DNA of 64,000 nucleotides, from contig CAUYUJ010015849.1 of assembly GCA_963575745.1 (NCBI GenBank), forward strand, positions 202,328 through 266,327, read 5' to 3'. The position numbers and the translations under genes are program-made. This stretch comes from Prorocentrum cordatum (lineage: Eukaryota; Sar; Dinophyceae; Prorocentrales; Prorocentraceae). Below, piece after piece: positions 1-64,000 of the stretch (its first letter is position 1; each line of letters begins with the position of its first letter). The notes below the pieces were generated by a model. That model was given only the letters and a program-made list of their open reading frames with translations. It was not told where the DNA came from and ran no database searches.

Positions 1-405
1 AGAAGCCCCTCCCAAGACACCCCCCCGAGACAGGACCTCTTAGTGGCTACCATTGTGGAGGCAAGACACCCCTCCCGAGACGCCCGCCCGAGACTGGACC
101 TCTTACGGGCTACCCTTGTGGAGACAAGAAGCCCCTCCCAAGACACCCCCCCGAGACAGGACCTCTTAGTGGCTACCATTGTGGAGGCAAGACACCCCTC
201 CCGAGACGCCCGCCCGAGACTGGACCTCTTACGGGCTACCCTAGGCAAGACACCCCTCCCAAGACACCCCCCCCGAGACTGGACTCCTGACTGGCTACCC
301 TTCTGGAGGCAAGACACCCCTCCCGAGACGCCCGCCCGAGACTGGACCTCTCACTTGCTACTTTGTGGACGCAAGACACCCCTCCCGAGACGCCTACCCC
401 GTTAA
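1..405. repeat. Tandem array, 63-bp subunit in a 126-bp higher-order unit
   Basis: The block starting AGAAGCCCCTCCCAAGAC recurs at 1 and 127. Each 126-bp period is made of two related 63-bp halves that share CTCCC(A/G)AGAC and GGACCTCTTA. Later copies from about 240 are shorter and more diverged. The array runs off the left edge of the window, so its full length is unknown. The open frames across it follow from the period being a multiple of three and are not evidence of coding. Confidence 0.9.
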
Positions 406-645
406 GAACCGACGGTCCCGCGCGCAGTTCCAGCCGACCCCCTGGGGATCGACTGTCTCGCGCGCAGTCCCAGCCGACCCCCTGGGAAGCCGACTGCCTG
501 CCGACGGCCCCGCGCGCAGTCCCAGCCGACCCCCTGGGGACCGACGGTCCCGCGCGCAGGTCCAGCCGACCGCGGGCCGACGCTCCCGCGCGCAGTCCCA
601 GCCGACCCCCTTGGGAGCCGACGGTCCCGCGCACGTGCAGGGCAT
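406..645. repeat. Tandem array, about 40-bp unit
   Basis: CCCGCGCGCAGTCCCAGCCG-type units recur at about 418, 458, 508, 548, 586 and 626, mostly 38-40 bp apart with one 50-bp step. The array directly abuts the 63/126-bp array, so two unrelated minisatellites are fused here. Confidence 0.85.
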
Positions 646-833
646 GTACGCGTGCATACATAATACAATATGATGTACGACAGCATATGCTATCATATAT
701 TAGGTATGATACCATCATTTACTATATTAGAGTAGTCAATTATACTGTATGTGATGTAACACTGTCCAATATCATGTAATTCGTTTGTGTGGATCGGCCA
801 TGAATTATTTATACATTTATGTAGGTAATATAG

Positions 834-870
<37 letters not shown>

Positions 871-950
871 CGTGTGTGCATATTGCACCTGTGTGCGATA
901 TGTGTATTTCATATATCTGTACTTTTGGTGGTGATCTGTGTCACAACTCC
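646..950. other. AT-rich spacer with a TA microsatellite
   Basis: This is the only clearly AT-rich stretch in the first 30 kb. It contains a TA dinucleotide run at about 830-870. No gene or structured element was recognised. Confidence 0.6.
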
Positions 951-959
951 CAGCGTTGG

Positions 960-1480
960 AACCGCCGTGGCCGCTCGAGCATTCATAATGTTGCTACACG
1001 CCACCCCGAAAACTCAATGTTGAAAACCAAATGTTCCACTTGTATTCTACGCCTCAACATGTGATTCAGTATGGTGTAGCATCGCAGTCTTCTTGCGCAA
1101 ACACAGGGCTGACACGCGTCACCCCGAAAATGGTACACTCCATTTGTTTCACTTGAATTGTGGGCGTTTTCATATTACGCAAGCACGTGTGACACGTGTC
1201 ACTGGTGAAAACCAAGCGTTTCACTTGTATCCTGGGCCTCAATATATGGTGAAACAATAATGTTTACTAATTCGCGGGCGGGCGGCCTAAAAGCTGAATG
1301 GTGGAACAAAACAAATCGTTACACTTGTATGTTGCGCCTCCACATACCATTAATCATATCGTGCAACAGTGTAGATTCTGTAGAATTGCACCCGTATCAA
1401 TTGCATTGCTTGCTTCAACATGAGGAAATATGTGAAACGACGAAACAGTGTTCATGTGGTTTGTGGCCGTCAACATGAAA
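960..1480. repeat. Degenerate tandem repeat
   Basis: Related blocks with GAAAACCAA, GTTCCACTTGTAT and GCCTCAACAT-like strings recur roughly every 75-105 bp. Similarity between copies is loose, so the unit length is approximate. Nothing coding was recognised. Confidence 0.5.
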
Positions 1481-1639
1481 TGATACGATGCTGTACATTA
1501 TCATAACATGTTCGCTATCTTCTTTTTAAGATCCTACAGAAAAACCAAGACATATCAAGTTCTACACCAAAAACCAAGACAATGCAGAAAAACCAAGACA
1601 ATAGGCCGGCATGAAAAAACCATTACGTCAGGATGTGTG

Positions 1640-2360
1640 GGTAACGGGCGGGTCGGGTCGGGCGGGCCCTAACGGGCGGGTCGGGTCGGGCGAGCGGGGC
1701 ATTAAAGTATGGTGCGCGTGCGCTTGACACGCGTGAACCCTAACGGGCGGGTCGGGGCGGGTCGGGCGGGCGGGCCCTAAGGGGCGGGTCGGGTCGGGCG
1801 GGCAAGGCATTAAAGCATGCTGCGTGTACACTTGAAACGCGTGAACCCTAGCGGGCGGGCCGGGTCGGGTCGGGCGGGGGCCCTAACGGGCGGGTCGGGC
1901 CGTCGGCGGGGCGGGTCGGGTCGGGCGGGCGGGGCATTAAAGTATGGCGCGTGTGCATTTGACGCGCGTGACCCCTGACAAGGGATCCGGTCGGGTCGGG
2001 CGGGCCGGCCCTGACGGGCGGGTCGGGCCGGGCCGGGCCCTAACGGGCGGTCGGGTCGGGCGGGCGGGACGGTGCGTGGGCGGACCCTAACGGGCGGGTC
2101 GGGTCGGGTCGGGCGGGCCCCAACGGGCGGATCGGGTCGGGCGGGCGCCGCATTAAAGCATGGTGCGTGTACACCTGACACGCGTGACCCCTACGGACGG
2201 GTCGGGTCGGGTCGGGCGGGCGGACCCTGACGGGCGGGTCGGGTCGGGCCAGGTCCTAACGGGCGGGTCGGGTCGGGCGGGCGGGGCATTAAAGTATGGT
2301 GCGTGTGCGCTTGACACGCGCGAGCCCTAACGGGCGGGTCGGGTCGGGTCGGGCGGGCGG
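1640..2360. repeat. GGGCGGGTCGGG array with a longer-range unit
   Basis: Short G-rich units (ACGGGCGGGTCGGGTCGGGC) alternate with a conserved spacer beginning GCATTAAAG(T/C)ATGG. The spacer recurs at about 1698, 1807, 1932, 2151 and 2287, a period of roughly 110-220 bp. Each spacer carries a GACACGCGTGA-like string. The plus strand is rich in G triplets and could form G-quadruplexes. Proline/arginine-rich frames on the minus strand are compositional artefacts. Confidence 0.85.
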
Positions 2361-2950
2361 GCCCGCCGTCCGCGCCAGCGCCCCCGCCGCCCCCGCCCCC
2401 GCCACCGCCCCCGCCGTCTCCGCCACCTACCCCGCCACCACCACCGCCCCCACCAACGTGCCCATCACCGTCCGCACCGCCCTCCGCACCAGCGTCCCCG
2501 CCATCGCCGCCCGCGCCAGCGCCGCCGCCGTGGGCCGGCGCCGGCGCTGGGCGGGTCGCCGGCGCCGCCATCGCCGGCCCCTCTTTTGCCGCAGGAGTTT
2601 TCGTGGTCAGCGGCCCAAAAACGGTCAATAGAGTTTCGCACCCCCCCGAAAAGCCACGACCAGGCTCCGAGGAGACCCAGAAAAGGATCCCGTTGAATTT
2701 GCGCCCGAAACCCAGGCGCGGGCGCGGGATGGGCCGAAGGCCGCTGGATACTTTCGAAAGCCACTCCTTGGAGCACGACATGGCGAAGAAAGTGCTTCGC
2801 CCCACCTCGCCTGGGCGCCTCTCGTTTGAGCCGCGGAAGCTCTGGGTCACGGCGGGGGTGGCGCCGCGACGATGTCTCCGCAGCATGACGTAGCAATGTT
2901 TGGACAGAGCGACGAGCGGCCGCTCTGCGGTTGAACGGCTATCCGTGGAT
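2361..2950. other. GCC-rich low-complexity tract and unassigned sequence
   Basis: Positions 2370-2560 are a degenerate GCC/CCCGCC tract. The remainder to 2950 is ordinary-looking GC-rich sequence in which I recognise no gene. Glycine/alanine-rich frames here are compositional. Confidence 0.5.
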
Positions 2951-3690
2951 ATGTTGTTCCGAATCCATTCCTCTCCCCTCTCCCTCCGCCCATTCCTGCC
3001 TCTCCTGCCCTCCCTGCCCCCCCCGTTTTCTCCCCAGTCCCCCCGCCCTCGCCCTCCCCTCTCTGCCCCTCCCGTTGCACAATTCCACAATATGGATACT
3101 ACTTTCCTCTCTCCCCCTAGTCTGTGCAGAGAGTCTCCCGCCCTGTCCGCGTATTGTTGTTTCACGCAGGATTTGAAAAGTTGATATGTTTTATGTGTTA
3201 TTCCACTCCGATTGTTTTCGATTGTTCAAAATGTTGTTCCCGCTGCAGGGCTGGCCCCGCTTCCGCGCTTCCAATTGTTCCACATCGAACTCCCGCGGCA
3301 GCACCGGCGTGTTCGGTCCTTCCAGTAATGCCCACGGTCTAAAGATAAGCCCTCCGAAAAGAGCATCGGTCGTGATAGCACATCCGGAGTCGATTCGCTG
3401 AATTGTTGGGGCTTTGACGCCCCCCCCCCCCTTTGGGGGCGTCGTCGCTGTTCTGAAGCAGTATCAAGCAGGAACCCTGTACAGCTTCGAACAGGCGATG
3501 TTGAAAGCAGAGCCAGCGGGTTCTATCCGACAGCCCTTCTTGCGAGGGGCTTTTCGGGGAGCCTAAGGAGCTGGACATGGAGCCGCGGCTCCAGACGGGC
3601 CCAGACCTCTCCACGACGATCCACTTACCCTCCGACGAGTCAGGCGCCATGCCATGACATGCTGCGCGGTGCGGTGTTGTGTTCCGCGCC
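2950..3690 (+). repeat. Dispersed repeat, copy 1
   Basis: This block aligns with 8390-9030. Shared landmarks in the same order are a pyrimidine-rich CTC/CCT tract, a TGTTG(T/C)T...CGCA(G/A)GATT block, TGTT(C/G)C(C/T)CCCGCTG, a C homopolymer followed by TTT(T/G)GGGCGTCGTCG, GGAGCC(T/G)..GAGGAGCTGGA-like sequence, ATGGAGCCGCG(G/A)CTCCAGAC, and CCATGACAT at the right end. The copies are clearly diverged. No coding capacity is shared, so this is probably a non-autonomous element. Confidence 0.7.
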
Positions 3691-3779
3691 GTTGTGCGAC
3701 GCCACGCTTTGGGTCCAGACCATGACCGATGCTGCCAGCGACTTTGTCGCCGATGACGTCACCATTACACGGGCAAAAC

Positions 3780-4215
3780 CCATGCCCGTGGCCGTGACCG
3801 TGGCCGTGACCGTGACCGTGGCCGTGGCCGTGGCCGTGGCCGTGACCGTGACCGTGGCCGTGACCGTGACCGTGACCGTGACCGTGACCGCGACCGTGAC
3901 TGTGACCGTGACCGTGACCGTGACCGTGACCGTGACCGTGACCGTGACCGTGACCGCGAGCGTGACCGTGACCGTGACCGTGACCGTGACCGTGACCGTG
4001 ACCGTGACCGTGACCGTGACCGTGACCGTGACCGTGACAATGACCGTGACCGTGACCGTGACCGTGACCGTGACCGTGACCGTGACCGTGACCGTGATCG
4101 GGACCGGGACCAGGGCCGGGTCCGGGTCCGGGTCCGGGTGCGGTCCCGGGTCCGGGTCCGGGTCCGGGTCCGGGTCCGGGACCGTGACCGTGACCGTGAC
4201 CGTGACCGTGAACGT
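3780..4215. repeat. Hexanucleotide tract, TGACCG with a GGGTCC-type interior
   Basis: About 70 near-perfect copies of CCGTGA/ACCGTG, with sporadic GGCCGT variants. A diverged interior of GGGTCC/GGGTCCGG repeats lies at about 4108-4182. Because six is a multiple of three, all six frames are open and give artefacts such as Arg-Ser or Val-Thr dipeptide repeats. There is no evidence of a coding gene. Confidence 0.95.
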
Positions 4216-4600
4216 GGCCGTGACTTGATCCAGCGCCTTACTGAAATAGCTGATATCCCCCTTTGGCCCCCGTGAACCTCGAGTGAGACTGGAACGGCTT
4301 TTCCGCACATCTGATAGTACCATAGTTCGAGTCCCCACTGACGTCGGTGATGCTGGATAATCACACGGAGCCCAAGCAGCCTTCCCAAATGTTTTGTTCG
4401 AAACTTGCCCGGAATCCCGAATGACTTGTGAACCCAGTAACTCGGACTATTCCCTAAACACTGTTTGCACCTAGGGGGTCCTGCTGTTTTTTCAAAGAGA
4501 AAAGCCCGTCTGCGGGCCCAGCAGCCCCGCTCCCGTCTGTCGCCTCCCCAATCTTCCTGATCGAACGCCCGTCTGCGGGCCAGGCGGCCCGTTCTCGTCC
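4216..4600. other. No feature recognised
   Basis: Unique-looking sequence. No gene, RNA or clear repeat was found. Confidence 0.4.
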
Positions 4601-5090
4601 GTAGCCCCACCACATCAGGCCTACACCACATAGCTCACACCACGTCGACTACACCACATAGCTCACACTACGTAGATTGCGATTCTATGAACATTCGATC
4701 GAACACAACACATTATCATACACCAACATCGTTTACATCACAGAAGCCTGCCACGCACAGCCCACAACACATAGCTCACACCATGTATGTCATACAACAT
4801 AGTTTACACGTTTACACCACACCGTGTGCAATGCTTAACTTCCACATCCTGGCTCCCAATACATCGATTTCGCAAAATCGCCCACACTATGCAGTGCAAA
4901 GCCGGTCGCTTGGACAACGCAGCATCCAGCACAGCTTGCACAGCGTTAGTCGATACGTCACACCGCACAGTCCACATATCATAGCCTGAACGGCACCGCT
5001 TCCACCACAGAGCTCGCACACTATAGATTGCACCATGCAGCTCCCGCCGCACGGCTTACACAAGACAGCTTGCACCCCGTACGTACTTTG
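4600..5090. repeat. CACA-rich degenerate minisatellite
   Basis: Short units such as ACACCACATAGCTCACACC recur with many substitutions at a period of about 20 bp. Base composition differs sharply from both neighbours (C/A-rich, low G on this strand). Confidence 0.6.
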
Positions 5091-5159
5091 CGCAAAACAA
5101 ATTTCACCTCCACGGTGCAATAATCCACCGTTTCGGTCCATACTGGCCAACATATCAAT

Positions 5160-5960
5160 GACTCCCACCAGCCCTTTAGGGCGCAGGTGCTCTAGAGTGC
5201 CTTTTCTTCCATCAGGCCCTCTAGGAGTCCTCTTCCCCCTTCGGGGAAGGGCATACCCCTCCCCCTACCCCCTCTTGGACCTGGACGAGGGTTCCCGCGA
5301 GGGGTTGGAGCGTCCAACATGGCCCAAGATGGCTCCAAGAGCGCCCCGGAGAGCCCAAGAAGAGTTCCAAGGTGTTTCAAAATACCCCAAGATGCCTCAA
5401 GATGGCCCCCAAAATGCTCCAATAGGCCCGAAGACCGCCCCACGGCGGCTCCAAGAGACCAAAAAGCTCCCCAAGGAGGCCCCGAAGAGGCCTACAACCG
5501 TACAAAACCTAAAAACAATCAATGTTGTGTGCTTTCTCGCCTTGTCGCTTCCGGTGGCCTTCCGAAGCCTCAAGATGTCTCCAAGAGGGCCCGAGAGGGC
5601 CTCAATAAGGGCCCAAGAGAGCCCCAAGAAGGTCCCAAGAGCGTCCAAGAGCGCTCCAAGAGCGCCCCAATAGGGGCCCAAGGGGCGGTTTGGGGGGTTT
5701 TAAGGGGGGAGGGGAATTGGGCCCCCCCCCTTCTTTGCTCGAGCTCTTCCAAGATGGTCCCAAAAGCGCCTCGAGGCCCCGAGGAGCGCCTCAAGAGGGC
5801 CCCAAGAGGCACCCAGGAGGCCTCAAAAAGTACCCAAAAGGCCTCCAAGAGGCTCCCGAAAGACCCCCAAGAGGCCCCAAGAGGCTCCCAGGGCACCCAA
5901 GAGCGCTCCCAGAGGAATCATTCCTCGGTGTGCTGCCCACTTCCCTGATCGAGGCAACTC
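5160..5960 (-). repeat. Dispersed element with CCAAGAGG array
   Basis: A head at about 5205-5315 carries TTCGGGGAAG, CCCTCCCCCT and CGCGAGG(G)GTTGGAG. It is followed by a degenerate array, about 11 bp per unit, of CCAAGAGGCCCCAAGAGCG-like units to about 5930. The head aligns with 20470-20560. The array is the reverse complement of the CTCTTGGG arrays at 13.3-15.3, 31.5-34.5 and 57.6-58.4 kb. Frames of Pro/Lys/Arg-rich repeats on either strand are by-products of the array. Confidence 0.7.
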
Positions 5961-7180
5961 CTCTAGGCATCGTTTCTGGATGGGCTGTTGGGTTTTAGTC
6001 AGCGGCCGCGGGCGAGCGTGCCGGCGGCGTGTCAGGTCAAAGCGGGCTTCGCAGAGACTAATTCGGCAAAGGAAACGCAGGAAAAACAACAAGAGCGACG
6101 CGCGAGGCGACAACTATACGCGGCCGAGGCCTCAGATGGGTGGCTGTCGGGACTGAGACTGAAGGGAACTGCCAGCGCGCACAACTGCAAGTCCGTCGGA
6201 AGCGCCAACCGTCGGAAAATCAACGACGGCCAGGGATCACTCCGAGAGAGAAAACGGGATACCGTACCTCAGACGACTGCGTGGGCACCAGGGTGGCCGT
6301 GGCCAACGAAACGTCGGTCGAGGTAGGAAAGAGAAGTGCAAAGGCGAGGCCCAGGACGGCGCGAAGCGCGAGAAACAGGGTGGTCCAAAGCACCGTCGGC
6401 CAAAGAATTGACGCCAGAGGCGAGAGCGTTGGCAAGCAGCAGCCCCCAAATGGGCGGAAACCGAGGGACGAAGCGGCATAGCCGCGACGCAAACCAAAAT
6501 GGCGCGGGTCACGGGCTGTTGGGTTACTTATTTTTGTTCGGCGGCTCCAAGGAAAAGCCCAGGGAGCGGTCACAACGTCCGGGGCGCGGTACTTCGTAAA
6601 TTTGCGAATCCAGCCGCCACTGTCGGCAGCCGACCGCACCTGCAAGCAAGCTCGCAGTTGCACATGCACAATACAAAATGACTAAATTCGCAGGCGACTC
6701 ACATAGGCGCAGCAGCGAACCGAGAGGCGCGAGCAACAGGTGCGATGACAGCTGAGAGTCGCCATGCGGCGCCAAACTCAGGCAAACCGGGCGAAGTGAA
6801 CGAGCGACCAGCAAACACTAGGCTGAACCATGTACAATGGAGAAGCCACGGCCTATCGCACCGAACACACAAGCGCTGGCTGTTGGGTTTCGCGAAGCGT
6901 CAAAACCGTGGGGCTGCAGGAAAAATCACAACATCCCCTCCCCCAGGCCGTAATACCGTCAAGTTATATTTTGACTCACTCTGCCCTGGCCGCAGAGGGG
7001 GCCTGGGATGCTGGGATGCTGGGATCCTGCTGCTTTGCTGAATGGCTGGGATATCCTGCTGCGCTGCCTGCGCCCCAGATTGCTACTGCAGCTTAACTGC
7101 GTTCTGCGGGCCTCCCGGTGCAAAATCATGGTGGGCAGGGGGCCCTACCTAGGCATGGGGGGCGCAGCCCGCCGCTGCAT
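5960..7180. other. No gene recognised; short phrase repeated
   Basis: GGGCTGTTGGGTT-like strings occur at about 5983, 6516 and 6880, each at the end of unrelated GC-rich sequence. They may be remnants of a diverged repeat. I find no gene or RNA here. Confidence 0.4.
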
Positions 7181-7888
7181 TACAGCGCGGCCCTCGACCT
7201 TCTCGAGGACCCGATGAACTTGGGTTTGCCCTGGATCAGGGCCCAGAATCCGTCAAGGCCCCAGGGCCTCAGGTTCCCCACGTCGCTGTCCTGGGACATC
7301 ACCGACATGCATAACATCAACTTCAGGTTCGCCTGTTGCTGGTCCCCCCTGAGCACGTCCATAAATGGCGGGGGCGCGATCCCATCCTGCCACAGCAGCC
7401 TGCCCTTTAGCAGGTGTAAGTTTTTCTGCCGTCTGGAACTGGTCGGCGCTGGCCTCACTCAGTTGAAACTGAAGCTGATGACCTCGCGCACCCGCTCATT
7501 CGGTGTACTTGGTAGCCCACTCCAAGGCCGTCAGTCGTAGCTGAAAGATGTTGGCGAAGTCCTTGGGTGCGGGTGGTGCAACAGCCGCTGCGACACTGGC
7601 TTCGACCACCTCAGCTTCACCTGGGGCGAATGCGTGCCCCGATTTGGAGAACGACTCGATCATCCGATCCAAGGAATACTGCTGGGCTAGACCTGGCTGC
7701 TGCGCACCGCCAGGGCCACGACCAAGCATCTGCCCGCACTCGCACAGCAGGTCCTTCTTGAGCCGACCCTCACACTTCCACTTGGAGCACGACTCACAGA
7801 CGACGTAGCTCCTGACACGTTTCTGTTCCTTGTCGTGCTTGCGGTCCTGCTGCGCGTCCCAGTCGTAGTTCCTCCAGCCTTCGCCCAT
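7180..7888 (-). pseudogene. Broken open frame with a zinc-ribbon-like motif, possibly the N-terminus of a retroelement ORF
   Basis: Reading the minus strand from the ATG at 7888, a 130-residue frame contains CESC, then KCEG, then LLCECGQ at about residues 31-55. This Cys pattern is like a small zinc ribbon. The frame then runs through a glutamine/alanine-rich linker into FQLRLTALEWATKYTE and a stop at 7496. A second frame (7458-7180) continues with LKLMLCMSVMSQDSDVGNL, which reads like ordinary protein, so one gene may have been broken by a frameshift or an intron. Such Cys-rich heads are common in protist non-LTR retroelement ORFs. No reverse transcriptase follows within the window, so the assignment is tentative. 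Confidence 0.35.
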
Positions 7889-8385
7889 AGCAGCAGGATA
7901 ACGAGACTAGAGAGATAGCCCACGGACATGCCAAAGGTGGAACATGTGCCCGAGCTGGGTCGAGGTCGCCAGACCTTGAAAGGGGCAGCCATTCCACCTC
8001 GGCCTCGAGCCTCTGGAGACGGAGCGGGAAGTAAGCTCCGTATTGAGCCACGACGGCCACGGCTCCCTCGCCCTCAGCCTCCTCGTCCTCCTTCTTTTCG
8101 TCTGCGCATGTTCCCGTCTTGATCCCGGTGGGACTTGTGTGAGCTGTGCATGCTGCGTTTTCTGACGTGAGTCGAATCGGGACGGGAGATGGCAGAGTAT
8201 GGAAGAGGAGTGGGCCTCCGTCGTACTCTCCTCACCATCCGCAAAGGTGAAATTGCTACATGATGTGCCTTCCTTTCCTTCATCGCCCTGCATATGGCGA
8301 TTGCTTCCCTCCATGTACTGCAGCATGCAGGCGTGACCGAGTTGCTGACGCCTCTAGCAATTGTGCCACTCGCTCGTTCCAGGAG
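7889..8385. other. No feature recognised
   Basis: No gene, RNA or repeat could be supported. Short frames on both strands lack recognisable motifs. Confidence 0.4.
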
Positions 8386-8389
8386 GTCC

Positions 8390-9030
8390 CTTCCTCCTCC
8401 GCCTCCTCCTCCTCCTCCACCTCCTCACCCTCTCTCCACACCCGTCTCTTCCGTTAACAACTGCAGAATATGAAGAATTCTCTCCTCTCTCCCCGGATGA
8501 CGTCCGGAATATATCTGCCCCCCCCGCGTAGTGTTGCTTACGCGCAAGATTCCCGGAAAATGGGTTTCCAATTGGGTCTTGTTTTCAAAATGTTGCTCCC
8601 GCTGAAGCGTTGGCCCCTTTCTGCGCCATTGGTTGTTCCAAATCGTGCTCCCGCTGCGGCGCAGATGTTCTCGGTCCTTCAAACTGGGTCCTGATATCTA
8701 GAAAATTGCCCTCCGAAAAACCATTGGAAGTGATTGCACATTCGTCGTCGATTCGTTGATTTTTTTGAGCCGCAGAAGCACCCCCCCCACTTTTGGGCGT
8801 CGTCGTGTTCAGGAAGTATTAAGCGAGAGCCCCGTTTCTGCTTTGAGAAGACGAGGTTGGAACCAGAGCCTGCGGGTGCTCTCCATCAGCCCCGCCTTGT
8901 GTGCAGATTGTCGGGGGAGCCTGAGGAGCTAGGTATGGAGCCGCGACTCCAGACCGGCCGAGACCTCTCGAAGACGATCCACGTACCCTCCAAGGAACCC
9001 GGCCAATGCCATGACATCCTGTGCGGTGGT
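8390..9030 (+). repeat. Dispersed repeat, copy 2
   Basis: Diverged second copy of the block at 2950-3690, in the same orientation, with its landmarks in the same order. Its pyrimidine tract at 8390-8440 is a purer (CTC)n. The right end reads CCATGACATCCTGTGCGGTG against CCATGACATGCTGCGCGGTG in copy 1, after which the two copies separate. Confidence 0.7.
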
Positions 9031-9180
9031 GTGTGCGATGCCATGCTTTGCGTTGCAATGCTTTGTGATGCAATGCTTCAGTGCGCAATGCTACGCCATG
9101 CTATGGCATGCTAACGCTCTTCCGTGCTCTTCTACGCCATGCCATGCCGAGCCCTACCATGCATCACGTACCCTCTCGCG
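9030..9180. repeat. ATGC-rich short-unit tract
   Basis: GCAATGCT and CATGC(T/C) strings recur every 9-12 bp, a short degenerate minisatellite directly after the dispersed repeat. Confidence 0.5.
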
Positions 9181-9285
9181 ATCATTGCCCTCCTCAACAT
9201 CCGAGTGTGCGAATAGAGAAGAGATCTACGCCATGGTAAGGGATTGAAGGGAGGGGTAGGACGTCAGATATGAAGCGAGCGCACC

Positions 9286-9600
9286 TAGCTTGTCTCCCCC
9301 TCCTCCCCCTCCTCCTCCTCCTCCTCCTCCTCCTCCTCCTCCGCCTCCTCCTCCTCCTCCTCATTCTTCTCCTCTTCCTTCTCCTTCTTGTGTTCGAATT
9401 GGGCAACTTCCTCCTCCTCCTCCTCCTCTTTCTCCGTCTCTCTTCCCATTCCTGCCTTCGCTGCCCTCGGCCTCTCCCCACCACTCTCCCCGCCTCCCCT
9501 TCACCCTCCGCCCCCCTCTTCATCGATAACTGCTCCTCGCCTGACCACTGGACGTGTCTGTAAGGCGGGCTCTTCGTTTCACCTGAAACTTCCTCCTCGT
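9286..9600. repeat. CTC/CCT microsatellite and pyrimidine tract
   Basis: An almost pure (CTC)n run at 9297-9365 and another at 9408-9430 sit in a longer CT-rich block. Poly-proline, poly-leucine and poly-arginine frames here are artefacts. Confidence 0.9.
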
Positions 9601-10440
9601 TTATGATACCGAAGGTCGACATTTCCAACAGCCAAGAAGGATGGAGTGGAATTCTGTTCTAGATTCGGCTCGGTCCTGAGCGCCACTCGCAGTCGCCGTC
9701 GGTGTTAAGGCCTGCTTCAAGATTTTCAGGACGCAACAGTCACGTTGATTCGCGGCGCTGAAGTCCCAGGAACGGGGCTTTGCCACGACTGGGGATTCTC
9801 AAAAGAATGTCTTCCAATAGGGCACGTGCCGCAGTGACAGTCAATTCTTGAAGAGACAAATAGGAGAATTGGAGGGGTGGATCATTGCAACATTGTTAAT
9901 GCGTCTTGGGTTTACACTGGTCCTCCTCCTTCACCTCCTCCTCCTCCTTCTCCCTTGTTCTCTTCGGAGCAGAGGAGAAGCGACGAGGAACGGAGGAGGG
10001 TCCTTGTCCGAAAGGATCTCCGGGGCGTCGTGCAGGTCGAGCGCGGCGGGGCAGCCGACTGGCGCGCCAGGCAGTTGGTCCTGCCGCAGGACGCGGATGA
10101 GCGGCATGCCAATTTTCATGTCGCCCCCAGGTGAGGCCCAGACCCCCTCGCGTCGTGGAGAACAGAAGCAACGGATGGTTTGCCGTTTGCCGCCTCCAAA
10201 AGCCCATATTGGACCCAGAACCATCAAACTGACCGTGCGGAAGGTATGACCTCTGGAGCTCCACGTTGTGAAACAGATCTAGGACTTGGGGAGGGTAGCA
10301 CCAGTGTGACTTGGCCCGAAGGCGCTTCGCGATGCAATCACAGCGGAAGCCGAAGCCAAATATCGAACGCACAAACCTGGAGCACACACGGAAATGGAAG
10401 GTTCCCCATGGTGAAGGTCATCACCTTAAGGGCTCATCAT
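9600..10440. other. Short CTC tract only; no gene recognised
   Basis: A CTC run lies at 9920-9960. Minus-strand frames across 9931-10387 show no conserved motif. Confidence 0.4.
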
Positions 10441-11050
10441 CCGCCGCTTCCCTCCTCCTACCCTCATTACACTGCTTCTCGCCCTCCTACTTTGCTCCTC
10501 CTGCTCCTCCTGATGCTGCTGCTGCTGCTGCTGCTCCTCCTCCTGTTTCCTCTCCCCGTCCTCCACCTATTCCTCCACCTCCTTCTTCTCAGGAGGAGAA
10601 GGGCGAGGGGGCATGCGCATGTAAGTGGACTAGGAAGGGGGAGTCGGGAAAGGACAGCTGAGAGGAGGGACCCCCTCCCCCGAGGCCGCCCAAGTCTCCA
10701 ACAACCGCTGCTCCCGATGCTGCAGCGACTTCCGCAGGCGCACGTTCTCCTCGCGCCAGGGCGGAAGGAGGACGCGGAGGACGACGGCGACGAGCAGCAG
10801 GAGGATAACGAGAAGGAGAAGGAGCAGGGGGAGCGGGGGAGCACCCCTGTCGCAGGGCGCTTGGCAGATGCTTGTGGCCGCGCCCCTCCACTAGACGCTT
10901 CTGAACAGCGCTTCTGCAGCCGCCCGAGGCCTGGCCGATGCACCGTGCCTGCGCGTCTTGGCTGTGCTGCTCGAGCTCGACGGCCACCTCGCGGAATCCA
11001 ACGTGGCGGCCATCGCTGCCGCTGCTTGCGCTCATCTTCCTGAACATTGG
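10440..11050. repeat. CTC/CTG microsatellites and purine tracts
   Basis: CTC and CTGCTG runs lie at 10490-10560 and a GAGGAGAAGG tract at 10600-10620. AGGAGGA-rich sequence continues to about 10840. No gene recognised. Confidence 0.6.
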
Positions 11051-12480
11051 TTAAGCGAAGACAAAACACGTCGATGCAGTTGTTTGTTCGTTTCGGGCTA
11101 GTTCACGTTTCGTCTCTTGCGGGACTCTCCCGAATCATTCTGACTACTGAAGATGTGCATGCCAAAGGGTATAGGAGCATTGCCCTAACACGTGCGCAAG
11201 AAGTGGTGACCGCCTTGCCTTCCTCTCAGGCCACCCGGGGCGGAGTGCCTGCCAGAGGCCGGGCCCCAAAGGCAGCGCCACGCGCTGCCAGCGCCGCCGG
11301 ACAGCGACGTCGGCGAGCGGCCCCGCGAGCTGGAGCAGCCCGTTGGCCCTGCCCCCGGCCCCCAGTGCCCGCTGCGATGCCGGCCCCACTGGTGCCACCA
11401 CGGGCCGAGCCCAGCTCCTGGAAGCCATCCCTGAGACGGGGGGGGGGAGAGGTACGGGCTAGGCGGCGAGGGGCCGGATGGCACTACGCTGTCGCCCGTC
11501 CACACTGCGGGCTCAGTGGCTGGGGCCGGCTCGCAGATGCTCCCCCGCGCCGCCGCGTGCTCGACGTGTTTCTACGCCACTCTGCGCGAAAACTTCAGGC
11601 GCTGCTACACCTGCTCCTTCGACTTTGACATTACCGTCGTCTCTGGATTCGCCGCAGACGGCTGCGGATGATGGTGCCGGATTCCGCTACGAAGCTCCTG
11701 CTGCTGGCTGCAATCATCCGCAGCTGGCGCTTCTAGCCCAGCGTCGACCCATGCACGCGGCGTTGGACCTGCCCGTGCGGCTCCCAATGCTGCGCCTCGC
11801 GCTCTCCAATGCCCATGTGCACTGCAATGTGTTGTTGCTGAGGAGGAGGCCCTTCTGGAGGAGGCCCTTTGGACGGCAGGCGACACGAAAGACACTGGTT
11901 ACCTGGGTGCCGCAAGGTATCCTCCGTCAGCCTCGGCTGCGCAGGTGCTGGTGCGTAAAACGTGGTTGCGATACTGGCGGATGTCGCTCGCTCAAGATGG
12001 CATGAAAGTGAAAGTAAATGCCCTTGTGTGGAAATGCGCACTGTCTGCAAGGACGTCTAAGCCTACCGCTGAGTGTTCTCGAACAGTGCGCGTGGACTGT
12101 CGTTGATGATGCCCTCTTCTGGATGCATGTGCGCAGGTGTGTGCGTCCAGGAACATTGCCTGAATCGCCGCCTGCGCATTGCGCCCACGCCTGGTCTTCA
12201 GGTCAGGGCCGTCTGTCCGTGACCACTCTATGGGACGTTCCCGTTGCACCGTCTACCTGCGGGCGTCTCCCCTAGTTCGCTCGACGGGCCGCCCCCGCCT
12301 TACCCTCTTGAAATCCGCTGGTCTCCTTGTGAGGCCATCCAGTCTGCGGGACTTCGGCTTGCTGCTCCCTGCTCCTGTTCCAGCTTCAAATCTCCCACGT
12401 TATAGGCCGACCTTCTACTTCTTATTGTGAATTGGTGGAGCCCGCGCGAGGGGGGCGGGAGCGCAAAAATATCAGAGTTT
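11050..12480. other. No feature recognised
   Basis: GC-rich sequence with long frames on both strands that carry no recognisable motif. A G homopolymer occurs at about 11440-11450. Confidence 0.35.
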
Positions 12481-13280
12481 CCTGCGGGGCCGTGGGACAC
12501 GTAAAACACATGATATTCACGCGCCCGAGGAAATAATGCATCGCACGTTCTCAAGATTCGCGCCCGCGAAGCCACAATCCCCTGTAAATTTTAAGACTCG
12601 CGCCCCCGAGGCCACGATCCTTAGTACATTACGCAATGTTTGCGTCCTCGAAGCTATACCCCCTAATAAATGACGCAATGTTCGCGTCACCGAAGCCACG
12701 GTCCCCCATCAATTACGCAATGTTAGCGTCCCCGAGGCCACGGCACCCCGTATATTACTGTGTAATTGCGTCGCAGAGGCCACGATCCTCTGTAAATAAT
12801 GCAATGTTGGTGTCCTCGAAGCCACGATAATTTCCAAATCATAAAATGTTGTCATCCTCGGAGCCATACTTCGTTGAAGCGCATGCAATAATCGCGTCCG
12901 CGAGGCCGTAAGCCAATGTAGCGTACGCAATGTTCGCGTCTCCGAGGCCACGCCCCACCCCCCGTAAAGTATGCAATGCTCGCGCTTCCAAGACACGATC
13001 ACTCGTAAAGTGCGCCACGTTGGCGTCCTCGGCAATATAATCACTTCAGAGCTACGCAATGCTCGCGTCCTCGAGGCCACAAAAACCATCCTACATTATA
13101 CGAGCTTTGCGTCCCCCAGGCTACGGCCCCTCGTACCTCGTAGATTACTGAATGTGACCGTCCCCGGGGCAACGATTCGTTGTACATTACGCGAAATCTG
13201 CGTCCTCGAAGCCCTAATCCATTCCACAGTATACAATAATCGCGTCGTCGACGCCATAGGCCGTCTTAAATTATACAATA
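12480..13280. repeat. 58-bp satellite, left part
   Basis: Roughly 14 degenerate copies of a 55-60-bp unit of the form GCGTCC(T/C)CGAGGCCACGA followed by an AT-rich half (TAAATTACGCAATGTT). The same satellite resumes at 15372, so the sequence between is an insertion into it. Confidence 0.85.
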
Positions 13281-13321
13281 CTAGAACCATCGCGCGCGCT
13301 TCGCGCGCGCTCAGGTTCTAG
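13281..13321. repeat. Strong hairpin at the left end of the inserted element
   Basis: CTAGAACC (13281-13288) is the exact inverse of GGTTCTAG (13314-13321). Inside it, GCGCGCGC (13292-13299) pairs with GCGCGCGC (13303-13310) around a TTC loop. The two stems are separated by matched 3-nt internal loops. It sits exactly where the 58-bp satellite stops. Confidence 0.85.
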
Positions 13322-15371
13322 CCCAGGCCCGGGGCGCGCTAGAAGATCTTGGACAGCGCTATCAAGCACAGGCGCGTGACACGGCCTCTTGGGAACCTCT
13401 TGGGTCTTCGTGGGGGCATCTGAAGGGCTTCTGGGGGGTTCTCCGTGCTTCATCAATTGGCTGTTGAAGCCCGGCGGTCCCGGCGGCGTCCCAGGAACGG
13501 TCTCAGGTTTTTGGACCGGAGGCCGCATGTAGACGTACATGAAGGTTTCTGGGGAAGCCTCTCAGAAGCCCGTTGGGGCTCTCTTGGGGATCTCCTGGGT
13601 GCTTCCTGGGAACCTCGGGGGGCCTCTTGGAAGCCTCTTGGGGGGCCTCTGGAGGCCCTTCGGGGCCTGCCGCGGGCGTCTTGTGGGCCTCTTGGGGCCT
13701 CTTGGGGGTCTCTTAGGGGCCTCTTGGGGGCCTCCTGGGGCGGGGGGGCTGGAGGTTCAGTTGAGTTTCCCGTCTTGGGCCCCTCTTGGGGCCCTTCGGG
13801 GACGCGTTTGGGCCGTCCTGGGCGCCTCTTGGACTGTCCTGGGCCCCTCTGGGGCGTCTTGGGGCTCTCTTGTGGGCTTCGTGGGCCGTCTTGGGGCGGT
13901 CTAGGGAGAGTCTGAGGTCGTAAAGGACGGTACGAAGGACAACAAATCAAATATGGTAAGAATGTACGTTTTACGAAGGGAAGGGGCTATTTTTGCTTCC
14001 CTGGGCCGTATGGGGGGGATCTCTTGGAGGGGTCTTCGAGCGTCTTGGAGGCGTCTGGGGCGGTTCGAGACGCCTCTTGAGCCGCCGGAGACCGCTGGAG
14101 GTTGTCTTCAGGGTGGCTCTGGGCGGCCTTGGGCCGCCTGGACGGCCGTCTGGGCGCTCCGGGGGCCGACCTGGGGCTCGCCGGGGAGCGGGCTGGGCCC
14201 GACGTCCCCCCAGCTCGGAATTCTACAGTGGCTTTCTCCCTCTGGGACCCCTCTCGGGCACGCCTTGGGGCTTTCTTAGGCCATTTTGGAATCCAATTTT
14301 GCCGTCCTGGGCGCCTCGTGAACCGTCTTGGAACTCTCTTGGGGGCCACCTAGGCCGTCTTGGGAGCCTCTTCGGACGTGTTGGACGCGGTGAAAACCCA
14401 ACAGGCGACCATGTGAAAAGTATACGTTTTCCTTTAGGAATGGGACCATTTTTGCTTCTTGGACCTCTCTTGGGGTGCCTCTCGGAACGTCTTGGGCTGA
14501 TTTTGGAAGCCTTTTGGCGCCTCTGGGCGGCGTTTTGGCGCCTCCTGGGATGTGTTGGGCCGGAAGCTCGGAATTCGAGAGTGGCTTTCTCCTTCTGGGA
14601 CCCCTCTCGAAGTCGTCTTGGGGTTCTCTTGGGCCGTCTTGGGGCCGTCCTGAGCCACTCGTGCGCAGCCTTGGAGCGCTCCCGGAGGCCTCCTAGGCCG
14701 TCTTGGAGGCCTCTTGGGCCGTCTTGGACGCGGTGAAAGCCCAAGATGCGAACATGCGAAAAATATACGTTTTCCCATAGGAATGGCACGATTTTTGTTT
14801 CTTGGACCTCTCTTGGGGTGCCTCTCGGAACGTCTTGGGGTGCTTTTGGGAGCCTTGTGGCGCCTCTTGGCGGCATTTTGGCGCCTCCTGGAGCCTCTTG
14901 GGCCGGAAGCTCGGAATTCGAGAGTGGCTTTCTCCGTCTGGGACCCCTCTCGAACTCGTCTTGCAGCTCTCTTGGGCCGTCTTGGGGCCGTCCTGAGCCA
15001 CTCGTGCGCAGCCTTGGAGCGCTCCCGGAGGCCTCCGATGCCGTCTTGGAGGCCTCTTGGGCCGTCTTGGACGCGGTGAAAGCCCAAGATGCGAACATGC
15101 GAAAAATATACGTTTTCCCATAGGAATGGCACGATTTTTGCTTCTTGGGCCTCTCTTGGGCTGCCTCTCGGAGCGTCTTGGAGGCTTCTGGGACCTTCTT
15201 GGTGTCATGACAGGCGTCTTGGAAGGCATCTGGAGCCATCGGAGCGCGTTCCGAAGCCGCCTGCGAACGATCTTCGACGGCGTCCGGCGGTCCGACGAGC
15301 CTCCGGGCCCCCCGGGGCCCACATTTGTGGTCGAGGTCCCGGCCCCGGGGCCCCCCGGCCCCTGTGCGCCG
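13281..15371 (+). mobile_element. 2.1-kb element inserted in the 58-bp satellite, with CTCTTGGG array
   Basis: The satellite is interrupted after TTATACAATA (13280) and resumes at TTTGCGTCACCGAGGCC (about 15388). The interior is a degenerate array of CTCTTGGGGGCC / CGTCTTGGGGC units, about 11 bp each. It includes a roughly 342-bp block present two full times plus a partial third (landmark TATACGTTTTCC at about 14420, 14765 and 15107). The right end is a GGCCCCGGGGCC-rich palindromic tract (15306-15362). There is no protein with recognisable domains, so it is probably a non-autonomous element. The exact right border is uncertain by about 20 bp. Confidence 0.6.
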
Positions 15372-15600
15372 TTATATGTATATTTGCGTCACCGAGGCCA
15401 CGATCCCTCGCAAATTCCAGAGATTTGCGTCCTCGAGGCCACGATCCTTGTATACATTTCGCTGCATTCGCGTTCCCGAGGCTACGATCCTCTGTGGATT
15501 ACGAGATGCTCGCGTCCCAAGCCACGATCGTCAGCAAATTCGCAATACGAACCGTCAGACATCGGGAGATGTTCTCCACTTTTGCTGTGCAAGGCGTAAT
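15372..15600. repeat. 58-bp satellite, right part
   Basis: Four degenerate units in the same orientation and register type as 12480-13280, beginning TTTGCGTCACCGAGGCC. Confidence 0.8.
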
Positions 15601-17100
15601 GTAAGATCTTGGCCCTCGCGTGAAGTCCCGACATTGCTTCACGACGGCGCGCTTGCATCCCAACTGAGCTCTGGCGTGCCCCATCCTACGAGAGAGGGGG
15701 GCCGACGGTGATGGGCGAAACCATTCAGGGCTGAATGCATGTATAGCTGCGCCTGGAAACACTTTGCTTCTCTAGCTCCTGCTCTCTCGGCACCCGTCCT
15801 CCGAGGTTGGAGCTGCTTTTCTCTAGCGTGGCCCCTTGGAACCGTCACATGCGCACATTACCTTATGATATGTGATCACTGCAGGCGGCAACCGTTATGG
15901 ATACCTCGATGTGCCCTTTGTTCCTAAAGCCCCTCGCTCCTTTCATCCTTCCTCCCCTCCTTCTCATCTCCTGCCTGCTCATAAATGTTCTCCTCCTCCT
16001 CCTCCTCCTCCTCCTGCCTGTTCCTCCTCCTCGCCGTGACCTCCAGACCAAGCGGTGCGGGTGGAATTTGATTTCCCCGTCTGTGATCCTGGGCTAGCAC
16101 GGGCAGGACTGTAGATTGCCGTGCGCGTCTCCCGCAAAACTGCAGGCAGATCTCAAAGACCCGTGGTTTCGAGGTCTGGGCTCCAGGGCCGCCTGGAAAC
16201 TGGGGTTGCCAAAGGGACGCATCAACGCTAACGTCGCCATCTCCTTCCTGCAGAAAATGGGTCCCAGGCAGCCCCGACGGTGGTCTTTAATACTTTCTCG
16301 TGTAGGTCTCCTGAACAAGTCTGAAGCAATGTGGCCGTGAAACATCCACGGATTGCCGATGTGGGTACTGATATCGAGCAGGAACCTCAATCCCTCATGT
16401 ATTATCTAAGCAATGTGTCGTTGGCACTGCTTGAGTGAGCACGTCGGAGCTGGAAGAAGGGTTGACCGCGAGAGCGTTCGGGCAGGGGAGGCGAGTAAAT
16501 CAGCTACCAAGCCAGGGGTTTAAGAGAACACCACGTGGCGGGAACAACTATCCAGGGTCGGCTGACCCTCCCCTTGGCCCCGGCCTCTGATGTCGCTGCC
16601 GCCGCTTCTGGCGCTGCTCCTATGGGTAAAGCTGACCACGATCCAACGTTCATCTGGAAATCCTCGACGTGCCGCACGTACATGCAACGACTCAAGATGA
16701 AGGTGTTTCTCGATCACAGGGGCCACATTGTGTGGTAGCCGCCAGAGCCCCAGCAGGGTGAACCTTGCTTGGAATTTAACTGGCGGCTCAGAGGTGCCCT
16801 GCAGTATGATCTTGCGAATTTCTGTAGAGATTGTCCAACTCTGCGATAATTGCGGGTATTGTTTTAGGAATGCCTTTGCATTACGTCGTTGACAAAAAAA
16901 GGCACGGATTGATAACCACACTTCAGACCCGCTACAAGTTCAACCCATGCAGTCCTGGCGCCCACCCCGACAAGAAGAGAGGGCTGTCCAGGGTGCTCTC
17001 TTTATGGGCTGGCTGGAGCTCCTTTGAGGGAACTTCCTGGAGGAAGCCGAAGGGAGGAGCTCCCATGAGGGATCCGAGAAGCGCGGAAGCATCATCTCGT
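15600..17100. other. No gene recognised; one CTC run
   Basis: A (CTC)n run lies at about 15990-16030. No gene, RNA or tandem array was supported elsewhere. Confidence 0.4.
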
Positions 17101-17114
17101 CATTGTTGAGTGGG

Positions 17115-17460
17115 GGGGCGCCCCTCTCTCTCTCTCGTGTTGTTTTGCGCCCCCCTCTCTCTCTCTCTACATATACCGCTCTCTCTCTCTCTCCTCTGCT
17201 CCTCTCGCTTGTCTCCTCCAGTTTCTCGTCATCCACCTCCCCCTCCTCCTCCTCCTCGTCCTCCTCCTCCTCCTCCTCCTCCACTTCCTACTCCTCCTCC
17301 CCCTCCTCCCCATCCCCCCATCCACCCCCCCTCCTGCCCTCTACTCCCCTCCCCTGCGCGCCACTCGAGCAGCTCCTGGCGCAGGGTGCTCGCCTCCGCG
17401 CTGCTGCTGCCCAAGGCGCGGTCCAGCTCCTCCAGCAGCCGGCTCTCCAACTGAGCTAGC
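17115..17460. repeat. CT and CTC microsatellites
   Basis: CT dinucleotide runs (17128-17205) are followed by CTC/CCT runs (17235-17320). Serine- and proline-rich frames are artefacts. Confidence 0.85.
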
Positions 17461-19900
17461 TGGGCGGACAACGCCTCCGCCGGGCTGGGAGGGGCGGGGG
17501 GCAGGACGGAAGGTCGAGGGTCCAGGTAAAGAAAACTCATGTCGAGACGACCTGGGCTTTGGTTTCCGACACCGCGTGGATCGTTCAACCTTGAACCAAT
17601 CGGCGGCCCGAAATCCCGAATTCCCTGCGGCGGGAATCGAGATTTCGGGAAGGATGGGGCCAAACAGGACCCGAAATCCTAGGTTCCTGGCGGCGGGAAC
17701 CCGCCGGGCTGAGATCGGGGGGCGCGAAGATGGAGGTTAGAGGGTGGAAAAACGAAGGTCGAGGATCGAATTTCCGTTGACGCGTTCCGCCACCCCGGCT
17801 GGGTTCCCCTCGAAATTCTCTTCATGACGCTCCTCATGCGAGATCCTGTGGGGACTTCGAGGGAGGAGGAGGGCAAGGGGCAGACGCGACGGGGGAGGGG
17901 AGGGGGGGCAGGTGGTAACGGCGAGAAAGGGGAAAAGGTGAGGGGGAAGAAGGATGGGGAGGGCGAAGGGGGGGTGGGGAGGAGGAGGACGCGGAGGAGG
18001 TGGAGGAGGTGGAGGAGGAGGAGGAGGAGTGGGAGGAGCAACCCAATGGTAGACTAGTGACTAGAGTGAGAAGGCTGGCCCAGATATCGAGCATGTTTTT
18101 TGCCGAACGCTGGGCAACTGTTGGAATGCCGGCCAAGATTGCAGGATGTGTCGTCGGCCAGAGACACGCGCACGTGGCCAGCGTCTCTGTACTCCTAAAC
18201 ATGCGTGAGATTCGCGGGGCCATCATCCAATAGACCGCATACGTAACGAACGCAAGACCCTGGACGCGACCACATACTCCCGCTTGCACCTCTGACCTGT
18301 AAAAAAAGGCACGGTAGGGGGATAGGCTGACAGCAACAACGACAAACAACGGTTACGATAACACGTGCACTACCTAGAAGCAGAGATTGAACACCGCATA
18401 GCCTCGAACGAAGAATCGGGTACCAAGCGCTCCCCACTCCAAACTACAAACGTACATCGGCCCAGAACAAGACAGACACTCATTACCCGGGAAGAGGAGC
18501 AGGCCGACCCTCGGGCCACTTCCTGATCCCTCGTGGACTCCCTGCAACGCTTCAGAACCTGATAGGTCCTCCCCGAGATCTATTGGAATTTCCTGACGCC
18601 CGGCGAACTTCCCAGCAAGCTCCAGTCCTTCATCCTCCCAAGTCTCGCTCATCCAGCATTGGGGCAAATATTAAGCAAGCAGGGTGGCTCTCTGGCGACC
18701 TCAGCCCCGCTCCTGGGGCACGCCCCTGTAAACCTCGTGGACCCCCAAAGAATCCAAGGCAGCACTGATCATTCCTCCCCTCTTCCCCCTGCCAATCGAT
18801 CCTCCCTCCCCCCACCTCGTCCAATTCCAGAGCTGGGGCAAAATGAGAAAATGAGCGGACGAGATCTCGGACCGCGGGTCCACCCCCCAGAGACTGGAGA
18901 TCCAGCCTCCCGAGGGAGGGGGGGTGAGCCAGGAGGAGGGAGAAGGAGCCAACGAATAGGAGGTGCCCTCAGCCCGCGACGGGGTGACTTAGGACGCGGA
19001 GCCGACTGCAGCTCACCAAATGTGGGATTAAGAATAAGGAGGGAAGACGGGAGGAGGGAGAAGGAGGAGGAAGAGGAGGAGGAGGAGGAGGAGGAGGACC
19101 AGAGGAAACCCAATAAGCATCAACGATGCGATGATGCTACGATACCCGCCGTCCCAAGGTCCCTCCCAAAAAGTCCCTACACGCCTTCCTTCTCACTAAA
19201 GGAAGCGCCCCTTGAAAGACAAGCGCGCTCTGGGCCTGCCATGCAGGTCAGAGCGCCGCATGCAGGCCAGAGCGCCGCTTTGACTGCCTCGCATGCTTCT
19301 ACATAGCGGGTTCAAACAATGCGTCAGGGAGAAGTAAGTGTCCATCGACGAACAGACAGTTGAACGAAATGTCCTCAGAGAACCATGTATGGAAAACTAA
19401 CCGTCCCCGATCTGAACAACTGTTGAACAACTTTATTTCCAAGCGTTGACTGTGCGAACGTCTCATGCGAAGAACCCCATGTTGACAAGAACCGTCCTCC
19501 GTCTGTGCTGGCCGTTGACCGGGAAGAACTTCCAAATGAAAACCATGGAACAGAAGCCGCCCTCCATCCGTGTAGCTTTTGCACAAAATCAAACTTTAGC
19601 TGTTAAAGGTGTCAAGCGAGACTCAGATTTTGAGGGCAGCGGCCGCTGCACATACTCTCCTGTGGCATGTCTGAAAAACTTTCTGGCGAACGCAGCATTT
19701 TGAAAAAGAGCCCAGTCTCCATCCGTAACAGCCTCAGGTTTTCAAAACGAATGTCCGCGGCGCAAAGGCGAGAGTCCAACTGTTTCCCAACCATCCTGTG
19801 CTGTTGGTCCTCGTTTTGAATCAGCAGAGCCCCGCGTTCCCTCACTTCTTGTCCTTCCTCCCATCCCTGCCTATGCCCCCCGCTAGATATGACACCATCA
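17460..19900. other. Purine tracts, otherwise no feature recognised
   Basis: GGA/GAGG tracts occur at about 17860-18035 and 19035-19100. The string GGCGGGAA(C/T)C recurs near 17630 and 17690. Short frames show no motifs I recognise. Confidence 0.4.
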
Positions 19901-19904
19901 CCGT

Positions 19905-20345
19905 CATGCCCCGCTGGCAGGAATCGCATGCGAGTCGCGGCCATTTTGGCACAACCCTCACACGCTTCGTGGCCTCATAGGGAGCTCCACGGAAGGCCGC
20001 AATGGCAGGAATCACATGCGTTCCCGGTCCCATTTTGGCAACTCCCACGTGTTTCGTGACCTCATAAGGAGCTCTACCGAAGACCCCAATGAAAGGAATC
20101 GCATGCGTCCCCAGGCCCAGTTTGACGCACCCCTCTCACGTTTCGTGGCCCCATATGGAAACTCTACCGAATACCCCAATGACAGGAATCGCGTGAGACC
20201 CCAGGCCAATTGTGGCGCGCCTCTCACTCGCTTCAGGGCCCCATAGGGAGCTCCACTGACGCCCCCAATGCCAGAAATCACGTGCGTTCCAAAGCCTATC
20301 TTAGCACACCCTTCACACGCTTCGTGGCCCAAAGCGATGTTCCCT
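19905..20345. repeat. 88-bp tandem array, five copies
   Basis: GAATC(G/A)C(A/G)TGCG recurs at 19921, 20009, 20096, 20186 and about 20275, a step of 87-90 bp. Each unit also holds a CACGCTTCGTGGCC-like string and CATA(G/A)GGAGCTC. Copies differ by 15-25 percent by eye. Confidence 0.85.
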
Positions 20346-20439
20346 TCCGTCGTCCCTTGACGTGTGGTATTGCACATGCACATGATTAGGCCCCTCGCTG
20401 GCTCGCCAGGCTAATCCAACCAGCTCTCTGGGCGTGAGT

Positions 20440-20760
20440 GGTATGACGAGCTCGTTCTGCAAAACCCCTTCTTCTTCTTCTTCTTTCGGGGAAGAGTTTC
20501 CCCTCCCACCATCCCTCCCCCTGGGTCTGGAGGGGGCGTTCCGCGAGGGATTGGAGAGTCTGAGATGTTGCCGTCGCTCGGACGTCCATTTGCCGTGCAT
20601 CGCTCGGTTTCGTGAAGTTGTTTCGCACGACGGCTCAAAATGCTCCCAGATGGTGCAGATGTTCCGGCGCTGGCTCCGCCGAGATAAACGCACAGGTCCG
20701 AACCCGAAAGTGTTTCAAGAGGGCCCCAAGGAGCTCAAAATGGCCTCACGGATCGCTGGA
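20440..20760. repeat. Second copy of the 5.2-kb dispersed element head
   Basis: TTCTTC runs, TTCGGGGAAGAG, CCCCTCCCACC, CTGGAGGGGGCGTTCCGCGAGGGATTGGAG-type sequence match 5205-5315 in order. Only a short CAAGAGGGCCCCAAGG remnant of the array follows, at about 20717. Confidence 0.6.
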
Positions 20761-22330
20761 GATATCAAAAAAAAAACTTATACCCTTAAACTGGCACGGG
20801 TCGAAGAATCACCCTGGACCCCGTGGGGGCCAGAAACAGCGTCAACCTTTTGAAAGCGCAACAGTCACACACACACACACACACGCCCACACCCACCCTG
20901 CGTATGAATTTTTCAGGGGATCGGTCGGCCCAGTCGGCCCAGCCCGATCGGGCGCTCCCTCGCGAGTCGCCAGCAAATCCGAGCGGGCGCTCTCTCCTCC
21001 AGGTCTGGGCCCGACTCTGTGGCAAGCAAAACCTCGGGCCTGCGCCGCTTGGCGGCCCTCGGACTCTATGTGGCTCGAGGGCGAGTTCGGCAGACACTGC
21101 GATGGCCGATACGCGCCGTAAAACCCAGTCGGCCGATCGGTCGAAGATAGTGCCAGGCCCCCAAAAGGTATGATACTCTACATGGTTTTTGCCCCTGACC
21201 AAGAGGGGCGAACGAGGGGCCCAATACGGCCGCAAGAGCGCCCGCGTCCGACCCAAGAGCAGACCAAGAGGGCCCCAGCCCAAGAGGCTCCTTGAGGTCT
21301 CCGACGGGGGGAGACGGAGGGACTTTGAACTTTTTTTTCTGGGGGGTTCTAGCACTCCCGAGAAGGAGGAGGAGGAGGAGGAGGAACAAGGAGGAACGGC
21401 TCGAAATGGCTTCGCCGCGGATCCAGGCTCTTGCCGCATCTGTCAACGCTGCAAGACGCAACAGGACCAACGAATGCTACTAACATGCGGCCTTGTGCCA
21501 GGCCCTTGTGAGTGATTATGGCCGCCCGCCCCATCTGCGAGCCGTCGCGGAAACGCTTTCAGGCAATCTGCGAAGTCTGCAATGTGCAGCATGAACAACA
21601 AACACTACTGATCTGAAGCTTCTGTTTTGCACGCCGCGGGAAGCGGTCCAGGCGTTCGGATTCGCAATCTGTTAAGGTCCTGCAAGGCACAGCAAAACAC
21701 AAGCGCTAGTACAACCAACGCACCCCCGAGACTCCAAAGGCACGATCCGAGAACTTGGAACTTGGGACCCCCCGCTTTGACCGACAGCTTCCAAGATGGC
21801 CCACAAGAGGGCCTCCACGTCTCCCAAGAAAGGCGCAAGTGCCCTCGCGAGGGTCTCACGAGGGGCCCAGGGGAATCCCAAGGGCGTCCCAAGAGCGCCA
21901 CAACAGCTTCCAAAATTGCCCCAAGATAGCATCAAGATGGCCCCAAGACGGCCGCAACCTGCTATACCTTGATGAGAGACACTCCGACTGTTTTGGGATG
22001 GTCTGGCGGGGATATTTTTGCTCGCGAGCGCAAGCGGGAGAGCCGCGCGCCGTCACAAGGATCAAGCAAAGACTTACAAGCCGCGGCCAGGAACAAAAGC
22101 GCGCGCAGCGAGAAGCAGCAGAAAATTGCAGGCAGCGCGCCTGGCCCACACGCCGCTCAGAAGTCGAAGACAGCAGGGCCCGCGTGCCGAAGGGTTCGGC
22201 TGCGCCCAACTGCGAAGACGTCATCCTTGACGAACTTCTCCTCAACTACGACACAGCATGTGCCGATTGTGGAGCCAAAAAACCACCGCCGTCGTCAAGA
22301 ACAATATCGCTTGACCACATCACGTGGGTG
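20760..22330. other. Short microsatellites and CAAGAGG fragments, no confirmed gene
   Basis: A (CA)n run lies at 20865-20885 and a GGA run at 21362-21385. CCAAGAGGGCC-type fragments occur at 21250-21295 and 21780-21950. A plus-strand frame near 22205-22400 contains CADCGAKKP and KCQKEPC, but the Cys spacing fits no family I know. Confidence 0.4.
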
Positions 22331-22389
22331 GGCAGCCTCTATAAGTGCCAAAAAGAACCTTGCATCCGGAGGGGCCACAATCGGCGATG

Positions 22390-23560
22390 CGCGCCGTCCG
22401 AGAAGTCGACGCACCACGGACCACGGCCCCCGAACGGAACCAGAGTGGGGCGACAGGTGCAGAGGCCACGGTTGCACTGCGGTGTACCCGAGCACCACCT
22501 GCGGGGGGACAACAAGGAGAAAGGGCCTGGTGTCTGCTGGCACTGGCCCCAGCGCCCCGGAGGGGGCACCGGGGGCCGCGCGCGAAAAGTGGGCGGCGTT
22601 CGCAGCTAGCAGCCGCAGAATCAAACAGCGGGTGGGCCCGTGCACCTCCTGCGGGGGAACGGCCGCAGGAGGGGGGGCGGGCCAGACAGCCCCGAAAGGC
22701 TGTCGATATACCTCCTGGCACCAGCGCCCCTGGAGGGAGCGCCGAGGGCCACGGTCGCACTGCGGGTGGCGGTCGCAGCTAACAGCCGCAGATATCGAGG
22801 GCAGCGGGCGGGCCCGTGCACCTCCTGCGGGGGGGCAGCCGCGGGGGGGTAACGGGCCAGACGGCCCAGGAAGTTCATTGCCTGCTGGCCCCGGCGCCCC
22901 GGGGGGGGCGCCGAAGGCCACGGGCGCGCTGCGGGTGGCGGTCGCAGCTAACAACCGCAGAACCAACACAGACAGCGTGCGAGCCCGGGAACCTCCCGCG
23001 GGGGGGCAACCGCAGGAGGATGAGCGGACTGGGCGGGTCAGGGCGGCTGACCGCCGCCCGGGGTCACAGAGGGCGGGCCCGGGCGCCGTCTGCTGCGGGG
23101 GGGGCGGCCGCAGGAGGGGCGACGGGCCAGGGCGGGCCAGGGAAGCGACTAACCGTCGCGAAAGCCTGGGCCCAGGGGGGCGAAGGCGCACGAGGGGCGG
23201 GGGCGCAGGGGCGGGGGGGGCGGGCGGGGGGGCGCAGCTTAACAGCCGCAGAGCCAGTGAAGAGCCCGGGGCGCAGTTGACCGGAGACGGGGGGCGCGCG
23301 GGGACGGGGGCCGAGGGCGAAGGGGGGCAGCATGACATGACAGCTGCGGTCAGGGCGAGCAACAGCGCGGGCGACGGGGGCGAAGGGGGCGGGCGGAGGG
23401 CGGGGGAAGGGGGAGCTGTATACCAGCCGCAGCGTGCGTGAGGAGCCCGGGGGGCAGCAGCCGCAGCGAAGGCCGCGCGGGGGGGGGGGCGGGGGCGGGG
23501 GCGCGGGGGGGGCAGCTAGCAGCTGCGGTCAGGGTGGCGCGCCTGGGAAGGGGCCCGCAA
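22390..23560. repeat. GC-rich tandem repeat, about 170-bp unit
   Basis: Landmarks GTGCACCTCCTGCGGGGG and GTCGCAGCTA(A/G)CA(G/A)CCGCAGA recur at about 22500-22640, 22815 and 22985, and in decayed form to 23470. G homopolymers of 6-10 nt are frequent. Frames on either strand are by-products. Confidence 0.7.
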
Positions 23561-23581
23561 CGGGCAGGGTCCGTAGAGAGA

Positions 23582-23582
23582 G

Positions 23583-23661
<79 letters not shown>
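23582..23661. repeat. AG dinucleotide microsatellite
   Basis: About 38 nearly uninterrupted AG units. Confidence 0.98.
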
Positions 23662-23667
<6 letters not shown>

Positions 23668-24364
23668 AAAAAACGTCTGGCGGAGGTCAGCAGGGCGCGG
23701 GCCCTCGCTGCCGGATGGCCGAAGAGAGCCAAACGCCGATGTGCAGGGCAGCGCGGGTCTGCAAGTGGCGCTGTTGGCGCTCCAGCAATGTCGGGGGCCC
23801 GCCCGGGGGGGGTATCCAGGGGGGGGGGGCCGCAAAGTGGCGGTGTCCCAGAAGGAACTCTAAGGCCTGGGGCGAGCCGACTGCCCCAGCTGGGCGCGCC
23901 CGAAGCGGCATTGGCGAACGACGGGGGTAGTGCGCTTGAGGAGCCGACCAGCCCCGCCTGGTCGGGGAGGGATTGGGCCCCGTCACGCACACTGATATAC
24001 AATGCGGGGCGTTCATGGCCAGGAGAGAGACGTGGCGTGCGTTCGCATGCGTGGCCTGGACAGGGACTTCGGGGCACGCCCAGGGTCGGCGCGAGCCTGC
24101 AGCCCGTCGTGGTCCCACCGTCCTCGTCCAGCTGGAGTCGCTGTCCTCTCGGGGCGCCTTGCTCTTGGCCTTGCCTGGGGCGCCCTTGGACCTGGTCCTA
24201 TCATTGAACCGAGTGCGGACTGCAGCCCAGTTGACCGCCAGTCGAAGCGAGTCGCCCATCTTCATGGCATCACGACCGAGGAAGCGCAAGCACGATTCGG
24301 GCTCCTGTCTCGTGGGGTCAGAGCAGATGCGGCCGTGCCGCGTGGGATTGGTCGCCCACTGGTG

Positions 24365-27300
24365 CTATGCCCAGTTGAAGCACTCTCCGAGGTCACTCTG
24401 GAGCCGCTTCACGGTCTCGGCCGGGGTCTCGCCAGGGGTGTGCATAATGTCGATTCGCTCCAGCGGGGTCGTGTAGATGTAAAGGCCGGCGACTGGGTCG
24501 GTTAGGTCTTGTGCGAGGTCGGTTTGTGCACGTTCGTAGGAGGGCCAGGGCCCCGACCGGGGCGCGGGGAGGTAATCGAAGATGGGGTGTGCGTGGGCAC
24601 GCGCAAACAGACTCCAGCGGTCGCCGGCCTCCCAACTGGACCACCCTGCCCATCCTGTCCAGTGCCCGCCGTAGGAGCCGCTGCGGCTGGCCTCGCGATG
24701 CCTGCCTGGGCTGAGCTCGCCCCAGCCCCCGCCCCAATCAAACTCATCCCGCGTGACATTGGCTGCCCGGGGTTGCCGGGGGATGCAAGGGGACGGCGGG
24801 GCCCTGCGCTCCGGAAGGCGCGCGAGGTCTCCGTCGTCTTGCCCAGCCAGCACCGGGGAGGCGCTGGGGCCGTCAGCAGGCGAAGTGGGGCTGCAGGGCT
24901 CGCCCGTCGCCTCGGGGCTGCCGGAGGGGTCGACCTGTAGCGCCGGCGGTTCCGAACTCGGGGTCGGGGACTGGGCGACGGGCGCCCCTTGGCGGCCCCG
25001 GGAGGGGGCAGGTTTGTCGTCTTGGGAGCCAGCCAACGATCGGTGTCGGAGGCAACGTCCCCGCGGGCGGCGGTGTCGCCATCCCCACTGGCAAGGGGGG
25101 GCTAGCTACGTTGGTCTCTCGAGGGGGGGGAGGTGCTCGGGACTGCTGCGTCAGTGCCAGGTATGTCAGCGGTCGGGCTCGCTCGCCGTGAGTGGCTGTC
25201 CGCAGGGGGGCGAGATCTGGCTCCGCGGGCATGGGGAGGGCTGGATCCACTCCGTACTGGCGTCGAGGGGGAGGGCGCAGCGTTGCCCCAGTCGGGGAGC
25301 TCGGGCGCGCGGGCAGCAAAGGTGTGGAACTCTGCCAGTGGGTCTTCCTTCTGTGTCCGCTTCTCGTTGAACTGCGTCCACCAATCGTTGTCGCTGCGCC
25401 CCCTGCTAGGGGCGTTGTCGACCTTCCTGCGTAGCTCCTGCGTGCACGCGAGAAGGACGTCCTTGGCCAGTTTCCCGAATGACCCGGTGGCGGGCGGATC
25501 GGAGCTGACCTGCGTCAAGAAACCCACGAGGGCTTCCTGGGTGTGGCGGAGAGGGGAAGGGCCGCGCACGGACCATTGATTGGCGTGCAGAAGCCATTTA
25601 GGCCGCATGGCGGGGGCGGTCGAGTGAACGCAGAGGTGTGGGGCCACGCGGGCGGCGGCGGGTCCCTTGCTTTGCCAATGGAAGTCGTTGGGGAGGTGGT
25701 TTGGCGCAACCCTGTCGCCATATACCCTCTTCAGGAAGAGGCGCAGCAGGGGCGGGCCCCATCTGTCAGGAGCCTCGAAGCCTTTGAGTTTTTGCCCTGT
25801 TCTGCAGTCTAGTCCCTCCACTGGTCGTCCAAGATTGGGTCCAGGTCGCGTAGGATCCCTTCGAAGTTGACTAGACTGACCTCGATGGGCCTGCATCTCA
25901 GGCGGCTCCGTTTAGCCTCCTCGGCGGCCTCCAGGTGATCAGTGTCGATGCCCATCAGTGCGGGGCCCCTGGGGGGCCCCGCATGAGGTAGGAGGTTGCG
26001 CACCTCCACGGCCCCACGCGTTGTGGGCCCCCCCCCGTATTTGTCCGGGGCGAACAGGCCGCGGGCGCCGCCGCTCTTGCTGAACGGGGCAGGTTTAATG
26101 GCAGAGGCCCAGTTGGGTTCGAGCTCGATGGACAGCGACGGTTCGTCAGGCACCGGCGGGGCAGAGCGCGCCTTGGAGGTTTGGGTGCGCGGGTAGACCA
26201 GGTGGGTGTCACGGTCGAGCACGCCGTCAACGGCGCTGGGCTTAACGCCCCATGCGTGGACGAAGCGTCGGCGGCACATCCACGCGGCGTTCCAGCTGCG
26301 GTTGTCCCAGGCGACGGCGCGGCCCTCCCACGCGGGGAGGCCGCCCGCGCTTGTTTGCCGCGACCCCGCGTCAGCCTTCAATGCTAAACAGCCGAGCGCT
26401 GGCGCTCCTGCCAGCCGAGAAAGAGGAGGGGCCCCAGGTGGGCACCCGTTGTACGTGGCGGTGTGGCGCTTGGATTCAGCTGCTGTGCACCCAAATCTGT
26501 CGCCCTCTAGCCGCGTGGGCGGTAGGGTGGTGTTGGCGTTCTCTAGGACATGTAGGCCTGAGGGCTCCAGCAGGTAGTCCTCGAGGGCGCCGGGGGCCGC
26601 GGCGGGGGTCGGCGCCGCGCGCGCGTGCTGGGGGGCAGTCAGGGGTGGGGCATCCACGGGGGGGGGGGGCCTGGATGAGGTCCCTGGCGAGCGCAATGGC
26701 CTGCGCCTGCTCGCGGAGAGAGCCGCCCGGGGACAGTTGGCGACCCTGATTCTCGACCACGCGCGCCCAGCAATGGCCGCGCAGCCATGCGCGGTCTAAC
26801 CCGTTTGCGCGCGCCCGCAGGCAGTTCTGGGCAAGGTGCGAGCGGATGTTGTCGTCGAGCCAAGTGCCCTCCATGCGCTTGAGGTTGGCCTTGTACCAGT
26901 AGTCGCACTTGCACGTGGCCGTCTGTCGGTCGGCGCAGAAGCGGGCGTCGCCAGGGGCCAGATAGCAGGGGGCCTCGGTCACGCCGGGGGGCGGGGCGGC
27001 CGGCAGCGCCCCGCCCAGGGGGCGAGCCCGAACGAGAACCCCCCGCTGAGGAAAGACACCTCTGCTGAAGGAGCCAGCGCCGGGCCTAAGCCGCTGTCGC
27101 TGCCCGCGAGGCCCCGGCGCAGGAAGCAGATGCTGCGATAATCCGACCGCGAGAGGATGCCGATGCTGGCCGGCTTCGCAATATCCTCCATAGCTCGAAG
27201 GGGAAGTTTTCCATCTCAGCGCAGGTAGCGGGGCAAAGGGCATCCTGCGTGGCGGGGCGGTGGCGGGCAGTGGACACGAGCTTGCCCACGAGGGCGACCA

Positions 27301-28104
27301 GGCCCTCCAGCCGGCCGCGAAGTCGACGGAGATCGGCGAGCGCGAGCCCGCAGGAGGCCGCGAACTGGGAGCGGAAGTGGCGGCGGTCGTTTCCCCGGGG
27401 GCAGCGGGCACCCAGAACGGCTTCAAACGCGTCCTCAGACCCAAAGGGGTTGGGGAAGGGCCATTGGTAAGCCCGTGGCTCGCGCTTCACGAGCAGCATG
27501 ATGATGGGGGCGCCGCGGGCCCTCTCGGTGGACATAATGCGTTCGTTGGGGTCGAGCAAGTCGACTCGGTGCTGCGAGTTTCCCTTGTGGTCCTGTAGGG
27601 GACTGACGAGTGTTTCGTAGCCAAGGTAGACGGGGTGGCGCGGGCAGGCCCTGGTCCCGTGGGACCATGCACGGGGGGCGTGGTGCTGGAGGTCGGGTGG
27701 GGCGCAGCAGGTTGCCCGCGTCGAGCCCGAGTCCCACGTCGCACAGGTACCCCGAATGGCTCCAGGTTTTCCCGTCGAACTGCGCAGGGTCGGAGGGGGC
27801 GCCCTCGTCGCTGCACTTTGCGTTGCCCCGCAACCATGAAGAGGGCGACGGAGAAGGCGGGGCCGGTCAGGAGATCCCCCAGCGCTTCCATCCGGCGCCC
27901 GAGGTCTTCCCAGCGTTGGTCGACCTCCGGGGGGAAGTCGAATTGTGCGTCGAAGCTCTTGGTGTGCTCGTCCCGCCTCCTGGCCGCAGCCTGGTCAATG
28001 CTGGCTCTGGCGTCGTCTGCCTCGTTGGCGGCGAGGGTGTCGGGCCCCGCTGGCACCCAGGAGGCGAGGTCCCGGATGGGGTCGACGGTGGGATCGGGGA
28101 GCAG
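24365..28104 (-). pseudogene. Helicase locus, C-terminal region in several frames
   Basis: The helicase frame continues past the TAG at 28105 without shift (DTLAANEADDARASIDQA, FPPEVDQRWEDLGRRMEAL). Later segments lie at 27559-27086, 27444-26476, 26696-25809, 25896-25102 and 25036-24365. The 27444-26476 segment has a Cys/His-rich stretch (CKCDYWYKANLKRMEGTW ... CLRARANG ... HCWARVVE) that could bind zinc. The switch at the G run near 26660 joins two plausible frames directly. No named domain is recognised. Confidence 0.4.
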
Positions 28105-29313
28105 CTAGGTGCGATTGCCAGGGCTGTGGCTGGGGAGTTTGCGAAACCGCACCCAGAGGCCTCCGAGGCGACCGTAATTAGAGAGGAGCCGCAGCTGGGT
28201 GTCGGCCATGGAGGCCATCATGCGGCCGTCCGCTATGATCACGATACCTCGCTTGGCCCGTGTGAGCCCAACATTGACTCTGCTGGGGTTGTCCACGAAA
28301 CCGCAAGTGTGAGTGGAGTTGGACCGCGTAGTGAGAAAGATGACCAAGTCTGCTTCGCCACTTTGGCAGGCGTCAGCTGCGGATAGGGCGAGCCGCCCCG
28401 AGACGAGGCGCTCGTGGGCAAATTGGCGGATGCCGGGGAAAACGCGGCCCAAGCCGTTGAAGCTGGAGGGCCAGGGGCTGAAGACATGCCCCCGCCCTTG
28501 CCGCTCAGGGTTGTAGTCTGGGTCAAGGGGGGTGGACACAGTGTCGGCGCACGGGGAGGTCTGGACCGAGGCAGCGGGTGAGCGGCTCCGCTGCGGGGTG
28601 GCAGCTGTGGAGGGAGAGTCGGCGCCGTCGCGGCGGCGACGACCAGGGTCGCCCAGTGAAGCGACTCGTCGCGATGGGAGGGGAGGGGGTTCAGAGGGGG
28701 GACGCATGCCGTCCCTTGGTCTCTGGGTCGGTACCTGAGCGAGTCGTGTAGTCGCTGGGAGATGAACAGGGTAAGGCCCATGTCGGCTGCCTTTTGGACA
28801 AGACAGTGGGGGGGAGTTGCTGGGGGTCGCCGACGACCACGTGGTGGCCCCCGCTGCGTAGAATGAATGTGGACCAGGACATGGCCGCGCTTGCCTCGCT
28901 CGTTTGTCCCGCTTCGTCAATGATCCCCACTGGGAGGTAAAGTGACGTTTTGCCGCTGACCTCGGCGGCCTCTTCGTGGGTCGCGAAGACTGTCCCTGCC
29001 CGCTGCACCAGGTGTTTCTGGTAGGAGATGAACACTATGTTGTCGCCGTGATCGGGGGGGTCGGTGCCGTTAGCGTGGTGATCATGCAACTTTTCCCGTC
29101 GGGCAAGTCGAAGAAAACCGTGAGGGAAGCGAATGTCGTCCTCAAGGAGGCCCTTGTCCTTGGCAGCGGAGAAGGCTTTGAGGGTTGATCTGCGGCGGTG
29201 TTGGAGTCAAAGAAGACTCCGACGGCTTGGCCGGCGCGCAGGGTAGGAACCCAAGCTGAGACCAAGGCTACAATGGCGGCTGTCTTCCCAAAGCTGGAGG
29301 GGCCGTGCACCAA
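28105..29313 (-). pseudogene. SF1 helicase core in three frames
   Basis: Motif I reads LVHGPSSFGKTAAIVALV (near 29310-29255), a degenerate Walker A with Phe in place of the usual small residue. Motif II reads VGIIDEAGQTSE and motif III reads VVVGDPQQLPPTVLSK (28691-29089). The frame then slips by one near 28800 to continue ADMGLTLFISQRLHDSLRYR. Near 28440 VFPGIRQFAHERLVSGRL resembles the motif IV region. It is followed almost at once by ADLVIFLTTRSN and RVNVGLTRAKRGIVIIAD (motifs V-VI). Roughly 100 residues normally found between IV and V are absent, which argues for a deletion rather than only introns. A TAG stop ends the frame at 28105. Confidence 0.7.
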
Positions 29314-29857
29314 CGTGAGGTGGTGGGAGTTGCACGACTAGAAAACCTGCCTGGGGAGGTCGTTGACAGATGCGCAGCGGTTGTGCGGTCGAGCTGGGAA
29401 ACGCTCGGGACAGACCTGGGTCCCAGAAAGACGTGTCCAACGCTCTCGTCGATATCGTTTGCGCGGATGGCAGGGTACCCTTCGGTGCCAGGGTGGGCGG
29501 TGTCGGAGGTGTCGGGGTCGTGGATGGCCTTGCCAAGGGTGGACGATGCGCGGCGGCGGAGAATTGTGCCGATGTCGTGGCCAACCTGCGCCTTGTTGGC
29601 GGTCTGCTTGTCTTGCCTGCGACCTCGGCGCTCCTGAACCCCAGGATGTGCGTAACGACGGGGATGGGGACGCCGAAGAAGTCCTGCGGGTCGTAGCCCC
29701 GCATGTATGTTTCCACGATGGCTTGGTGGAGTTCCCAGTACTGTAGCTCGGACGGTGCCTTGTCCGCTCTGTAGATGGGTTCGGACGCCTTGCCGGTGGC
29801 TGGAACTGCCGTCTGCTCAGGGTGGAAGGGGCCGAACTTTTCGCGATTGTACCGCAC
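29207..29857 (-). pseudogene. Helicase locus, N-terminal segment
   Basis: The first 75 residues (GPFHPEQTAVPATG, then a segment rich in Glu/Leu/Tyr, then VPIPVVTHILGFRSAEVAG) look like real protein. The frame then becomes proline/threonine-rich, suggesting that the true frame or exon ends near 29640. No domain is recognised in this segment. Confidence 0.4.
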
Positions 29858-29889
29858 GAAGCAAATATTGAGGGGGTACCTGGTCTGGT

Positions 29890-30130
29890 GGGGGTACTCG
29901 GAGCGTCAAGAATTAAACAATAAAAAGGCTTCTATCCGTGCAACTGGTGGGAGATTTGAGCTGCGGTATGATGAATCGCAATGACGTTTCAAGCGAAGCG
30001 CCCGACCTGGCCTGCAGACACGTCTGGTGGTGCGACAGGGGGAAGTTATTCAGAAAGAAAACTGATGGAGGAGGGAGTGGGAATGGGGGAGGCGGTGGGC
30101 GGTGATGAGAGGAGGAGGGAGGAGGAGGGG
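29890..30130. other. No feature recognised
   Basis: Short spacer between the helicase locus and the GAC microsatellite. No feature supported. Confidence 0.4.
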
Positions 30131-30139
30131 GAAGGAGAG

Positions 30140-30173
30140 GACGACGCCGACGACGACGACGACGACGACAGGA

Positions 30174-30226
<53 letters not shown>

Positions 30227-30335
30227 AGTAACGACGACTACGATCTCGACCAGGACGACCACAACCACGACCACGACCACGACCAGGACCACGACGACAA
30301 ACGACCACGACCACGACCACGACCAACGACGGCGA
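30140..30335. repeat. GAC and ACGACC microsatellites
   Basis: A nearly pure (GAC)n run lies at 30150-30235. CCACGA/CCAGGA hexanucleotide units follow to about 30330. Poly-Asp, poly-Thr and poly-Val/Arg frames are artefacts. Confidence 0.95.
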
Positions 30336-30990
30336 ACGTCGGCCCCGCGGGTAGCGGGGCGAGGCGCCGCGGCGAACGCCGCCCTCTCCGCGGGCAGCAG
30401 GGGCGCGGCGGTGCTATGCGCCATGGGGGCGCCCCCGCGGGGGCGCGGCGCGCGGCGGCGGCTTGCGGTGGGGGCCGGGGGATCGCCTCGGAGCGGAGCG
30501 GGCCTGGCGTTCCCTCTGCTGCCGACACTGCTGGCGAACTCAAAGGTGCCCTGGGGCCCGCTGCTCAAGATTGCCACCCGGATCGCGAGCAAGCCCCCAT
30601 GATCCCATAAAAGGGGTCCTCAGGAGGAGCCAGGTGCCTAACAAAAAGCATGGTGGTGGGATGGGTGGAAAGTAGTTGGGAATTCAGCCCATTACAAAAC
30701 AACGCCATGATCCCCTACAACTCGTCGATCCCATGCGTCCGTCGATGCGTTGCCCCCAGTCCATGGACGCTTGCCTTTACAAAACTCAAACATACCCTGC
30801 GATGATTGGGCCCCATCATTGCGGATGATGGCGTGAGAAAGAACCCGATGACTTGTGACAAATGGGAAGGGGACTCGCGTGTTACACGACCCAGGTGGAT
30901 GGAGGACCACATGGGAAGTACACGAACGAGGCGGGAGCTTGGGAGCAAAATGGTACATGGCATGCAGCGACAGGCAACGAAACCGAGGCT
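30336..30990. other. No feature recognised
   Basis: GC-rich to 30600, then mixed composition. No gene, RNA or repeat supported. Confidence 0.4.
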
Positions 30991-31453
30991 GGACCCCCCA
31001 CCTCCTCCTGAAAATTGAGACAGTCTCGCAATTTGCAGCCGACCCCCAGGGATGGCCAGGTCTAGTCTGGGCCCCCGCTTGGTACACATCAAGATTGTCC
31101 CACCCCCCTGCTTCCCACCCAGCAGCCCAAGTGGCGACAGCTTCGCAGTTCGCCGCCCTCCAAGCATGGTGAGATAAAATACGAACCCCCGCTCGATACC
31201 CACTATGCTGGCCCCTCCCACCAGCCTGGAAAATGGAGATGGTTCCGCAATATGCAGCGCCCCCCCCCCCCCCCCCAAGGCATGACGACGACGTCTAATA
31301 TGTGTCACCGCTCGCTCGAAAGAGGCCACAGTATCGCCATCCGCGCACGCAGACCACACACTCATCACTCCGCTGGGCCCCCCAGCAGCCCTCGGAAGTG
31401 GCAAGGGTTTCGCGGTTTGCAACCCTGCAGGGATGGCGAAATCTAATCTGAAT
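30990..31453. repeat. 105-bp satellite, left part
   Basis: Degenerate units of about 76-115 bp with landmarks AGCAGCCC...AAGTGGCGACAG, TTCGCAGTTCGC and GGGATGGCGAGGTCTAATCTG, at about 31004, 31119, 31218, 31308 and 31384. The last unit stops inside the phrase CTAATCTGAAT at 31453 and resumes at 58596. Confidence 0.8.
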
Positions 31454-32261
31454 TCCTCTCGCTTCGCGGGGCGCACATCGGAGCACGTTAAGCCCAGACG
31501 TTGTGGGGCCTGGTGGAAGCCTCTTTGAGGCCTCGTGCAGGCATCTTGGGGGCTTCTTGGGGGCCTCGTGAGGCCTTTGGGGGGCGTCTTAGGCCGTCTT
31601 GGCGCGCTCTTGCGCCATTTGACGCCTTCGGAGGCCATCCTGTGGGCCTCTCGCGGCCGCCTTCGGGCTCTCTTGGGGTCATCTTGGGCCGTCTTGGGGG
31701 CCTCTTGGACCGCCCTGGGGGCCTCGTTGGGCCGTCTTGGGGCCCTCTTGGGCCGTCTTGGGGTTCTCTTGGGGACCTCTGGGCCCGTCATGGGATTATT
31801 TTGGAGGCTGCGTGCGCCGTCATGGACCTCTACGGATAGAACAGCCGAGAACGGTAAAGTCCTTCAAACACATAAAGACAAACAGTGGTATTGGGCTCTG
31901 GAAGCGCTCTTGGGGTCATCGTGGGGCCCTTCCGGGGCCTTCTTGAGGGCTTTTGGGGCCCTCTTGGGGCCATCTTTGACCGTCTTGGGGTCGTCTTCGC
32001 CCGTCTTGAGGCCATCAGGAGCCGTCTTGACGCACTCTTGGACCCCGAACAAGCCCGAGGGACCCATATCATAGATTTCCCATAGATTTTGTACGTTTGC
32101 AAGGCCCCCGAAAGGGGGCCGCCACTTTGGTACGGACATGTGATGCGACTCCAGGGGAGGGGTTAGGGGGGAGATATGCAGCAAACCCGCAATATGTGAC
32201 TATATGGAATTACAGCATCCGCGGACCTGCCTCCGGCAACACGTCACTTCCAGACGTGGAT
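31454..32261 (+). mobile_element. 1.06-kb-type unit 1 of a head-to-tail array (short copy)
   Basis: It starts TCCTCTCGCTTCGCGGGG directly after the satellite and ends at AGACGTGGAT. It contains a CTCTTGGG/CGTCTTGGGGCC array (about 31510-31810 and 31900-32050) and a tail with GGTTAGGGGGGAGA. It is 808 bp, shorter and more diverged than units 3 and 4. No domain-bearing protein is present. Confidence 0.65.
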
Positions 32262-33674
32262 TCCTCTCTCTTCGCGGGGTGCACGTCCAAAGCACTTACA
32301 GTCCAGTCGTTGCGGGGCCTCTTGGGAGCTTCTTTGTGGCCTCTTGGAGGTGTCTTGGGGACTTCTTGCCGCCTTTTCTGCACTGGGCTTCTTTGGGGCC
32401 TCTTGGGGGCGTCTTGGGCCGTCTTGGGGCGCTCTTGCGGCGTGTGGCCCATTCGGAGGCCGGTCTGGGGGCCTCTCGCTGCCGTTTTAGGGTGTTCATG
32501 GGGTCCTCTTGAGTTGGGCCGTCTTCGGGCCCGCTTGGGCCGTCATGGAGGCCTTTTGAGTGCTGCTTGGGCCGTCTTGGGGCCATTTTGGAGGCTGCTT
32601 GGGCCGTCATGGGCCTCTGTGCCGGGGTTTCAAAAGCACGCGGTGCTCGGCAGTATCTATGCGAGAAGCGGCGCACAGCTCCCAGCGTGACAAAGCAGAC
32701 TTGCTCTGCCCCACTTGCTGGCGGGCAGATTTGGCGCCGCGCAGCCGATCCAGACCGGTAATCGCCGCTGTGGAAAAGTGCTCAAATATGCAAGGTGTGA
32801 GCGTTGGTTGGCGTGACCTGCTCGGCTGCCGCGCGCGCGTGCCGCTCCGTCCTGCAATCCCCAGGGCTTCTGGGCGGCCTCATGGGGGGCTCTTGGGAGC
32901 CTCTTGAAAGCCTCGTGGGGGCTTCTTGGCGTGTCATTGGGGCCGCTTTGGGGCATCTTGGGGTTTCTTGTTGACGTCTTGCGCCGGCTTGGGGCGCTCT
33001 TGCGCCGTCTGGCCCCTTCGGAAGCCATCTTGGAGGCCTCTCGCGGCCACTTGAGGGTGCTCTTGGAGTCCTCTTGGGCCGTCTTGGGGGCCCCTTGGAC
33101 CGTCTTGGGGGCCTCTTTTGGCTGTTTCCGGGCCCTCTTGAGCAATCCTGGGGCCCCGTTGGGGGCCTCTTTGGCCGTCTTGGGGTCGTCCTGGAGGCTG
33201 CTTGGGCCGTTATGGTCCTCCGAGAGCCGAAAAAAGCGAGAACGCGACAACCTTTCAAAAACCAACGGAAAATCAATACTTTTGGTTCCTGGAAGCGCTC
33301 TTTCGAGTCCTCTTGGGGCCCCCTTGAGCCGTCTTGGGGGCCTCACGGGCCTTCTTGGGACCATCCAGGGCCGTCTTGGGCCGTCTTGGGACCATCTTGG
33401 GCCATCTTGAGGCCCTCTTGGAGTCCCAAGAGGCCCAAGAGGCAGAATGTGTTGATTTCCATTGTTGTCTGCAGGCTTGGAGCCCCAGAAGGACGGCCGC
33501 CACCTTTGGTACGGCGTTGTGGCGCGACTCCAGGGAGGGGTTAGGGGGGGAGACATAATCATGTAAAACAGTACGATCTGTTGCAATTTTACAACGATTG
33601 GATACATAGGATACGTTGCATTATCGCCTCCGCAGAAAACGCTGCCGCTCAGCACGTCACTTCTGGACGTGGAT
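32262..33674 (+). mobile_element. Unit 2 of the array (long copy)
   Basis: Same start (TCCTCTC) and end (GGACGTGGAT) as its neighbours. It is 1,413 bp because it carries two CTCTTGGG arrays separated by a non-array block (about 32630-32880). The tail at 33475-33600 has GGGGTTAGGGGGGGAGACATAA. Confidence 0.65.
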
Positions 33675-34688
33675 TCCTCTCGCTTCGCGGGGTGTACGTC
33701 CGGAGCACGTACAGTCACGTCGTCGCGGAGCCTCTTGGGAGCCTCTCGGGGGCCTCCTGGAGGCCTCCAGGGAGCTTCCTTGGGCCACTTGGGGACTTCT
33801 TTGGGGCCTCTACCCCCTCCCTCCTTCTCACACTCCCTCCCCATATTTCCTTCCAGCGCCGGCTCTAATCATGGGCGCCGCTGCGACCAACTTCCACCTG
33901 GCTGGCGCTGCGCCGCAGTTCGCCCAGGTTGGAAAAATGGCATTGCACTCCAGTCGCTTCTTTGGAGCCTTTGGGAGGCTTCTTGAAGATCTCTTGGAGG
34001 CCTCTTGGGGGCTTTTTGGGGGCCCTTGGGGGCCTCTTGGGGGCCTCTTGGGGCCTCTTGGGGCGTCTTTGGCCGTATTGGGGCGCTTTTGCGCCGTTTC
34101 GCCCCTTCGGAGGCCGTCTTGGGGGCCTCTCGCGGCCGCCTTGGGGCCGTCTTGTGGTCCTCTTGGGCCGTCATAGGGGCCTCTTGGACCATCTTGGGGG
34201 CCTCTTTGGGCCGTCTTGGGGTTCTGTTGGGCCGTATTGGGGCCCTCTTGGAGGCTTCTCGGGTTGTTCTGGAGCGATTCGGGAAGCTGCTTGGGCCGCC
34301 AAGGCGAGAACTCTAAAAGATTACCAAACCATAGGGGAATCAATGATTTTGGCCTCTGGAGGCGCAATTGTGGGCGCTCTTGGGGCCCTCTTGGGCTGTC
34401 ATTGGGGCTTTTTGGGCCCTCTTGGGGCCATCTTGGACCGTCTCGGGGCCGTCTTGGCCCGCACAGAGCCTATCTTGAGCCGTCTTGGCGCCCTCTTGGC
34501 CCTCCAAGAGGCCCAAGAGGTCGAAATCATTGATGTTCTATTGGTTTTGGTAAGTTTTTGAGCCCCAGGAGGGGGGGGGGGGCACTTTGGTCCGTTCCTG
34601 TGGCGCAGCTCCCAGGGGGGGGTTAGGGGGGGAGACATAATAATGTAACACAACACAACATGCGGCAATTATGCAATCATTGGATATT
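33675..34688 (+). mobile_element. Unit 3 of the array, left part (interrupted)
   Basis: Nearly identical to unit 4 (57534-58595) except for indels. It includes the 33850-33960 block (GCGCCGCTGCGACCAACTTC) and the tail GGTTAGGGGGGGAGACATAA. It stops after TTGGATATT at 34688, where the 22.8-kb element begins. Its last 69 bp are at 57465-57533, giving a 1,083-bp unit when joined. Confidence 0.75.
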
Positions 34689-34810
34689 ACCTAACATCGA
34701 AGACTGGTAGGTTTCTAGTGGGCTAAAAACAGCTCACAGATCACTCCACAGGGGGGTCCGGGCAGGTGTTGGGAGTTGCCGGGCGGGTTGAGTCCACCTC
34801 GTTTTTCACC

Positions 34811-35172
34811 AACAGTCACACACTTCGTGCTCTTCGAGTTCCCAGAACTCCATTCCCAGGCTCATTCTGAATAACCGGATGCAACAGTCACACACTTCGT
34901 GCTCTTCGAGATCCCAGAACGCCATTCCCGGGCCACATTTAAATAACCGGATGCAACAGTCACACACTTCGTGCTCTTCGAGTTCCCAGAACTCCATTCC
35001 CGGGCCACATTCTGGAGGGCCGGATGCAACAGTCACACACTTCGTGCTCTTCGAGTTCCCAGAACTCCATTCCCGGGCCACATTTTGGATGCCCGGAGCC
35101 AACTGTAGTCCACTTCCTGGTCTTCGAGTTCCCAGAACTCCATTCCCGGGCCACATTTTGAATAGCCAGACG
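34811..35172. repeat. 72-bp tandem array upstream of the first element gene
   Basis: Five copies beginning AACAGTCACACACTTCGTGC, at 34811, 34883, 34955, 35028 and 35101 (the last diverged at its start). Each holds CTTCGAG(T/A)TCCCAGAAC and CCATTCCCGGGCCACATT. It lies about 120 bp inside the left end of the element and 120 bp before the first ATG, so it could be promoter repeats or Rep-binding iterons. Neither role is shown. Confidence 0.9.
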
Positions 35173-35290
35173 CTTCATATCCTTCCGCCACAGCCGTGTT
35201 TGGTTCAGGACTTGCTAGTGACACTGCAGTCCACTGCATTCAATCGTGCCACTGCATTCATTCACTGCAGTCCACTGAGTTTCGATTGCA

Positions 35291-37513
35291 ATGGCGTTCC
35301 CCTGGCCGTACCCCCATGTCCAACGTTCATCCGCAGCCTCTGCTCCGCGAGGCTCGTCCGAAGTGTCGCCGCCTCGCGGTGCTTCTCAGCCTGCGCCGCC
35401 TCGCGGTGCTTCTCAGCCTGCGGAGGAAGGTGGACAGACGCCTGGTTCTGGCGCTGTGCAGCCTGCGTCTTTCACGGTCGCCTCGTTCAATTTCGGGTTC
35501 GAGCAGGGCATGATGACTGGTAAGCAGGCGGCCACTCACTGCGCTAACTTCGGAAGGGTGTGCGCCACGATAGTGGAGACCGCTGATGCTGATATTGTCT
35601 GTGCATGCGAGGTCGGTGCGTTCCGTGAAGGCTTTCGCCGAGCAGGGATCAACGTGACAGAGATCCTCAGTAAGCCTTTCGGTGATGGCATTGGCTTCTC
35701 GGAGGTCGACAACTACTTGACTCTCTGGGGCTTCCGCGGTGCTTCTCAGCCTGCGGAACTGACTCTGTGCGAAGACAGCAAAGTTTACAGGCCTCCTAGC
35801 GGCCGAGAGATTGATGCTGTTATTTCACATTTTGAGGTGAACAAACCAGGCCATGACAAGTTCCACGTGGTGATCGCCAACATGCACATCGTGTGCGGCA
35901 AGAAACCGCCGACCATCCAGACTCGAAAGCGGACAGTTCGCCATCTCCGCTTGCACCTGGACTGCATGGCTCAGATTCTCAATGCTTCGGAGCCGCACGT
36001 GCCAGTCGTTCTGCTTGTAGTCGGCGACGACAACCTGACTTTCCAGGAGGCGCGGGAGGCTTACCAGCGCCAGCAGAACGACGAGAAGCTCTGGGAGGTC
36101 CATGCCACTCCGGCCGACCTCAAAGGCGACCACGTCGCGGTCTGCGGAGCAGTCGCCCGTTTCTGCTCCATTGCCGTTGGCGCGTCTTTTACGGATCGTG
36201 GCATGCGCAACGACGCACACGATGCGGTGGCGGTTGTGCTCACTCTCCCTGGTGCTATTCAGCCTGGGGAGAGCAAGAGGCGGAAGATTGTCGTCGAAAA
36301 CGTCTCCGACGCCGACGTCAGCGTACAGGCGGACGCCGAGTCTTCTGTGCATTGGGATCGGTCGCCGAGTTCTACTCCTCCGCTTTCACCGACTTCACCG
36401 GCTGATCCCGACTACGTCGAGGATGTCGTTCAAAATCGCGCGAACGACTTGCACAGGGAGCTGAGGCAGCTTTGGGACGAAAGGTACGACGAGGAGTACG
36501 ATCCGAAAGTCCTCCATCATCTCAGTCTCTTGCTTTTCAAAAAGAGGAAGTCCACGGAGCCAGCGGACACTGATCCAGCTGGCGCTCCTCAGCCTGGCTC
36601 GGAATATGACGCGGCCTTTGCGTCTCAGGAGGAGACTGGCCGAGCCATTCTCTCTGTCCTTAAGCTTCGACATGACTTTCTGCGGAGCAAGAACATCGAC
36701 GACATGCGCTACGTTCTCACGGAGCCTGAGCGCCAGGAATTGGTCAGAGTAGCTCGCGACCAGTACGAGCAGTCGCGGCAGCAGCGTGCGCTTCAGGAAC
36801 GGGATGTCGAAAAGGGAAAAGCGAGAGGCAAGTCTGCGCCACAAGGGGGCCATGCGGTTCCGCAGGGTCCTAACAAAGGGCCAGGCGGTAAGAAAGGTTC
36901 TCACGGTGCTTCTCAGCCTGCGGGAAAAGGTGGCCAGGCCAAGGGTGCAGGTCTGGGTAGCGTCGCCAAGTTTGTGAAAGACCAGAAGCGTAAGCGGTGG
37001 CATCGCCATTTGCAACGTGTGGCCGGTACCAAACAGATCTGGGAGGTGCTGGCCTTCTCAGGGCGCTTCGACGTTGATTGGCTAACGCAAGCGTTGCAAG
37101 CTGATCACAGTGAGGGCCGTGATACAGCAGTTCCCGAGGAAGCTCTGCGGGAACAGCGGCGCCGTCTGCACCACCAGAAGGCCGAAGCCATCGCGCGCTA
37201 CAACGAGGGGGAGCGGCTTTCCCGCCATCGCGAAGAGGTCCGTCGTGTCGGCGCTCTTCCGTCTGCCCAGGCTGGCCAGCCAAAGCCGAACTTCACGCGC
37301 AGGCAGCTGGACGTGTTGCAGATGTTTGAGAGCGGAGAGCTGCTTCAAATCCGCAACCAAGCGATTCTGGCGTTGGGGCACGGCCGTCTGCGCAGGGCCG
37401 GAGGCGACTACCTTGACATCGGCGGCAGCACGGGCGGTGGCTCCAGGCGCATCATCGATTCTTGGCAGCCGCCGGACTGGCGTGACTTCCTCCAAGACGA
37501 TCAGGACATCTGA
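35291..37513 (+). CDS. Endonuclease/exonuclease/phosphatase-fold protein of the element
   Basis: 740 residues, one uninterrupted frame. Residues 61-320 look like an EEP (AP-endonuclease/DNase I) fold. The matching points are FTVASFNFGF with Asn67, DIVCACEVGAF with Glu107, FHVVIANMHI with His199, LLVVGDDNLTF with Asp246 and Asn248, and NDAHDAVAVVL near His310 where the family usually has Ser-Asp-His. The order and spacing fit, but the last motif is atypical, so activity is uncertain. Hairpin copies encode GASQPA at residues 30, 39 and 150, the last inside the catalytic domain, and again near residue 540. Residues 330-740 are charged and contain a Lys/Gly-rich segment. In Helentrons an endonuclease is usually fused to Rep/helicase. 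Here it is a separate upstream gene. Confidence 0.6.
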   Translation: MAFPWPYPHVQRSSAASAPRGSSEVSPPRGASQPAPPRGASQPAEEGGQTPGSGAVQPASFTVASFNFGFEQGMMTGKQAATHCANFGRVCATIVETADADIVCACEVGAFREGFRRAGINVTEILSKPFGDGIGFSEVDNYLTLWGFRGASQPAELTLCEDSKVYRPPSGREIDAVISHFEVNKPGHDKFHVVIANMHIVCGKKPPTIQTRKRTVRHLRLHLDCMAQILNASEPHVPVVLLVVGDDNLTFQEAREAYQRQQNDEKLWEVHATPADLKGDHVAVCGAVARFCSIAVGASFTDRGMRNDAHDAVAVVLTLPGAIQPGESKRRKIVVENVSDADVSVQADAESSVHWDRSPSSTPPLSPTSPADPDYVEDVVQNRANDLHRELRQLWDERYDEEYDPKVLHHLSLLLFKKRKSTEPADTDPAGAPQPGSEYDAAFASQEETGRAILSVLKLRHDFLRSKNIDDMRYVLTEPERQELVRVARDQYEQSRQQRALQERDVEKGKARGKSAPQGGHAVPQGPNKGPGGKKGSHGASQPAGKGGQAKGAGLGSVAKFVKDQKRKRWHRHLQRVAGTKQIWEVLAFSGRFDVDWLTQALQADHSEGRDTAVPEEALREQRRRLHHQKAEAIARYNEGERLSRHREEVRRVGALPSAQAGQPKPNFTRRQLDVLQMFESGELLQIRNQAILALGHGRLRRAGGDYLDIGGSTGGGSRRIIDSWQPPDWRDFLQDDQDI
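36243..36273 (+). repeat. Hairpin A example with a 10-bp arm
   Basis: CTCTCCCTGG (36243-36252) pairs with CTGGGGAGAG (36264-36273), including two G-T pairs. The outer arm is unlike the CCTGC...GCAGG arm of the copies at 37612 and 37688, so it is an independent, compensated arm. Confidence 0.8.
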
Positions 37514-38929
37514 GTTTTGCAAGTCTCCCTGCCCGCGGTGCTTCTCAGCCTGCGGTCTGCCGCTCTCCAGCTGCGGTCTCGAGCAGTAGTGTTCGAAAGC
37601 ATGCGAGTTCCTGCGGTGCTTCTCAGCCTGCAGGTTTCGCAGCTTGCGCTCTGCAGTACAAGTGCTTTTCAGCATGCGACATCCTGCGGTGCTTCTCAGC
37701 CTGCAGGGTTCGCAGCGTGCGGTTTGCAATGCATTCCTTTTCAGTATGCGAGTTCCTGCGGTGTTTCTCAGGCTGCAGGGCTCCGAGGCTCTTCGCTTCG
37801 ATGCCAATGTTTTCAGACACCGTAGCTCCGTTCCGTAAACATCTTCCAAGAGCCGCTCGCAACCTTTTGCAGCTGGCGGTCTGCAGACGTAGTCTGTCTC
37901 AGCATGCGAGCTCCCGCACGCTTCGCCGGCTTTTGCTGCGCGGACAATTTTCTCACACACGTCAGCGCCGTTTGTAGGCGTCAGAAAAACATGTATACAT
38001 TCACGAAGGGCTCAGTCTGTATATCGTCACATCATTACATACGCAGTCGTCGAACACATCGGTGTACATTCAGTTGATAACAGTGTTCTGATGGGTACGC
38101 TTCGTTCTAAAAACGTTGATAGCAGTGTCTCGTTTGCGGACAACTCATTGTATATCAACTCACTGATGCCGAGTTTCCTTTCACCATAAGTGAATGCATA
38201 CCAGTGTATGTTGGTTACTACAAATGTGGGTTCCTACAACCGACTTCATGATCGCTATCATCATCGCAGATTTATTCCACTCATCCTCATTACCATGACT
38301 GGTTCACGTTGGCCTGCGGTGCTTCTCAGCCTGCAGTTCCTTTCGTTACACTGTAGTTGAATCCGTTCATGGCAGTGACTCGTTTAAAGACAACTTTAGT
38401 ATTGGTGGAAGTGTCGATAGCAGCGTTTCTTTTTAATTATACAAGCGTTGATAGCAGTGTCTCGTTTGTGGACAACTCATTATATATCAACTCATTCATA
38501 CAGAGTTTCCTTTTCGCAGCAAGTGAATGCACAGCAGTGTATCTTCATTACTGGCCCCCACTCCATTATCACTATCATCATCAACGATTTCCTGCACGCG
38601 TGTGCGCGGCGGTCGCCAGAAGTGTATAGTTTGCAGAGACTTCTCGTATTGATAGCCATGGGTCACTTCAGACTGAAATCATTTGTGATCTTCTTTTATT
38701 GGAAGTTGAATCGGTTGATGGCAGTGCCTCGTTTAAACTCCACATTGGTATTGCTAGTAGTGTCAATGCCAGCGTTTCTTTTTAATTGTGCAAGCGTTGA
38801 TAGCAGTGTCTCGTTTGTGGTTAGTTATAACAGCGTTGATAGCAGTGTCTCGTTTGCGGACACCTCATTGTGCATCAACTCGCTGATGCCGGGTTTCCTA
38901 TCATCACCATCATCATCATCCTTAACCTC
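37514..38929. other. Element intergenic region with hairpins and palindromes
   Basis: 37535-37920 holds a cluster of at least seven full or decayed copies of the GGTGCTTCTCAGCCTGC hairpin, spaced about 35-80 bp. 38115-38880 holds three copies of the 45-bp palindrome (GTTGATA ... TATCAAC). (ATC)n runs lie at 38570-38580 and 38901-38920. No protein-coding gene is supported. Confidence 0.6.
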
Positions 38930-39152
38930 CTCGTAGCCATTTTGCTTAGAGCTGTCCTGTTCTGTACATGCCTTGCGCCGTGTGACCACGTGGCGCGGTG
39001 CTTCTCAGCCTGCGTGGTTCTTCCTGGTGCTCCTCGGTGTAGTAGCCATGGTGAAGAAATTCCTTTTGAAAACGAAAAAAGGTGTGACCAGGAGGTTTTT
39101 ACCCGCGGTCGTTCCCACCATGGAGAAGAAAGACTTGGCCACCCCGAGGAGC
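38727..39152 (+). repeat. 426-bp duplicated 5' region, copy 1 (upstream of and into ORF2)
   Basis: It aligns with 41116-41541 at high identity from CCTCGTTTAAACTCCA to CCACCCCGAGGAG. It contains a palindrome copy, an (ATC)n run, the spliced-leader-like sequence, a hairpin and the first 34 codons from the ATG at 39048. Sequence on either side is unrelated. Confidence 0.9.
38930..38951 (+). other. Spliced-leader-like relic ahead of ORF2
   Basis: The 22-nt stretch contains CGTAGCCATTTTG, which matches the conserved centre of the dinoflagellate spliced leader; by my count about 16 of 22 positions agree. It lies about 100 nt before the ORF2 ATG, where a trans-spliced mRNA would begin. A relic here would mean that an mRNA-derived copy was written back into DNA. 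Confidence 0.45.
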
Positions 39153-40232
39153 AATGTCACAATGCCAGCACGCGGCAAGGCATCGCCCCCGCCACCCCCG
39201 GCCCCGTGCGATGGCCCGTGGGAGATTCTGCCGGATCCGCCCGCACCGACTCCTCAGCCAGGTGTCGACGTGGTCTTTGAGCAGGCTCACCTCGAAGACA
39301 TCCGCCGTACACCAGGGATGGGCGGCAAGACCGCCTGCCAGTGGCAGCGCGCGCTGCGCGCCGAGTGCATTGTCAACAACTTGTCGTTCAAAGACGTAAC
39401 AAACGACCCGTCCTACGACTGGAAGCAACTGCTTCGGTCTGCCGCTCCGGGTTTCGCTGAGCGCATAATCGGGCAGGGCATCGCCCAGGTTCTCTTTCGC
39501 ATCATCGAGACAGAGCGCGACCCTAACTACTCCAACACGGATGGCCACGGCAGGCACTTCTTCGAGTTCCGTCGCGCAGACGGTTCAGCCATGCGCCTGC
39601 ATTACCATAAGAACGGCCGACCCGATGAGCCCACCTATGTCGGTCCACCACGCGCCGTTGCTCAGCCTGCCGTGCCTGAGCCTGGCGCTGCTCAGCCTCA
39701 TGTTCCTCGTGGCGGCGCTGCTCAGACTGCCGTGCCTGACGGTGGCGCTGCTCAGCCTGCCGAGACTGGCGGTGATGCCCCACTGCTCTTCACACAGGAG
39801 CACCTGCAAGAGGCAGCCTGCTCGCGCCAGATTGTGGGCCGCGACGAAGCCAGCGCCGCTCTCCAATCGCTGTTGCACTACCACCATGGCGAGACTGCCC
39901 CAGGTGCTGTTGACATCACCGATGGCTCAGCATTTGACTGGCTTCGATGGGTGGCACATATCGAAGGTGCGCGCGACGTCATCCGCAATGGCGTCCACAG
40001 GGTCTACGCTGTCCGCTGGAATCCGCACTGGGCTCCAGAGGCCGTCTTCTGCTACGGCAACAACACGTGCAGCACACTGGTGCCCCGCAAATCGCGCTAC
40101 ACAGGCTCGTGGAGCCACGCGCGAATTGTGACTCACCGGAACGCCAATTGGGTGACCGAACCGTTGCTATCTGCGGCCCCTGTGGCAGCTACGCCGTGGC
40201 TGGTGTTGCGGGATCAAATAACCTGGGAGTGA
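39048..40232 (+). CDS. Element ORF2, unrecognised protein
   Basis: 394 residues from the ATG in GTAGCCATGG. The alternative start at 39120 (CACCATGG) is equally good. The N-terminus is basic (MVKKFLLKTKKGVTRR), then a Pro-rich linker. Two related-looking halves follow: LEDIRRTPGMGGKTACQWQR to HGRHFFEFRRADGSAMRLHY, and LQEAACSRQIVGRDEASAAL to GVHRVYAVRWNPHWAPEAVF. They are joined by a linker of four hairpin-type repeats encoding GAAQPA-like peptides (about 39650-39765). I recognise no family. Weak internal repetition suggests a duplicated small domain. Confidence 0.65.
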   Translation: MVKKFLLKTKKGVTRRFLPAVVPTMEKKDLATPRSNVTMPARGKASPPPPPAPCDGPWEILPDPPAPTPQPGVDVVFEQAHLEDIRRTPGMGGKTACQWQRALRAECIVNNLSFKDVTNDPSYDWKQLLRSAAPGFAERIIGQGIAQVLFRIIETERDPNYSNTDGHGRHFFEFRRADGSAMRLHYHKNGRPDEPTYVGPPRAVAQPAVPEPGAAQPHVPRGGAAQTAVPDGGAAQPAETGGDAPLLFTQEHLQEAACSRQIVGRDEASAALQSLLHYHHGETAPGAVDITDGSAFDWLRWVAHIEGARDVIRNGVHRVYAVRWNPHWAPEAVFCYGNNTCSTLVPRKSRYTGSWSHARIVTHRNANWVTEPLLSAAPVAATPWLVLRDQITWE

Positions 40233-41115
40233 TCTCTGGCAAACGAGATGCGGTGCTTCTCAGCCTGCACTCATGTGACACGCAATGCCGTGCCCTGCAA
40301 TCGCGTGGTGCTTCTCAGCCTGCACTCGCGCGGTGCTTCTCAGCCTGCGCCTCCTCGATGCTAGCCTGAGCCTCAGCCTGCACTCGCGCGGTCGCCGTGC
40401 TTCTCAGCCTGCGACCTTCCGCGGTGCTTCTCAGCCTGCAGGTTGTGCCGGCTGTCCGCTTCACACGCCGCTCCTCAGTGCGCTCCTCTTCCGTTTGCGA
40501 CATGTCTTCGAAGTGTTGGTTGGGAGCCGAGAAGGACAGGGAAAAAATCAAACTAGCGCGGTCATCATCCCATCATCGTCCTCAATCATCGCATCAACAT
40601 CATCAATGGTTTCGCCGAGCACTTGTCCGATGTGGCGGCGGCCATACCCACGGCCGACCCACTGATTCCTTCTCCAAGGCATCCGCCGTATTTGACTGTT
40701 ACCACTACACCCACTGCAACTACACTTCACTGTTACCACTACTGCCATCCACCCACTCCAACTATACTTCACTTCGCTGTTACCACCACACCCACTACAA
40801 CTACACTTCACTCGTTCACTCCCGCCAAATACAACTACTACTTCACTGTTACCACTACTACCATCAGTACTACTTTTACTGCTACTACTTCCCGCCTAGT
40901 CGTAGTAGTACTCGTACGCCTCTCCTCCTCCTTCTACTCGTACGCCTCTCCTCCTCCTTTTTCTTCTCTCATCGACGTCAGAACCCTTGCCTCCTATGAC
41001 GTCCTCCGCTGGCCTGGGTGGTCTACTCAGGTCGCGGAGGGGGATAGGGGGGGGGTCGTTGCCATGGCTGGTTCCCTCGAATGGACGACGGAGACGGGGG
41101 GGTGCACCGTTCCCC
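40233..41115. other. Element intergenic region: hairpin cluster and triplet-rich tract
   Basis: Six hairpin copies lie at 40245-40445. From about 40690 to 40960 the sequence is a degenerate ACTACTACTTCACTGTTACC-like tract. Frames across it are compositional. The end of the region abuts the duplicated 426-bp block. Confidence 0.6.
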
Positions 41116-41541
41116 CTCGTTTAAACTCCACTTTGGTATTGCTAGTAGTGTCAATGCCAGCGTTTCTTTTTAATTGTGCAAGCGTTGATAGCAGTGTCTC
41201 GTTTGTGGTTAGTTATAACAGCGTTGATAGCAGTGTCTCGTTTGCGGACACCTCATTGTACATCAACTCGCTGATGCCGGGTTTCCTATCATCACCATCA
41301 TCATCATCCTTAACCTCCTCGTAGCAATTTTGCTTAGAGCTGTCCTGTTCTGTGCATGCCTTGCGCCGTGTGACCACGTGGCGCGGTGCTTCTCAGCCTG
41401 CGCGGTTCTTTCTGGTGCTCCTCGGTGTAGTAGCCATGGTGAAGAAATTCCTTTTGAAAACGAAAAAAGGTGTGACCAGCAGGTTTTCACCCGCGGTCGT
41501 TCCCACCATGGAGAAGAAAGACTTGGCCACCCCGAGGAGTG
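41116..41541 (+). repeat. 426-bp duplicated 5' region, copy 2 (upstream of ORF3)
   Basis: Near-identical to 38727-39152. It ends at the same codon (ATPRS) after the same 5' leader, so the leader plus 34 codons of ORF2 were copied in front of a different gene. A spliced-leader-like relic, with one further mismatch, lies at 41318-41339. Confidence 0.9.
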
Positions 41542-41714
41542 CTACTATGGTTTGGCATTGCTCATTCCGTCCGCCCATGTTGTATTTCGTTTTCGTTGGG
41601 TTCTGCTTTGAGACATCTCCATACTTATTTAATTGTTTCGGGAATGTTGTTCTGCGGGATTCTGGTTCATTACAGGTTTTTTGCTGTGTGTTCATTTTTC
41701 GGAAACATCGTTAA
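41436..41714 (+). pseudogene. Truncated ORF2 N-terminus in the duplicated block
   Basis: The 34 codons shared with ORF2 (MVKKFLLKTKKGV onward) run into unrelated sequence and stop at 41714. They are in a different frame from ORF3, so this is probably a leftover rather than a fusion, unless splicing joins them. Confidence 0.5.
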
Positions 41715-42951
41715 TTACTTGGAAACTCCCGGGACAGCTTTCGACAGAGGGGTTGACCGAAATCATTTTGGACAACTGCTCATTATCTATTTCGGATTGC
41801 GGATTTCAGGTCGCCGCCGTGCTGCGAGGAGAACGACTAGGCGCTCCAAGTACAATCGTTCTGTGAAAGTGTCGCTGCAGTTCAATGTCATATCTTCATT
41901 GTTACTGGGCCTAAAGACAGCAAGGAACAGGTATGAGCGGTGCTTGCTCAGAGATGCCGTCGCTCGCTCCCGCATGCGGAGCTTTGCTCCGCCTTCGAAC
42001 TCAGAAGTTCCATTCGCATGTGGGGCATGTGCAGCTAAGCAAACGCGTGATTGCATATGCTCGGGCATAGCATCAATGCACGGGTGTGTGAATGACAAGC
42101 TCTTGTCCGAATTCGTTTCAGGTGTTCGATCGCCAGACAACCCTGTATATCAACCATATGACCCTGACGACCAACGCAAATTACAGGAAACTCTGGAGCA
42201 TGGTGCCGCGGTGCTTCTCAGCCTGCGAGGTTCGCGCAGCATGAGTGTTCTGGTACGTTCCCGCCACCTTGCGCGCATGATTTACATTGCTGCCATGGCG
42301 GGCTTGGCAGCGACCGTGGATGCTGCAGCGCCATACCTTGCTCAGAACGATTTCAGAGGCCTCAGGCGCTACCTTGATACTGCGGAGGTAGTGCACCGTG
42401 GCGGCCAACATCCTGGGAAGATTTGTCGCGGCAACCTGGCAGTGCAGCTTGTTCAGTTCATGCGCGTCGCGGGGAACAAGATGGCGCGTTTGCTCTCGTC
42501 GTGCACGGCTTCCCTGCAGACTGTTCGGCGGCGACAGGTGCTTCTCAGTCTTGCCAAACTAGTCTTCCAACTCGCGAACAAGCGCGGATTCGAGGTCGAT
42601 GGCTGTGGAGCATACAAATGCAAGCGAATTCTGGAAATCACCTTGCTGGCTGGGCTCAGTTCCAAACTGACATTGCCACACTTGCTGCCTTGTGACCTTT
42701 GCGCTTTGTCTGGTTCGTGGCCGGTTCCAAGCGGATCGCGCCTTGGCTTGAGAAAAATCATGCCCGGCATGACTTCGAAGATTCGGGAGCAACAGGCTTT
42801 GAAAGCGATCTCTTTGACACTCGGCTCCGGCGGTAATGGCAAGTCGGTACCTGTTTGCACTATATCTGCAATGTTGTGCTTTTGGAACGAGCATAAGAAT
42901 AACGTCCTGCAGTGGGTGCAGGAGTGGGTGCCCAAGATGCGGCCGCACTAG
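41644..42951 (+). CDS. Element ORF3, unrecognised protein
   Basis: 435 residues from the first in-frame ATG; the frame is open from 41539 and the true start is uncertain. Protein-like composition is clearest from about 41930. It includes a Cys-rich stretch CGACAAKQTRDCICSG and a C-terminal KVSLTLG-type region with NGKS. The hairpin at about 42207-42232 is read here as AVLLSLRG and another at 42535 as QVLLSLAK, not as ASQPA, so the conserved unit is the nucleic acid, not the peptide. No family recognised. Confidence 0.5.
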   Translation: MLFCGILVHYRFFAVCSFFGNIVNYLETPGTAFDRGVDRNHFGQLLIIYFGLRISGRRRAARRTTRRSKYNRSVKVSLQFNVISSLLLGLKTARNRYERCLLRDAVARSRMRSFAPPSNSEVPFACGACAAKQTRDCICSGIASMHGCVNDKLLSEFVSGVRSPDNPVYQPYDPDDQRKLQETLEHGAAVLLSLRGSRSMSVLVRSRHLARMIYIAAMAGLAATVDAAAPYLAQNDFRGLRRYLDTAEVVHRGGQHPGKICRGNLAVQLVQFMRVAGNKMARLLSSCTASLQTVRRRQVLLSLAKLVFQLANKRGFEVDGCGAYKCKRILEITLLAGLSSKLTLPHLLPCDLCALSGSWPVPSGSRLGLRKIMPGMTSKIREQQALKAISLTLGSGGNGKSVPVCTISAMLCFWNEHKNNVLQWVQEWVPKMRPH

Positions 42952-43519
42952 GCAGCGAGTTCCTCAAGCCTTGTTCGTTTGCCTGCGGTGCTTCTCAGCC
43001 TGCCATGCTGCTCAGTCTGCGTGTATGCTCATGAACAGCATTCTCTCCTGTGGCCACATCTCGATCTTCCTTAAACATGCAGGTGCTGATGGGGCAGCGC
43101 CGATCCGTATTGACTTGGAAAAGGACAAAAAAGATTGGAAAGAGTGAGGACACATCAGTGCGTTTGGCAACCTAAACACAGACTGTCTGTCTGTGCTTAA
43201 GTTGCCAAGCGCAGACTGTCTGTGACATCACAAAACACTACATTACACCACACAGCACACACATCACATCCATCCAGTCACGCACACATACAGCAACACG
43301 CTTTCTCGACTCCACAGGGGGGGTGCTTCGTGGAGGCATCACTTGTAACTTTGAAATTATGTAATCATTGCCGTTCTGGTTCAAAGAACTTGGATTGCAG
43401 GAGTTCGAGGCAAAAGCGAGCCTTGTCCGCATCCGCTCACCCAGTCTCACCGTGCCGTGCACGGTGCTTCTCAGCCTGTGTCACTGTGCGCTCCACGGTG
43501 ATCCTCCGGGTGAGCTACC
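42952..43519. other. Element intergenic region
   Basis: Hairpins lie at about 42985-43020 and at 43457-43484. A CACA-rich stretch lies at 43225-43300. No other feature recognised. Confidence 0.5.
43457..43484 (+). repeat. Hairpin A example with a compensated A-T pair
   Basis: GTG-CACGG (43457-43464) pairs with CCTGTG-T-CAC (43475-43484, first C unpaired), with one bulged T. The usual G-C pair beyond the core is replaced by A-T on both sides. Confidence 0.75.
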
Positions 43520-45412
43520 ATGGCTGCTGCTGCAGAACAGCCGACGTCTCCACTGGGTTTTCTCACGAAGAGCAGCGCCAAAACCCAAGACTTCCTTGTC
43601 CGAGTATACAAGCCCAGGGAGATCAAGTACTCGTACAAGAGCAGGAACAATGGCCAGCTAGTCCATGCAAACCGATTCACATGCATTCTGCTTGGCACAG
43701 ACTCAGAGCACTATTGTGAGGCCATCCTCAAAGGAACTCCAGCAGAAGTCCAAGCTGCTCTGAAAAAGTTCCCTCCGATGACGGCGTGGAAACTCTCCAG
43801 CGTCGGCCTGGACAGTCGGCAGCAGGACGCTTTTGTGCATACGTCTGTTCGTGTCGTGGTCGACCTCAAGCGCACAACCTGCACTCCAGTGCTCAAAAGC
43901 TCTCCGGAGGAGACCTCCTTGGCATCGGCGCCGGCTCCAGCGACTACAGTGGCAGACATGATGAACATCAAATCGCAGCGTTGCTTCGATGTCATGGCTG
44001 TGGTTCATTCTGTTTCAGAAACCCGCACTCCCGCTGGCCACCCTCCAATGGCAAGTGTACATCTGGTCGACGGCACACAGACGAGTAACTCCAAGACAGC
44101 GGAGGCTGTGATTGCAGTCTGGGGATCCACCAACACAGAGCTTTGTCGCTCTGACAAAGGACAACCGCTGCTGTTTCTCAACGTGGCGGGCAAATTCGAC
44201 GGCAAACTGGAGCTGAACTTGTCGCAAGATCGCGTGGTGGATTCCGCATGCTCTTGTCCCAGAATGACTCAACTACACGACTTAGCAGCCACTCAAGACT
44301 TCGCGATGGACCGGGAGCAGCTGACCACCGCTCATGCGGGTACATGGGATCCAGACCAGGCTTCGCAGATTCTCACCGGAGAAGCACTCCTCTCCTGCTG
44401 TGCCTTTCTGGCTATGGCGTCGGATGATCCGAATGCAAACTTGCCACTCTTGTTGCAGGTCAATGGGATGAGGCTTGAGGAACCGGAGCCAGCCGACTCT
44501 GTGGTGGAGAACACAGGCGAGCGCGTCTTCTTTACGACTACTGCTCGTGATTTCAGTGGCTCGTGCAAAGTCGGCGTATCCCAAGCGGCAGCCTTCGCCT
44601 TGACTGGCATTGATAGCATGCAAGAATTCAAAAAAGTTCACGACGAGAAAGCTATCTCCTTCCCTCCACTGAGCAATTGTCGCATCATACGACGCGTGCG
44701 CAATGTGGCTGCGAATGCACAGGATGACACACCTCAACGGACTTTCGTCAACACGACTGTGGTGGCCGTTTCACCGCTTCAGATATCGCACGCCCCGAAT
44801 ACGTCTTACAATGTCGTCTTGGAGATCCTGAAGCAGTGCCGCGAGAGCCAGGATGCAATGCTCGCGGCACAGCTCTCTGAGATACGGTCTTGTCCCTTCT
44901 ACGGCATGCGCGTGCAGTACTCACCAGCGGGTGGCGGGGGTGACGCTTCTCAGCTTACCCGGAACTGCCACTTGGCAGTCGTTCTCGTTCGTACCACGCA
45001 GAAGTCTCGGTGCGTATCCACTGCGGCTGGCTTCGTCGTGTCCACACCAGGTGTCACGGACGCTTCTGACGGTGAGTCTTCCCACTCAGTGACGATTCAC
45101 GGACACTGCTCAGTTGACAACTTGCTCTCGTTCAAAATGGATCCGCCCAACCGAGCGAAGCACAGAGTCTGCTTGTTGCTCATTACTGGCTGTTCAAAAG
45201 ATGGCATGACGGTGCACAGCGTGACCCACATTGACGACTCCGTCGTGTCTGAGGCGCAGTACTTCATTAAAAAATTGAGAACACTGGGGATGCGCACAGA
45301 GCTTCAGCAATCAGGCGAGCATAAGCGGATGAATGAGTGGAGCACGACGCCGGAATCCGCCAAGAAGTGCCGCATTCTTGAAAGCCACCCCTCAGGAGAA
45401 AGCTTGAGGTGA
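43520..45412 (+). CDS. RPA-like single-strand DNA-binding protein of the element
   Basis: 630 residues from the ATG in TACCATGGC. Residues 154-245 read like a replication protein A OB fold: RCFDVMAVVHSV, VHLVDGTQTSN, AEAVIAVWGSTN, then PLLFLNVAGKFDGKLELNL. Residues 25-125 may be another OB fold (REIKYSYKSRNNGQLV ... VHTSVRVVVDL). The remainder may contain more diverged OB folds. RPA-like genes are known cargo of plant and some other Helitrons, where they are presumed to protect single-stranded intermediates. A variant hairpin at 44938-44960 encodes DASQL. There are no internal stops or frameshifts. Confidence 0.65.
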   Translation: MAAAAEQPTSPLGFLTKSSAKTQDFLVRVYKPREIKYSYKSRNNGQLVHANRFTCILLGTDSEHYCEAILKGTPAEVQAALKKFPPMTAWKLSSVGLDSRQQDAFVHTSVRVVVDLKRTTCTPVLKSSPEETSLASAPAPATTVADMMNIKSQRCFDVMAVVHSVSETRTPAGHPPMASVHLVDGTQTSNSKTAEAVIAVWGSTNTELCRSDKGQPLLFLNVAGKFDGKLELNLSQDRVVDSACSCPRMTQLHDLAATQDFAMDREQLTTAHAGTWDPDQASQILTGEALLSCCAFLAMASDDPNANLPLLLQVNGMRLEEPEPADSVVENTGERVFFTTTARDFSGSCKVGVSQAAAFALTGIDSMQEFKKVHDEKAISFPPLSNCRIIRRVRNVAANAQDDTPQRTFVNTTVVAVSPLQISHAPNTSYNVVLEILKQCRESQDAMLAAQLSEIRSCPFYGMRVQYSPAGGGGDASQLTRNCHLAVVLVRTTQKSRCVSTAAGFVVSTPGVTDASDGESSHSVTIHGHCSVDNLLSFKMDPPNRAKHRVCLLLITGCSKDGMTVHSVTHIDDSVVSEAQYFIKKLRTLGMRTELQQSGEHKRMNEWSTTPESAKKCRILESHPSGESLR

Positions 45413-46401
45413 GCTTTCTCCTGTCTTGTCAGCGATGCTTCTCAGCTTGCTGGACATGGCAAGCGTCTTTGTCCTGCGCCTTGCGGGATGCCAACTAGGT
45501 TTGCCTCAAACATATCGTTTGGTAGTTTCGTTGTTTATGCGGTGCCTCTCAGCCTGCACTATTTACTGTTGTGGCGTCTGGTGCAAGAGTAGTGTTTGCG
45601 GCCTGCATTCCTCCTCAGCCTGCCCTGGTTCCCTTGAGAGTGCCTGCACAAAGTTTCGGTCTGTGCTCAGGTTGCCCAACGGATTGATTCACGTTCGCCT
45701 GCGGTGCTTCTCAGCCTGCACTTCCTTTGCTACAAGCGCCTGTTCTGCAGTCGTTCAAAGTGTCTCGTTTACAGAGAATTTCCGTGTTTGAGAAAAAAAA
45801 CATTTCTGCATGTGTTCCATTGGAACCTAAATCAGGTCATGGCCGTGCTTCATTGCAAGACAACCCCCATGTTCGTAGCAGTGTCGATATCAGACGTTCG
45901 TTCAGTTATAAAAGCGTTGATACCAGTGTCTCGTTTTCGGACGCCTCATTGTATATCAACTCTGGCTGTGCCTCATTTCAAGACACCTCCCATGTGCGTA
46001 GCAGTGTCGGTATCAGAGGTTCCTCCAGTTATAAAAGCGTTGATAGCAGTGTCTCGTTTTCGGACACCTCATTGTATATCAACTCATTGATACCGAGTTT
46101 CCTCTCAGCATACGTCAATGCATAACAGTTTATCTTACTTGCTGGAACCGCCTCCATCTTCACTATCATCACGACTGGTTCACGTTGGCCTGCGGTGCTT
46201 CTCAGCCTGCAGATCTTTTGCGACCTCATCATCGCCATTGATCATCATCACCATCAACATCACTGATTCACATCATCACCATCACCAACATCCTCCACAA
46301 CGAATTTCCCTCATCACCATCATCATCATCAATGTCTCCGTAGCCATCTTGCCTAGAGCTATCCTTACAAAGGAACTTTCCAGCACCCACTGCACACAGT
46401 A
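45413..46401. other. Element intergenic region with hairpins, palindromes and ATC runs
   Basis: Hairpin-type copies occur at about 45428, 45540, 45605, 45703 and 46190. Two copies of the 45-bp palindrome lie at 45916-45960 and 46039-46083. (ATC)n tracts lie at 46215-46335. No gene is supported. Confidence 0.6.
46337..46358 (+). other. Spliced-leader-like relic ahead of the DUF6570-like gene
   Basis: The best of the three relics. TCCGTAGCCAT is exact, the rest has four mismatches, and 18 of 22 positions match the dinoflagellate leader as I know it. It ends 43 nt before the ATG at 46402, the distance expected for a short 5' untranslated region. Confidence 0.55.
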
Positions 46402-49053
46402 ATGCCGCGGCATGCTGGTAGCTCTCGGTCTGGGCGCCATGCTCCTGACGTTTCTGCACCCAACAGCGGTGCTCCTCAGCCTGCTGCAGTGAGCAGTGCC
46501 CCTCCTCAGCGTGCTGTGTTGAGCGGTACTGTCCAAAGGATTGTTGACCTGGTGAAGCAGTTCGGTCGTATACCGAAGCAACAGAAAGGAACGTCCGAGG
46601 AAGTACGAGCTGAAAACAAGTTGGCCAAACGTTTCTCCGACCACCGCGACAGCATTCCTAATGACGTTATGTTAGAGTTGCAAGCCCTCGAATGCGCCAC
46701 GCCTTCAGAGTCAGCCGCTGTCAGCGCTGCCCTTCAGCGTTCTGCATTAAGCGGATCTCTGCAAACGCTCGTCGAGGACGTGAAGCAGTTCGGTCGTATA
46801 CCGATACGAAATATCGGAACGTCTGAGGAAGCACGAGCCGAAAACACCTTGGCCAGACGTTTCTTCAGGCACTGCGAGAGCGTTCCTAATGACGTGATGT
46901 TGGAATTGCAAGAACTCGAGGGGTCGCGCGCCGTCAGCGCCGAGGAGTTCAAGCGGAAGCAGAAGACCGATGAGATCCTGCAGAATGTGCGCGAATTCGG
47001 CAGCTGGCCGAAGGAGAGCGCTCAACGCCCGCTTGCAGAGCGGCAGTTGGCTTGGCACATCCGAAAAACACGGAAGGCCAAGCATTTCTCACCGGAGCAG
47101 GAGGCCGAGCTTCAAACTCTGCAGCAGGCGGATACGAAGTCCGACGGGCGCGTGCAGCAGACGAAGATCGAGGAGGTCATGCAGCAGGTGCGAGACCTCG
47201 GCCGCTTTCCGAAAGAGTCCGCCGGGCGTAGTGTTGCAGAGCGGCAACTAGGCTGGCTAGTTCGGAAAGGATTGAAGGCCAAGCAGTTCTCTCCCGAGAA
47301 GGAGGCCGAGCTCCAGGCACTCCAGCAGGCGGAAAGCGATGGCAAAACAATGCTTCGCATCGCGGAGGCGGAGGAAAGGCCAAACCCCATGGAAGGGTTC
47401 GCTGAGGAGGCGGGGAACAGGATCGACCAGGGTCTGCTGCTGCTGGAGAGTGGCATTCGTAACAAGGCAATCCTGCGGCGCCTGGCCACCTACAAAGAGC
47501 TTGTGTCCAGCCGCGGTGCTCCTCAGCCTGCGCAGCACAGGGAATTTGCGCAGAGGTACGCGGAGCGAGTGCGGAGAGCGTTGGCTGCTCCCGCAGGGAA
47601 GAGCTGCTACGTCCCCGGCGGCGAAGTAGAGGGGAACCAGTTGCGCGTTTTCTCTAACCGTGCAGTCATGACGGGACCGCTCGTCTGCCAGCTCTGCAAC
47701 TGCGATTTCTTAATAGAAGAGGACTTTGCGCGGCATAAGCAGTGCAACCACGCCGGCGAGGCAGAATACCGCAAACGGGTGCTGTACCTGATGGCACACG
47801 CTGGCTGCAGGCCGATAGCCGCTCAAGAGAAGAGGATCATGGTGCAGAATTTTGCTTTCTTCCAACAGTTCTGTCACCCTGGCAGCAAGTCCAACCGCTT
47901 CTCGGGCGGCGAGGCGGTGCCCCGAAGCGAGGCAGCCTGCGTAGTCTGTGCGCAGAAAGACTACCTGGAGCATCGCCACAAACTCAGCCTGTTTGGAGCA
48001 GTGCCGGAGGAGCGTGTCTTTGAGCACTGCGCCGACTCAGCAAGCGATCGTGATGACCTATCCGATGGCGAGGCAGATGCTCCACCCAAGCGTGCTCTGG
48101 TGAAGCACCGCGGGGTGTACTACTTGCAGTCCCCGGAGCTCGTGCAGAAGCTCCTGGACGTGGACAGGTACAGGCAGCGGTGGCCACTGATCCCGTGCGA
48201 ACAGCTGCACGCGTCCAGCGTTCAGCATCCGGAGCACCCAGAGTGGCGGTGGCTGCTGCACTCCCGCCGAGTCCCTGTGGTTGCACCACCAGAAGCAACG
48301 GCGGGAACCTGCGGTGCTTCTCAGCCTGCCGCCGACAGGTCCGGCGGAGCTTCTCAGCCTGCGGACGAGAGGCCTCCGTGCGCAGGAGTGGGAGATGCCA
48401 GCGCGTTGGTGTGGGTCTGTTGGGATTGCCTCAATGACCTGTGCGCCAAGAAACCGAAGATGCCGCTAAACGCCCTGGTCAACGACAACTGGATCGGCCG
48501 GGAGCTCATGCTCGTCCGCAACGCTTCGAAAGCTACTAAGATGCTGGCGCCCCTTGGCCGATGCTGTTGGAAGCAAGTCCGCCTCGGCAAGGGCGCTCCG
48601 GATGTCCAGCAGAAAGGCATCTCGGGCAACACTATCCTCTTCGCCCAGCCCACGGCGCAAATCCCGACCATGGAGCTGCCCCCGGAGCAGGGCGCGCTTG
48701 TGGACTCTCTGAACATCGTTTTCTCGGGCGCCGCGCACAAACTCCACAAGGCGTACTGGGCAACAGTCAAGCGCGGCGAGTATATGCAGATCGCGAGGGA
48801 GCGCAAGCAGCAGTGCGCAACCTTTTCCGAGGTATCCGTCCGGGAGGATGTTGCCCCGACACGGCTGCCGGAGGACGGCGTGCCCGACCACATCCAAGCC
48901 TGTCTGCAACCAGTGGACGGTGCGGACAAAGCCCCGGTACGTCTGTTGGGGCCAGCATCCAGGGCGCCGGAAGTGGGCAGAGACGACGAGGCGGGAGACG
49001 AGTCTGACGAGGAGAGAGACAGACAAAGACGGAGAAGCAGCAGAACAGCCTGA
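46402..49053 (+). CDS. HA-repeat, C2H2 and DUF6570-like protein (N-terminal part of the Rep system)
   Basis: 883 residues. About residues 30-310 hold four related helical repeats (VKQFGRIP twice, then VREFGSWPKES and VRDLGRFPKES), each ending in a Leu/Glu-rich helix. They resemble helicase-associated repeats. A C2H2 finger, CQLC then H and H four residues apart, lies near residues 431-452. From about residue 570 to 775 a region with CWDC (near 672), NDNWIGRELMLVRNASKATK, GISGNTILFAQ and DSLNIVFSG matches the pattern of the DUF6570 domain seen N-terminal to many Helitron Reps. The tail is acidic then basic. The stop at 49053 is followed at 49055 by the Rep N-terminal frame, one base out of register, so either two proteins or a frameshift. 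Confidence 0.6.
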   Translation: MPRHAGSSRSGRHAPDVSAPNSGAPQPAAVSSAPPQRAVLSGTVQRIVDLVKQFGRIPKQQKGTSEEVRAENKLAKRFSDHRDSIPNDVMLELQALECATPSESAAVSAALQRSALSGSLQTLVEDVKQFGRIPIRNIGTSEEARAENTLARRFFRHCESVPNDVMLELQELEGSRAVSAEEFKRKQKTDEILQNVREFGSWPKESAQRPLAERQLAWHIRKTRKAKHFSPEQEAELQTLQQADTKSDGRVQQTKIEEVMQQVRDLGRFPKESAGRSVAERQLGWLVRKGLKAKQFSPEKEAELQALQQAESDGKTMLRIAEAEERPNPMEGFAEEAGNRIDQGLLLLESGIRNKAILRRLATYKELVSSRGAPQPAQHREFAQRYAERVRRALAAPAGKSCYVPGGEVEGNQLRVFSNRAVMTGPLVCQLCNCDFLIEEDFARHKQCNHAGEAEYRKRVLYLMAHAGCRPIAAQEKRIMVQNFAFFQQFCHPGSKSNRFSGGEAVPRSEAACVVCAQKDYLEHRHKLSLFGAVPEERVFEHCADSASDRDDLSDGEADAPPKRALVKHRGVYYLQSPELVQKLLDVDRYRQRWPLIPCEQLHASSVQHPEHPEWRWLLHSRRVPVVAPPEATAGTCGASQPAADRSGGASQPADERPPCAGVGDASALVWVCWDCLNDLCAKKPKMPLNALVNDNWIGRELMLVRNASKATKMLAPLGRCCWKQVRLGKGAPDVQQKGISGNTILFAQPTAQIPTMELPPEQGALVDSLNIVFSGAAHKLHKAYWATVKRGEYMQIARERKQQCATFSEVSVREDVAPTRLPEDGVPDHIQACLQPVDGADKAPVRLLGPASRAPEVGRDDEAGDESDEERDRQRRRSSRTA

Positions 49054-49054
49054 C

Positions 49055-49516
49055 ATGGCCTACCTGCATGAAAATGTGGCAGAGTTCACAGTTGCAGTGG
49101 ATCCAGTGCATGACATCGCTCCAGTCCGAATGATGCAAGCGCTGCAAGGCACGCTGGTGGCGCTGCAGGAGCAGGCAGCACGCATCGCCAAGAACGAGGT
49201 GACACCGACAGTGGCAGACAGCAGCGGTGCTCTTCAGCCTGTTGCCGACGAGGGCGGCAGGCATACGATGCGCAGCATGGTTCTCGATGTGCAGAGTGCT
49301 GCTCGTTCGTTCGACGAGCGAGCGCAGGTGGTGCTGGAGAAAGCGCAAGCAGGAGCAGACGCGTGCAGGGCTGTGGGCCCGCACTCCTTATCGGTGCCTA
49401 CGCAGAAACCCTTGAGTTCTTTCGACAGCAGGTCTTGGCCGGCGTGCTACACAGAGTTCTGGTTCGGGGACGGCGCGCCGAACCTCGAGCGGGAGCGGCC
49501 CATGCTGTTCGAACAG
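49055..49516 (+). CDS. Helitron Rep, first exon (N-terminal domain)
   Basis: Open from the ATG at 49055 (MAYLHENVAEFTVAVDPVHD). It carries the Helitron-type N-terminal motif WPACYTEFWFGDGAPNLERE then RPMLFEQ. The frame is also open upstream to 48848. I end the exon at CAG (49516) because the following GT opens a stretch that is entirely minisatellite. Joining to 51176 in phase 0 gives MLFEQ followed by [16 protein letters not shown], a gap-free match to the arrangement expected in this domain. Confidence 0.55.
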
Positions 49517-51175
49517 GTCTTCCCCAGGAATACTACTTATGCTACCAGTGTTGATAGAGGAGTCGATCCAGTGATAGCAGTGTGTCGTTTGGACCTACAT
49601 GTGTTGATAGCAGTGTCTCGTTTGGACCTACATCCATTGATCGCAGTGTCTTGTTTGTACCTACGTGGGTTGATAGCAGTGTCTCGTTTGGACCTACATG
49701 TGTTGATAACAGTGTTTCGCTTGGATCTACACCCACTGATACCACTGTCTCGTTTGGACCTACATGTGTCGATAGCAGAATCTCGTTTGGACCTACACAT
49801 GTTGATAGCAGTGTCTCGTTTGGACCTACATCCATTGAAAGCACTGTTCCGTTTGAACCTACATGTGTTGATAGCAGTGTCTCGTTTGGACTTACATGTG
49901 TTGATAGCAGTGTCTCGTTTGGACATACATCGATTGATAACAAGGTTGCGTTTGGGCAGCGTCTCCTCTGGATCTACATGTGTTGTTAGCATTGTCTCGT
50001 TTGGACCTACATGTGTTGATAGCAGTCCCCTTTGGACCTACATCCATTGATAGCAGTGTCTTGTTTGTACCTACATGCGTTGATGGCAGTGTCCCGTTTG
50101 GACCTACACGTGTTGATAGCAGGGTTCCGTTTGGATCTACACCCACTGATCCCATGGTCTCGTTTGGACCTACATGTGTTGTTCGCAGTGTTGCGTTTTG
50201 ACCTACATGCGTTGATAGCAGTGTCTCGTTTGGACCTACATCCATTGATGGCAATGTCTCGTTTGTACCTACATGCGTTGATAGCAGTGTCTCGTTTGGA
50301 CCTACATGTGTTGATAGCAGTGTCTCGTTTGAACCTACATCCATTGATAGCACTGTTCCGTTTGGACCTACATGCGTTGATGGCAGTGTCTCGTTTGGAC
50401 CTACATGTGTAGATAGCAGTGTCGCGTTTGGATCTACACCCACTGATCCCATTGTCTCGTTTGGACCTACATGTGTTGTTCGCAGTGTTGCGTTTTGACC
50501 TACGCGCGTTGATAGCAGTGTCTCGTTTGGACCTACATCCATTGATGGCAGTGTCTCGTTTGTACCTACATGCGTTGATAGCAGTGTCTCGTTTGGACCT
50601 ACATATGTGGATAACAGTGTCTCGTTTGAACCTACATCCATTGATAGCACTGTTCCGTTTGGACCTACATGCGTTGATAGCAGTGTCTCGTTTGGACCTA
50701 CATATGTGCATAACAGTGTCTCCTTTGAACCTACATCCATTGATAGCACTGTTCCGTTTGGACCTACATGCGTTGATGGCAGTGTCTCGTTTGGACCTAC
50801 ATGTGTTGATAGCAGTGTCTCGTTTGGACATACATCAATTGATAGCAAGGTTGCGTTTGAACCTACATGTACATGTGTTGATAGCAGGGTCTCGTTTGGA
50901 CTCACATCCATTGATAGCAGTGTCTTGTTGGTACCTACGCGCGTTGATAGCAGTGTCTCGTTTGGACCTACATGTGTTGATAGCAGTGTCTCGTTTGGAC
51001 CTACATCCATTGATAGCACTGTTCCGTTTGGACCTACATGCGTTGATAGCAGTGTCTCGTTTGGACCTACATGTGTTGATAGCAGTGTCTCGTTTGGACC
51101 TACATCCATTGAACGCAAGGTTGCGTTTGGACCTACATGTCTTCATAGCAGTGTCACGTTTCTTCGTCCTTCGAG
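49517..51175 (+). other. Probable GT...AG intron made of minisatellite
   Basis: It starts GTCTTCCCCAG and ends TTCGAG before GTCGCACGG: canonical GT and AG, phase 0, with a G after the acceptor. It is 1,659 bp, a multiple of three. Nearly all of it (49549-51160) is the 33-bp repeat. Alternatively it is a minisatellite expansion in a broken gene. Confidence 0.5.
49549..51160. repeat. 33-bp minisatellite, about 49 units
   Basis: The unit is GTTGATAGCAGTGTCTCG then TTTGGACCTACAT plus a variable 3-4-bp end (GTG, CCA or GCG), which gives a weak higher-order pattern. Because 33 is a multiple of three, frames stay open on both strands and produce 11-residue peptide repeats, which I do not call as genes. 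The left half of the unit matches the 45-bp palindrome family elsewhere in the element. Confidence 0.95.
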
Positions 51176-54100
51176 GTCGCACGGCGCCTCATCAACCTGG
51201 AGGAGCTCGAGTACTCTCTCGCGACCGACGAGGAGCCCTACGAGGCAGCCTGCCAGAGCCGCTTCAGCTCGCCAGAGATCATTGCTGTCTTCGGCGACGT
51301 GATCCGCCGGCTGCGGCTCTTGAAAGGCACTCGGGCGGCGATTGGCAGGAAAGGCTTCGGCACTGACCTCCAGATCCTGTCAGAGGCGTCGGCGGAGGAT
51401 TTCATGGAGGCGCTAAACATAGCTAAGCCGGGCGACTGCATCGGCTCCGCCATTTCACGCCCGGGCATGCCTGCCAAGGTCAAGACTGCCCTCAGGACGT
51501 TGCTACTTAGCACTTCCGATGTCCCTGGCACGGAGGGGCGGAAAACCGCACTCCGCTTCGACGGGCACGGCAACAACCTCAAGTTCGGCGCGGCCAGCTT
51601 CTTCGTCACACCGAACTTCGCAGACACGTACAGCCCGTTGGTCCTCCAGCTTCACGAAGGGCCCGGAAAGCGGAGCCACTTAGACATTCGCGGGGGCGCG
51701 GTTGGCGCGGTGGCCAGAGCCGGCGGCGCTTCTCAGCCTGCTGGCCCTGACCTGCGGAGTCCAGCTCCGACCATGCCTTCTCTGGAGCGGATGCACCAGA
51801 TAGTGGCAGCAGACCCGCGGGCGCAGGCCAAGTTCTTCCTGTTGATGACGGAGCTTCACTACCGCTACATCATCGGCTTAGAGCGCCTGTTTGTTGGCCG
51901 CACAACGCTAGCCCGACAGGCGGTGACAACGGAGGACGACGTGGCAGCGTCTCTGCAGCCGTGCGTGGCCCCAGGCACCACTGATGTGCAAGCGCCTTTC
52001 GAAGCACAGGGTCGGGGCTTCACGCACGGCCACGGCAAAGGCCACAGCGTCATCGGGCCTACGATGGCGTGGCTGCGGTCGGCAGTGGTCGGAGGCCTGC
52101 GCACCGCCGCTCGGGAGCTGCGAACTGCGCTTCTTTCCACCGCGGAGACCGTGCAGTACGAAGCTGCCAACGAGCCCGCACGGCAGCTGGGGCTTCCTGA
52201 CGTCGCGCCAGAGCCTTTCACAGCCAGGCAGCAACGACAGAGCCGCATGGACGGAGGGGAAGAGGAGGACGGCACCCTGCGCGACGAGGTGCCTCTCGGC
52301 CCGCCAGTGGAGCAGCCGCACCTGGTGGAGGAGCGAGCGCGGGCAGCCGCAGAGAACCGGATGCCTGCAATCGGCGCTGCAGCGTACCGGGGCCTCCCGC
52401 TCACAGGAGCCTTTCAGTCTACGTTTCCAAGCTACCGCCAACGAACTAGCTTCGGGCAGCTAGGTGGCGCTCCTCAGCCTGCCATGGCAGCCAGCCATGC
52501 TAGCCTCTTCCAGACGAACGAGGATGGAGCGATTCAGGAAGTCCTCAAGCCCGATGGCTCGCCGGCTTCGGTCGAGGAGATTACCGCAGATGCGGAGGCT
52601 TGGGCGGTAGCGTTTAGCCATGACTTCTTTTGCAACATCTGCTCCAACCACGAGCACGACTGCACCGAGACGTGCGTCAAGTACGTCAAGAAGAAGCTCG
52701 AGGCCAAAGAGAGTCTGCGCTCGAACAGAACCCCGTCGTGCCGCTTCTGGTTCTTTCGCATCCAGCAGCTATGTCTAGCAGGCCGCACCAAGCGAGTGCG
52801 TCGGCGCGGCAAGCCTTTGGTCCGGACTCCGTTCATCGACTTCTCTGATGACCGCAACCAGCGGTGCCGCTGCCAGGTCAAACGCGACCAGCCGTTCAGG
52901 AGCTCCAGCAACGACGTCTCTCAAGTGACCAGCCGGTGCAACGTGGATTTCCAGTTCTTGATGTGCGCGCCTGACGAGTCTGCCGAGGCAGCAAAAGTGC
53001 TTCAGCCTGGTGGTGCTCCTCAGCCTGCCCAGGACGGGCTGCCTGCGGCCGCCCCAGCTCAGCTGGCCAAGCGCAGAAGGCTTACCAAGAAAACGGCCAG
53101 CATGAAGAACCCAGAGTCGGCAATCGCATTGCGCTCATCCAAACAACTCGGCGGCCGCAAAAAGTGGCTCTACGGTTGTGGCTCCTTGCATCCGACAGAT
53201 GCATCTGTCGTGGAGAGCTTCCAAGCTGCTTTCCAGAAGGCTTTCTCCATGGACTTCTACATCACGAAGTACCAGGGCAAGATGATGGAGTCCATGACGC
53301 CGCTCTTCCAGTCTATGCTCACCGGCATGCAGCGTCTGCAGCAGCAGGAGAGGGACGAGAACGAGGAGGAAGCCCGGAAGGTGCTCAGTGAGGGCGGCGC
53401 TGATGGCGAGGACCAGACGCTGGCCAAACGGGGCCGGACGCGCGAGGATCTCGCTCGCCGCGCTCGGCGGGTCTGTATCCGCCTGGCGTCGATGGCGAAC
53501 CGGTGCTTCTGGCTCTCCACGACGGAGGTGGCCGTGCATATCCTCACAGGCGGCGACTGCCTCCAGTCGCACCACAATGTGCGGCTCTTCACGAGACAAC
53601 TACAGTGGGCCTGCCAGCAGTGCAAACGCTTGCTAAACCATGAAGGTTCGGGCGAGGAGACGCATAATGATCAGGTGCCAATACAAGCAGTCCGCATCCA
53701 GATCCCTGACGCCGACAACGAGGAGGAGGACGCAGCAGGTGACACCAGCGGTGCTCCTCAGCCTCCTGGAGACACTCCTGCTGGTGATGAGCAAGGTGGC
53801 GGTGCGGAGTGCGAGGACATGCACGTGTGCACCACCAGCACGAACACGGCCGACGACTACGCCCACAGAGGCCCTCGCCTGCAGACCATGCCGTACTACG
53901 TCTACAGGATGTACGTCCGGCGAGTCCTGAAGCCGAGCCGGGTCAAAGCTTCTGGACCGCGATTCTTCGCCTTCGAGAGCCACTACGTCTTGGCTCCGCG
54001 GTACATGCAGGAGGTCCGGTTGACGCGGAGTGACGTCCCCACCATCGATGGCTTCCAGTGCCCGACATGGGCACAGGACCCCGAGCAGAACTCGCTCTTC

Positions 54101-54325
54101 AAGGCCCTCCTCTTCACGCCTTGGGCGTGCGAGTGTCCCCTCTCTTGTGGCTGCGTTACTCAGTACAGCCATATGCTGAGGAACTGTGGCTGCGTTACTC
54201 GTTCGAGCGGGCGCGGCGGCTTCGGTGCGCGGAGATCCACGTGTTGGCAGCGCGCGCAGACTCCAGGAGCCGCCTGGCCCGCAAAAGGCTCGTGCTCGCG
54301 GACACGACCCTCTTCTCCGAGCTGA
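51176..54325 (+). CDS. Helitron Rep, second exon (HUH endonuclease)
   Basis: The frame matches the first exon. [20 protein letters not shown] and [15 protein letters not shown] complete the N-terminal domain. The catalytic HUH motif is [12 protein letters not shown], with histidines at 52025-52027 and 52031-52033. The two-tyrosine motif is YITKYQGK, with Tyr codons at 53258-53260 and 53270-53272. These residues nick and join DNA in rolling-circle transposition, and all appear intact. A Cys/His cluster [15 protein letters not shown] lies between them (about 52630-52675). Near 54130-54160 the sense moves one base to the helicase frame, so the last roughly 55 residues before the stop at 54325 are probably not real. 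Several GASQPA/GAPQPA hairpin-encoded peptides are inserted, for example near 51724, 52466, 53010 and 53749. Confidence 0.7.
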
Positions 54326-56907
54326 AAGAGCCCCGGGCGAACCTCGAGGAGGGCGAGCTGGTGCTCCTCAGCCTAGCGCACTTCGCAAGGTCCCAGCTGG
54401 CGCGGCGCATGCCAGCGGAGGCGGCACGGCGCATCCTTGCCTTCAGTGACCACCACTGCCGGTGGCACGAGGAACAGTGCACCCTGGCGGAGTTCTGCGC
54501 GACCGTGGCGCGAGACGTGCTGGCGCACGTGGACCTCGCGGCGGAGGCGCGGGTTAAGCCTCGGCCAGCAACGACTGCACACCTCGAGGCGGATGAAGAC
54601 TCCGCGAGCGATGCCGAAGGGCTCAAGGGGCGAGTCCCGCTGGAGCTCGTTGACGTGGGTGGAGGCGGCGGCAGCGACGTAGAGGAGGACGTGGAGGACG
54701 CCGAGATTACCGAGATCTCCCGGTTTCCGCTGCGGGACCACGTCAGAGCAACCGAGCTGGCCCTACAGCAAGACCAACTGCAGCGCTTGGACCAGAAGGG
54801 CCGCCTCAGCTACGCCGATAAGCAGTTGAAGAATCTCGACCGAGCGTACAGCGGCATGCTGCAGCCAAGCTTTGCACTGCCAGCCAGCAGCGGCGCGCGG
54901 GAACATCAGGGCACGCGGCTGGACGAGACCTTTTCTGACATGCTCGCCCTACAGCGGCAAAGCATTGCGCTCCAAAAGAAGCAAGCGAGCCCGGATGGAG
55001 AGATCTTGCCCGATGCTGCGGACGACTGGCTCCCCAGCGGTGCTCCTCAGCCTGCTGCCGAGGACGCCCAACCAGAACTCGTTCCGCAGCTCTTGGCCAT
55101 GCAGGGCCCGGCGGCTGTTGCGTGGAAGCTCGTCACTGATGCCCACTGCACGGAGGAGCAGATTGACGCGGTGGCGTTGTTTGCGTTGTCTCTGCAGAAA
55201 CGTTTTGACGGCAGACCAGACAAGACAACGCATCTCCTCCCCGTGGCGTCCGCGACAGGCAACCACAGAGCGATCTGGCTCGGTGGAGGCGGTGTCGGCA
55301 AGACGCGCACCCTCTCCAAAGTGGTGGAGCCGATGGCCATCACTTACTTCGGCGAGCAGGGGTACCTCGGCAAAGCGCAGTCCAACCACGCCGCACACAA
55401 CCTCGGCCCGCGCGGCAGGACCATGCATTCCTCCAATGGCCTGCTCATGTCGGATTCCATGCAGACAGCCAGGCTGCGCTTGACGCCACAGACGCAGAAA
55501 AAGCTGGATCGCCTCACAGGCACACTCGGCGTCGACGTGATCGATGAGCTGGGTGCTGTGCCGGGGCCTTTGCTGCATGCAGATGCACTGCGCACGACCT
55601 ACGGCAGGGCGTTGCGCTACAACCTGGACCCCGCGAAGTACATGCGCCCGCAGGAGACGTGGGGACGCATGCCTGTGAAGATCTTGTGCGGAGACTTCTA
55701 CCAGTTGCCGCCAGTCCCCGCCACCGCTTCCCTGCTGGCGCCTCACGCGGGCCAATCCTACGAACACCAACAGGGTAGGAAGTTGCTCGCCGACATCGAG
55801 TACGTCATCGATTTCGTGCAGATGCAGCGCTTTACAGACCCGTTGCAACTCGAGGTTCTCCACGCCATGAGAACTCCAGGCGGAAAAAAGATCTCTGACG
55901 AGAGCTGGCAGGCGATCGTCAAAACAGAGGTCGTTAGCTCTAGCGGTGCTGCTCAGCCTGCTGCCAGCAGCAGCGAAGCCGCTCAGCCACCTCAGTGGGA
56001 CCCTCGGTTGCGTGCAGCACGAGGCTGGTACGAGTCGGCCTATGAGTGGCGCATCGTCTCTTACGCCATGCATGCACAGGCCAAGCTTGATGCGCACGAT
56101 GCTGGCCAGCTGCTCTTTTACGTCCCAGCAATCGACAGACCAGCTGCGCGCCTCGCGAAGCCTGATTTCGACGAGATGCGCGCGGAGCCCAACATCGGCG
56201 CTACCGCAAAAATGCCGGGGCTGCTGCCGCTCTTCGTTGGCATGGAGGTCATCCTGACAGAATCCGTCTTGCCGCCGAAGTATGTCCGTGGCGCGCCAGG
56301 CAAAGTGGTAGGCATAGAGCTGCACGTTCTGGAGCCTCCGGTGGAGGGCCGCCCGTCCATTGTCTCGGACGGTGTGGTCGTACTCTACTACATGCCAAAG
56401 GCCGTCTATGTCAAGATCGATGACAGCGATGAACTTTTCTTGAAGGCCGCGCCGGTGACAGCTGGCAGTGCTTCTCAGCCTGCCGGCCCCGACCTGCGCG
56501 GAGTGCTCGCGATCACCCCGCAGGCGCGCCCCTGGAAGTTCAAAGCGAAGACAGGTGGCCCGGCCATCGCGGTGTCCAGGACGCAGTTGACCGTGCTGCC
56601 CAAAAAGCAGGGGACTCTGCATGGCGTCCAGGGCAAGACGACGGACCCAGGCTTCATCGTGCACTGGACGTTTCCGCCAGGACTCAAGAAGGAGTCCATT
56701 TGGCTTGCCTACTACGTCAGCCTGTCGCGCCCCAGAAGCTTCAACCAACTCTTGAGCCACGGCTTGCCTGACCGGAGCATCATCGAATCCGGCCCCCCGG
56801 AACAGATCGCCAAGGCCTTCGCCGAGCTCTTCACGGACAAGATTGCCGCGACGAAGATCGCTTGCGCGAAGGCCCGACAGCAACTGGGATGGCCTGCGCG
56901 AGCTTGA
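54058..56907 (+). CDS. PIF1-type helicase domain of the Helitron RepHel
   Basis: The frame is open from 54058 but probably real from about 54150. [28 protein letters not shown] and GELVLLSLAHFARS are linker sequence. The helicase then shows motif I GGGGVGKT (55285-55305), motif II VIDELG (55536-55553), motif III GDFYQLPPV (55690-55716), a conserved QMQRFTDPLQLEVLHAMRTP (about 55818-55877), motif V GTLHGVQGKT (about 56611-56640) and motif VI YYVSLSRPRSFNQLL (about 56710-56755). All expected catalytic residues are present. It unwinds DNA 5' to 3' during rolling-circle transposition. It stops at 56907. Hairpins encode GAPQPA, GAAQPA and SASQPA at about 55038, 55945 and 56467. Confidence 0.8.
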   Translation: MPDMGTGPRAELALQGPPLHALGVRVSPLLWLRYSVQPYAEELWLRYSFERARRLRCAEIHVLAARADSRSRLARKRLVLADTTLFSELKEPRANLEEGELVLLSLAHFARSQLARRMPAEAARRILAFSDHHCRWHEEQCTLAEFCATVARDVLAHVDLAAEARVKPRPATTAHLEADEDSASDAEGLKGRVPLELVDVGGGGGSDVEEDVEDAEITEISRFPLRDHVRATELALQQDQLQRLDQKGRLSYADKQLKNLDRAYSGMLQPSFALPASSGAREHQGTRLDETFSDMLALQRQSIALQKKQASPDGEILPDAADDWLPSGAPQPAAEDAQPELVPQLLAMQGPAAVAWKLVTDAHCTEEQIDAVALFALSLQKRFDGRPDKTTHLLPVASATGNHRAIWLGGGGVGKTRTLSKVVEPMAITYFGEQGYLGKAQSNHAAHNLGPRGRTMHSSNGLLMSDSMQTARLRLTPQTQKKLDRLTGTLGVDVIDELGAVPGPLLHADALRTTYGRALRYNLDPAKYMRPQETWGRMPVKILCGDFYQLPPVPATASLLAPHAGQSYEHQQGRKLLADIEYVIDFVQMQRFTDPLQLEVLHAMRTPGGKKISDESWQAIVKTEVVSSSGAAQPAASSSEAAQPPQWDPRLRAARGWYESAYEWRIVSYAMHAQAKLDAHDAGQLLFYVPAIDRPAARLAKPDFDEMRAEPNIGATAKMPGLLPLFVGMEVILTESVLPPKYVRGAPGKVVGIELHVLEPPVEGRPSIVSDGVVVLYYMPKAVYVKIDDSDELFLKAAPVTAGSASQPAGPDLRGVLAITPQARPWKFKAKTGGPAIAVSRTQLTVLPKKQGTLHGVQGKTTDPGFIVHWTFPPGLKKESIWLAYYVSLSRPRSFNQLLSHGLPDRSIIESGPPEQIAKAFAELFTDKIAATKIACAKARQQLGWPARA
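54147..54202. repeat. 39-bp tandem duplication at the Rep/helicase frame change
   Basis: TGTGGCTGCGTTACTC occurs twice, 39 bp apart (54147 and 54186). The duplication adds 13 codons (LWLRYS twice) without itself changing frame. The one-base slip between Rep and helicase frames lies just before it. Confidence 0.75.
56461..56487 (+). repeat. Hairpin A example inside the helicase gene
   Basis: GCTGGCAG (56461-56468) pairs with CTGCCGGC (56480-56487) over 8 bp. The usual G-T wobble of the core is A-T here because the 5' base changed. It encodes SASQPA in frame. Confidence 0.8.
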
Positions 56908-57434
56908 GGAGCCATGAGATGCAGGTTGCGTTGTGGCGGTGCTGTTCAGTCTGTCCGTCTGCATTCGCGTGGTGCTTCTCAGCCTGCATGCGCGTGGTGC
57001 TTCTCAGCCTGCGCTCGTGTGCAGCTGTGCGCGGTGAGCCTGCACGTGTCGCGGAATGCTTTTCAGCCTGCGCGTGTCTGCAATGCTTTTCAGCCTGCAC
57101 GCTTTGCAGCTTCTCCGCTTCGCACGCCGCTCCTCAGCGCGGTCCTCTGAAAAAAGGACAGTCATCATCTCATCGTCGCACTCATCATCGCACTCATCAT
57201 CATCATTCATTGCCAGCGTTGATAGCAGTGTCTCCTTTTTACACGACTGCCACCATTCATAGCAGTGTCTCGTTTTGACACATTTCCAGCGTTGATAGCA
57301 GTGTCTCCTTTTTACAGGACTCTGAACTACAACTACTACTTCACTGTTACCACTGTTTCATCTTTCCTGCTCTTATTGCTAATACTACTGCGAGTGTTAC
57401 TGCTGCTGCATGCCTCCAGCTATGCTACTACATA
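56908..57434. other. 3' non-coding region of the element
   Basis: A cluster of hairpin A copies (56935-57085), (ATC)n runs (57180-57205), three partial left halves of palindrome B (57214, 57256, 57288) and a CTACTACTTCACTGTTACC-like stretch shared with 40835-40860. The right inverted repeat follows. Confidence 0.6.
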
Positions 57435-57464
57435 TCGATGTTAGGTTGCTTTGCCGGGATAATT
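57435..57464. repeat. Right inverted repeat and terminus of the element
   Basis: TCGATGTTAGGT is the reverse complement of the first 12 bp of the element. It is followed by TGCTTTGCCGGGATAATT up to the host sequence. I see no clear 3' terminal hairpin of the kind canonical Helitrons have, which favours the Helentron-type reading. Confidence 0.7.
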
Positions 57465-58595
57465 TTGGACACGTTGCATTAAGGCGTTCGCCGAAAAACG
57501 CTGCCGCTCAGCACGTCACCTCCGGACGTGGATTCCTCTCGCTTCGCGGGGTGCACGTCCGGAGCACGTACAGTCACGTCGTCGCGGAGCCTCTTGGGAG
57601 CCTCTCGGGGGCCTCCTTTGGGGCCTCTACCCCCTCCCTCCTTTCCATACTCCCTCCCCATATTTCCTTCCAGCGCCGGCTCTAATCATGGGCGCCGCTG
57701 CGACCAACTTCCACCTGGCTGGCGCTGCGCCGCAGTTCGCCCAGGTTGGAAAAATGGCATTGCACTCCAGTCGCTGTATGGCCTTTGGGGGGCTTCTTTG
57801 GAGCCTTTGGGAGGCTTCTTGAAGACCTCTTGGAGGCCTCTTGGGGGCTTTTTGGGAGCCCTTGGGGGCCTCTTGGGGGCCTCTTGGGGCCTCTTGGGGG
57901 CGTCTTTGGCCGTATTGGGGCGCTTTTGCGCCGTTTCGCCCCTTCGGAGGCCGTCTTGGGGGCCTCTCGCGGCCGCCTTGGGGCCGTCTTGGGGTCCTCT
58001 TGGGCCGTCATAGGGGCCTCTTGGACCGTCTTGGGGGCCTCTTTGGGCCGTCTTGGGGTTCTGTTGGGCCGTATTGGGGCCCTCTTGGGGGCTTCTTGGG
58101 TTGTTCTGGAGCGATTCGGGAAGCTGCTTGGGCCGCCAAGGCGAGAACGCTAAAAGATTACCAAACCATAGGGGAATCGATGATTTTGGCCTCTGGAGGC
58201 GCAATTGTGGGTGCTCTTGGGGCCCTCTTGGGCTGTCATTGGGGCTTTTGGGCCCTCTTGGGGCCATCTTGGACCGTCTCGGGGCCGTCTTGGCCCGCAC
58301 AGAGCCTATCTTGAGCCGTCTTGGCGCCCTCTTGGCCCTCCAAGAGGCCCAAGAGGTCGAAATCATTGATGTTCTATAGGTTTTGGTATGTTCTTGAGCC
58401 CCAGGAGGGGGGGGGGGGGCACTTTGGTCCGTTCCTGTGGCGCAGCTCCCAGGGGGGGGGTTAGGGGGGGAGACATAATAATGTAACACAACACAACATG
58501 CGTCAATTATGCAATCATTGGATATTTTGGACACGTTGCATTAAGGCGTTCGCCGAAAAACGCTGCCGCTCAGCACGTCACCTCCGGACGTGGAT
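57465..58595 (+). mobile_element. End of unit 3 and complete unit 4 of the 1.06-kb array
   Basis: 57465-57533 completes unit 3, and unit 4 is 57534-58595 (1,062 bp). The 72-bp segment ATTTTGGACACG...GGACGTGGAT is identical at 57462-57533 and 58524-58595, marking successive unit ends. The CTCTTGGG/CGTCTTGGGGCC array is at 57580-57660 and 57790-58340. Confidence 0.75.
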
Positions 58596-59050
58596 ATGCT
58601 GTAAAACGCCACTCCGCTGACCCCCCCAAGCAGCCCTCGAAAGTAGCGACAGATTCACAGTTCGCAGCCTCCCCCCAGGAATAGCGAGGTCTATGCTGAA
58701 TATACGGTAAAACGTCGCACTGCTGGACACCCCTGCAGCGCTTCAAAGTGGCAACAATTTCGCATTTGGCAGCCTCGAACACGGCGACGTATGATTTCAT
58801 ATGCGGCAGAACGTCACTCCGCAAGACCCTGCCAGCAGCCCTCGAAAGTGGCGACAGTTTCGCAGTTCGCAGCCTCATCCCAGGGATGGCGATGTCCAAT
58901 CTGAATTTGCGGTAAGACGCCACACCGCTGGACACCCCAGCTGCCCTCGAACGTGGCGACAATTAGGCAATTCGCAGCCCCCCTGGGAATGGCGAGGTCT
59001 AATCTGGATCTGTGAAAGGACGTCACTCCGCTGGCCCCCCTACTAGTAGC
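58596..59050. repeat. 105-bp satellite, right part
   Basis: Units step at 58630, 58735, 58834, 58940 and about 59046. The first resumes mid-unit (ATGCTGTAAAACGCC), completing the unit broken at 31453. Confidence 0.85.
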
Positions 59051-59590
59051 AGCCGTCGAAATTGATGTATGTTCCTCTCCAGCCCTCCCATGGATGAAGC
59101 GTTGGGCGCAAGTTGAGAACGTCGCTGCCCTCCACCCCCTTTTATGATGAGGCGTTCGACAATTTATGAGACCGTCACGATTCCGCCCGATTCTCCCCTG
59201 GACGAAGCGCTGTACGAAGGATACGAATATTTCGCGCTAGAACCCGAACGGTAAGTCGACGAACGAAATATTACACCACCTGGCGTGGACAAAAACACGC
59301 ATCGCTGTTGTATCTGGCGTTCGGCCCCCCCCCCCCCCGATCTTAACAATGGGTTCGGCCCGGGCGAGTCGGAACAGCTCGGTGGCGCAATGTTCCGCCG
59401 GCTGCCCGTCGCAGAGGCCCGCGAGCTCTTCGCCACGCGCCCAACAATAAGACCGGAGGGAAAGAGGGGTGCAACGCAGCATAGGCGCCGGTGCGCGGCA
59501 AGAGATCTGCAACATCTCGACGATGGACGGCGCGGTGCGCGGTGAAGGGCGATTCGACGCTTTGGCCATTCGATGCTTTGCAATGCTACG
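59050..59590. other. No clear feature; C homopolymer
   Basis: A C run lies at about 59326-59338. Minus-strand frames continue from the helicase fragment but show no motif. Confidence 0.4.
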
Positions 59591-60800
59591 GGAAGCTGAC
59601 CCAGGGAATGCGATGCAACGCTATGCAGCGCTTTGCGGCGCTGCGCAATTTTCAAAACGGACAAGCCTTTTGGGAGCACGCTGGCGCATAGGACGGCGAG
59701 CGTGGCCAGTGGCCAGGTCTTGCCAGGCCCGGGAATGCCTTGGACGGTCGCCCAGAAGGGTGCAGCACGGCGCGTGACGGCGGCTGTCTGGTCGGCGTCC
59801 AATGTGCCAGGGGCGGCGACTTCCTGGATCCTTGCCGCGGGTGGGAAGGCGGGCGAAGCCTGCGGACCGTCGCCCCTGGGATGTGCCGCCGGTCGGGAGC
59901 GCGGTCGACGGGCAGGGCCGCGGGCGCGTCTGCTCTGGGCTCGGACACAGGCGCCGCGATGCTGGGCAGAAGCCGCATGGCGGCGGGCGAGGCAGATGCT
60001 GAAGCGTGTGGTGGCACGGCGGCGCCGCGGGGCGCGGAGACGCCCAGATCGGCAGCTGCCAAAGAAGGGCCGAGATCGGCGGAAAAGCACTGCCACAAGT
60101 CGTGTCAGTAAACGGCCGATATGATGTGGAGCCAGTCGGCGACGGGAGGCGTGGAGAGGGCGATGAGTACGGGAACAAGCGAGACCGTCGCGCCCCACGT
60201 GCGGCGATCGTCACGGGTAGGTGTCGAAGACACTGCGGCGCTGCAACACGTGCGGAGATCTGACGATTCGTGACCTTGCGGCGCTGCAACATGTCCTGCG
60301 GGAGGTCGACCCGGATGGGGGCGGCGGATGTGACGGGGCCCTTGTGGTGGTTCTGGCCAATGAAGGGGCAAACGTCGTGGCCCCATTGGAACAGGATCCG
60401 CTGTGAATTCCTCGTGATGTCCTCGGGGCCGCGGGGGTAGACGACCTTGGCCCGGTTGATGTAGTCGTCGAGGGGGGAGGTGAAGGACATGGTGACACAG
60501 AGCAGGCCGGATGACATTGCGTCAGTGAGCCTGCGCGATTCGGGGGGGCGCCCATCGGGTAGGAAGAATTCCCAGAGCTACCAGTAGCACGTGAGGGCAG
60601 TCAGTGGCTTGGACACGGTGGAGTCCTCAGTGACCCACCTTGGCGCCTCGGGGTTGACCTGGGTCAGCAGCGTGGCGTCGAAATCGACGTCCGGCCGTAG
60701 GCTGAAAACCTGTCGCGTGCTGTCGTCGAGTGCCGGGAGGGCGTCCCCCAATGCGCTGGCCTCGAACGTCTGCAGCAGGGAGTGAGCGTACTTGGTCATG
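59590..60800 (-). pseudogene. Second UPF1-like helicase fragment, broken
   Basis: On the minus strand one frame reads LDADQTAAVTRRAAPFWATV then GIPGPGKTWPLATLAVL (about 59800-59690), a Q motif and Walker A with Ile and Pro at usually invariant positions. Upstream, in other frames, protein-like segments read LDDYINRAKVVYPRGPEDIT with RILFQWGHDVCPFIGQNHHK (60517-60330) and LLQTFEASALGDALPALDD with DATLLTQVNPEAPRWV (60799-60600). No motifs II-VI follow. It is a different paralogue from the 24-30 kb copy, since both contain motif I. Confidence 0.5.
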
Positions 60801-61440
60801 AGGGCGTGTCAATACGGCGGGAATGCAACCGCGCCAGGGATGTGACCCACGATGAGGTTGCCCTGGCCGGCCAGGAGCGGGAATCGGTCCATGGGGTGGC
60901 GCAGGCACGTCTTGTGATAGGCCTGGGCCAGGCGGTCCTGGGGGAGGGGTTGTGGGAGGCCGGCACCTGCTGGGGCGCGGCCGCCCGCCAAGGCCAACCC
61001 GGCGTCGTTGAGTGGACGCGGGCGTCGGCGGGACGTAGTCGGAGTTGAGCTGAGGACGTCGGCCGCCTCTGCGTCACACACACACACACACACTCACGCA
61101 CACGCACACACACACACATACAGTTGCTGTTGCGCGGTCGCGGCCTCGCGCGCGGCGACGAGGCGGAACAAGTCGAGCAGTCGGAGCGAGCGAGCGCGCG
61201 CGGCCGGGCCCTCAGACGCGGAATCACTTTGGATCGACCGCGCGTACTACCTGGGCAGGATGGGGGTTGAGGGAAGTGAGACAACGTCCGCGGACACAAG
61301 CGGTGGTACACGACAGCGACACCGACGTGTAGGAGGCTAACTAGGCTAGCACCCGAGAAGGGCGGCGGGTACACAAGAGATGGGCAACGAGGTACCCGCG
61401 CCAACCCAAGGAGAGAAGCAGGTAGGATAACGACATCAAA
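60800..61440. other. CA microsatellite, otherwise no feature
   Basis: A (CA)n run lies at 61075-61122. A minus-strand segment near 60920-60815 (MDRFPLLAGQGNLIVGHIPG) may belong to the helicase fragment. Confidence 0.4.
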
Positions 61441-61441
61441 C

Positions 61442-61645
61442 CAGCACACACACACACACCAACGCATACACACTCACGCACACACACACACACACACATA
61501 CGCACACATACGCACACACATAGAAGCACACGCATGCAAACACACACACACGCACGCACGCACGCACGCACGCAAACACACACACACACACATACACACA
61601 CACACACACGCGCGCACGCACGCACGCACGCACACACTACACACA
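61442..61645. repeat. CA/CACG microsatellite
   Basis: About 200 bp of CA units with CGCA variants. Confidence 0.95.
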
Positions 61646-61839
61646 CCAACCACAATCGATTCACCCGCATGCGCCATGCTTCTACATGCCACATGCACCC
61701 ACCATGCTGCCACCCCCTATTTGGGACAACTATTTGAGGAGGGGGCGATATTCCCGCGCCAAGAGGAGGTCGAGGCAACACCTCTCCCGAGGCACTTTCC
61801 CACTTTCAGCTCGCACGACACAGAACTAAATCAGTTCGA

Positions 61840-62550
61840 CTCTGGGGAGCGGTGGAGATTCGAAGCACGAAGGGTTCGAGCCCCAGGAGAAGGGCAATAT
61901 GTAGGAACACATACAGAGCACTAAGGGTATAAACACCAGTCGAGGGGAAATCTATAGGAACATACGAAAACACAAAGGACTCGAGCACCAGTCGAGAGCA
62001 ATCTATCGGAGCGTACGTAAAACACAACCCGGCGCGACCCCACATGGGCGCATCGCTGGGCATTGCTATGCATAGGTATTGCTTTTATTGGCATTGCTTG
62101 GCGTTGCTTGGCATTGCTCGGCAATGCTTGGCATGGGTTGGCATGGGTTGGCATGCGTTGGCATTGCTTGGCATTGCTCGGGGCAACCGGGGGCGGTGAA
62201 GCCGAGGAATCCGGGGAACTCGAGGAACCCGGGAAACCCGAGGAACCTCGAGCAACAGGCAGCGTAACAATAGGAGGCACCGAAGGCGGGAAACCCACAC
62301 TGTGGAACCCGAGGAACCTCTGGGAAATGGGCAGCGTAACAATAGGAGGCACTGGGGGCGGGGAACCCGAGGAACCCGAGAAACCCGAGGAACCTCCGAG
62401 CAACGGGCAAAGTACCATTAGCAGGCACCAACCTGTAACCAAGTAAGAACATCTTAGGCAAGCCTAATTGGGGAAAGAGGGTCGAGCCCCAGGAAAGGGG
62501 CAAACTAAAGGAACATACGTAAACGCACAATAATGATTCGAGCCCGAGGA
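61840..62550. repeat. Degenerate short tandem repeats
   Basis: A roughly 60-65-bp degenerate unit with GAGCCCCAGGAGA and TATAGGAACATACG recurs at 61880-62030 and once at 62475-62525. Between lie a TTGGCATTGC tract (62070-62180) and a GAACCCGAGGAACC tract (62200-62400). Confidence 0.65.
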
Positions 62551-63010
62551 GAGAGGCGGCGAAGCCGACGGGGGGCCGAAAAGCCCCCCCCCGAACACAG
62601 AGGGCGTTGTTGTTGGGCGGCCGTTTTGGGCAGTAACCCGAAGCGCTTGAGCGTGAGCCTCAATTCCAAAGCAAATGAAGCCAGCGCCGAGGCGAGAGCG
62701 CCAGGGCGGAAATTATGGGCAAAACAATAATAACTATTAGCGATTATTGCCCCATGGCAACAGCAATCATTTGAAGACTGTTCGCTTTTGTCTGCTCGCG
62801 TGCCGTTCAAAACATAGATCACAAACTCTCGAAACCCGCCCTCTACGTCTTCGATCGTACCCCCCTTGAGGGTGTAGATTCTAGATTCCCCACCTGCCAC
62901 GTGCAAATGGCGCAACCACTAAAAGCAGGAAACAGAAGGGAGGAGGGCAGAGACAAGGGGGAGGGAGAAGGATGGAGCACGCGAGAGATTTGCAGGAGGA
63001 GGGTTGGGAG
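62550..63010. other. No feature recognised
   Basis: Mixed-composition sequence. No gene, RNA or repeat supported. Confidence 0.4.
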
Positions 63011-63029
63011 TAGGAGAGCAAGCGGCATA

Positions 63030-63105
63030 ACCAGACGGGCGGGTCGGGCGGGCGGACCATAACGGGCAGGTCGGGCGGGCCCAGACGGCCAGGTAGAGCG
63101 GACGG
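63030..63105. repeat. Short GGGCGGGTCGGG remnant
   Basis: ACGGGCGGGTCGGGCGGGCGGACC and two diverged relatives match the array at 1640-2360, at the opposite end of the window. Confidence 0.7.
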
Positions 63106-63109
63106 GTCG

Positions 63110-64000
63110 CTCAAGCGTCAATCAATCAAGAAGGAACTTTCAAACGATATCGCGATTCTCCCTCCCCCAAAACAATGGAAATCCAAAGAGAGAGCGTGGT
63201 TTGTGAGTTTGGGGGAGCATGGCAACGCAAAAACTTGTTAGGAAAAACAGCGAGAGAGCGCGATTCCTGCACATATTCTCACGCAGTCCTGCGCGTGAGA
63301 ACGACTGTGAAATAACTTGTGAAGAAATGTCACGCGGGAACCGTTGTGGTTGTATCCCGGGGGCCAAGGGCACAGGTCGAGGACCAAGAGTTCCCCTGAT
63401 GAAAAAGGTGCGAGCCCCTGGAAGAACATTCAATAGAAAAACACCGAACGTGCACCGGACAAGGGGAGATAAACATGAATGCGTTCAACAAACTACTAGT
63501 CTACCCCCAGTGCACCACCAGCACAGCTCCCAAGACGGCCGCAAGACCCTCAAAGGCGACCCGAACACCGACCCCCGCGAAACCCACAGAACCCCCCAGA
63601 CAGCCCTGCTCGGAAGCCAACTACCACTGGCGTCAAATGTTGCAAATGAACTGCCATATTGGACTACTGCAACGGTCGGTCAACACCTTGGCAAGAGAAC
63701 TGTCACCAAACTTGTGCACCATGAAGAAAATTATGTAACGGGTTGCGGCGTTCCCGTGACTGTGGCCCTCCCTGGGACGAGACCAGTCTCATGCTATTGC
63801 GTAATGCGGGTGCCCCGGATTGCTGCCACGATATTGTGCTACAGCGATGGAAGAATATGTCGCCAGCGGCTGGATACTTTTTGGTCAACAGGCTCGTGAG
63901 GCGGGTCGAAAGCCGTCCGAACACTAGTCGGGCCGCGCCTAGGCAGCAGGAAAAGAAACGCAAGCGAAGCGAGCGGGCGGACAGCCACTCAGAAGGAGAG
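63110..64000. other. No feature recognised
   Basis: Frames on both strands, up to 226 codons on plus (63219-63899), lack recognisable motifs. I do not call a gene. Confidence 0.35.

Follow-up and report, generated by a model that had tools for sequence, protein, structure and literature searches.

A 23-kb Helitron-superfamily element of Prorocentrum cordatum with a one-stranded family of covarying hairpins

A delimited insert and its genes

The DNA analyzed here is a stretch of 64,000 nucleotides from Prorocentrum cordatum contig CAUYUJ010015849.1 (the window), and the insert that it holds is summarized in Table 1. The original prediction had placed both ends to a few bases, with an inverse repeat about 18 bp inside the right end and the empty site kept at the following repeat junction, and each of these claims was borne out. 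Both terminal 12-mers lie where claimed, the 3′ repeat 18 bases (range 16–18) inside the right end, and an inverted match of at least 12 bases arose in 4/100,000 random pairs of window segments. Both flanks align with the next repeat unit (left, 941 bp at 94.9% identity; right, 72 bp at 100% identity). The net gain at insertion is 22,776 bp, where a T-run makes the edges ambiguous by at most two T. As in the Helitron superfamily, the empty site is clean and there is no multi-base target duplication; only two T are extra, and a TT ambiguity remains. The element itself is real, a delimited insert with its empty site preserved. At the 5′ end, ACCTA of the terminal repeat can pair with TAGGT at 34708–34712, a weak fold equaled by 30/200 shuffles, and no 3′ subterminal hairpin folds in 57435–57470 or 57447–57466.

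Table 1 Features of the element and its empty site in window coordinates
Feature	Position	Strand	Remarks
Whole element	34689..57464	+	Net insert; edges slide by ≤2 T; supported by empty site, ends and their recurrence in six further copies
5′ asymmetric terminal inverted repeat, ACCTAACATCGA	34689..34700	+	Single occurrence in window
73-bp tandem repeats near left end	34810..35164	+	
EEP-like ORF	35291..37513	+	Motifs SFNxG, CEVG, NMHIVCG, GDxNL, HD
Hairpin family span	35374..57100	+	54 copies; 23-nt bulged stem-loop; core GCGGTGCTTCTCAGCCTGC
ORF2, no assigned identity	39048..40232	+	Carries hairpin-encoded peptides
ORF earlier called RPA-like	43520..45412	+	
ORF with DUF6570	46402..49053	+	Pfam E 8.9e-9, above cut-off
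33-bp tandem array of second motif	49572..51161	+	1.6 kb, between DUF6570 ORF and Rep
Rep ORF (open frame)	51149..54325	+	HUH 52016-52045; two-tyrosine motif 53252-53281
PIF1-type helicase ORF (open frame)	54034..56907	+	Reading frame differs from that of Rep in the window copy
3′ asymmetric terminal inverted repeat, TCGATGTTAGGT	57435..57446	+	Exact inverse of ACCTAACATCGA; single occurrence in window
Empty site, GGATATTTTGGACACG	58520..58535	+	In next host repeat unit

Other copies were sought in the host assembly (4.13 Gb) with the last 100 bases of the element. Forty of the 840 candidates were scored, and all 40 match at 99–100% over 97–100 bases. Four further full-length copies (99.3–99.7% identical) and two deletion derivatives sharing both ends were retrieved; all six reproduce both boundaries within unrelated flanks, and at least TT lies on each side in 7/7 copies, the window copy included. 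The element has probably been amplified recently. Its asymmetric terminal inverted repeats, T/T-type sites, empty site and the recurrence of its ends in other copies support membership of the Helitron superfamily, as does its possession of a Rep with HUH and two-tyrosine motifs plus a PIF1 helicase.

All genes of the element, like the hairpins described below, are on the plus strand. A RepHel gene with intact motifs had been predicted, and the HUH, two-tyrosine and PIF1 motifs are indeed intact, but the gene is frame-broken in the window copy by a deletion near 54190. This deletion is absent from 6/6 other copies of the element, and seven homologues align across the position as one open frame with 0–62 unaligned residues between. 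The helicase motifs all fall within 55282–56736, ahead of the ORF end, and the two-tyrosine motif recurs in 18/22 homologues reaching that region. The array upstream of Rep may represent an intron or damage. Duplicated segments and tandem arrays are present in the element.

In Pfam searches, DUF6570 scored above its cut-off, Helitron_like_N (E 6.3e-5) and PIF1 (E 1.6e-4) scored below theirs, and ORF2, the EEP-like ORF and the ORF at 43520–45412 gave no match. Homologue searches scored the candidates sharing most words (8000 in one search, 8000 for the EEP-like ORF and 7999 for the 43520–45412 ORF). At least 17 EEP-like homologues, some truncated, were found on this basis, with GDxNL in 16/17 and the other motifs in 9–15/17. 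The EEP-like call is a putative one based on motifs, and the ORF has no Pfam or PDB sequence match (predicted structure, pLDDT 63.7); the RPA-like label for the 43520–45412 ORF, which has at least 26 homologues and a poor predicted structure (pLDDT 52.8), is unsupported by Pfam and PDB sequence searches. Relatives of the helicase were absent from viral contigs, phage records and GTDB genomes, and relatives of the 43520–45412 gene from viral contigs. A viral origin was rejected on the viral-contig and phage results.

A hairpin family confined to one strand

The most unusual property of the element, absent from the original prediction, is a strand-locked, covarying family of hairpins, each 23 nt long, bulged and closed by a loop of four bases. 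At up to four mismatches, a scan of the window places 54/54 copies on the plus strand and inside the element, and a chance origin is rejected on this count; at five mismatches background appears (62 plus-strand matches inside and 10 outside, 3 minus-strand inside and 5 outside). The other full-length copies of the element hold 53–54 cores each and the derivatives 11 and 30, all on the same strand, and one hairpin copy differs among the five full-length elements. Rfam returned no match at gathering thresholds. A literature search, with subscription papers mostly outside its scope, returned no match for GASQPA, GAPQPA or an internal hairpin in Helitrons.

The hairpin could also be a general repeat of certain genomes, of the host or another organism, that entered the element from elsewhere. 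In favor of such a source, a MAG has two contigs with 9 and 8 matches to the hairpin model in ORFs unrelated to the element, although a search of the whole MAG, in which 150 of 1389 candidates were scored, gave a single match at E ≤ 0.001. The host argues against it: no hairpin within four mismatches occurs in the 41.2 kb of window flanks, no significant one occurs in 10/10 sampled stretches of 5 kb (50 kb), and the 29.7 kb upstream of two short element copies hold a single core. We regard invasion by a general repeat as improbable. Among GTDB genomes, a 19-base hairpin word found the two MAG contigs and nine contigs with one match each, as compared to about two matches by an even-base estimate, and composition may play a part; the hairpin model found no second copy in these nine at E < 0.05. 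A 17-base word gave one exact match in each of six viral contigs.

Within the element, 26 hairpins lie in called genes and 28 outside. Those in genes are mostly read in frame as GASQPA-like peptides, with 16/16 (two mismatches or fewer) and 24/26 (four or fewer) in a GAxQPx-like frame and the remaining 2/26 in another. Such agreement would suit selection on the peptide, as a functional or flexible GASQPA linker to which the DNA resemblance is incidental. However, the copies outside called genes are left unexplained, and at the 24 peptide matches the second codon is GCT in 21/24 cases (127/536 in genes) and the fifth is CCT in 22/24 (89/314 in genes). Codon choice follows the DNA word. Residues outside the peptide, moreover, covary as base pairing predicts. 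Peptide convergence was rejected on codon use together with the synonymous-site and protein-level pairing given below, and we give peptide-level selection next to no credence.

Base-pair covariation in copies and relatives

Across 48 distinct hairpins, 88.2% of cells are paired, as compared to 78.7 ± 1.1% in shuffles and 27.5–48.7% in slid controls, and covariation is 0.314 versus 0.152. Pair −3/+17 is Watson-Crick in 39/54 copies (14.7 ± 3.2 expected) with all four pair types represented, and this holds in coding (19/26) and non-coding (20/28) copies and with one copy per flank cluster (21/31; 8.6 expected). At a synonymous site, 13/18 are paired (5.7 expected). Covariation extends to core pair 1/13, while the outermost pair is formed in only 28/54 copies.

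The same pairing was read from 116 homologous proteins, where 83/103 contexts are complementary (41.7 ± 3.9 expected; 103/135 contexts kept, ambiguous serine rows dropped). Within orthologous sites the value is 96/116 (59.4 ± 4.2 expected; 10 of 15 sites having at least five members). Of the homologous proteins, P0088 was omitted from alignment A1 and P0101, P0108, P0112 and P0114 from A2. In DNA of another organism, outer pairs are complementary in 27/36 cases (17.2 ± 2.4 expected), with the outermost pair at chance and −3/+17 alone at 5/12, not significant. Kinship of copies and proteins inflates the shuffle tests; nonetheless, the flank-cluster and within-site tests still hold. These data show that base pairing has been preserved by compensatory change, between hairpin copies as well as in homologous proteins, orthologous sites and another organism's DNA. 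It follows that the hairpin acts, or propagates, at the level of RNA or single-stranded DNA and not of protein. Off-pair cells in the window include 14 A/C beside 27 G/T (constant G-T pair excluded) and thus show no clear RNA-type wobble bias; at the protein level A-C (8) exceeds G-T plus T-G (6). Because genes and hairpins all share one strand, sense RNA and displaced single-stranded DNA are indistinguishable here.

A second motif of the same element served as a control. Its covariation scan lacks a helical register, the top score being one observation at expectation zero, and it was rejected as a hairpin. This control bears on the reading of the locus as a large Helitron2-like element of the usual kind, whose repeats are of minisatellite type and serve no function. 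The tandem arrays and duplicated segments lend that reading some weight; tandem repeats are also frequent in DINE/Helentron elements (PMC4067079). Minisatellites do not predict compensatory pairs, however, the control shows none, and covariation in copies, in proteins and within sites contradicts an explanation that we hold to be very improbable.

A selfish micro-element is a more serious contender, if still an unlikely one. In this view the hairpin would be copied to new places, in the manner of REP/RAYT, by the HUH Rep that the element encodes or by some other enzyme that processes hairpins; its structure would persist since mobility requires folding, and the peptide would be a by-product. 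Sharp unit edges, hairpins at many dissimilar positions in homologues, present in some and missing from others, and the encoded HUH/two-tyrosine enzyme all agree with this, and insertion at palindromic targets would also give palindromic flanks. Against it, the compensatory change in orthologous sites came after insertion, core pair 1/13 covaries too, and longer flanks common to several copies indicate that plain duplication explains part. Palindromic-target insertion as the sole cause of covariation was rejected on the within-site result.

Putative recognition sites and known systems

On balance, we lean toward a very large Helitron-superfamily element that bears the hairpins as putative repeated recognition sites on its own RNA or single strand. 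As its enzymes, ends and empty site suggest, it would move into T-runs by HUH/PIF1 rolling-circle replication. A protein encoded by the element may then bind the repeated hairpins, on transcripts or the displaced strand, and the hairpins could single out the element's own molecules for processing, protection, transposition or the start of the second strand. New copies would arise by duplication, for which the copy differing among full-length elements is partial evidence, and perhaps by insertion; those in genes would survive mostly in the GASQPA frame as a tolerated linker. More tentatively, at somewhat less than an even chance, this would be a family of eukaryotic rolling-circle transposons with an internal nucleic-acid code: dozens of one-strand hairpins run through genes and spacers, with pairs kept over deep protein divergence, as a putative self-recognition mark on RNA or a single strand to which coding is bent.

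The locus gives access to a giant Helitron whose ends are exactly placed and which, within a single genome, has both nearly identical full-length copies and shortened derivatives, and base-pair conservation in its relatives is readable from protein sequences alone. If the hairpin marks single strand or RNA, recognition, protection and conversion by a 23-kb element of its own intermediate become directly testable. Repeated peptides in mobile-element proteins may be shadows of nucleic-acid structure.

The predicted Helentron/Helitron2 assignment finds support in the asymmetric repeats, T/T-type sites and empty site and lacks it in the unfused EEP-like gene, the 3′ hairpin that did not fold and the broken RepHel. 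Helitron2 (Bao and Jurka 2013, PMC3627910; FoHeli, PMC5148889) likewise has RepHel, asymmetric terminal inverted repeats of 8–15 bp and T-run insertion, with the 3′ repeat ~20–30 bases from the end; the 12-base repeats here fit, at a distance slightly short of that range. Unlike Helitron2 as described there, this element has no detected 3′ hairpin, spans ~22.7 kb and carries several genes, an EEP-like ORF and an internal hairpin family. It shares with Helentrons and proto-Helentrons (PMC4067079) a TT site, an endonuclease-type gene within the element and extra ORFs, and is larger than proto-Helentron-Pi (~14 kb). Helentrons are defined there by an endonuclease fused to the Rep/Helicase C-terminus, whereas the EEP-like ORF here is separate from RepHel, ~9 kb upstream of the DUF6570 ORF; also in contrast, no OTU gene was found among the ORFs scanned. 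The ends are Helitron2-like, yet with an unfused endonuclease-like gene and no folding 3′ hairpin the element fits neither Helentron nor Helitron2 in the strict sense.

For the hairpins, Rickettsia palindromic elements likewise interrupt genes in frame with palindromic repeats; those are bacterial, genome-wide and longer, whereas the repeats here measure 23 nt, keep to one strand and belong to a single transposon family. The coat-protein operator of MS2-type phages is similar in shape, a bulged stem-loop of ~20 nt that lies on one strand and has four bases in its loop. This is a resemblance only, the present element being a DNA transposon and not an RNA phage. Bacterial REP/RAYT systems also combine short, recurrent hairpins with an HUH-tyrosine enzyme. 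REPs are extragenic (PMC3116915, PMC2817692), whereas 26/54 hairpins here lie in genes; unlike REPs as described there, these hairpins are one-stranded and confined to a eukaryotic transposon with a two-tyrosine Rep.

Element boundaries and further copies

The element is an insert within a host tandem repeat, and the next repeat unit retains the uninterrupted site, as the original prediction had proposed; the left flank aligns with that unit at 94.9% identity over 941 bp and the right flank at 100% over 72 bp. The 12-base asymmetric inverted repeats each occur once within the window, and an inverted match of at least 12 bases arose in 4 of 100,000 trials with random segment pairs. In folding, ACCTA at the left end is able to pair weakly with TAGGT, and no hairpin folds at the right end.

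The assembly containing the window (21,875 contigs, 4,128,499,153 bases) holds 840 candidates for the last 100 bases of the element, and all 40 that were scored match at 99–100% identity over 97–100 bases. Six further copies, four full length and two shortened, were compared with the window copy. All seven share the same ends (a single base differs in one), with distinct flanks and at least TT on either side. The predicted right boundary is thus borne out by the 40 scored matches and the six copies, and the left one by the six copies. The four full-length copies measure 22,585–22,761 bp between end words (window copy, 22,774 bp), and together with the window copy they are 99.34–99.65% identical in ten pairwise comparisons. 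The shortened copies, at 5,521 and 11,072 bp, derive from internal deletions and are candidate non-autonomous elements. Together these copies speak for a recently active transposon family.

Gene content and a second repeated motif

Features of the window and the evidence for each
Feature	Position	Strand	Evidence
Element	34689-57464		Insert within host tandem repeat
DUF6570 ORF	46357-49053	+	Pfam E 8.9e-9
Rep ORF, Helitron_like_N	51149-54325	+	Pfam E 6.3e-5, under cut-off
Helicase ORF, PIF1	54034-56907	+	Pfam E 1.6e-4, under cut-off
Second motif sites	49572-51161; also 38115-38855, 41184-41243, 45916-46059, 57218-57311	+	Word search
425-bp segment duplicated within element	38727-39151 and 41115-41539		98% identity
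Host ORF with AAA_12 helicase domain	28105-28920	-	E 9.7e-13
Hexanucleotide CCGTGA, host flank	3786-4224		~73 copies

RepHel had been predicted to carry intact motifs. HUH, two-tyrosine and helicase motifs were indeed located in this region, and the helicase part matches solved PIF1 structures in sequence (E 6.1e-5), but the reading frame is broken near 54190. Seven long homologues align across the frame change as single open frames, with 0–62 unaligned residues between, and the deletion behind it is absent in 6 of 6 other copies; RepHel is therefore broken in the window copy and unbroken at that place in the others. Homologues number 73 for the helicase part, 17 for the EEP-like gene and 26 for the gene at 43520-45412. 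The EEP-like assignment is based on motifs and a medium-confidence structure model; profile searches gave no match. The reading of the 43520-45412 gene as RPA-like is unconfirmed. Between the DUF6570 ORF and Rep, 33-bp repeats form an array of 1.6 kb.

At ≤3 mismatches, a second motif, GTTGATAGCAGTGTCTCGTTT, matches 46 times, always on the + strand and inside the element. A position-pair scan found no hairpin covariation in it and nothing resembling the signal of the hairpin family described below. One homologous protein, P0049, opens with the translation of this motif, directly before its Rep part.

A strand-locked hairpin family with compensatory change

The word GGTGCTTCTCAGCCTGC has 37 matches at ≤2 mismatches and 54 at ≤4, and all 54 lie on the + strand inside the element. 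Unit edges are sharp. Aligned, the 54 copies form a 23-nt hairpin in which a bulged base divides a stem of six plus three pairs, capped by a four-base loop. Folded as RNA, they average −8.0 kcal/mol against −4.3 after shuffling of the letters, and 45 of the 54 form the apical part. A covariance model of these copies gives 55 matches in the window at E<0.1 (53 being sequences from which it was built), all + and inside the element, with the best outside match at E 0.52. The five full-length copies contain 54, 54, 53, 54 and 53 cores, with none on the opposite strand; the 5.5- and 11.1-kb derivatives retain both ends plus 11 and 30 cores, respectively. The core at window position 35405 is missing from two of the five and belongs to a 27-bp tandem duplication, so hairpin copy number is changing at present by duplication.

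Called genes contain 26 copies, and 28 lie outside them. The in-gene copies read as GAxQPx-like peptides in 16/16 cases at ≤2 mismatches and 24/26 at ≤4. Among 24 peptide matches found independently of the DNA, the fifth codon is CCT in 22 (89/314 in the genes overall) and the second is GCT in 21 (127/536 overall).

Across 48 distinct copies, 88.2% of cells form pairs, as compared to 78.7±1.1% when shuffled (0/500) and 27.5–48.7% when slid; the covariation score is 0.314 versus 0.152. Pair −3/+17 is Watson-Crick in 39/54 copies against 14.7±3.2 expected (CG 15, GC 9, TA 9, AT 6), and −4/+18 in 28/54 against 17.5±3.1. These rank first and second over all position pairs, and pairs beyond are at chance. 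When each flank cluster contributes a single copy (31 of the 54), the counts are 21 versus 8.6 expected for −3/+17, 28 versus 21.5 for −2/+16 and 29 versus 25.4 for 1/13; −4/+18 is weaker (14 versus 9.3), and 3/12 and 4/11 have no informative variation. Of 18 in-frame copies whose sixth residue is alanine, 13 have a wobble base in the alanine codon that is complementary to position one of the preceding codon, as compared to 5.7 expected (6/20,000).

Covariation in relatives and a reading of the hairpin

Should the hairpin be of importance, complementary middle codon bases are expected in the residue just ahead of GAxQP and in residue six. From 116 homologous proteins, 135 non-redundant contexts were drawn, 103 of them usable. 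Middle bases are complementary in 83/103 (G-C 53, C-G 15, A-T 10, T-A 5) against 41.7±3.9 expected (0/20,000; largest shuffle 60), and in 44/58 against 19.7±3.1 under a stricter redundancy cut; A-C is the most frequent (8) of the 20 non-complementary contexts. After R, G or C the sixth residue is A in 44 contexts and G in 1, and after P, A or T it is G in 15 and A in 0. A core pair is also swapped, with G...P in 110 contexts, D...L in 12 and the mixed G...L and D...P in 5 each. Within orthologous sites (10 of 15 usable), 96/116 are complementary against 59.4±4.2 (0/20,000). One helicase site reads H..V, D..V, G..A, R..A and P..G across orthologues, and one EEP-like site P..G and R..A. Compensatory change therefore took place after insertion.

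Outside the element, the 19-base core was found on 11 contigs of GTDB genomes, nine with one each; two contigs of an Armatimonadetes-labelled MAG carry it twice (CAIYBQ010000142.1) and once (CAIYBQ010000352.1). The covariance model finds 9 and 8 copies on these (E<1), on one strand and in unknown ORFs. Outer pairs of MAG copies chosen by their inner 15 bases (n=12) are Watson-Crick in 27/36 against 17.2±2.4 (1/5000), and in 35/48 against 23.5 (2/5000) with a looser cut; −3/+17 is not significant singly and −4/+18 is at chance. Element proteins have no tblastn match on the two contigs, and six of their ORFs have no Pfam match over cut-off. The whole bin gave one match at E 0.001 among 150 of 1389 candidates scored, and the Armatimonadetes label is probably wrong for the two hairpin contigs. 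In host DNA, the best model match in ten 5-kb samples is E 0.32, and 29.7 kb upstream of the two short copies contain one core.

The analysis establishes the element with its ends and copies, the hairpin, its restriction to one strand and the compensatory change. On this basis the hairpin is probably read as RNA or single-stranded DNA, and a protein of the element may bind it. In Helitrons, RepHel is generally believed to read in sense on the displaced strand, and thus RNA and single-stranded DNA alike are compatible with the strand on which the hairpin lies.
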